IMG/VR virus record: IMGVR_UViG_3300036846_001155
Span: 1-27,201 of that record
Strand: one strand, 5' to 3'
Source of the DNA: a virus
Length of the DNA stretch: 27,201 nt
Made by a program: the position numbers and the translations under genes. Below are positions 1-27,201 of this stretch, piece after piece (position 1 is the stretch's first letter; each line of letters begins with the position of its first letter). The notes beneath the pieces were generated by a model. The model worked only from the letters and a program-made list of their open reading frames with translations, was not told the DNA's origin and did not search any database.

Positions 1-1
1 A

Positions 2-301
2 CGAGCGATCCTCGACCACTTCCGCGCACACTTGATAAGGGGTGAGTGGATCAACTTGTCCGCCGAGATAGTCGTCAAGCGCATACGGGAAGTCCTTAAG
101 GCGCGATCCTACGGGGCGCAGACGCTCGACGAGCTTGAAGTGGAACAAGCCGACCGCCGCAGAACGCAGGCGCGGGCGGCGAGGAAGCGGCAGCCGCGTG
201 TACTCGTAGCCCGCAAGCGGCGTGATGGGCAGTCTTACAACCCGCCACGGCGGGAGTGGACATCCTGGATGACGGCAGCGTCGCGCGAGCAATGGGGCTA
301 G
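2..301 (+). CDS. Partial hypothetical protein, C-terminal 99 residues
   Basis: The frame is open from the window edge to a TAG at 299-301, so the 5' end is missing; an internal TTG at 32 has no ribosome binding site and is not needed. The visible protein begins RAILDHFRAHLIRGEW and becomes strongly basic in the middle (runs such as RRRTQARAARKRQPR), ending in TAASREQWG. I do not recognise a family. The stop lies 2 bases from the stop of the leftward gene at 304-513, so the two are convergent, and no long leftward frame competes here. The basic stretch suggests nucleic-acid contact, but this is inference only. Confidence 0.5.
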   Translation, partial: RAILDHFRAHLIRGEWINLSAEIVVKRIREVLKARSYGAQTLDELEVEQADRRRTQARAARKRQPRVLVARKRRDGQSYNPPRREWTSWMTAASREQWG

Positions 302-303
302 GA

Positions 304-513
304 TCATGGCTTGTCTACCGGGGGCAACATGCGCGACCCGGGGGCAACATGCGCGACCCAGCCGAGGATGTCGTCCAGGTAGCGCCCGAGGGCGAAGCCG
401 GCGGCCATGCACAGGAGCATGGCGAGCGCCAGCGCGAGCCAGCGCAGCCACGGACGGGGAGGCGCGGATACGTGGGGTATCCGCTCCAAGCCCGGTATGT
501 GATCGAGGCTCAC
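304..513 (-). CDS. Small single-span membrane protein (GTG start)
   Basis: This is a 69-residue protein. The GTG start at 513 overlaps the TGA of the upstream leftward gene (GTGA overlap), the usual arrangement for translational coupling, and is preferred over the longer frame that would run antiparallel through gene 510-761. Residues about 20-45 (WLRWLALALAMLLCMAAGF) form one hydrophobic membrane span, followed by GRYLDDILGW. The last 14 or so residues are encoded by the tandem 20-base repeats, so the tail may be a by-product of repeat insertion. It is the last gene of the leftward block. Size and a single span would suit a lysis accessory (holin- or spanin-like) or a host-interaction protein, but no family signature is visible. 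Confidence 0.55.
   Translation of the reverse strand: MSLDHIPGLERIPHVSAPPRPWLRWLALALAMLLCMAAGFALGRYLDDILGWVAHVAPGSRMLPPVDKP
320..359. repeat. Two exact tandem copies of a 20-base repeat
   Basis: GGGGGCAACATGCGCGACCC occurs at 320-339 and again at 340-359 with no spacer. Three dispersed copies lie at 1848, 1936 and 1970, beyond the other end of the leftward gene block. The unit is an imperfect palindrome with outer GGG/CCC and central CATG. Here the copies are also coding, giving the C-terminal tail of the membrane protein at 304-513. The role is unknown; operator, iteron, phage-specific promoter and recombination site are all possible. Confidence 0.85.
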
Positions 514-761
514 AGGACCTCGTAGCGGCGGTAGCTGCCGCCCATGACGTAACGGTAGAGGCCCTGGTTGGCCTTGTGGCACTCCAGGGCATAGGCGACG
601 GCCTGGCCGATCATGCGAGGCGGCCAGGCAGCGCAGCGGCGGCGGATGTCGGCTTCCACTTCGCTGTCGGGGGTGCCGACGTGGACCCGGCCCATGAACC
701 ACTTCAGGTCGTAGCGGGGGAGCTTGTCATCCCACCGCTTGCCGAACTCGTACTTGGACAT
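510..761 (-). CDS. Conserved-looking small phage protein, function unknown
   Basis: The protein has 83 residues and starts at ATG 761 behind a strong leftward ribosome binding site (AGGAGG, then AAGCC before ATG). It begins MSKYEFGKRWDDKLPRYD and contains aromatic and basic residues throughout (GLYRYVMGGSYRRYEVL at the end) with two cysteines. No membrane span or enzyme motif is visible. It lies in the leftward block between the gene at 771-950, whose stop is embedded just upstream of this ribosome binding site, and the membrane protein whose start overlaps its stop. The ribosome binding site and coupling make it a confident gene; I do not recognise the family. Confidence 0.75.
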   Translation of the reverse strand: MSKYEFGKRWDDKLPRYDLKWFMGRVHVGTPDSEVEADIRRRCAAWPPRMIGQAVAYALECHKANQGLYRYVMGGSYRRYEVL

Positions 762-770
762 GGCTTCCTC

Positions 771-950
771 CTAGCTGTGGGTGTGGCCGTCGTACTCGAT
801 GCCGATCCACATGCCGCACCACGGGATCATGACGCAGCCCACCATGTGGGAGTAGGCGGCGCGGCGACGGAAGGCGAGATAGGTGGCAGCCCCATCGGGG
901 CTGCGCTGGTAGAGGGCCAGTAGGGCTTGCTGTTGGGCTTTGGTGAACAT
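771..950 (-). CDS. Small phage protein with a C-terminal PWCGMWIGIEYDGHTHS motif
   Basis: The protein has 59 residues. The ATG at 950 is preferred over the longer frame reaching 1208 because GGGAG precedes it on the leftward strand and the longer frame would overlap two other genes. The sequence is MFTKAQQQALLALYQRS at the start and PWCGMWIGIEYDGHTHS at the end. From memory, small phage proteins of this length with the pattern 'SPDGA...F..R......W-C-G-M...GIE.DG.TH' are common and uncharacterised, which supports it as a real gene. Its TAG is built into the ribosome binding site region of the next gene. Function is unknown. Confidence 0.75.
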   Translation of the reverse strand: MFTKAQQQALLALYQRSPDGAATYLAFRRRAAYSHMVGCVMIPWCGMWIGIEYDGHTHS

Positions 951-952
951 GG

Positions 953-1129
953 CTAGGCTCTCCCTTGCTTGCGTAGTTGCAGACGATACTCCGACATGTC
1001 CCACAGACACGGCGGGACGAGGACGGGCAGCCCCCACGAGGGGCGAAGCCCGGAGTGGAGGATCAGGAGGTTGCCGGTGCGCAGGTAATGGGCGGCGGCG
1101 CAGTGCAGAACCCACATGGTGCGTCCCAT
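953..1129 (-). CDS. Hypothetical protein, 58 residues
   Basis: The frame runs from ATG 1129 (MGRTMWVLHCAAAHYLR) to a TAG at 953, just before the ATG of the next gene; a second ATG at 1117 is an alternative start. No good ribosome binding site precedes either, so it probably depends on coupling to the upstream gene, whose TAG is 2 bases away. The junctions at 951 and 1130 share the same string TAGCCATG, a local oddity of this block. The protein is hydrophobic in the middle (NLLILHSGLRPSWGLPVLVP) but broken by prolines. No family is recognised. The frame stays open much further upstream, but that extension would be antiparallel-free overlap with two real genes and is not accepted. Confidence 0.5.
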   Translation of the reverse strand: MGRTMWVLHCAAAHYLRTGNLLILHSGLRPSWGLPVLVPPCLWDMSEYRLQLRKQGRA

Positions 1130-1131
1130 GG

Positions 1132-1362
1132 CTAGGCCCGGGTGCGGATGCGGGTGGCGGGGATGCCGGCCTTGGCGAAGAACGTCCAAGTGGCGCGGCG
1201 GTCGGCATCGGTGGACATCATGCAGCGCATGATGATGCGGGCACGCTGGCCGCCGGAGAGCTGGTCGCAGCCACGGGTGTCGGCGAACAGCGTGCAGAGG
1301 GTATCGATCTGGCTGTCGGGTAGAGAGGCGGCGGCTTCGATGACCTTGGTGGCGATCTTCAT
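1132..1362 (-). CDS. Hypothetical protein, 76 residues
   Basis: The start is ATG 1362, chosen because the leader CACACAGGAACCAGGCC places AGGA eight bases before it; an upstream in-frame ATG at 1407 lacks this. The protein starts MKIATKVIEAAASLPDSQ and has a predicted helical N-terminus, then GGQRARIIMRCMMSTDADRR and a basic end (GIPATRIRTRA). It has three cysteines but no clear zinc pattern. The same leader sequence is found before the next gene upstream (1417-1632). No family recognised; the short helical and basic make-up could suit a small regulator or inhibitor, which is a guess. Confidence 0.7.
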   Translation of the reverse strand: MKIATKVIEAAASLPDSQIDTLCTLFADTRGCDQLSGGQRARIIMRCMMSTDADRRATWTFFAKAGIPATRIRTRA

Positions 1363-1416
1363 GGCCTGGTTCCTGTGTGAGAGCGGGGGGATTGGTTCCC
1401 CCCGCATTGGTTGGGT

Positions 1417-1632
1417 TCAGTCGTTGTGGATGGTGGTGAGGCCCAAAGTCGACAGCGCAATCATCCGCACGAAGTCGCCGACGTGGCCGACGGCATGTAT
1501 GTCGCGCATCCAATTGAACGCCGCCTGACCGTTGGGGCGGATGACGATGCAGTCACGGGTCCACAGGACGGTAATGTCGGTAGTGGCGTCGTCCCGTGCA
1601 TCTTTGCCGAGTTGGTCTGTTACTGTGGTCGT
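1417..1632 (-). CDS. Hypothetical protein with an apparent ACG start codon
   Basis: The frame is closed upstream by TAA and holds no ATG, GTG or TTG until an internal ATG at 1509, which would leave only about 30 residues. The leader CACACAGGAACCAGGTC is the same as that of gene 1132-1362 (one base different) and ends not in ATG but in ACG at 1632. With ACG as start the product has 71 residues, beginning M-TTVTDQLGKDARDDATTD and continuing to a TGA at 1417. The middle (ITVLWTRDCIVIRPNGQAAF) reads like a folded beta-rich domain. It is the first gene of the leftward block. Either initiation is non-canonical and weak, or a T-to-C mutation or sequencing error removed ATG. Family not recognised. 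Confidence 0.5.
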   Translation of the reverse strand, partial: TTTVTDQLGKDARDDATTDITVLWTRDCIVIRPNGQAAFNWMRDIHAVGHVGDFVRMIALSTLGLTTIHND

Positions 1633-1770
1633 GACCTGGTTCCTGTGTGGTTACTTGTGGGTTACTTGGTAGGCGAACGCCAATATTGGGCGCTTATGGC
1701 GAAAACTTGTCGATGCGACCAAGTGTCGCAGATTTAAGTCGTTGGAAAGATTGAGGTTTTCGGTCGAAGT

Positions 1771-1793
1771 AAACGCAACGGTGGCGTTCCGTT
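1771..1793. promoter_or_regulatory. Candidate operator A (23-base element)
   Basis: This element matches 2474-2496 at 20 of 23 positions by eye. It contains the inverted repeat AACGC-7-GCGTT. It lies upstream of the leftward block, while its partner lies upstream of the HTH gene at 2557, so both may be bound by the same repressor, perhaps that HTH protein. Confidence 0.4.
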
Positions 1794-1847
1794 AGCAGGC
1801 TCGCCAGCCAACATTTTGCCGAGGGCCGGCGGCGATTGATGCGTCAA

Positions 1848-1867
1848 GGGGGCAACATGCGCGACCC
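1848..1867. repeat. 20-base repeat, copy 3
   Basis: Exact copy of GGGGGCAACATGCGCGACCC. It is followed by ACCCGTGG, close to the ACCTGTGG that follows copy 4, so the conserved unit in these two copies is nearer 28 bases. Confidence 0.85.
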
Positions 1868-1902
1868 ACCCGTGGCAGGGAGGGCTTGACGGTGAGTCTA
1901 AG

Positions 1903-1935
1903 TCCCGCTACTACCTCACAGAGGTAGTAGCGGGA
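1903..1935. repeat. Perfect 15-bp hairpin with a 3-base loop
   Basis: TCCCGCTACTACCTC (1903-1917), loop ACA, then its exact complement (1921-1935). There is no T-run on either strand, so it is not a standard rho-independent terminator. It sits directly against repeat copy 4, between copies 3 and 4, and outside any credible gene. Confidence 0.85.
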
Positions 1936-1955
1936 GGGGGCAACATGCGCGACCC
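1936..1955. repeat. 20-base repeat, copy 4
   Basis: Exact copy of the 20-base unit, directly abutting the 15-bp hairpin and followed by ACCTGTGG as for copy 3. Confidence 0.85.
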
Positions 1956-1969
1956 ACCTGTGGGGGAGA

Positions 1970-1989
1970 GGGGGCAACATGCGCGATCC
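1970..1989. repeat. 20-base repeat, copy 5 (one mismatch)
   Basis: Same unit with GATCC in place of GACCC at its end. It starts 14 bases after copy 4 ends and is followed by a C-rich/G-rich near-palindrome (1991-2011, centred on CCCATGGG). Confidence 0.8.
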
Positions 1990-2217
1990 ACCCCCACCCA
2001 TGGGATGGGGGAACGCGCCCCCATGCGAGGCGAAAACCTGGCTAGGTGACAGGATGTCGCACCTGTCGATTGTCCAAGTGGTTGAAGTTGCTGGCCGATT
2101 GGGCGAATGGAACACGCCGGGAGCGTTTATTTGGGGCTGGTTTTGGCGATGCCGTGGTTGACTGGTTTCGCCAAAGGGCATTCCGCCCCGAGGCCATAAC
2201 CGAAAGCACAGGTCGCC

Positions 2218-2424
2218 ATGATCACACCGAAATGCGAAGGCAATACCCTGACCCTCGTGGTTGCGCTGAACGTCAAGCCGACGGCCAGCCAGTCGGGCAA
2301 GTCCCGGATCGTCGCCAAGACCGGACCGTTCGTCGAGATTTCGACGCCGTTCGGCATGGTCAAGTACAACCTCAACGTCATCACGACGGATGAGAACTAC
2401 GGGAAGGCGCCCGCCAAGGCGTAA
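2218..2424 (+). CDS. Small conserved-type phage protein, function unknown
   Basis: The protein has 68 residues from ATG 2218 (MITPKCEGNTLTLVVALNVKP) and ends in a basic KAPAKA tail. The ribosome binding site is weak (CACAGGTCGCC before ATG). The pattern 'C-x-G-N-T-L-x-x-x-x-x-L-N-x-K-P-T-x-S-x-S-G-K' resembles small uncharacterised proteins I associate with bacteria and phages, with short beta strands and no enzymatic residues. It is followed at once by a clear rho-independent terminator, so it is probably a single-gene unit transcribed from the control region to its left. It was preferred over two overlapping frames (2046-2393 and leftward 2127-2384), which lack any such support. Function unknown. 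Confidence 0.75.
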   Translation: MITPKCEGNTLTLVVALNVKPTASQSGKSRIVAKTGPFVEISTPFGMVKYNLNVITTDENYGKAPAKA

Positions 2425-2436
2425 GACCCCAGAACT

Positions 2437-2463
2437 GGCCCGCCGTGTGCGGGCCTTTTCTTT
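2437..2463 (+). terminator. Rho-independent terminator
   Basis: GGCCCGC (2437-2443), loop CGTGT, GCGGGCC (2449-2455), then TTTTCTTT. It lies 12 bases after the stop of the gene at 2218-2424. Confidence 0.85.
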
Positions 2464-2473
2464 GGCCGTCGTG

Positions 2474-2496
2474 AAACGCTACAGTGGCGTTGCGTT
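2474..2496. promoter_or_regulatory. Candidate operator B (23-base element)
   Basis: Second copy of the 1771-1793 element, again with AACGC-7-GCGTT. It lies about 60 bases before the start of the HTH gene. Another inverted repeat, CCCTGG (2497-2502) and CCAGGG (2514-2519), follows directly, so this gene probably has a controlled promoter although no good -35/-10 pair could be placed. Confidence 0.4.
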
Positions 2497-2556
2497 CCCT
2501 GGCAGAAAACGCACCAGGGGCGGATACCCTAACAAGGCGCTAGGAGGCTTCTAGGG

Positions 2557-2994
2557 ATGCGTGAAGGCCAATTAGCTACCACGGTAGCCAAGTCTAGAGG
2601 CAAGGTGACAAGGGAGGCTCCGGAGAGCCTTGTTGACGCGTTTCCGAGTATCATTCGGGCAGCTGTTGTTGCAGGGAAGGTGATAGCAACCCGTCATGTT
2701 CTACCTACCAATCCCAACATGGCAGGGGGACCACTACTACCACCAGAGCCCGGTGCAGCCGGGATAGCCGGGCTCCGATCCGACATGGCCGATGGCAGCC
2801 TGTCGATACGTGATCTAGAGGGGATGACGATAGGGGAGCTATGCCAACGCTACAGGGTATCCCGTGGTGTAGCATGGCGCATGCGGCGTCATGTGCTGGC
2901 CTATGGCCTAGGGGGGCGGTGCAGGCTACCGGGGGGGAGACCCAGGGAGGTCCCCCTCCCTAGGCTCGGGCCAGTGACAGATCCGCGCGCGTAG
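2557..2994 (+). CDS. Helix-turn-helix protein, probable regulator
   Basis: The protein has 145 residues. The ATG at 2557 has AGGAGG nine bases upstream (2542-2547). Residues about 88-114 (MTIGELCQRYRVSRGVAW, then RMRRHVLAYGL) fit a HTH: a short helix, turn, and a recognition helix rich in R, with V-S-R at the turn. The N-terminal 80 residues look poorly structured and Pro/Gly-rich, and the C-terminus is Arg/Pro-rich. It stands alone between a terminator and the late promoter, behind two inverted repeats, which suits an autoregulated transcription factor. Codon choice is odd for the window: many CTA, ATA and AGG codons, which hints at a different origin. DNA binding is inferred from the motif; no named family is claimed. 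Confidence 0.6.
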   Translation: MREGQLATTVAKSRGKVTREAPESLVDAFPSIIRAAVVAGKVIATRHVLPTNPNMAGGPLLPPEPGAAGIAGLRSDMADGSLSIRDLEGMTIGELCQRYRVSRGVAWRMRRHVLAYGLGGRCRLPGGRPREVPLPRLGPVTDPRA

Positions 2995-2999
2995 CGCGC
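2985..2999. repeat. GCGCGC-GTA-GCGCGC hairpin over a stop codon
   Basis: A perfect 6-bp stem with a GTA loop; the TAG stop of the HTH gene is formed by its loop and right arm. The tip reads GCGTAGC, as in the hairpin family at 9594 and 14251, but its arms lack the GA/GA mismatch of that family. Confidence 0.6.
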
Positions 3000-3207
3000 T
3001 CGCACATGCGGATGGGGTGAGGATGGTGGATGATAAGTGTCCGCCACCCGCCTATTCCCCGGGTGAAATTTCCGGCCCTCCCCACCCAACCGTTAGTCCC
3101 AACTGATCGCACTAGGTCGTTGACTTCGGACCTTCTTTCGGCCATGATATGATCGCTTTGCTCGATTGGCGAACCTCGTCAATCCCTTGAAGCGAAAGGA
3201 TCATTTC
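2995..3207. other. Intergenic region before the late gene block
   Basis: There is no credible gene here; short leftward frames at 2901-3145 have no ribosome binding site. It contains the promoter at 3120-3148 and a run of AT-richer sequence after about 3100. Confidence 0.5.
3120..3148 (+). promoter_or_regulatory. Sigma70-type promoter for the late region
   Basis: TTGACT (3120-3125, 5 of 6 to consensus), 17-base spacer, CATGAT (3143-3148, 4 of 6). An alternative -10, TATGAT at 3148, has a 22-base spacer. It reads into the gene at 3208 and probably the long rightward gene series beyond it. Confidence 0.5.
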
Positions 3208-3510
3208 ATGGCTGACATACCTGGATGGCTCCAGTCCATCATCGACCAGGTGACCGCCGCCCCCACAGACGCGAAGGTCGAGACACTTCTCCAGCTTGTC
3301 GACAACGAGATGCAGCACGGCCTCGGTTTGACCGCCCCTTCTGCCGTCACCGCCGGCCTCCTGGCGGCGGCCGCAGCCATCGCAACTGCCATCGCGGCCG
3401 CCCCTCCATCTGGTGCCGGAGCCACAGGAGCCACGGGTGCGACCGGGACCGCCGCGTCAACCGGCACCACAACTTCATCCGGTACCACATCGTCACGCTC
3501 ATCCACCTAA
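3208..3510 (+). CDS. Small protein with Ala-rich hydrophobic segment and collagen-like tail
   Basis: The protein has 100 residues. ATG 3208 is chosen over the in-frame TTG at 3166 because AAGGA lies seven bases before it. Residues 1-40 form an amphipathic helical region (MADIPGWLQSIIDQV), residues about 43-65 are an Ala-rich hydrophobic stretch, and residues 68-80 are GAGATGATGATG, a short collagen-like Gly-x-x run, followed by a Thr/Ser-rich tail. It is the first gene after the late promoter. Such Ala/Gly/Thr low-complexity tails are common in phage virion surface proteins, so a minor structural role is plausible but unproven. An intercistronic hairpin follows at 3532-3562. Confidence 0.7.
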   Translation: MADIPGWLQSIIDQVTAAPTDAKVETLLQLVDNEMQHGLGLTAPSAVTAGLLAAAAAIATAIAAAPPSGAGATGATGATGTAASTGTTTSSGTTSSRSST

Positions 3511-3531
3511 GCCCCTACTTGAGGCCGCTTC

Positions 3532-3562
3532 GCTGGCCGGCGACTCACCATCTCCGGCCAGC
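3532..3562 (+). repeat. Intercistronic 9-bp hairpin
   Basis: GCTGGCCGG (3532-3540), 13-base loop, CCGGCCAGC (3554-3562). There is no T-run, so it may be an RNA processing or partial attenuation site rather than a terminator. It lies between the genes at 3208 and 3591. Confidence 0.6.
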
Positions 3563-3590
3563 ACCCTTCACAAGCTAACAGGAGAGTGCC

Positions 3591-4226
3591 GTGTCGACTG
3601 CTTTTCCTGGTATCCGGGGCCAGACCCCGCTTGACGACCTCCTAGACTTCAGCGGCACGGTCGCTGCCGGCGGCACGGCGCAGCTGTTGCTACCACAACA
3701 GCCTCGCCGTCTTTCACTGTCGGTGAGCGCAGTTGATGCTACCGACACTCTCTATTTGGGCCTCGGACCAGCTAAGGGAGTGGCTACCCTGACCTCGGGG
3801 ACCGTCTCGGCCATCGCAGTTAGCAACGCCGGCGTCGGCTACACGGTCGCACCCCAGGTCCGCATCCTCGGCGGCGTGGTCCAGGGCGACTACGAAACGG
3901 CCCCCGGCTCGACCAACCTCGGCGGAGCCTCCGTACCCGGCAGGGTTGCAGTCGCCCACGCCACTATCTCAGGTGGAGCCGTCACGGCCATCACCGTCGA
4001 CGACCCCGGTGCCGGATACTTGGTCGCCCCCCTTATTTACTTGGAGAACCCTTGGCCGGCGCTAGGCGGCGGAGCCTATGCGCCCGGCGTGAATAATGGC
4101 ATCCCGATCCCGATCAACACCACCTTCACCTTTGACGGCAGCCTGCTCGTGCCCGGTTCCGCCGTCGCCATCTTCGGGGCCACGACCGGCGACCAGTTCC
4201 ACGTGAAAGTCGGCGGCCTCGTTTGA
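3591..4226 (+). CDS. Virion protein with inserted Gly-Tyr-x-x-x-Pro beta modules
   Basis: The protein has 211 residues with a GTG start at 3591 and AGGAG six bases upstream. The N-terminal part (to about residue 62, ending DTLYLGLGPA) and the C-terminal part (about 165-211, with SAVAIFGATTGDQFHVKVGG) together resemble a short beta-sandwich seen in small phage decoration-type proteins, where the segments are usually adjacent. Between them, residues 65-155 hold two copies of the module VSAIAVSNAGVGYTVAP and VTAITVDDPGAGYLVAP. The same module occurs in the genes at 19030, 21472 and 22416. A surface or head-associated role is inferred from this sharing. The stop overlaps the next start by one base (TGATG). 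Confidence 0.7.
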   Translation: MSTAFPGIRGQTPLDDLLDFSGTVAAGGTAQLLLPQQPRRLSLSVSAVDATDTLYLGLGPAKGVATLTSGTVSAIAVSNAGVGYTVAPQVRILGGVVQGDYETAPGSTNLGGASVPGRVAVAHATISGGAVTAITVDDPGAGYLVAPLIYLENPWPALGGGAYAPGVNNGIPIPINTTFTFDGSLLVPGSAVAIFGATTGDQFHVKVGGLV

Positions 4227-4480
4227 TGACTAAGGGCTACCGCACCCTGAACCAGTGGCTGGCTTCGCGGCCACCCGCCGTGCGGGCGCTTGCCGCCGAG
4301 TTTCCCCTGGGCACCCGGCTCGATGCCGACGGCACCACATTCTGGGTCGCCGGCTACACTGAGGACGACACCCTTGTCGTGACCCGCATCGAGCCGCCGT
4401 GGGTAGGGAAGTGCTACGACATGATGATGAAGAGTCGACAGTACGTCTGCGCCGCCCATGTCAGGGAGCACAACACATAA
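4226..4480 (+). CDS. Hypothetical protein, 84 residues
   Basis: The start is ATG 4226 (MTKGYRTLNQWLASRPPAVR), overlapping the preceding TGA by one base; an in-frame TTG three bases earlier is not needed. The protein reads as a small folded domain: an N-terminal helix, then beta strands (GTTFWVAGYTEDDTLVVTRI) and a C-terminus with one cysteine pair too far apart to call. From its size and TFWVAGYT-type strands it could be a small beta-barrel protein, but I do not recognise it. It sits in a series of small genes between the beta-module protein and the packaging genes. Confidence 0.65.
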   Translation: MTKGYRTLNQWLASRPPAVRALAAEFPLGTRLDADGTTFWVAGYTEDDTLVVTRIEPPWVGKCYDMMMKSRQYVCAAHVREHNT

Positions 4481-4656
4481 CAACGTTCGGCCTAAGGTAT
4501 TGGAATGGCTACTTCCACTTCCATGTGATGTGGATGAGCCTCTCCCCTCCCTACGGGTGGAAGTCATCTCGCATGCGCAACCGTTACCGCGACCTCGACA
4601 AGGCCCTCCGTCACCTCTCTACCAAGGACGCCGTCGTCATGATCTTCCCAGTGTAG
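4477..4656 (+). CDS. Hypothetical protein, start uncertain (ATA candidate)
   Basis: The frame ends at TAG 4654-4656. The C-terminal part reads like real protein (RYWNGYFHFHVMWMSLSPP, YGWKSSRMRNRYRD). Normal starts are poor: GTG 4525 or ATG 4528 give about 43 residues, lack a ribosome binding site and lose the conserved-looking WNGYFHFH strand, while GTG 4399 would overlap the previous gene by 80 bases. AGGGAG at 4463-4468 lies eight bases before an in-frame ATA at 4477, which overlaps the previous stop as ATAA and gives 59 residues. I therefore give 4477 as the left limit and treat the start as open. Function unknown. Confidence 0.45.
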   Translation: MTTFGLRYWNGYFHFHVMWMSLSPPYGWKSSRMRNRYRDLDKALRHLSTKDAVVMIFPV

Positions 4657-4659
4657 CTC

Positions 4660-4866
4660 ATGCTTACCATCCCGCTCATGTACGAGGATGCCGAAGTCTG
4701 CATCCTGCCGGCCGACGATCACAACCCGCCGTTGATGATCCATGTCACGGAGTATGTAACCCTTGAGCGTCTGGGCGACGGCAGCCGGCTGGTAAAGATC
4801 ACTATGCCGGCGGGCCGCGAGTGGGCGCTCCTGCCCGCCGACTTGTTTAGCGACAAGGTCCAATAA
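4660..4866 (+). CDS. Hypothetical protein, 68 residues
   Basis: It starts at ATG 4660, three bases after the previous stop, without a clear ribosome binding site. The product (MLTIPLMYEDAEVCILPADD... REWALLPADLFSDKVQ) is acidic and looks beta-rich, with strands such as YVTLERLGDGSRLVKITMP. No motif is recognised. Its TAA overlaps an ATG at 4866 (TAATG), which opens a 101-codon rightward frame; that frame is in competition with the leftward gene at 4890-5123. Confidence 0.55.
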   Translation: MLTIPLMYEDAEVCILPADDHNPPLMIHVTEYVTLERLGDGSRLVKITMPAGREWALLPADLFSDKVQ

Positions 4867-4889
4867 TGGGAGGTCTAGCCATCTTGACG

Positions 4890-5123
4890 TTACTTGCATC
4901 TGGTCCGGCGGCCGTACTGAATGAGGCCGGCTGCCTCCTGCTCGCTTCGCTCGCAGTTGAAGCTTGCGGGTCTGGGTGCTTGCGCCGACGGATGGGGCCT
5001 CGCGCCCTGGCACAGCGTAATGCCAGGGATGCGCTGCACAAAACCAGCAGCAATCGCAGTATCAGCAAGCTGGAAGAAGCACAGGCAAAGAAGCAGCCGC
5101 AGCGGTACACACACCGCATGCAT
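4890..5123 (-). CDS. Possible small secreted cysteine-containing protein
   Basis: This leftward frame has 77 residues. ATG 5123 has GGGAGGGG nine bases upstream on its strand. The N-terminus looks like a signal peptide: MHAVCVPLR, hydrophobic LLLCLCFFQL, then ADTAIAAG with a possible cleavage after AIA. The mature part (about 50 residues) carries three Cys, is Pro/Ala-rich and contains CERSEQ, which is simply the translation of the GCGAAGC hairpin at 4938-4956. It is flanked by rightward genes and shares a short spacer with the gene at 5194. A lysis accessory or exported host-modifying protein would fit, but this is inference. The competing rightward frames at 4866-5171 and 4921-5157 cannot be excluded. 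Confidence 0.42.
   Translation of the reverse strand: MHAVCVPLRLLLCLCFFQLADTAIAAGFVQRIPGITLCQGARPHPSAQAPRPASFNCERSEQEAAGLIQYGRRTRCK
4938..4956 (-). repeat. GCGAAGC-tipped hairpin (family copy 1)
   Basis: On the minus strand, CTGC and GCAG arms pair around GA-GC-GAA-GC-GA. The core is GAGCGAAGCGAG. See copies at 9594-9614 and 14251-14271, whose arms differ but remain self-complementary. Confidence 0.7.
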
Positions 5124-5140
5124 CGCCGGTATCCCCTCCC

Positions 5141-5179
5141 GACCAAGATTGGTATAGTTGGCTGTACCTGATCGAAGTT
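5141..5179. promoter_or_regulatory. Short divergent promoter region between two ribosome binding sites
   Basis: CCCCTCCC at 5133-5140 (ribosome binding site of the leftward gene) and GGGAGGGG at 5180-5187 (that of the rightward gene at 5194) form an inverted repeat around this 39-base spacer. It contains TG-G-TATAGT (5150-5158), an extended -10 for rightward transcription, whose complement gives a weaker TATACC for leftward transcription. Neither direction has a good -35. Confidence 0.4.
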
Positions 5180-5193
5180 GGGAGGGGTGATAC

Positions 5194-5373
5194 ATGCCTA
5201 TGATCCGCCGAGCAGCCCCGATTGCCCCACCAGTTGCAAGTGGCCGGGGCCTCCGCAACGCCAAGGTCACGGCCCCCGTTGTCAACGCTCTGATGAATGC
5301 CGCCGCCCGCGCCCCCGCCCGAGGCCGCCGCAAGGGCCGCCGATCCCGCCGGGCCGGCCGCAAGAGCTACTAG
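5194..5373 (+). CDS. Small arginine-rich basic protein
   Basis: The protein has 59 residues. ATG 5194 is preceded by GGAGGGG (5181-5187) six bases away; a second in-frame ATG lies at 5200. The N-terminus is MPMIRRAAPIAPPVASGRG, the middle is Ala-rich, and the last 20 residues are nearly all Arg, Lys and Gly (RGRRKGRRSRRAGRKSY). This composition indicates nucleic-acid binding by charge. Similar Arg-rich tails occur in phage proteins that sit near packaged DNA. It begins the gene set running directly into the terminase and abuts the next gene (TAG then GTG). No defined family; role inferred from charge and position. Confidence 0.7.
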   Translation: MPMIRRAAPIAPPVASGRGLRNAKVTAPVVNALMNAAARAPARGRRKGRRSRRAGRKSY

Positions 5374-5574
5374 GTGCCTATCTTCTTAGAGGACCGCCTC
5401 AAGAGACAGGCATCCAAGCGAGGCCTGAAGGGTCGAGACGCCGCCCGCTACATCTACGGCACCATGAACAACCGTGGCTACATGCGCGGCAACAAAGTAA
5501 CCGCCAAGGGCCGTGAAGCAGAGCGCAAGCACCGCTCCCACCAACGGTCGAGACGGCGCACCAGGAGGTCTTGA
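5374..5574 (+). CDS. Small basic protein, function unknown
   Basis: The protein has 66 residues with GTG 5374 directly after the previous TAG; there is no own ribosome binding site, so translation is likely coupled. It reads MPIFLEDRLKRQASKRG, then ARYIYGTMNNRGYMRGN, and ends in a very basic tail (HRSHQRSRRRTRRS). The 'YIYGTMNNRG-x-M-R-G' stretch looks like a conserved motif of small basic phage proteins, although I cannot name a family. Its stop overlaps the start of the HTH protein gene by one base, and the AGGAGG of that gene is encoded within its end. Confidence 0.65.
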   Translation: MPIFLEDRLKRQASKRGLKGRDAARYIYGTMNNRGYMRGNKVTAKGREAERKHRSHQRSRRRTRRS

Positions 5575-5870
5575 TGTCTCTTGCGCATGACGACACCCCC
5601 GTCGCGCAGACCTACATGACCCGCGAAGAAGCCGCTGCTTACTTGTCCGAGCGCCTCCGCGGCACCTTCAACGCCAAGCAAATCTCCAAGTGGGGCGACA
5701 AGGGTCCGCGCTACCGGCTCTTCCGTGGCAACAAGGCCGCGCGAGGCGGCGGCTGGGGCCGGTGGGCACTCTACACCGCCGAGGACCTCGAAGCCTGGAT
5801 CGAAACCCAACTCGTGGAGCCGTTCCCCAATGGAAGACCTGACGAGCATTCTGCCGGCGAAGCGGGTTAA
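5574..5870 (+). CDS. Winged-helix/excisionase-type DNA-binding protein, candidate small terminase
   Basis: The protein has 98 residues; ATG 5574 has AGGAGG five bases upstream, so the in-frame TTG at 5571 is rejected. Residues about 15-78 fit a MerR/excisionase-like fold: MTREEAAAYLSERL as the first helices, NAKQISKWGDKGPRYRLF as recognition helix and wing, and ALYTAEDLEAWIETQL at the end. This is the pattern of DNA-binding helix-turn-helix proteins that bind short sites. Its position immediately upstream of the terminase large subunit, with a 41-base overlap, makes a small terminase subunit possible; a late regulator is the alternative. The motif assignment is by eye. Confidence 0.7.
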   Translation: MSLAHDDTPVAQTYMTREEAAAYLSERLRGTFNAKQISKWGDKGPRYRLFRGNKAARGGGWGRWALYTAEDLEAWIETQLVEPFPNGRPDEHSAGEAG

Positions 5871-7794
5871 CCGGCGTCGAAGTAAACCAACCCTCGACCT
5901 GCCAGTCTCCGAGCAACTGCTTGCTGGGACGACTCCCCAATGGAGATCCCTGTTTCAGGTCTTCCTCGACCACCTCACCATCGAGAGCCGGGAGACGGGC
6001 ACCACCACTCTTGGCAAACATCTCTGGGGATCGCAGACCCGGGTGCTCGACTTCTTGGCCGCCGGCATGGATGAAGGCATCCGCGACTTCACCATCCTCA
6101 AGTCGCGTCAGCTTGGCGAAACCACGATCTGCCTAGCCATCGATCTTTTCTGGCTCTTCCTCTATCCGGGGATCAACGGCTGCATCCTCATCGACGACGA
6201 GGGCAACCGCGACAAGATACGGGTGATCCTGCGCCAATATGCCAACGGCCTGCCGCCCAAATGGAGACATCGGATCGTCGACGACAACAAGACCCTGATG
6301 TCCTTTAATGTCGGCGGCAAGCTGTCGATGCTGGACTTCCTCTATGCCGGCACCCGGCGCTCAACCCTAGGCGCATCGCGGTCCTATCGCTTCGCCCACA
6401 TGACCGAGGTCGCCAACTACGGCGACCCCGAGGGCCTGGAGAACTTCATCCAGACGCTCAGCGAGGGCCACCCGGATAGACTCTTCATCAAAGAGTCGAC
6501 CGCCAATCACTTCAATCATTTCTACCACATGTGCGAGCAGGCGAAGGAAGACACCCACACTCAGCGCTTCTGCTTCGTGGGGTGGTGGTCGCGTGACGAT
6601 CAGCGCATCGCTTCATCAGACCCTCGCTATGACGAGTACATGAGTGAGCCTTGGACCGACGAGGAACTCGAACTCAAAGACGAGGTACTCCGTCTGTATA
6701 ATGTGACGGTAGATGACGAGCAATTGTGTTGGTACCGTTGGAGATCGACCGCCAGGTCGATCGACGAGGGGATGCTGCACCAGACCCAGCCGTGGACCGA
6801 GAGCCAGGCCTTCGTCCTCTCCGGCCGGAGCTTTTTCCCCCTCCGCCGCGTAGAGGCCGACATCAAGGAAATCTATCAAGCTGCGCCGGCGCAGGACTCG
6901 CCCTATGACTTCACGGCCTTCCGTTATTACTTGGGCCAGGACCTCCCATCCACTACCATCGAGGAAGTCCACACCATCGAGGAGGCCGACCTAAAGGTCT
7001 GGGAGGACCCCGTGCCCTGGGGCCGCTACGTCATCGGCGTCGACCCCGCCTACGGCCGCAGTGACTGGAACGACTCGCACGCCATCACGGTGTGTAGGTG
7101 TTACGCGGATAGGTTGGTCACCGTGGCCGAGTACGGCACCCCCGAACCCGAAACCTTTCAGGTGACATGGGCACTCGCGCATCTGGCCTCTCTCTATGAT
7201 GACTGCTACATCAACATCGAGGTCAAGGGACCCGGCGTCGTCATCATGAACGAGCTGCGTAGACTTAAAGTTTGGCTCCAGTCCCAGATGATGGCGACCA
7301 TTGTCCACGACAAGGACTGGCGCAACATCACCGACAACGCCAAGTGGTATCTGTGGCATCGACCCGACAGCCTTGGTAAGGGTTACGCCTACGGCGTCAA
7401 CACTACCTATGATCTCAAGATCGCGATCATGAACGAACTTCGGGACAGCTACATCAACCACGCCCTATGGATCAAATCCCTCCGCTGTCTCAAGCAGATG
7501 CAGTTTGTGGTACAAGAGGGTGCGGACATTGGGCCGGGTGCCAAGGGCCGCAACCACGATGACTACGTCTTCAGTCTCGCCTTTGCTCACCGGGCGTGGC
7601 AGGACTGGGTCCGTCAGGACCTGATCGACCTCGGCTACACCTGGGCGCGCGCGCAACAGGATGACCTCGACCGGCGCACCGGCAGGCCGCCCAATGCTGT
7701 CGCCAACATCGTCGCCAACTTCTTCGCCAACAAGGAGCGCGACCGGACCGAGGGGCCGCCCGAACAAGCCTGGTACCGGGAGCGCGGCCTGTGA
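5830..7794 (+). CDS. terL: Terminase large subunit (ATPase/nuclease)
   Basis: This 654-residue protein drives DNA into the prohead and cuts it. ATG 5830 (MEDLTSILPAKR) overlaps the previous gene by 41 bases; the frame is open back to 5725, but that extension overlaps a real gene and is Pro/Ser-rich. The ATPase shows the Walker A region LKSRQLGETT (residues 90-99), comparable to T4 gp17 SRQLGKTT but with Glu where Lys is expected, and a Walker B region FAHMTEVANYG (188-198). The nuclease domain shows VDPAYG (404-409, Asp405), INIEVKGPG with Glu464, and HDDYVFSLAFAH (576-587). Length and order are typical of terminases. The C-terminal 60 residues are probably the flexible tail. It abuts the next gene by a TGTGA overlap. 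Confidence 0.95.
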   Translation: MEDLTSILPAKRVNRRRSKPTLDLPVSEQLLAGTTPQWRSLFQVFLDHLTIESRETGTTTLGKHLWGSQTRVLDFLAAGMDEGIRDFTILKSRQLGETTICLAIDLFWLFLYPGINGCILIDDEGNRDKIRVILRQYANGLPPKWRHRIVDDNKTLMSFNVGGKLSMLDFLYAGTRRSTLGASRSYRFAHMTEVANYGDPEGLENFIQTLSEGHPDRLFIKESTANHFNHFYHMCEQAKEDTHTQRFCFVGWWSRDDQRIASSDPRYDEYMSEPWTDEELELKDEVLRLYNVTVDDEQLCWYRWRSTARSIDEGMLHQTQPWTESQAFVLSGRSFFPLRRVEADIKEIYQAAPAQDSPYDFTAFRYYLGQDLPSTTIEEVHTIEEADLKVWEDPVPWGRYVIGVDPAYGRSDWNDSHAITVCRCYADRLVTVAEYGTPEPETFQVTWALAHLASLYDDCYINIEVKGPGVVIMNELRRLKVWLQSQMMATIVHDKDWRNITDNAKWYLWHRPDSLGKGYAYGVNTTYDLKIAIMNELRDSYINHALWIKSLRCLKQMQFVVQEGADIGPGAKGRNHDDYVFSLAFAHRAWQDWVRQDLIDLGYTWARAQQDDLDRRTGRPPNAVANIVANFFANKERDRTEGPPEQAWYRERGL

Positions 7795-8147
7795 GCCCGG
7801 CCCTCAACAACTTCTACATGCGCTTGCAAGATTACAAGGAGAAGCATGGTGGTGAGTCTCCGCCTGCAATTTACGTGCTGCCGGAAGAGCGCGACCAGAT
7901 CAAGCATGCGCTCTTCACTTACGATGTAACCTTGGCCGCCGGCCTTCTCTTTGGTGTGCCGGTCAAGGTTGTGCCTTTTGTTGACGACCCCGTCTTCAAG
8001 CGGCTCCAAGTCATGGCTCGGTTGGTGGGAGCAAGTATAGAATATCCCCATGAGGCCGTCGCCGAGTTCCTCAAAGACGGTGCCGGCTGGCGCTTTGTGG
8101 CAACCGTGCCCGGGAAGCTCTACCCTATAGAGCACACATGGAGTTGA
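7791..8147 (+). CDS. Hypothetical protein, 118 residues
   Basis: GTG 7791 overlaps the terminase stop (GTGA), so it is probably translationally coupled. The protein starts MSPALNNFYMRLQDYKEKHG and has alternating strands and helices (PPAIYVLPEERDQIKH, GLLFGVPVKVVPFVDDPVFK). It has no membrane span, cysteine pattern or catalytic motif visible to me. The overall character is of a small alpha/beta domain such as those often found beside terminase genes without known function. I do not recognise it. Confidence 0.75.
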   Translation: MSPALNNFYMRLQDYKEKHGGESPPAIYVLPEERDQIKHALFTYDVTLAAGLLFGVPVKVVPFVDDPVFKRLQVMARLVGASIEYPHEAVAEFLKDGAGWRFVATVPGKLYPIEHTWS

Positions 8148-8150
8148 CCC

Positions 8151-8423
8151 ATGTTCTTCACCTTGGCGATCAAGAACAGCTCACATCCGTTGGTGCCGCC
8201 GCTGGTCATTCACACGCACCCGGTCACCGGCGACCGGATGACCCTTGACATCGCGCGCTACCTGGCCCGTGGCATGATCGAGGAGTTCATCAAGAACAAC
8301 AACTTGAAGGGTTCCGCCGTGTGGAAGGCGCGCAACGAGGTGGACGATCTCGAACCCAATCACTTCGTTTCCCTTGACAGCCTCACCATCGAGCTTCGCG
8401 CAAAGGTGTTATATGATGCCTGA
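8151..8423 (+). CDS. Hypothetical protein, 90 residues
   Basis: ATG 8151 has GGAG seven bases upstream (8140-8143), inside the end of the previous gene. The product begins MFFTLAIKNSSHPLVPPLV, with a His-containing TGDRMTLDIARYLARGMIEEFIKNNN helix and an acidic end (ELRAKVLYDA). No family recognised. The final 11 bases overlap the next gene's ATG. Confidence 0.75.
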   Translation: MFFTLAIKNSSHPLVPPLVIHTHPVTGDRMTLDIARYLARGMIEEFIKNNNLKGSAVWKARNEVDDLEPNHFVSLDSLTIELRAKVLYDA

Positions 8424-8595
8424 CCTCGTCAAGCGCAGGCCCTGGCGATGGTATGAGATGCACCAGTGCCCGATGGCTGACGAGTGCTTTACACCTAGTG
8501 AATGTGTCGAGTTCTGTGCACATGCCCCACACGACGTATGGGAGAACGAGGACGAGGAGGAGGCGATGTCGCCGGAGGATGAAGACTATGCCTAG
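8413..8595 (+). CDS. Small cysteine-containing acidic protein
   Basis: The protein has 60 residues. ATG 8413 follows AAAGGTG at about six bases; a second ATG at 8416 is equally possible. Residues 16-37 hold four Cys (HQCPMADECFTPSECVEFC), then HAPHDVW; this is compact enough to bind one metal ion. The C-terminus is highly acidic (ENEDEEEAMSPEDEDYA). It is the first of three consecutive small Cys-containing proteins (with 8588 and 9088). A zinc-binding role is inferred from cysteine spacing only. Confidence 0.65.
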   Translation: MMPDLVKRRPWRWYEMHQCPMADECFTPSECVEFCAHAPHDVWENEDEEEAMSPEDEDYA

Positions 8596-9085
8596 ATACA
8601 TCCGCGTGTACAGGTGCCCAGAATGTTTCCATAAGTGGCGGACCGAGTCGAAGCTAGGCTTCCTGGAGCCGGACTGCCCACAGTGCGGCTTTCATCCCGA
8701 CCCCCTTCCAGATCGGGTCACCATGCCCGCTATCATCGGCACCCACGCCAAGGCCATCGACGAGGCGTGGAAGGTGGCATCGGAGGACTTCAGCCTGACC
8801 GATATGCGGGACAATGCGCAGGAGGGCGAGACGGCCTACAAGATGCCGCCGCAGCCGCCGGCCAACATCATCGGGCCGACCAACTCTGTGGCGAGGGCTG
8901 GTGGTTTCATGTGGGGCAACGCCGGCAGCGGGACCGTGCCGCAAATCCCTGTGGCTAGTGTTCTACAGCAGGCGCAAGCGGCCTCGAAGCTGAATGACGC
9001 CCAAGGTTCCAATCCCATGCGGAAGTTGCACCAGGCGAGGCCGACGATGACCGCGCACTCGCTGGGCAGCTTTAATCGGAGGTGA
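8588..9085 (+). CDS. Zinc-ribbon phage protein
   Basis: The protein has 165 residues. ATG 8588 (MPRYIRVYRCPECFHKW) has GGAGG ten bases upstream; an in-frame ATG at 8579 would add MKT. Residues 10-13 (CPEC) and about 34-37 (CPQC, followed by GFHPD) form a classic CxxC...CxxC zinc ribbon. The rest is low in predicted order with Gly, Pro and Gln (PPQPPANIIGPTN, then MWGNAGSGTVPQIP). Zinc-ribbon proteins of this short type are common and uncharacterised in phages; a DNA- or protein-binding structural role is likely. The longer frame back to 8453 overlaps the previous gene and is rejected. Stop overlaps the next ribosome binding site. Confidence 0.75.
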   Translation: MPRYIRVYRCPECFHKWRTESKLGFLEPDCPQCGFHPDPLPDRVTMPAIIGTHAKAIDEAWKVASEDFSLTDMRDNAQEGETAYKMPPQPPANIIGPTNSVARAGGFMWGNAGSGTVPQIPVASVLQQAQAASKLNDAQGSNPMRKLHQARPTMTAHSLGSFNRR

Positions 9086-9087
9086 CG

Positions 9088-9384
9088 ATGCCGGAGCCTC
9101 TCACCTGTGACACCTGCAAGTTCTTCCTTGCCCAGCAGCCTGGCCAGCCGCGCGAGTGTCACCGCTTTCCGCCGGCGGTCCAGCTTCACATCGACATGAT
9201 CTTGCACCCGGAGAGCGGTCAACCGGAGATGCGCGTCACCAAGTATGTCGCCTATCCCGCACCCCAACCGGACTGGCTCGCATGCGGAGAATACAGAGTG
9301 GGCATCATCGAGGCCCGCGCCAGCGACCTCCACGGCCTGATTGGGCACCCCCGCCCATCACCGAGGCCGAGGAACGGAAACTAG
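9088..9384 (+). CDS. Small CxxC protein of phage type
   Basis: The protein has 98 residues. ATG 9088 follows GGAGG by five bases; an in-frame GTG at 9082 is rejected as it lies within this ribosome binding site. It begins MPEPLTCDTCKFF, then has ECHRFPP and DWLACGEY. The four cysteines in the order C-x2-C...C-x-R-F-P-P...C-G-x-Y match small phage and bacterial proteins, probably binding zinc or iron-sulphur, of unknown function. The last 35 residues are less ordered. It overlaps the next frame. Confidence 0.7.
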   Translation: MPEPLTCDTCKFFLAQQPGQPRECHRFPPAVQLHIDMILHPESGQPEMRVTKYVAYPAPQPDWLACGEYRVGIIEARASDLHGLIGHPRPSPRPRNGN

Positions 9385-9581
9385 ACGAGAAGGCTAGGAC
9401 CCTGGGACGGCTCATGGCCCAGATCGACTCCCTGCCGCCGTTCGCCCGGGAGGTCCTCCAGGGCTTACCCAACCCGGTCGACCTCAACCTTGCCCTAGCC
9501 GAGGGTTGTCGCACGCAGGCCGACGCCGAGGAGTGGGTGAGGGCTAACTATGGACGGTCCGCCGTCGAACGACTAGCCTGA
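9282..9581 (+). CDS. Helical hypothetical protein, start uncertain
   Basis: The frame ends at TGA 9579-9581. The part from about 9355 on reads as real protein (EERKLDEKARTLGRLMAQ, PFAREVLQGLPNPVDLN, AEEWVRANYGRSAVERLA), mostly helices. Starts are poor: ATG 9282 would overlap the previous gene by about 100 bases, and ATG 9414 would lose the first helix; neither has a ribosome binding site. I give the longer form. The helical make-up, with alternating charge, could suit a small assembly or adaptor protein, but no family is recognised. Confidence 0.45.
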   Translation: MRRIQSGHHRGPRQRPPRPDWAPPPITEAEERKLDEKARTLGRLMAQIDSLPPFAREVLQGLPNPVDLNLALAEGCRTQADAEEWVRANYGRSAVERLA

Positions 9582-9593
9582 CGGCTTCCACCA

Positions 9594-9614
9594 ATGGCGA
9601 GCGTAGCGAGCCAT
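9594..9614 (+). repeat. GCGTAGC-tipped hairpin ending on a start codon (family copy 2)
   Basis: Arms ATGGC (9594-9598) and GCCAT (9610-9614) enclose GAGCGTAGCGA. The last AT of the right arm is the first two bases of the ATG at 9613. Tandem G-A mismatches lie between the outer arms and the GCGTAGC tip. The gene has no Shine-Dalgarno sequence. Confidence 0.75.
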
Positions 9615-9957
9615 GAGCACACCTGGACCCTACAACTTGGTGATCTACCGGGGTGACACCGGCACCTGGGAGTTCGTGTTGTGGGCCGACGCCGCCAAGA
9701 CGGTGCCCTTCGATCTTTCCGGGGCCTCCGCCAAGGCTGAGATCAGGAACCGGCCCGGCGGCGTCCTGCTGGCCACCCTTGCAGTATCCATCAACCTGCC
9801 GCAGACCATCGTCGTCTCCCTGACCGAGGCCGCGAGCCTGGCTCTCAACGGCGGCGTCTATGCGTGGGACCTGCCGGTGACCATGCCGGGTGGCGGTGTG
9901 CAGACCATGATGGCGGGGCCGGTGACAGTGACGGAGGATGTGACAGGGAGCACGTGA
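9613..9957 (+). CDS. Phage structural beta-domain protein
   Basis: The protein has 114 residues. The start is ATG 9613, at the base of the hairpin at 9594-9614; there is no Shine-Dalgarno sequence. The pattern [20 protein letters not shown], then [31 protein letters not shown], and [15 protein letters not shown]...VTVTEDVT resembles a small beta-sandwich domain frequently found in phage baseplate or fibre-associated proteins. Its place directly before the collagen-like fibre (one-base TGATG overlap) suggests it is a partner or chaperone of the fibre, or a fibre base. The assignment is by motif memory only. Confidence 0.75.
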
Positions 9958-11738
9958 TGGCCTTCACCGATGTAGCCGTGGTCGATGTCATTCCGCCGCC
10001 GCCTATCGTGGTCGATGTGGTGGTGCCGCCGGGTGTCCAGGTGGTGGAGGTTATCGCCGGCACCCAGGGTCCGGCTGGACCACAAGGCCCACCAGGCAAC
10101 AATGGTGCCGTAGGGCCGATTGGGCCGCCGGGAACGCCGGGTGGGCCTCCGGGTCCGACGGGTCCGATTGGGCCGACGGGTGCTACTGGCGCAGTTGGTC
10201 CTCCTGGGCCTACAGGTGCCACAGGGCCGCAGGGACCGACCGGCGCAACAGGTGCAACGGGACCCGCCGGCACCGGCACCGGAGCCAACCCGACATCCCA
10301 GGTCAGCGGCACTGTGGTCAATGGCACCTCGGTCAACTTCATGCGGGCGGACGGCGCACCCGCCTTGGCCAATACCACGGTGACGCCAGGCAGCTACACC
10401 TACTCGGCGATTACTGTTGACGCGCAGGGCCGGTTGACAGCAGCCGGCAGCGGCACTGCTCCGGTCGCCCCACCTGTTGGAGCCAACCCCACGGCTACGG
10501 TTAGCGGCACCGTAGTCAATGGTGTGGCCACTACATATATGCGCTCAGATGCTGCGCCGGCCCTCGCCAACACCACGGTGACAGCCGGTTCCTATACCCT
10601 CTCTTCCATCACCGTTGATGCGCAGGGCCGGCTGACTTTTGCCTCGAACGGCGCAGCCGTCACCAGCGTCACCGCCGGCACCGGCCTCTCCGGCGGCACC
10701 ATCACCGCCAGCGGCACCATTGCTCTTAGTAGCCCGGTCGCTGTCGCTAATGGCGGCACAGGTGTAGGGACGCTGACGGTGAACCGGCCACTGCTCGGCA
10801 ACGGTACTGCTGCGGTGGTGTCGTCCACGATCATGACAGATGACGGGTCGACGCTGACAGTATCGACGAACCAAGTCATTGGCGCGGCGGTCACCGCGCC
10901 GCCGACGCACACGCTGGTCCTCAATGACTGCATCACCACGCCGCAGGCTACAAGTATTGGGCAGGGCTTCTTGACAGTTGCCTCGGATGCAACTGGGCCA
11001 GGGCTCTTCCTTGAGGGTTACGGGACGGCAGGTAACAGCGTTGTGGTTGGACGTCGCGCACGCGGCACGGCGGCAGCACCGACAGCCGTGCAGTCAGGTG
11101 ACATTCTCCTGGCACTTAATGGGGCTGGCCGGGCGGCGACAAACTACGCCGGCGCCAATACCAACATCGTGTTGCAGGCGGCGGAGAACTTCACGGCGAC
11201 GGCGCAGGGTACACAGATCGTCTTTAATACGGTGCCGACGGGCACCACGGGGTCCAGCAATGTCCTGACGCTTTCCAACAACCGGGGGACGTTTAACGGG
11301 TCGGTTTCGGCGTCGGGAGGAATTGTCGGTGTTACCGATGGTAGTGATGCTGCGGCTGGGATGGTCGGGGAGTACCTCGCCGGAGTACAGGCGGCGGTCG
11401 CGATGACATCGAGTTCGCCGATCACCATCGCTAGCGTGGCCCTCACGGCAGGCGACTGGGATGTCAATGCCAACCTTGTTTTCACCCCGGCTGGTGGTGC
11501 GACGGCAACACTTGGGATAGTCGCACTCAACACGACCACCAATACCCTACCCGCCAGTGTCTTTGACGGCAGCTATACTCAAGTACCCGTGACGGCGGCC
11601 GGGCAGTTTGTCCTGGTTTCTGGTACCAAGCGTTTTAGTCTGGCGGCGGCGGCAACAGTCTTTCTCGTTGGGTTTGTGCAGTTTACCGGCGGCACCTGCA
11701 CCGGGCAGGGGTTTGTTCGTGCACGGCGGGTCCGGTGA
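9957..11738 (+). CDS. Collagen-like tail fibre or spike protein
   Basis: The protein has 593 residues from ATG 9957; the longer frame back to 9864 lies inside the previous gene. Residues 1-35 are Val/Pro-rich and could anchor to the virion. Residues about 36-107 are Gly-x-y collagen repeats ([10 protein letters not shown] and many others), which trimerise as a rod. Two near-identical repeats of about 57 residues follow (about 109-165 and 175-232, both ending [12 protein letters not shown]). The central part is a beta-rich shaft, and the last ~125 residues (starting near [11 protein letters not shown], with [15 protein letters not shown]) form a globular beta domain of the kind seen at fibre tips, likely the receptor-binding end. 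This role is inferred from architecture. Confidence 0.85.
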
Positions 11739-11828
11739 CTAGGCGGCCTCCTCTTCGGCCGGCGCTTCGTCCTCAGGTGCTTCTTCGCTCTCGCCGGGTT
11801 CCTCGACCGGGGGATCGGGTGTAAACAT
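11739..11828 (-). CDS. 29-residue acidic leftward protein filling the gap
   Basis: The leftward frame MFTPDPPVEEPGESEEAPED... ends EEEAA and is almost entirely Glu, Asp, Pro and Ala (about 12 acidic residues in 29). Its ATG at 11828 has AAGGAGG eight bases upstream; an in-frame ATG at 11834 is closer. Its TAG abuts the TGA of the fibre gene exactly (11739 and 11738), and its start lies just before the ATG of the rightward gene at 11833. The gene therefore exactly fills a 94-base gap that is otherwise empty. Without a homologue it remains a prediction; a purely acidic peptide could bind basic partners such as the Arg-rich proteins here. Confidence 0.5.
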   Translation of the reverse strand: MFTPDPPVEEPGESEEAPEDEAPAEEEAA

Positions 11829-11832
11829 CGTC

Positions 11833-13029
11833 ATGGCCTCCTTGCTGGATGACCCCTCCTTAGAGCTTGGCGGCGCACTCGACAAGGTGTCTCCGCAAAC
11901 CCCTGTGTCCGGGCGGGTCATCCGGCCCCCGAGGAGTATCCTGAATGTCGTCACCGGGGCCGGCGAGGCCATCGGCCAAGATGTGGGTGGGATGCTCCAG
12001 GGCTTAGCTAACTACATCAAGACCCCTGGCATGGTCGCCAGTGGGGAAATACCCATGGGAGATGTGGCCAGGGCGGCGCAGGGCTTTGCCGCCAACACTG
12101 CCCTGTTAGGTGCGGGGATGCCTGCCCCAGCTGGTGCCCTCCGTTCACTGGCCGGGGTCAACAAGGCGGCCGCCGTCGACAGCGAGGCCCTGCTGACCGC
12201 CAAGGTCATGGCCTCCGGCGGGGCAACCCCGGACCAGATATGGGCTAAGACTGGGCACTACCAGGATGCCTTTGGCAACTGGCGCTTTGAGATACCCGAC
12301 CAAGGAGCCAAGCTGATTGCTCCGCCGGGCACCGGAGTCACCACCGCCGGCTGGGCCTTCGAGCACCCTGGACTCTTCAGGCAGTACCCTGATCTGGCTG
12401 GCCTCCCCGTCAACTTCAGCACGACGCTGGAACACGCAGGGCAAATGAACAAGAACGTCATAACAGGCAGGCCGGCACGGATGTACATCAACGCCAACCA
12501 GTCGCCAGAGCAGATACTAAAGACCTTCTTGCATGAAAGCGGGCACGGCATCCAGCTGCTGGAGGATTTGCCGGGTGGGTCCTCGCCGGAGGCATTCCTG
12601 CCGTCGGGTCACGCGACCCGGGTATGGAACTATCTCGGCCGTCTCGAACGCTTTAACGACCATCTCAAGACGGCAGGCATCGATCCTGCTGCGGAGGACC
12701 TTGGCACCCAGGAACTGAACGAGCTGCGCGAAGATTTGAACCGGGAGGGGACCGCTATAAACGAGGTGGCGGATAGAGCCAGCGCAGACTACCGGCAGGT
12801 GGCCGGCGAAATGGAGTCGTTCAACGTCGAGAGGCGGCACGACATGCCGCCGGAGGACCTTAGGCGTTGGTCGCCACCCAGGACCCAGGACACACCCTTT
12901 GGCCAGGAGACCATCTCCCCCAATGAGGTGCAGCCGCTGCGCCACCCGATGATCCGGCCGGCCCCTGTCCAGTGGACCTGGCCTAATATACTGTCTGCCC
13001 TCGCCGGCCTGAACCAGGGACAGCAGTGA
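11833..13029 (+). CDS. Polyvalent-protein-type metalloprotease, probable internal virion protein
   Basis: The protein has 398 residues from ATG 11833, without a ribosome binding site. The middle region resembles the large polyvalent protein domain families (LPD) in phages and mobile elements: NWRFEIPDQGAKL (149-161), AFEHPGLFRQYPDLAG (175-190), ARMYIN (215-220), then ILKTFLHESGHGIQLLED (228-245), where H234-E-x-x-H238 is a zinc metalloprotease motif. Family members usually have a slightly different HExxH and a conserved Gly after it. The N-terminal 115 residues are a hydrophobic, Gly/Ala-rich segment that could interact with membranes. I infer a protein carried in the virion and ejected, or a maturation protease. 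It abuts the next gene by a one-base TGATG overlap. Confidence 0.7.
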   Translation: MASLLDDPSLELGGALDKVSPQTPVSGRVIRPPRSILNVVTGAGEAIGQDVGGMLQGLANYIKTPGMVASGEIPMGDVARAAQGFAANTALLGAGMPAPAGALRSLAGVNKAAAVDSEALLTAKVMASGGATPDQIWAKTGHYQDAFGNWRFEIPDQGAKLIAPPGTGVTTAGWAFEHPGLFRQYPDLAGLPVNFSTTLEHAGQMNKNVITGRPARMYINANQSPEQILKTFLHESGHGIQLLEDLPGGSSPEAFLPSGHATRVWNYLGRLERFNDHLKTAGIDPAAEDLGTQELNELREDLNREGTAINEVADRASADYRQVAGEMESFNVERRHDMPPEDLRRWSPPRTQDTPFGQETISPNEVQPLRHPMIRPAPVQWTWPNILSALAGLNQGQQ

Positions 13030-14237
13030 TGGCTGACGACGACACGGGTAGGGCTACAGCCGCCGGCCTCAAGCAGGACTCCCCCCAGCTGACCCTGCCT
13101 GATGTGTATGTGGGCAAGCCTGCCCCACCGCAACCGCTACCCACACTGGACTGGGGGGCCATCCTGCGGCAGTTGAACAGTTTGGCCGCCGGCTTCCCGA
13201 CGGGACCGGCCGACACGGTCGACTTGAACCCGGCGCAGCAAGCTGCCCTAGCCAGGAAGCAGCGGGCTGGAAGGGTGCAGGGGGCCGTCGCTGACCCGGG
13301 CATCTTCGGCGGCCACCCCCAATCGTCGGGGGACATGGTCGAGAACCCGCCGGCCCCACTGCCGGGATCGAACATGCTGCGCTACAATCCTGCCATCGAG
13401 GGACTGCAACGCCTCGGAAGACACGGGCGGCCTGAAGCCGACCCGATGCTCAAGGCCCAGGCTCAGCCGGAGCTTGAGGATCAACGGTTCTGGGGAGCCA
13501 ATCTCCAGCGCAACCGGGCCTTCCTGAACCCAGGCGCGGCGGCCCCCTACAACACGGCCCTGCCGCCGGCGCAGGAGGCCCAGTTCAGGGCCTGGCTGAC
13601 CGAGAACCAGGTCCCCTTCAACCCCGATCTGCCCGTGTCGGACTACGACATGCGCGGCTACTGGGCCGCCCTTCAGAGCGGCGATCCACAAGCGAAGCAA
13701 GCGGTCGACCCCAACGACAACCGGCCGCACTTCCCCGACTATTGGAAGACGCCGCTCTCCCCCACCTTCTCCAGCGACAGTCAGTGGGCCAATCCCGCGA
13801 CAGCGCCGAGATGGGAGGGTGACAACTACCAGCTACCCAACGGCCAAATCCTGTGGGACGACAAGGCGCAGAAGTGGCTCGGGCCCAACCCGCCATGGGG
13901 ACCGCAGAGCCAGGCCCCGCAGCCGGCGCTGCCCCGGATGGGTGGCCTGCCCTCCCCCCTCCAGGGTGTGCCGGGTGTGCAGCCCCAGACGGCTCCGCTG
14001 CTTCAGCAGGCGGCCCTCCTGCGTATGTTGCTGCCGGGGGGAATGGTGGGGCCGGGCGGCTATAAGCCAATGCCGGGGACCCAGGACAACCCGCTGTTGC
14101 AGCCTGGAGAAGAGGGTGCGGTGGTGGGGTCGAGGCCAGTGCCCGGCAGTCGGGACCGCAATCGCTTCTTCAACCCCAATGGATTGGCCCCCTATAATGC
14201 GCCCGGTCAGCCAGACGACCGTAGTCAGGAGACATGA
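13029..14237 (+). CDS. Pro-rich virion protein with a conserved Trp-rich domain
   Basis: The protein has 402 residues, ATG 13029, overlapping the previous TGA by one base. The N- and C-terminal parts are Pro/Gly-rich and probably disordered. The middle (about residues 165-285) is a conserved-looking domain: YNTALPPAQEAQFRAWLTE, then DYDMRGYWAALQSGD, HFPDYWKTPLSPTFS and APRWEGDNYQLPNGQIL. I recall this pattern from many phages, next to portal or internal proteins, without known function. Its position between the putative internal protease and the portal suggests an internal or neck protein. Late Pro-rich stretches look like flexible linkers. Confidence 0.7.
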   Translation: MADDDTGRATAAGLKQDSPQLTLPDVYVGKPAPPQPLPTLDWGAILRQLNSLAAGFPTGPADTVDLNPAQQAALARKQRAGRVQGAVADPGIFGGHPQSSGDMVENPPAPLPGSNMLRYNPAIEGLQRLGRHGRPEADPMLKAQAQPELEDQRFWGANLQRNRAFLNPGAAAPYNTALPPAQEAQFRAWLTENQVPFNPDLPVSDYDMRGYWAALQSGDPQAKQAVDPNDNRPHFPDYWKTPLSPTFSSDSQWANPATAPRWEGDNYQLPNGQILWDDKAQKWLGPNPPWGPQSQAPQPALPRMGGLPSPLQGVPGVQPQTAPLLQQAALLRMLLPGGMVGPGGYKPMPGTQDNPLLQPGEEGAVVGSRPVPGSRDRNRFFNPNGLAPYNAPGQPDDRSQET

Positions 14238-14263
14238 TGCACACCAGCGGATCGCGAGCGTAG
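14234..14263 (+). other. Minicistron before the portal gene
   Basis: AGGAG (14228-14232) precedes ATG ATG and a frame MMHTSGSRA ending in TAG at 14261-14263, where the stop is inside the hairpin at 14251-14271. The portal ATG follows seven bases later and lacks its own Shine-Dalgarno sequence, so this may act as a coupling leader. It may also be fortuitous. Confidence 0.3.
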
Positions 14264-14271
14264 CGAGCGAT
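14251..14271 (+). repeat. GCGTAGC-tipped hairpin ending on the portal start codon (family copy 3)
   Basis: Arms ATCGC (14251-14255) and GCGAT (14267-14271) enclose the same GAGCGTAGCGA core as 9594-9614. The third base of each arm differs from that copy (C and G rather than G and C), keeping the pair. The last AT is the start of the portal ATG at 14270. Confidence 0.75.
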
Positions 14272-15982
14272 GGCCAGGCGGAGCCAGACACCCAGTCACG
14301 CGGCTAATCTGGGCCGGATACCCCGGCGGGATGTTGGGGCGTGGTGCCAGGAGATCATTGCCAAGTGCACCGTGAGCCGGGATGATCGGGTCAGGCAGGC
14401 GCAGGTCTACAGGAACTTCTATTATACCGGGACGGATGACGGGCAGGGGGCCGTCGACAATGAGATTTACCCGGCGGTGGATCATCTGGCCTCGTCGCTC
14501 TTTAGCCCCGTCAACCCAAGATTTGTCTTTAGCTTTGACCATAGCGATACGCCGGAGGAGCGGGCCAAAGGACACAAGGCCGCCGAGCATCTCAGCAAGG
14601 AGTTCTCACGAAGAGGGGTCGACAATGCCTTTGCCGCCGCCGTCAACTGGGGCCTCATCGACAGCTCCTGCTTTGTCAAGCTGCTATGGGGCCGGAAGGG
14701 CCTCGACCCCTATGTGATCGCCCAGGGCTTTATGGGGGTCTACTACGAGGGATTGCAGGGCCTCGACCGGCAGGACGCCTTTGTCCACACCAGCTTCATG
14801 ACGCTGGGGTCCTTCGAGCGGAGCATCGCGGACCACCCCGAAGAGCGGGCGATCAAGAACTATGTCAGGAGAAGGGCGAGGGCTGACCCGACGATCATGG
14901 GCCAGCAGCACGACGTGCGCACGTTGTTGATTGGCGGGACCATCCCGGTCAACCTGACGCCCCCCCAATCGAGTATTCCGGGGGGCTGGGTCAACTGGGT
15001 CAAGGGACCGCGCCCACAAGTCGATGCCCAGACCCTTACCGAGCTTGTCCAGATCGACGAGCTGTGGGTGATCGACAACGACCGGGAGGACTACACCACC
15101 TTCCAGCTGGTGGACGAGCTGGTCATCGAGGGCAAGCTCCAGCGGCGCAACTTGTTGGGCATTAGTGGGCACCAGCCGTTTGTGCAAGTCGTGCCCAATC
15201 CTGTGCTCGACTACTTCTGGGGGAGGTCCGAGGCGGCCCAGCTGATGATGGCCCAACAGGCGGTCACGGCCCAGGTCAACGGCATCTCGCGGACCATGCG
15301 GATGCAGGAGGACCCGCCGATGACCTTCAACGGGATGACCGGCAACATCGACGAGAAGCGAAGTACACTCATGAAGCCCGGCGGCCGCCTTGCGGAAAAT
15401 AACCCGCAGTTCAAGGCCGAGAACATGGCCCCCAAGTTGGCCGAGCAGGCCCTGCCTTTCCTGGGAGATTTGCGGGAGAACTTCCACCGGCAGAGCGGGT
15501 TTGAAGCGCCGGTGTCAAGGGGCATGGGCGAGCAGGGTGTGAGATCGGGCGTACACGGCGAGACGATGGTGCGGATGGCCTCGCCTAGACTAAGGGACCG
15601 GGCACTCGACATCGAGAAGACCTACGCCGAGTTGGGCGACCTCGGCTTCCAGATGTTGCAGGACAAGGTGCCCGACATGTTCACCGTCCATGTCGAGGGC
15701 CAAGCCAAGCCAGTAGAGTTTATCCTGGACCAATTGGCGGATGACTACGATCTGTCGGTAGACAGTCATAGTGCAAGTCCGGCCTTCTCGGAAGAAGCAA
15801 GGTCACTTGCCTTTGACTTGGCGAGGACCAAAGCCATTGATGACAAGGGCCTAATCCGCTTGACACACCCTCCCCAGGAGGACACTCTTCTCGCCGACAT
15901 CGACGAGCGCCGGAAGAAGCAGGCAGAGATGCTTGCAGCTCACCCGGAGATGCTACGGTCGTCTGGTCGAGGCCGAGGCTAA
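14270..15982 (+). CDS. Portal protein
   Basis: The 570-residue protein is the head vertex ring through which DNA passes. Start ATG 14270 is at the hairpin end; no Shine-Dalgarno sequence is directly upstream. Portal-like features are EIYPAVDHLASSLFSP, the helix-rich NAFAAAVNWGLIDSS, and PFVQVVPNPVLDYFWGRSEA followed by QLMMAQQAVTAQVNGISRTM (about residues 305-345), matching the way portal proteins of podovirus-type phages introduce a long helical crown and stem. The C-terminus (about 500-570) is helical and charged. Position between the internal proteins and the scaffold/capsid genes is normal, and the length is typical. No lysozyme or protease domain is fused. Confidence 0.85.
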   Translation: MARRSQTPSHAANLGRIPRRDVGAWCQEIIAKCTVSRDDRVRQAQVYRNFYYTGTDDGQGAVDNEIYPAVDHLASSLFSPVNPRFVFSFDHSDTPEERAKGHKAAEHLSKEFSRRGVDNAFAAAVNWGLIDSSCFVKLLWGRKGLDPYVIAQGFMGVYYEGLQGLDRQDAFVHTSFMTLGSFERSIADHPEERAIKNYVRRRARADPTIMGQQHDVRTLLIGGTIPVNLTPPQSSIPGGWVNWVKGPRPQVDAQTLTELVQIDELWVIDNDREDYTTFQLVDELVIEGKLQRRNLLGISGHQPFVQVVPNPVLDYFWGRSEAAQLMMAQQAVTAQVNGISRTMRMQEDPPMTFNGMTGNIDEKRSTLMKPGGRLAENNPQFKAENMAPKLAEQALPFLGDLRENFHRQSGFEAPVSRGMGEQGVRSGVHGETMVRMASPRLRDRALDIEKTYAELGDLGFQMLQDKVPDMFTVHVEGQAKPVEFILDQLADDYDLSVDSHSASPAFSEEARSLAFDLARTKAIDDKGLIRLTHPPQEDTLLADIDERRKKQAEMLAAHPEMLRSSGRGRG

Positions 15983-16042
15983 GACCATCCCTGTCCCTGG
16001 GTAGGGTGTCTCCCCGGGACGCTCAAAGGAAGGAGGCCCTCC

Positions 16043-16090
16043 ATGGCACGTCGCATGGGTCGTCGGCACCGTCGGGGCCGGCGTAAGTAA
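16043..16090 (+). CDS. Tiny arginine-rich peptide, 15 residues
   Basis: ATG 16043 has AGGAGG (16031-16036) six bases upstream, the strongest ribosome binding site in this part of the window, and reads MARRMGRRHRRGRRK then TAA. Ten of 15 residues are Arg, His or Lys. It is too short for any domain. Strong initiation and extreme composition make it unlikely to be chance, although a leader peptide for the next gene (ATG 16115) is an alternative. It resembles the Arg-rich tail of the protein at 5194-5373 in composition, and a role binding packaged DNA or scaffold RNA is speculative. Confidence 0.55.
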   Translation: MARRMGRRHRRGRRK

Positions 16091-16114
16091 CCAAGGGTTG
16101 GAGGGGGATAGAGG

Positions 16115-16555
16115 ATGCCGCCGCCGCCAGTAGGCATGTTGGGACCACAGCCTCCCTTCGGCTCCGCGCCCATCACGCGTCCTAGCGCCAGCCTTGGTAG
16201 CGCCGCAAACGGTTCCGCCATGGTTGGGCAAGCGGTGAACATGCTGGAGAAAGCACTTTCCGATATTCCCCCCCAACACCCTCTCCACAAAGAAGTTCTC
16301 AGGGCCATCAGCAACCTGACCAAGGTTGCGCCACCTCAAGCCCAGTCGCCTGGTGTCGGGCTGGAAGCCCTGAAGCAGATGTTGGCAGGCTCACAGCAGC
16401 AATCCCCGTTGGCTGCCCTGCTGGCTGGTCGCGGGGGAGGCGGCGGCGGGATGCCCGGAGTCATGCCACCGCCTGCTATGGGGGCTGGCGGAGCACCTCC
16501 TGGTCCCGGCGCGCCCCCCGGCGGTCCACCCGGTCCGCCGCCACCACCAATGTAG
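16115..16555 (+). CDS. Gly/Pro-rich protein near scaffold genes
   Basis: The protein has 146 residues. ATG 16115 follows GATAGAGG directly. Residues 28-85 are a helical region (NGSAMVGQAVNMLEKALSD, EVLRAISNLTK) flanked by Pro/Gly/Gln-rich stretches; the C-terminal third is almost only Gly, Pro, Ala and Met (GGGGGG, then GAPPGPGAPP). It is between the portal and the HNH gene, so a minor head protein or assembly factor fits, but there is no clear family. Confidence 0.6.
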   Translation: MPPPPVGMLGPQPPFGSAPITRPSASLGSAANGSAMVGQAVNMLEKALSDIPPQHPLHKEVLRAISNLTKVAPPQAQSPGVGLEALKQMLAGSQQQSPLAALLAGRGGGGGGMPGVMPPPAMGAGGAPPGPGAPPGGPPGPPPPPM

Positions 16556-16562
16556 GAAAGAC

Positions 16563-17180
16563 ATGCCGTTCAAGGGCCACAGGAAGCCGCTTCCAGAGGT
16601 TCCGCTTCGGGGCCGGAAGGAGTCGCGTCTGGCCGGCGAGCTGCTGTACTTCACGGGGAAGCAGTGCCTGCGCGGACATGTAGCTGCACGTTATGTGGTC
16701 GATGGCCGGTGTATGGAATGCAGCCGCCAACGCTTTCGGGACCAGGGCTATTCCAGAAACTACAGGGCCGCTCACCTGGATCAGGTGCGGTCGACATCCA
16801 GACGCAGTGCTTATCGGACGAGAGTGAACGATCCGGTATGGGGGCTTTACATAGGTGCTCGTAGCAGGGCGCAGGCGCGGGGTATCGACTTCTCCATTGA
16901 GAGGTCTGACCTGGACATGAACCAGGGCATCTGCCCGTGTTGTAGCCGGGAGATGTTTCCGGGTAAGAACAAGGGCGGTCCCGCCGCCGACTCGCCGTCG
17001 GTCGACCGGCTCGACCCAAGACAAGGTTACGTTCCAGGTAATGTTGTGGTGATTTGCTGGGCCTGCAACAAGTTGAAGGGCAGCGCTACCATAGAACAGT
17101 TAGAGAATATGGTGGCGTGGCTCAAGAGAGTGTTGGGGGAAAGCAAGGTCATTCACTTGAGGAGTATTCCAAATGGCTGA
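16563..17180 (+). CDS. HNH endonuclease with N-terminal zinc ribbon (possible homing enzyme)
   Basis: The protein has 205 residues, ATG 16563, with AGGA upstream. Residues 31-54 are a zinc ribbon of the type C-L-R-G-H...C-x-x-C (Cys35, His39, Cys50, Cys53). Residues 124-171 form an HNH/endonuclease VII-like fold: CPCC (124-127), SVDRLDPRQGYVPGNVVVIC (146-166), then WACNKLKG. The central helical part is Arg-rich, suited to DNA binding. Free-standing HNH genes of this kind are usual among head genes of phages and spread as mobile genes. It overlaps the gene at 17173 by eight bases. An alternative role is in genome cutting near packaging. Confidence 0.85.
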   Translation: MPFKGHRKPLPEVPLRGRKESRLAGELLYFTGKQCLRGHVAARYVVDGRCMECSRQRFRDQGYSRNYRAAHLDQVRSTSRRSAYRTRVNDPVWGLYIGARSRAQARGIDFSIERSDLDMNQGICPCCSREMFPGKNKGGPAADSPSVDRLDPRQGYVPGNVVVICWACNKLKGSATIEQLENMVAWLKRVLGESKVIHLRSIPNG

Positions 17181-17361
17181 CAGGAAGTTCCCCAGAGCTT
17201 ACCGTGACTCGGTCCCGCAAGATCTCGACGCGCCCGACCCGATGGTGGTCAGGGTGCCGTTCAACAACATGGACATCGGGGCGCGCAAGAGCGTTACGCG
17301 CTCGATCAAGGACGTGAACAACATGAACATCAGTCACGTCCCCGACGCCAACTCTCACTAG
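17173..17361 (+). CDS. Hypothetical protein, 62 residues
   Basis: ATG 17173 has GAGGAG about eight bases upstream, inside the end of the HNH gene. The product (MADRKFPRAYRDSVPQDLD ... SRSIKDVNNMN-type end) is hydrophilic with Asp and Asn. It contains VVRVPFNNMDIGARKS. No family recognised. It leads into the scaffold-like gene, separated by a good ribosome binding site. Confidence 0.65.
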   Translation: MADRKFPRAYRDSVPQDLDAPDPMVVRVPFNNMDIGARKSVTRSIKDVNNMNISHVPDANSH

Positions 17362-17370
17362 GAGCGGGCG

Positions 17371-17979
17371 ATGGAGATCGATGACGCCGACGCCCAACTG
17401 TTAGCCACGGTCAAGCGCCTGGGGGGGATGCCGGCGCTTGACCAGATGTACCGGGCACACACGCTGCACACGACGCTCCATGGGGACCCCAATGTGCGGA
17501 CCCACTACGAGCGGCTGATCAAGCACAAGTATCCGCAGGCCCAGACCACCGACGACATCGCCGCTCCCTATGTGCGGGAACTCAATGCGACCGCCGAGCG
17601 GGTCAAGAAGCTTGAGGATGAGCGGGTCGCCGAGCGGGATGCCGTCCTGATGGAAAGACGGCAGTCGAGCTTCAACGAGGCTTGGGGGCAAGCCGTCAAG
17701 GACCACGACATGACCGCCGAGGGCGAAGACGCCCTGGCCAAGTTCATGGAGAAGGAGAAGCTGCACGATCCCGAGAGCGCAGCCCTCTTGTATTTTAAGC
17801 GCAACCCGAAGCCGCAGTCTCCGCAGGAGAGTGGGGGGCTCGCTCCCAAGACATGGGGGGTGGGGCCGCTGCCCGGCGAGGACCCCGAGTCCTCCAAGCT
17901 TCTGCTGGAGAATCCGGAGCGCTGGGCCGACAACGAGGCCTACAGCGTGCTCAATGAGATGCGTGCTACAAGTCGATGA
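17371..17979 (+). CDS. Scaffold-like protein
   Basis: The protein has 202 residues. ATG 17371 has AGGAG six bases upstream. Its middle (about residues 60-125) is a charged helical region with likely coiled coil: ELNATAERVKKLEDERVAER, then RRQSSFNEAWGQAVKDHD. The last third is Pro/Gly-rich with acidic residues. It lies directly before the major capsid gene and its composition, size and order fit a phage scaffolding protein, which guides capsid assembly and is then removed. No sequence family is recognised, so this is by position and composition. The stop is followed by a ten-codon minicistron to the capsid gene. Confidence 0.7.
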   Translation: MEIDDADAQLLATVKRLGGMPALDQMYRAHTLHTTLHGDPNVRTHYERLIKHKYPQAQTTDDIAAPYVRELNATAERVKKLEDERVAERDAVLMERRQSSFNEAWGQAVKDHDMTAEGEDALAKFMEKEKLHDPESAALLYFKRNPKPQSPQESGGLAPKTWGVGPLPGEDPESSKLLLENPERWADNEAYSVLNEMRATSR

Positions 17980-18008
17980 CTACGGACCTTAAAGTGGAGA
18001 ACAAGTAA
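17976..18008 (+). other. Ten-codon minicistron bridging scaffold and capsid genes
   Basis: ATG 17976 overlaps the scaffold TGA (ATGA) and the frame MTTDLKVENK ends in TAA that overlaps the capsid ATG (TAATG). Both junctions are coupling-type overlaps. The capsid gene's GGAG is inside it. It could be an accident of a 30-base spacer. Confidence 0.3.
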
Positions 18009-19018
18009 TGCCCCAGTTCGGCAGCGGCATTATTCCAAGTGGGCCTGTAGGCCTCGAACTTGCTGCAATCACCCGGCGGGCATTCATCCCGGCCTTGGTG
18101 GTCCAGATATACAAGGCCCACCCGGTCTTGAGCCTGCTGCTGGGTAATGCCCAGAGGGCGGCCGGCGGCGTCTCGTCGGTCACAGTGCCGACGCAGGGGG
18201 CGTCGTTTGTCCAGTATAGCTGGGCCGGGTTTGACGGCGCATTCCCGCAGCCGACGGACCTGACCGCCGTGCAGAATGCCGAGTTCAACCTCAAGCTTGG
18301 CGTCGTGCCCATCCCGTTCCTGGGGATGGAGGCACTGGTCCAGGCAACCGAGGTCGTCATCCCCCGGTTGAGAGCCGTCATGGCCGACGCCAAGGCTGTC
18401 GCCACCCAGAGCATCGCCTCTGCCCTCTACCAGAACAACCAGAACGCTCCCCTCCAGGTCGACAGCTTCTCACAGGCCTATGACAACGGGGCCAACGTCC
18501 CGACGTACGGGGGCATCAACCGGAACGCCAACCCGTTCTGGAAGTCCAACCTGATCGCGGTCAACACCAACATCTCCACCCGGGTGGGCATCGCCTCCAG
18601 GATCGCGCAGCTGACCTTCCTGAATGGTGGGGAAGCGCCGGACTTCGGGGTCATGTCCTTCGGCGACTGGACTACCCTCATGCAGGACTTCATGGGGGCC
18701 GAGCAATTCAGGACCAGCCCAGGCTCTGTCTATGGGATGGACGACAGCGTGAATGCCGGGTTCCGGTGCCTGACGGTCCTCAACGTGCCGATCTTCCCCG
18801 ATCCGTTCTTGCAACAGGGGACGATGTACCTGTTCAACACCAAGTATATCGCGATGTACATCAGCGAGGACGCGCCGTTCCTGTTCTCCGGGTTCGAGAG
18901 CACCATCCCCAACTTCCAGATCGCGAATATTGGGGTGATGATCGTGGCCTTCAATGTGGTCTGCACCAAGCCTGTGACGGGCATGCAGTTGACTGGCATG
19001 ACCGGCAACGCTTTCTAG
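18008..19018 (+). CDS. Major capsid protein
   Basis: The protein has 336 residues from ATG 18008, with GGAG eight bases upstream. Its position right after the scaffold-like gene, its size, and stretches such as AITRRAFIPALVVQIYKAHP near the N-terminus, FGVMSFGDWTTLMQDFMGA in the middle and PDPFLQQGTMYLFNTKYIAMY followed by ISEDAPFLFSGFES point to an HK97-fold capsid subunit of podovirus-type phages: helix spine followed by an A-domain and the conserved 'YLFNTKYI' strand. No protease signal or N-terminal delta domain is apparent, which fits a separate scaffold. A named family is not asserted; the assignment is from architecture and context. Confidence 0.85.
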   Translation: MPQFGSGIIPSGPVGLELAAITRRAFIPALVVQIYKAHPVLSLLLGNAQRAAGGVSSVTVPTQGASFVQYSWAGFDGAFPQPTDLTAVQNAEFNLKLGVVPIPFLGMEALVQATEVVIPRLRAVMADAKAVATQSIASALYQNNQNAPLQVDSFSQAYDNGANVPTYGGINRNANPFWKSNLIAVNTNISTRVGIASRIAQLTFLNGGEAPDFGVMSFGDWTTLMQDFMGAEQFRTSPGSVYGMDDSVNAGFRCLTVLNVPIFPDPFLQQGTMYLFNTKYIAMYISEDAPFLFSGFESTIPNFQIANIGVMIVAFNVVCTKPVTGMQLTGMTGNAF

Positions 19019-19029
19019 GAGAACGTTGT

Positions 19030-20175
19030 ATGCCTACTATTCGCGGCACCGGGCTTCCCCTCACCCTCGGCAAGGCGACCACCAACACCGAGAGCCTTGC
19101 TGCTGGTGCATCGCGGGTTCTGCCGGCGGGTGCCAACGCTGTCCATCTGGGCCAGTACAGCTTCATCCAGTATTTCGACCCGGTGTGGAATGTGAACACC
19201 GCGTCGAATGCTGGGCCGACGGGCGAGTGGAAGACTTGTCCTCGGCCCTGGAACGGCTGGATTTATGTCGAGAGCGACGGCGTCAACCTGCGGGTCGCCA
19301 ACCTGTCAGGGTGCGTGCTGGGTGCAGTGCTGACGGCGGCAGGCAGTGGCTATACCAGCCCGCCACTAGTGACGGCGAGTGCCGGCGGCGCTCAGTTTAG
19401 CGCCATCGTCGGCGGCTTGGTTAACACCTCACAGAGTTTGCCAGCCAACCCAGGCTCCGGCTACACCATTCCTCCGAGGTTGTTGGTCAGTGCTCCGCCG
19501 CCTGGTGGAGTGCAAGCGACTGCCCACACGACGTTGTCGGGAGGCGTAGTCAACACCATCGTCGTGGACAACCAGGGTGCCGGCTATGTCAGCCCGCCCC
19601 TTGCCACCTTCGTGACCGACCCCAACGATACGGGATCGGCGATCAACCCGGCGGGGGCGAGTGTCCAGAACACCCCCAACTCGATGACGTTGAGCCTGAC
19701 GGGTGCCGGGACGATTGCGGCCGTCGTCATGACCAATCCGGGCCTGCCCCAAACGGCGGTGCCGACGTTGGCGTTTGCGGGTGGTGGTGGGACGGCGGCT
19801 GCGGCCACGGCGGTGATGAACTTCTCCGTCACCGGCTACACTGTATCGTCCGGTGGCACCGGCGTCCCGGCGGGCACTGCTCTTATCTCCACCGGCGGCA
19901 TCGTCGCGGTGACCCCGATCCATGTGAACCCAAGCATCGAGGCGGGTCTGATCCTGCCCCGACAAGCCAAGATCGTGCCAGCACTGTCGGGCGGTGCCAT
20001 TGTGCCAAGCGGCACGACGCCGCCGCTCGCCGTTGAGGACTGGGGCATCGGCTTCTCGGCCATCCCCAATCTGGCGATCCTGTCGGGGTCCGGCACGGAG
20101 ACGACCGGCGCGACCGTCGCCGCGACCGTCGGCGGCAACCTCGATATTATCTACATCCAGTCGTTGACGGGTTGA
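19030..20175 (+). CDS. Virion protein with beta-module repeats, probably head-decorating
   Basis: The protein has 381 residues. ATG 19030 has AGGAG eight bases upstream (19017-19021); the longer frame lies inside the capsid gene. Residues 1-93 read as a small beta domain (LGQYSFIQYFDPVWNV, ESDGVNLRVANLSG). Residues about 95-265 hold several modules of the type AAGSGYTSPP, NPGSGYTIPP, NQGAGYVSPP and NPGLPQTAVP, as in the genes at 3591, 21472 and 22416. The end (266-381) is another beta-rich domain with LILPRQAKIVPA. Placement directly after the capsid gene suggests a decoration or capsid-fibre protein. The module repeats may add adhesion surfaces. Confidence 0.7.
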   Translation: MPTIRGTGLPLTLGKATTNTESLAAGASRVLPAGANAVHLGQYSFIQYFDPVWNVNTASNAGPTGEWKTCPRPWNGWIYVESDGVNLRVANLSGCVLGAVLTAAGSGYTSPPLVTASAGGAQFSAIVGGLVNTSQSLPANPGSGYTIPPRLLVSAPPPGGVQATAHTTLSGGVVNTIVVDNQGAGYVSPPLATFVTDPNDTGSAINPAGASVQNTPNSMTLSLTGAGTIAAVVMTNPGLPQTAVPTLAFAGGGGTAAAATAVMNFSVTGYTVSSGGTGVPAGTALISTGGIVAVTPIHVNPSIEAGLILPRQAKIVPALSGGAIVPSGTTPPLAVEDWGIGFSAIPNLAILSGSGTETTGATVAATVGGNLDIIYIQSLTG

Positions 20176-20179
20176 TCCG

Positions 20180-20650
20180 ATGAGAACGCCTGGGATCAGT
20201 GGGACGCTGGCCTTTACCGAGGGGGTCTTCACCGGCCCCTTCTTTGGGCCGTTCGCCGAGGTCGGCGTCAACAGCACGGTGGGCAACATCCCCGGCTCCC
20301 CCCAGGACCTCACCGGGGTGCCGACGGGTGGAGCGAGCCATGTAACCCTACTGTTGAACGGTGCTCAAGTCGGCGGCGTCAACTACACGCTGCCGACTGT
20401 GGCGGCCATCGTGGCGGCGCAAGGGGCACCCTTTGCTCAACAGGACATCATCGGCTGGTGGTATCGGCTGCGTATTGTCAATGTCGGCTCCGGGCAGATC
20501 ATTACGGTGGTGCTGCCGGCAGGTGGCGGCTGGACCTTTACCGGCAGCCTTCTCACCATAGCCAACAACACGTTCCGGGATTTCGTCGTGCAGATCCTCT
20601 CGCCGACGACAGCGAACCTGATCAGCACTGGTGTGGGTACCTACTCGTGA
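20180..20650 (+). CDS. Small structural protein, possible head protein
   Basis: The protein has 156 residues, ATG 20180, without a good ribosome binding site. It starts MRTPGISGTLAFTEGVFTGP and runs as a beta-sandwich (THVTLLLNGAQVGG-type strands, GWWYRLRIVNVGSGQIITV, FTGSLLTIANNTFRDFVVQI) ending STGVGTYS. The 'IANNTFRDFVVQILS' and 'TGVGTYS' strands resemble a beta domain found in phage minor capsid and head fibre proteins, but I cannot name a family. It is located between the decoration-type protein and the adaptor genes. Confidence 0.65.
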   Translation: MRTPGISGTLAFTEGVFTGPFFGPFAEVGVNSTVGNIPGSPQDLTGVPTGGASHVTLLLNGAQVGGVNYTLPTVAAIVAAQGAPFAQQDIIGWWYRLRIVNVGSGQIITVVLPAGGGWTFTGSLLTIANNTFRDFVVQILSPTTANLISTGVGTYS

Positions 20651-20656
20651 GCCGCG

Positions 20657-21472
20657 ATGGCGCTGAATGCCTACCTTAATGCGCTGCAAATACTCCTGCA
20701 CGATCAGGCTGGACTTGCGTATCCGCAGTCGGTCCTGACCGGCTTCATCAACGAAGCACGGCAACAGGTTGCCCTGGAGAGCGAGAGCATCCGGGGCCTC
20801 GGCTCTGTCGACACGGTAGCGAGCCAGTCAGAGTATCTGAATAGCACGGTGGTGCCGCCGGCGTACCCGACGGGCATCGCCAACTTGATCACGCCACGGT
20901 CTATCCAATTCGATCCAGGGCTGGTCTTGGCCGACGGCCGGACCCCACAGGTGACGCTGGTTAAGAGGAACTGGGACTGGTTCAACTTTTATGAGAGCGG
21001 CATGGCGAGGCGGCCACCAGGGCCGCCTAGAGTCTGGGCACCCTTTATAATGGGGACGCCGACGTTGCCTCAAGGCGGCATATCGTCGGGCACAGTGGCC
21101 GGCGGCACCTTTTTCATCAACCAGCCCAATGCCGTCTATACATTGATAATAGATGGGACCTGGGGGCCGGCGAACCTGGAGACGGATGATGACCCGGAGG
21201 CGCTGCCGGGTCCTTTCAATGATGCCGTCCCCCTCTACGGGTTGTACCTGGGCTTTATGGATGCCAGGCTCAACGAGCTGGCCCAACAGGCGTTGCAGGT
21301 CTACGAGCTGTTCATGACCCGGGCGCGCGGCATCGTCACGCCGCTACCGGAGCAGAATGCCTTCCCTGGTGGCCTGAATGCGCGTCGCCTGCCAGGGATG
21401 GCCCCGCCTCAGAGGGGTGCTGGGGCGGGGCCGCCTGCCCAAGGGCAGGGTGGTGGCCAGGGCGGTGGCTAA
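20657..21472 (+). CDS. Head-tail adaptor protein, paralogue 1 (no beta module)
   Basis: The protein has 271 residues, ATG 20657, without a clear ribosome binding site. It begins MALNAYLNALQILLHDQ, then FINEARQQVALESESIRGL, a helical adaptor-type N-terminus parallel to that of the next gene (MQLAEYLQRVQRVLTDQ, YVNEARVFVALEGECCRGL). After this the two diverge, but both have an RVW[AS]P strand and an acidic helix end. The C-terminus here is a Gly/Gln-rich tail (QGQGGGQGGG). It corresponds to the neck adaptor that docks under the portal in podovirus-type virions. Its stop overlaps the next start (TAATG). Two paralogous adaptors in tandem is a notable feature. Confidence 0.75.
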   Translation: MALNAYLNALQILLHDQAGLAYPQSVLTGFINEARQQVALESESIRGLGSVDTVASQSEYLNSTVVPPAYPTGIANLITPRSIQFDPGLVLADGRTPQVTLVKRNWDWFNFYESGMARRPPGPPRVWAPFIMGTPTLPQGGISSGTVAGGTFFINQPNAVYTLIIDGTWGPANLETDDDPEALPGPFNDAVPLYGLYLGFMDARLNELAQQALQVYELFMTRARGIVTPLPEQNAFPGGLNARRLPGMAPPQRGAGAGPPAQGQGGGQGGG

Positions 21473-22416
21473 TGCAGCTGGCCGAGTATCTCCAGAGAGT
21501 CCAGAGGGTGCTGACCGATCAGACCTTTCAGCGCTTCAACATCGACGATCTGGTCCAGTATGTCAACGAGGCGCGGGTCTTTGTCGCCCTTGAAGGTGAG
21601 TGCTGTAGAGGATTGGTCCCTAGCACGGCAGGGATTGGGGATCTCACTCTAACAAATGGGGGGTCTGGGTACACAAGTGTGCCGGAGGTAGTGATCTCGC
21701 CGCCACAACTTGGTACAGCCGCCACCGCCCAGGCCTTTATTGGTGGGGACCAGGTTACCTTCGTGCAACTGTTGACGCCGGGCGACGGCTACTCGACCTT
21801 TAGTACACCGGCGATCAACTTTGTGGGAGGGGGAGGAACAGGGGCGACGGCCACCTTTACGTTGATGCCCTTCGCCCAAGCCATCTTTGGCCAGGAGGTC
21901 TACACTCACCAGAGCCTGAACCCCATACTAAGAGGCAGCGCGGCAAGCCCGGGCCTCAACGAGATTGTCAACATCAGGAACTGCGCCGTCTCGTGGGGAT
22001 CGATGAAGCCGATGATGAGGTACATGACATGGGGCGACTTCCAGGCTTACCTCAGATCATACAACGTCGCTGCGCAGGGCTTCCCCCGTGTGTGGTCACC
22101 CTACCAACTGGGGACCAATGGGAGCTTCTACCTGTGGCCGATCCCGGCCCAGAACGCACAGATGGACCTGGACTGCACCTGCACACCCATCGACCTGGAC
22201 ATGGCCAACAACGAGATATACGACGCCATACCGAGGCCCTTCGACTTGGCTGTCGCGTATAAGGCCGCCGAGATCGCCTGTCTGAGTGAGCCTGACCTGG
22301 CAGGGCGAGCGCCGCAGATGGACGCCCAGTACCAGATGCGGATGAGGTTCGCCTCGATGACGGCCTCTGGAAGAACGATCATACCGGACTACTACAACTC
22401 AGCCGGCATGGCCTGA
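21472..22416 (+). CDS. Head-tail adaptor protein, paralogue 2, with inserted beta modules
   Basis: The protein has 314 residues, ATG 21472, coupled by TAATG. Residues 1-50 match paralogue 1 (see that entry). Residues about 53-133 are an insertion: TNGGSGYTSVPEVVISPP, then a spacer, and TPGDGYSTFSTPAINFVGGG, matching the modules of genes 3591, 19030 and 22416. After this FGQEVYTHQSLN resumes adaptor sequence, comparable to VASQSEYLNS in paralogue 1, and FPRVWSPYQLGTNGSFYLWP, IYDAIPRPFDLAVAYKAAEI complete it. The insertion is thus visible by comparison with the neighbour. It should sit between portal and nozzle. Stop overlaps the next ATG (TGATG). Confidence 0.8.
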   Translation: MQLAEYLQRVQRVLTDQTFQRFNIDDLVQYVNEARVFVALEGECCRGLVPSTAGIGDLTLTNGGSGYTSVPEVVISPPQLGTAATAQAFIGGDQVTFVQLLTPGDGYSTFSTPAINFVGGGGTGATATFTLMPFAQAIFGQEVYTHQSLNPILRGSAASPGLNEIVNIRNCAVSWGSMKPMMRYMTWGDFQAYLRSYNVAAQGFPRVWSPYQLGTNGSFYLWPIPAQNAQMDLDCTCTPIDLDMANNEIYDAIPRPFDLAVAYKAAEIACLSEPDLAGRAPQMDAQYQMRMRFASMTASGRTIIPDYYNSAGMA

Positions 22417-24686
22417 TGGCTCAAGGCCAGCAGGCAGCCAGAGGCGCTGGCCTGGCGACGGGACTGCCCGGCGAACTCGAACTCTTTAGTCCGTTCCCGT
22501 TCAAGGGGATGGAGGTCAAGGGGTCGCCGACGGCGATCGACGATGCCGACTTCGCGTGGCTTGAGAACGTCATGTGGATCGGCAACGGGCAGATGGCCTT
22601 CCTGGCCAGCAGTGCGTCGAGTCCTTTCTACACCAGCACGCCGCTTACCATCGCCACCTACCAGTTCTTTGTCCTAAACGGCAACGAGTTCTTCGTTGTG
22701 TTCCTCAGCGACGGCTCGTCCGTAGAGTTGGACATCCCAGGCGCGGCGGTGATACCGATGGCACCGGCGGGGACCTTTACGCTGGGACCGACGCTGCCGG
22801 TCAGTGCCACGTATGGTGCCAAGTATCTCTGCATCGGGAGCGCCGACAGCTATCACATCTGGGACGGAAGCGTGCTTTATGGGCCGGGGGGCCTGGCACC
22901 ACAGGTCACGGTAACGTCGGCGGGCCAGAATTATACGTCTGCGCCGACGGTGACTATTGTAGGAGGTAGTGGGACGGGGGCGACTGCCTTCTCACAGATC
23001 GTCAACGGCTCGGTGACCAGCATTACCTTGACTAATCCTGGCACCGGCTACGGACCTCATGACGGCGGTTCACTACAAGTGCTGATCACCGGCGGCGGCA
23101 ATGCCGACAGATTGGCGACGGGTGCAGCAGCCATCGGCGGCGGCGGCGTGATCAGCGTGCAGATAGTGGATGGCGGGACGGGCTACACCAACCAACCGAC
23201 AGTGACTTTCTCGGGAGGGGGAGGCTCGGGGGCGACAGCCGTAGCGGCAGGGACCGCCAACAGCATTACCCAGATTACGGTTGTGACCCCAGGCTTGGGA
23301 TACACCTCTGCCCCTACTGTGACCATTGGAGCACCCGCCGGCGGCGGCAACACGGCCACAGGTATTGCGGTCGTCAGCCTCAACGGGATCAACACCGTGA
23401 CGGTGACCGACGGGGGGGCCGGCTACACCAGTACTCCCACCGTCCAGATCACCGATCCCTTTGGGTTTGGCTTCGGGGCAGTGGCGACGGCCAACATGGG
23501 GGCCGGCGTCGTCACCAGTGTGACCGTCATTAATCCAGGGCAGGATTATCATGATGCGGTGGTGACCTTTGTCGGCGGCAACCCCAACGTAGCCACGGCA
23601 ACGGTCGAGCTGATGCCGCAGGGCGGGCAGAACCCGGTCAGTGGGGCGGCCATCCAGGTCTTCAAGAACCGGGTATGGATGGTCAACAACACGTTTCGGT
23701 ATACAAGTGCCGGCGGCGACGTGGCTGACTTCAGCGCTGCTTCGGGCGGCATCATCTCGCAGAACAACGACAACTTCCTGATCTACCACCTGTTGGGGCT
23801 GGCCCAGTCATCGGGGTTTCTTTATGAGTTCGGCGATAGCTCGGTCAATGCCATCAGCAACCCGACCACGACAACGGTGGGGGCGACGAGCACCTCGCCG
23901 GGCGTGACCAGCACCACCTTTACGGTCACCAATGTGGACCCGCAGGTGGGCTGCATTTGGCCGCAGACCATCCAGAACTTCGGTGAAGCGATTATCTTCG
24001 CCAACCCCACCGGCATCTATGGGCTGTATGGGTCCTCGGTAAGAAAGATCAGCACCGACCTCGACGACCTCTTCAACAACCTGCCGGACCAGTCGGGCAT
24101 CCTGCCGACGGCCTGCACAGTTCACCTGTTTGGTATCAAGTGTTATTGTATATCGATGCAGGTGTTCGATCCCTACCAGAACCTGGTGAGGAACCTGCTG
24201 CTGCTGTGGGACGGGTTCAAATGGTTTAGCGCCACCCAGGAACAACTGATGTTGTACCTGGCCACTGTTGGCGTCGGCGGCCAATTCATCGGGTATGGGG
24301 CCGATCACCAACATATCTGGGAGATGTTCTCCAGGCCGAGCGTGACGCTGACCAAGACCATGATCAGCAAGCTCTACGGCGCTACGTCGGCTCTGAAGGC
24401 CAAGCGGGCGATGAGGTTTTATCTGACGGCTGAGCAGCCCATGCAATATGAGGTAGTGCTCCACTCGGAGTTCGGCGATGTGAGCCTGGGGCCGCTGGGC
24501 TATCCCAATCCTGGCGTCATTATGCCTTCGCCGCCAGGTGCGTATGGGAGGAGCTTCGCGGTCCAGTACCAGGATGCACAGGGCGTCTGGGGCCACTATC
24601 TGGGGTGGACATTGACCTCCACGGTGGCGGCGAATAATATCAATTACATGGCTCTTGCGTGGCTCCCCGATGCCCCAGCCTTCTGA
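22416..24686 (+). CDS. Tail nozzle-like protein with inserted beta-module array
   Basis: The protein has 756 residues, ATG 22416. Residues 1-158 and 405-756 together look like the nozzle/stabilisation protein that forms the short tail of podoviruses: DDADFAWLENVMW, ADSYHIWDGSVLYG, then FKNRVWMVNNTFRYTSAG, DVADFSAASGGI, and CYCISMQVFDPYQNLVRN, FKWFSATQEQ. A phage beta-propeller of this kind typically has 'IWDGS...' followed closely by 'FKNRVW'. Here residues about 160-400 (22893-23615) intervene, made of at least five modules (SAGQNYTSAPTVTI, DGGTGYTNQPTVTF, TPGLGYTSAPTVTI, DGGAGYTSTPTVQI, NPGQDYHDAVVTF). The stop overlaps the next gene by 17 bases. The nozzle call is from pattern and gene order. 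Confidence 0.75.
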   Translation: MAQGQQAARGAGLATGLPGELELFSPFPFKGMEVKGSPTAIDDADFAWLENVMWIGNGQMAFLASSASSPFYTSTPLTIATYQFFVLNGNEFFVVFLSDGSSVELDIPGAAVIPMAPAGTFTLGPTLPVSATYGAKYLCIGSADSYHIWDGSVLYGPGGLAPQVTVTSAGQNYTSAPTVTIVGGSGTGATAFSQIVNGSVTSITLTNPGTGYGPHDGGSLQVLITGGGNADRLATGAAAIGGGGVISVQIVDGGTGYTNQPTVTFSGGGGSGATAVAAGTANSITQITVVTPGLGYTSAPTVTIGAPAGGGNTATGIAVVSLNGINTVTVTDGGAGYTSTPTVQITDPFGFGFGAVATANMGAGVVTSVTVINPGQDYHDAVVTFVGGNPNVATATVELMPQGGQNPVSGAAIQVFKNRVWMVNNTFRYTSAGGDVADFSAASGGIISQNNDNFLIYHLLGLAQSSGFLYEFGDSSVNAISNPTTTTVGATSTSPGVTSTTFTVTNVDPQVGCIWPQTIQNFGEAIIFANPTGIYGLYGSSVRKISTDLDDLFNNLPDQSGILPTACTVHLFGIKCYCISMQVFDPYQNLVRNLLLLWDGFKWFSATQEQLMLYLATVGVGGQFIGYGADHQHIWEMFSRPSVTLTKTMISKLYGATSALKAKRAMRFYLTAEQPMQYEVVLHSEFGDVSLGPLGYPNPGVIMPSPPGAYGRSFAVQYQDAQGVWGHYLGWTLTSTVAANNINYMALAWLPDAPAF

Positions 24687-24855
24687 TGATGACGAGATGC
24701 ACGAGTTCCACGGCGAGGTCCTTGCCGAGACGGAGCTTGCCTGGAAGTTCGCCGACGGCCGCAGAGCAGTGTGGCTGCCCAAGAGCCAGTGCGAATGGGA
24801 CGAGCCGACCATGCTGGTCCCCGAGTGGCTGGCCATCAAGACGGGGCTGGCCTGA
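24670..24855 (+). CDS. Conserved-type small protein with WLPKSQ and PEWLA motifs
   Basis: The protein has 61 residues from ATG 24670; a second ATG at 24697 gives a shorter form. Neither has a ribosome binding site; coupling to the previous gene, which it overlaps by 17 bases, is likely. It reads ETELAWKFADGRRAVWLPKSQ, then CEWDEPTMLVPEWLAIKTGLA. The 'T-x-x-A-W-x-F...WLPKS...VPEWLA...KGL' pattern is a small beta protein I associate with phages, of unknown function. The one-base overlap with the next gene (TGATG) completes a coupled chain. Confidence 0.7.
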   Translation: MPQPSDDDEMHEFHGEVLAETELAWKFADGRRAVWLPKSQCEWDEPTMLVPEWLAIKTGLA

Positions 24856-25082
24856 TGGCCGTCCAGGTCTACGATCCCGACCGCATCACACCCATCGAGT
24901 TGGGGTGGAAGCTCCGCGAGGCCGGCTACGACCCCGACAAGCTGACCGAGCTAGGCCAGATCATGGGCATCGACCTGCTGGAGATACTGGCCGGCTGGGC
25001 ACCCGTCCTGGTCAGGGTCCTCAGACCGCAGCGGATGACCTGGTGGGAGTGGCTGAAGAGTTGGTTCAAGAGGAGAAGATGA
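24855..25082 (+). CDS. Hypothetical protein, 75 residues
   Basis: ATG 24855 overlaps the previous TGA. The product is MAVQVYDPDRITPIELGWKL, then helical GYDPDKLTELGQIMGIDLLE, a hydrophobic short stretch ILAGWAPVLVRVL and a Trp-rich, basic end WWEWLKSWFKRRR. The C-terminus looks amphipathic and could bind membrane or nucleic acid. No family. The stop overlaps the next ATG. Confidence 0.65.
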   Translation: MAVQVYDPDRITPIELGWKLREAGYDPDKLTELGQIMGIDLLEILAGWAPVLVRVLRPQRMTWWEWLKSWFKRRR

Positions 25083-25303
25083 TGCCGAGATGGAACAAGC
25101 CCGACGAGGCGGACTGGCCGCAGGGCCACGTTTGCAACGTGACGCCCAATGGGAAGACCTACGAGCAAGGGTCGCAGTCTCCTTTCGCGAATGGCTTTCT
25201 CGGAAGAGGTTGCATGGACACCACGCAGGTGGGGACCAAAACCATCGAGAGGCCGGCGGCCAACACCAACCGCTCGGGGGAGAGCCGGGGAGGAGGCTTC
25301 TGA
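25082..25303 (+). CDS. Hypothetical protein, 73 residues
   Basis: ATG 25082 (alternatively 25079) has AGGAG close upstream. The product (MPRWNKPDEADWPQGHVCNV ... SRGGGF) is hydrophilic with NGKTYEQGSQSPFANGFLGR, low in predicted order. One could call a short beta segment, but no motif. It overlaps the next gene by one base. Confidence 0.55.
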   Translation: MPRWNKPDEADWPQGHVCNVTPNGKTYEQGSQSPFANGFLGRGCMDTTQVGTKTIERPAANTNRSGESRGGGF

Positions 25304-25524
25304 TGGAACAATGGGACGTGCCACCGGAGTGTGAAGGACCGAGCGGCCTAGCCGGCCAGAGTGCTGTACCCGAGGCCGAGTTGCACCGCTTTCATATCGA
25401 GCAGTGGACGCGGACCTTAACGGAGGCCGCCGTTATTCGGGAGGACCCGGAGAAGATGGCAGCGATCCGGGCCTATGTCAGGGAGCGGCGCGACGAGCTT
25501 GCCAACTTGCTCGACAAGCTGTAA
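25303..25524 (+). CDS. Hypothetical helical protein, 73 residues
   Basis: ATG 25303 has AGGAGG (25291-25296) six bases upstream, the best in this stretch, so the longer frame back to 25090 is rejected. It begins MEQWDVPPECEG and then has a long helix RFHIEQWTRTLTEAAVIRED, PEKMAAIRAYVRERRDELA ending NLLDKL. This is a charged helical bundle with possible coiled coil. No family recognised. Seven bases separate its stop from the ATG of the next gene. Confidence 0.65.
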   Translation: MEQWDVPPECEGPSGLAGQSAVPEAELHRFHIEQWTRTLTEAAVIREDPEKMAAIRAYVRERRDELANLLDKL

Positions 25525-25531
25525 GTTGTTG

Positions 25532-26245
25532 ATGAACCTTGCGCCCTCTAATGTGTACCTGCACGTACACGGCTTGGGACCGGGATTGAATGAAGCCCGG
25601 TACATCCGCTCCGGCGGGGCTGTCGTGCAGGACTACCCTGCCGAGAGCGCCAACCCGAGGTGCGAAGGGTGCGGCTCCTCGTTGCCCGTGCCTAGCGCCT
25701 ACTGCCTTTTGGCGACGGGTGCGCTGCGTGTCACTATGGGTGTCCTGTGCCGCAAGTCCGTAGTGAGGGTATGCACAGCATGCCAGCCAGCAAGGCCGCC
25801 GCATCAGCGCTTGGTTGAACTGAGCACAGGCAAAGCACCCCGGGGAGATGGGATGTCTCCCCGGGGCTACCAACTGAACGAGGCTTGGATGACGCTGGTT
25901 GGCATTCTATCAGCAGGCAATACGCCGCAGCAACTGTCGGCGTGGAGCTTTGCACATGCCCGTGACCACGACGACATCGACGCGGCGCTTGCCGCCGCCG
26001 GTTTCCCGCAGCCGACGATCCCGCTTGACCCGCTGCCGGCGCTCGACAACGCCTTCTTTTGGCTGATCAATCACCAGCAGAAACACAATGCGATGAACGC
26101 TGCCTTTGGTCTTACGGGGGACGACTTGACCAAGTACGACTTCACCAACAAGGAAAACCTCGACGCCTTTGTCGGCGTCAATTACTCGGAGCATACCAGC
26201 GTTTACCAGGTGTTCGCGGCGCAGGGCGTCCTCGTCGGTGGATGA
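25532..26245 (+). CDS. Hypothetical protein with helical C-terminal domain, start uncertain
   Basis: The frame from ATG 25532 has 237 residues with no stop, and an internal ATG at 25853 would give 130. The N-terminal half carries CEGCG, then CRKSVVRVCTAC (possible zinc site). The C-terminal half (RDHDDIDAALAAAGFPQPTI, DNAFFWLINHQQKHNAMNAAFG, YDFTNKENLDAF) reads as a real helical domain. The internal ATG has GGGGAG five bases upstream, inside an 11-bp hairpin (25838-25866) that could hide it. So either one protein or two in-frame products are possible. No family is recognised. It overlaps the following gene region by none; the next ATG lies two bases after its TGA. Confidence 0.55.
   Translation: MNLAPSNVYLHVHGLGPGLNEARYIRSGGAVVQDYPAESANPRCEGCGSSLPVPSAYCLLATGALRVTMGVLCRKSVVRVCTACQPARPPHQRLVELSTGKAPRGDGMSPRGYQLNEAWMTLVGILSAGNTPQQLSAWSFAHARDHDDIDAALAAAGFPQPTIPLDPLPALDNAFFWLINHQQKHNAMNAAFGLTGDDLTKYDFTNKENLDAFVGVNYSEHTSVYQVFAAQGVLVGG
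25838..25866 (+). repeat. 11-bp hairpin over an internal ribosome binding site
   Basis: CCCCGGGGAGA (25838-25848), loop TGGGATG, TCTCCCCGGGG (25856-25866). GGGGAG in the left arm and ATG (25853-25855) in the loop form a complete initiation site that the hairpin would hide. Confidence 0.65.
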
Positions 26246-26246
26246 G

Positions 26247-26771
26247 ATGCTTGGTTATAACTATGACATTGAGGCGATCCTAGGTGTGCTGCCCAAGCTA
26301 GAGGAGGCGTGGCAGGAAGAGCGGTGGCGTCAACGGTTGCCTTACACGCCGCACCGGGACAGCGAGACGATATTCTTGAGAAGACAGCCGGGTGACCGGC
26401 CACGGGACGTGCTGCACCAGCTTGAGGTGGTAAACACGCGGCACTGCCAAGGCGTACTGGCCGAGGCGGTTGCGGCTATTGCGCTGCGGGCTGAGGGCCA
26501 ACCGGGCCGGGCGATGTTGGTGCGTCTGGCCCCCGGTGGCCGGGTGACACCCCATGTCGATATTGGGGTCTATGCCAAGGCGACGGAGCGTTATCATTTG
26601 GCGTTGCTGACCAACCCCGGTGCGTGGCTCGCTTGGGGAGAGCGGCGCTGCCATCTGCCGGCGGGTATGATCGGGGCCTTTGACAAGCACACCGAGCACT
26701 CGGCGGGCAATGATGGGGCGGAGGGGCGGGTGCACTTGATTGTCGATGTCTTCCCCGATGATCCGCTGTAG
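26247..26771 (+). CDS. 2-oxoglutarate/Fe(II) oxygenase, aspartyl/asparaginyl beta-hydroxylase type
   Basis: The protein has 174 residues from ATG 26247. The double-stranded beta helix motif is complete: RLAPGGRVTPHVDIGVYAK with His103-x-Asp105, RYHLALLTN (Arg115), GAFDKHTEHSAGNDG with His151 as distal iron ligand, and RVHLIVDVF with Arg161 for 2-oxoglutarate. This order is that of the Asp/Asn beta-hydroxylase family, which hydroxylates protein side chains. Such enzymes occur in some phages and could modify a phage virion or host protein. It lies in the late region, just after the structural genes, and before a GNAT gene that starts inside its end. Confidence 0.85.
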   Translation: MLGYNYDIEAILGVLPKLEEAWQEERWRQRLPYTPHRDSETIFLRRQPGDRPRDVLHQLEVVNTRHCQGVLAEAVAAIALRAEGQPGRAMLVRLAPGGRVTPHVDIGVYAKATERYHLALLTNPGAWLAWGERRCHLPAGMIGAFDKHTEHSAGNDGAEGRVHLIVDVFPDDPL

Positions 26772-27201
26772 GGTCACGACATTCGACGAGGCGCTCCCTG
26801 AGATCGAGGGAGTGCTGGACGCTCATTGGCAAGAGGTCGGCAGCTACCGCGACCAGTTCACTCGATGTATACATTATGAAGAGTACCGGATGCTCGCCGC
26901 AGCGGGCCGCCTGTTGACGGTGGTGGCGAGTAATGAAGCAGGGGGATTTGCAGGGTATTTCATAGGTGTTCTCGGGCGGGACTTGCACCGCAATAGTCTG
27001 ATGAAACCGGAAGAGCGGGTCGTCACCCTTGGTGCACTTGTCTATTACATGCGGCCCGAGTATCGTGGACATGCCCGGACGCTGATCCGTTTTGTCGAGC
27101 GATACGCCGTAGAGCGGTATGGCGCGCAGATCATCAACATCCGGGTGAAGACGGAAGCCAATGCGGCGGATGCCTTCCTCACGCTTTTGGGCTATAGGAT
27201 T
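26758..27201 (+). CDS. GNAT-type acetyltransferase, partial at the window edge
   Basis: The frame opens at ATG 26758, overlapping the oxygenase stop by 14 bases, and is open to the window end (148 codons seen). The product begins MIRCRVTTFDEALPEIEG, has a substrate-side helix region, FAGYFIGVLGRDLHRN, and the acetyl-CoA motif LGALVYYMRPEYRGHARTLI where R-G-H-A stands for the usual Q/R-x-x-G-x-G/A loop. A typical GNAT has one more strand and helix after RVKTEANAADAFLTLLGYR, so little is missing. The substrate is unknown. Together with the oxygenase it suggests a pair of protein- or nucleotide-modifying enzymes. Confidence 0.8.
   Translation, partial: MIRCRVTTFDEALPEIEGVLDAHWQEVGSYRDQFTRCIHYEEYRMLAAAGRLLTVVASNEAGGFAGYFIGVLGRDLHRNSLMKPEERVVTLGALVYYMRPEYRGHARTLIRFVERYAVERYGAQIINIRVKTEANAADAFLTLLGYRI

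Follow-up and report, generated by a model that had tools for sequence, protein, structure and literature searches.

A GxGYTxxP beta domain as a probable interchangeable building block of virion proteins in an uncultured family of short-tailed phages

Tailed phages carry small Ig-like beta domains on many unrelated virion proteins, and the shuffling of domains is well known in their receptor-binding proteins. In the adaptors of SU10, T7 and P-SCSP1u, the fibre dock is a domain separate from the helix bundle; the adaptors of P22 and Sf6 lack it. Domain shuffling in phage proteins has been surveyed (PMC10684548). With regard to the tail nozzle, the closest described system is gp17 of phage SU10, a seven-bladed propeller whose blades 2 and 3 flank an insertion of four Ig-like nozzle domains; its blades 1 to 3 lie away from the channel, and the nozzle domains build an extended nozzle for DNA delivery (PMC9509320).

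The window analysed here is the whole of a 27-kb virus record stretch (27,201 nt), which encodes a terminase (5725-7794), an SU10-like portal (14270-15982; Pfam SU10_portal, 31.1 bits against a cut-off of 30) and a major capsid protein (18008..19018, + strand; phrog_9953, 5.6e-21) that was used as the marker for the species tree. From the capsid gene on, the gene order is capsid, protein B, a 156-aa protein (starting at 20180), protein D, the adaptor (protein E) and the nozzle (protein F). Relatives, denoted below by L numbers, comprise at least 80 IMG/VR loci collected via the capsid protein together with two GenBank records (MW202825 and MW202753; Manatee Spring), and all were searched with profiles covering each half of the adaptor and of the nozzle. 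The window phage and these relatives are an uncultured family of short-tailed phages. Elsewhere, the window encodes a tail-fibre-like protein with collagen repeats (9864-11738), a protein with an LPD23 domain (1.3e-14) and an HExxH-like stretch, FLHESGHG (11833-13029), and a protein of the aspartyl/asparaginyl beta-hydroxylase family (26169-26771; PF05118, 1.8e-14) in what is a phage genome.

Proteins encoded by the genes at 3591, 19030, 21472 and 22416 carry a repeat of 42 residues with the consensus GAVTSITVTNGGSGYTSAPTVTISGGGGSGxxATATATLSGG. A profile refined on the phage family and then run on all window proteins detected two, four, two and six copies in them, respectively, and none in the remaining proteins of the window. 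When every window ORF was shuffled 20 times, the top score was 10.4 bits, and 13 of the 14 copies lie clearly above this maximum; the exception is the second copy of the nozzle (10.6 bits), accepted because of its position in the array and its homologues rather than its own score. Reversal of the nozzle array removed every PHROG match of the real one, indicating that the repeat signal is more than Gly/Thr/Val composition. These observations bear out an earlier note on this DNA, which had placed such modules in the same four proteins and whose module coordinates agree with those found here (3798-4097, 21637-21864 and 22896-23606).

Protein F, the tail nozzle (22416..24686, + strand), was modelled with a pLDDT of 80.8 as a platform, a seven-bladed propeller and a module array. 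The best 26 Foldseek matches of the model are all tail-nozzle or tail-complex chains of short-tailed phages, including the nozzles of cyanophage A4, SU10, T7, Pa223, GP4 and P22 and others, as whole-chain matches and not as residue-level alignments. According to the strand pattern of the model, the blades span residues 79-116, 129-149, 412-449, 459-508, 520-544, 565-606 and 614-651, with the platform after them; blades 1 and 2 (residues 79-149) thus correspond to 22650..22862 and blades 3 to 7 (residues 412-651) to 23649..24368, both on the + strand. Between blades 2 and 3 lie six half-repeats (22896..23606, + strand), interpreted as three domains of two repeats each, with half-repeat scores of 43.6, 42.7, 41.3, 40.1, 18.6 and 10.6 bits. 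As taken from the strand list rather than from the coordinates of the model, the array covers residues 160-399, between strands 146-149 and 412-415. On this predicted structure, the position appears to fit the nozzle domains of SU10 better than the adhesion loops that had been proposed previously, and by analogy the array most likely takes the role of those domains.

Across the family, the gap that houses the nozzle array measures 24-28 aa with no modules, 86-91 with two, 171-186 with four, 249-262 with six and 328-331 with eight. Module-free nozzles are those of L025, L028, L031 and L032, and all other arrays occupy one fixed site. The 36 distinct nozzle arrays among the loci listed fall in length classes of 0, 2, 4, 6 and 8 modules, with none at 3, 5 or 7; the divergent arrays of L047, L053, L067 and L092 were assigned to their copy class from length alone, because the profile detects some of their copies or none. 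A length outlier of 148 aa, in L094 and L095, consists of a two-module array plus a foreign piece of 62 aa. Two copies are also found in each homologue of protein A. In addition, 82-83 columns of the adaptor model, the length of a two-module unit, superpose on predicted viral proteins at 1.0-1.1 Å rmsd and 37-40% identity, one of them from cyanophage S-PM2 and another from a different virus (Foldseek, with no residue range given). Since copy number is always even, the natural unit, for folding as well as for transfer, is probably a domain of ~84 aa made of two half-repeats.

Considering these features together, we find it fairly probable that the GxGYTxxP domain is a transferable building block of the virion, gained, lost and exchanged as a whole, whose array in the nozzle is the counterpart of the SU10 nozzle domains. 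Each repeat would represent a three-strand half of the ~84-aa beta domain, and the domain could be accommodated at junctions within virion proteins whose folds it leaves undisturbed. On this reading, the nozzle holds 0 to 4 domains between blades 2 and 3, the adaptor one ahead of its 'QEVY' strand, protein B two after its N-terminal domain and protein A one. Whole domains would be gained, lost or swapped, with some lineages replacing them by an insert of another type (W...YxV...NGTxTLxY). In the nozzle they would most likely form a string of beta domains outside the tail tip, determining how far the tip reaches or what surface contacts it makes, and in the adaptor the domain would probably touch fibres or the cell surface. 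The module domains are probably exposed on the virion, and they may serve in nozzle extension, fibre docking or adhesion.

A different possibility, which can be entertained with some reserve, is that the domains act as adhesins that bind glycans of the host surface, their carrier proteins being mere mounts. It draws on the finding that, in many phages, proteins of the tail, adaptor, neck and baseplate bear the repeat. PHROGs 460, 701, 708, 2885, 1922, 438 and others match it, with E-values down to 3e-28 for the nozzle array, and the matching proteins comprise the head closure protein Hc2/gp14, gp7 and other baseplate wedge proteins, the hub lysozyme, fibres and structural proteins. Searched by tblastn, a natural array reached 346 GenBank phage records, nearly all of them Synechococcus or Prochlorococcus phages; gp14 of S-SKS1 contains four repeats by profile, and gp7 of P-HM1 also carries the repeat. 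No entry for the repeat was found in Pfam, NCBIfam or the PDB, nor was a description of it as a domain found in a literature search, and no meaningful match came from searches of PDB sequences with the single proteins or with profiles of the nozzle and of the module. The repeat, widespread in phage virion proteins, probably also misleads annotation. The short-tailed phage nozzle of MW202753.1 (L008:8956-10944) is annotated as 'baseplate wedge initiator', a misnomer that probably arose because the shared repeat draws in T4-like gp7.

The glycan-adhesin proposal is also favoured by the swap, at the same sites, with a second insert type. Compared with L093, L078 and L085, the nozzles of L094 (3079-5004) and L095 (2768-4693) hold the 62-aa foreign piece within their second repeat, and their array shares 73% DNA identity with that of L093, versus 88-94% in the flanks. 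This piece is related to the adaptor insert of L098 and L101 (E 8.5e-6 among the ORFs searched), so the nozzle site and the adaptor site alike are occupied, in some lineages, by a second type of insert. Adaptors with an unrelated insert in place of modules are those of L008, L073, L088, L098 and L101, the adaptor genes listed with the second insert type being L098:8453-9298, L101:2195-3040, L073:5897-6742 and L008:8105-8953. Its pattern, W...YxV...GT...P...NGTxTLxY, resembles carbohydrate-binding modules by eye only. However, the domains gave no match to a carbohydrate-binding family, and a mechanical role would also agree with the single site in the nozzle and with array length changing in steps.

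The building-block reading applies to the adaptor as well. Protein E (21472..22416, + strand) matches Pfam SU10_adaptor with 32.7 bits (cut-off 27), and this SU10-type family, PF24175, scores 51.3 bits in L098 and 43.2 bits in L059. Its model (pLDDT 87.4) has helices at both ends and a beta middle, which is the adaptor fold, and podovirus adaptors are its best Foldseek matches (GP4, A4, SU10, N4 and others; 8jov, 9k09, 7z47), in addition to a weak PDB match of the adaptor profile to the GP4 adaptor (E 0.068). A predicted phage protein of 211 aa, short enough to be without modules, aligns with the model at a TM-score of 0.88 normalised by its own length. Modules E1 (21637..21747, 42.9 bits) and E2 (21754..21864, 27.9 bits) lie on the + strand. 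In relatives, the corresponding gap measures 24-27 aa when empty, as in most of them, 110-118 aa with two modules and 92-94 aa with the different insert; a longer module-free stretch is seen in L034, L035 and L038-L040. Adaptors with modules, always exactly two, are those of the window clade, L025, L027, L028, L031 (with 9 bits only), L044, L059 and L051. In L059 and L051 both modules sit at another site, about 15 residues further on than in the window, an independent acquisition.

The adaptor domain could instead be a docking arm for tail fibres, in place of the fibre dock that T7 and SU10 adaptors have. Its insertion in the central, non-helical region of the adaptor model would suit such an arm, as does the division of known adaptors into those with a fibre dock (SU10, T7, P-SCSP1u) and those without (P22, Sf6); nonetheless, most relatives do without the insert, making this explanation rather unlikely. 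Upstream of the adaptor lies protein D (20657..21472, + strand), a second adaptor-like protein without modules, which the adaptor profiles match with a gap of 42 aa and which aligns with the adaptor. Such tandem adaptor-like pairs are present in the window clade, also in L019 and L021, and L041 likewise has two; two different adaptor-type chains of GP4 (8jov_2, 8jov_G) are among the Foldseek matches.

Protein B (19030..20175, + strand) has an N-terminal domain of ~93 aa followed by the modules and a C-terminal part. Modules B1 (19309..19425, 34.1 bits), B2 (19426..19545, 46.5 bits), B3 (19543..19641, 31.4 bits) and the degenerate B4 (19708..19818, 23.1 bits) are all on the + strand and come after the N-terminal domain, and there is no evidence in protein B of a fold split in two by them. 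The N-terminal domain is homologous (hhalign probability 94%, E 1.9e-8) to a module-free protein of 107-126 aa that a large part of the family encodes after the capsid gene. In L040, a tandem pair of B-type module proteins (5364-6443 and 6451-7530) follows the capsid gene. When protein B is aligned with the small module-free protein of L007 (7162-7488), the alignment extends into the first strand of module 1 (VNGGxAxSGTY versus TNAGSGYT), and on this likeness the repeat may have arisen from a C-terminal strand such as that of the L007 protein.

Protein A (3591..4226, + strand) is a small, beta-rich protein of 211 aa in which the profile places modules A1 (3798..3920, 33.7 bits) and A2 (3975..4097, 35.8 bits), both on the + strand, between the N- and C-terminal parts. 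Its homologues in L013-L015 and the distant L105 (221 aa, in the L044 genome) all share the same two-module layout. No module-free relative turned up in phage records when searching with the N-terminal 65 residues; the sole hint of one is a weak match to phrog_22789 (100 aa), whose profile also matches unrelated control genomes.

Besides the spread of the module, the earlier note had read DNA shared by the modules of the genes at 21472 and 22416 as a sign of recent copying, and the modules might accordingly be regarded as copies between genes of one genome, recently so in the window. The shared DNA is indeed present: GGGAGGGGGAGG occurs exactly at 21825 and 23213, both times inside modules. 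It belongs to a single match of 28 nt and 86% identity that encodes the conserved peptide GGGG(T/S)GATA, so that the shared stretch codes for a conserved Gly run, and the 12-mer with up to two mismatches was observed 7 times versus 8.2 expected from shuffles. Moreover, module DNA of the window adaptor and nozzle has a mean identity of ~52%, and the modules of 9 among 44 other nozzles match those of the adaptor at least as well, so recent copying between the window genes is not borne out. Adaptor modules of L044 are nearer to those of their own nozzle than to any of 44 others, and those of L059 likewise on DNA, which hints at exchange within these two genomes; as a general account, copying within one genome is nonetheless quite improbable. 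Movement within the virion gene set, as previously envisaged, thus stands at the scale of the family but is not supported as a recent event in the window genome.

In a comparison of four close relatives, dN is 0.05-0.13 for the adaptor array versus 0-0.055 for its flanks, and 0.04-0.07 for the nozzle array; dN/dS is ~0.05-0.24 in the adaptor and nozzle arrays. Positive selection was not found in the arrays, dN being raised in the adaptor array yet dN/dS remaining below ~0.25. The arrays are therefore under purifying selection in these close relatives, maintained rather than decaying.

That the modules are insertions is confirmed for adaptor, nozzle and B-type proteins, since module-free homologues of all three, which the earlier note had proposed looking for, exist in the same family, some of them in close relatives of phages whose proteins bear modules. 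The related claim that modules interrupt a fold holds for adaptor and nozzle on the basis of such homologues, whereas those found for protein A all carry modules, at the same place. On the capsid tree, which joins two long branches, at least six changes are needed for the adaptor state, about ten for nozzle copy number (including the foreign piece of L094 and L095), at least two for nozzle presence and at least two for B, in counts that do not separate gain from loss. Hence, the view that the modules are ancient integral parts that merely appear inserted, despite their constant place in protein A and a nozzle site conserved even at about 30% identity, is hardly tenable against the module-free adaptors, nozzles and B-type proteins and the second adaptor site of L059 and L051.

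The shuffling described here concerns core tail parts, namely adaptor and nozzle, and a single family displays empty, occupied and second sites together with classes of copy number. It thereby provides natural pairs with and without modules for probing nozzle domains of short-tailed phages. It is conceivable, though we would not expect it, that the two-repeat domain is a general interchangeable tail part of short- and contractile-tailed phages, and that the number of whole domains in the nozzle tunes the reach of the tip upon its opening on the cell.

Regarding known systems, T4-like cyanophages share the repeat, as judged by profile, together with a unit of two repeats whose predicted fold is the same; in these contractile-tailed phages it is borne by other proteins than in the window family. 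The spread over virion proteins is similar to that of the promiscuous Ig-like domains of phages, although the module domain has no Pfam Ig-like match. The core of the window adaptor matches the SU10-type adaptor PF24175 above cut-off, and adds a two-repeat domain in its N-terminal half. With respect to the nozzle, SU10 has four Ig-like domains, while the window family has from 0 to 4 two-repeat domains, in varying number and of a sequence that Pfam does not class as Ig-like. Nonetheless, the SU10 nozzle and the window nozzle model share the same fold and present their string of beta domains at the same place, between blades 2 and 3.
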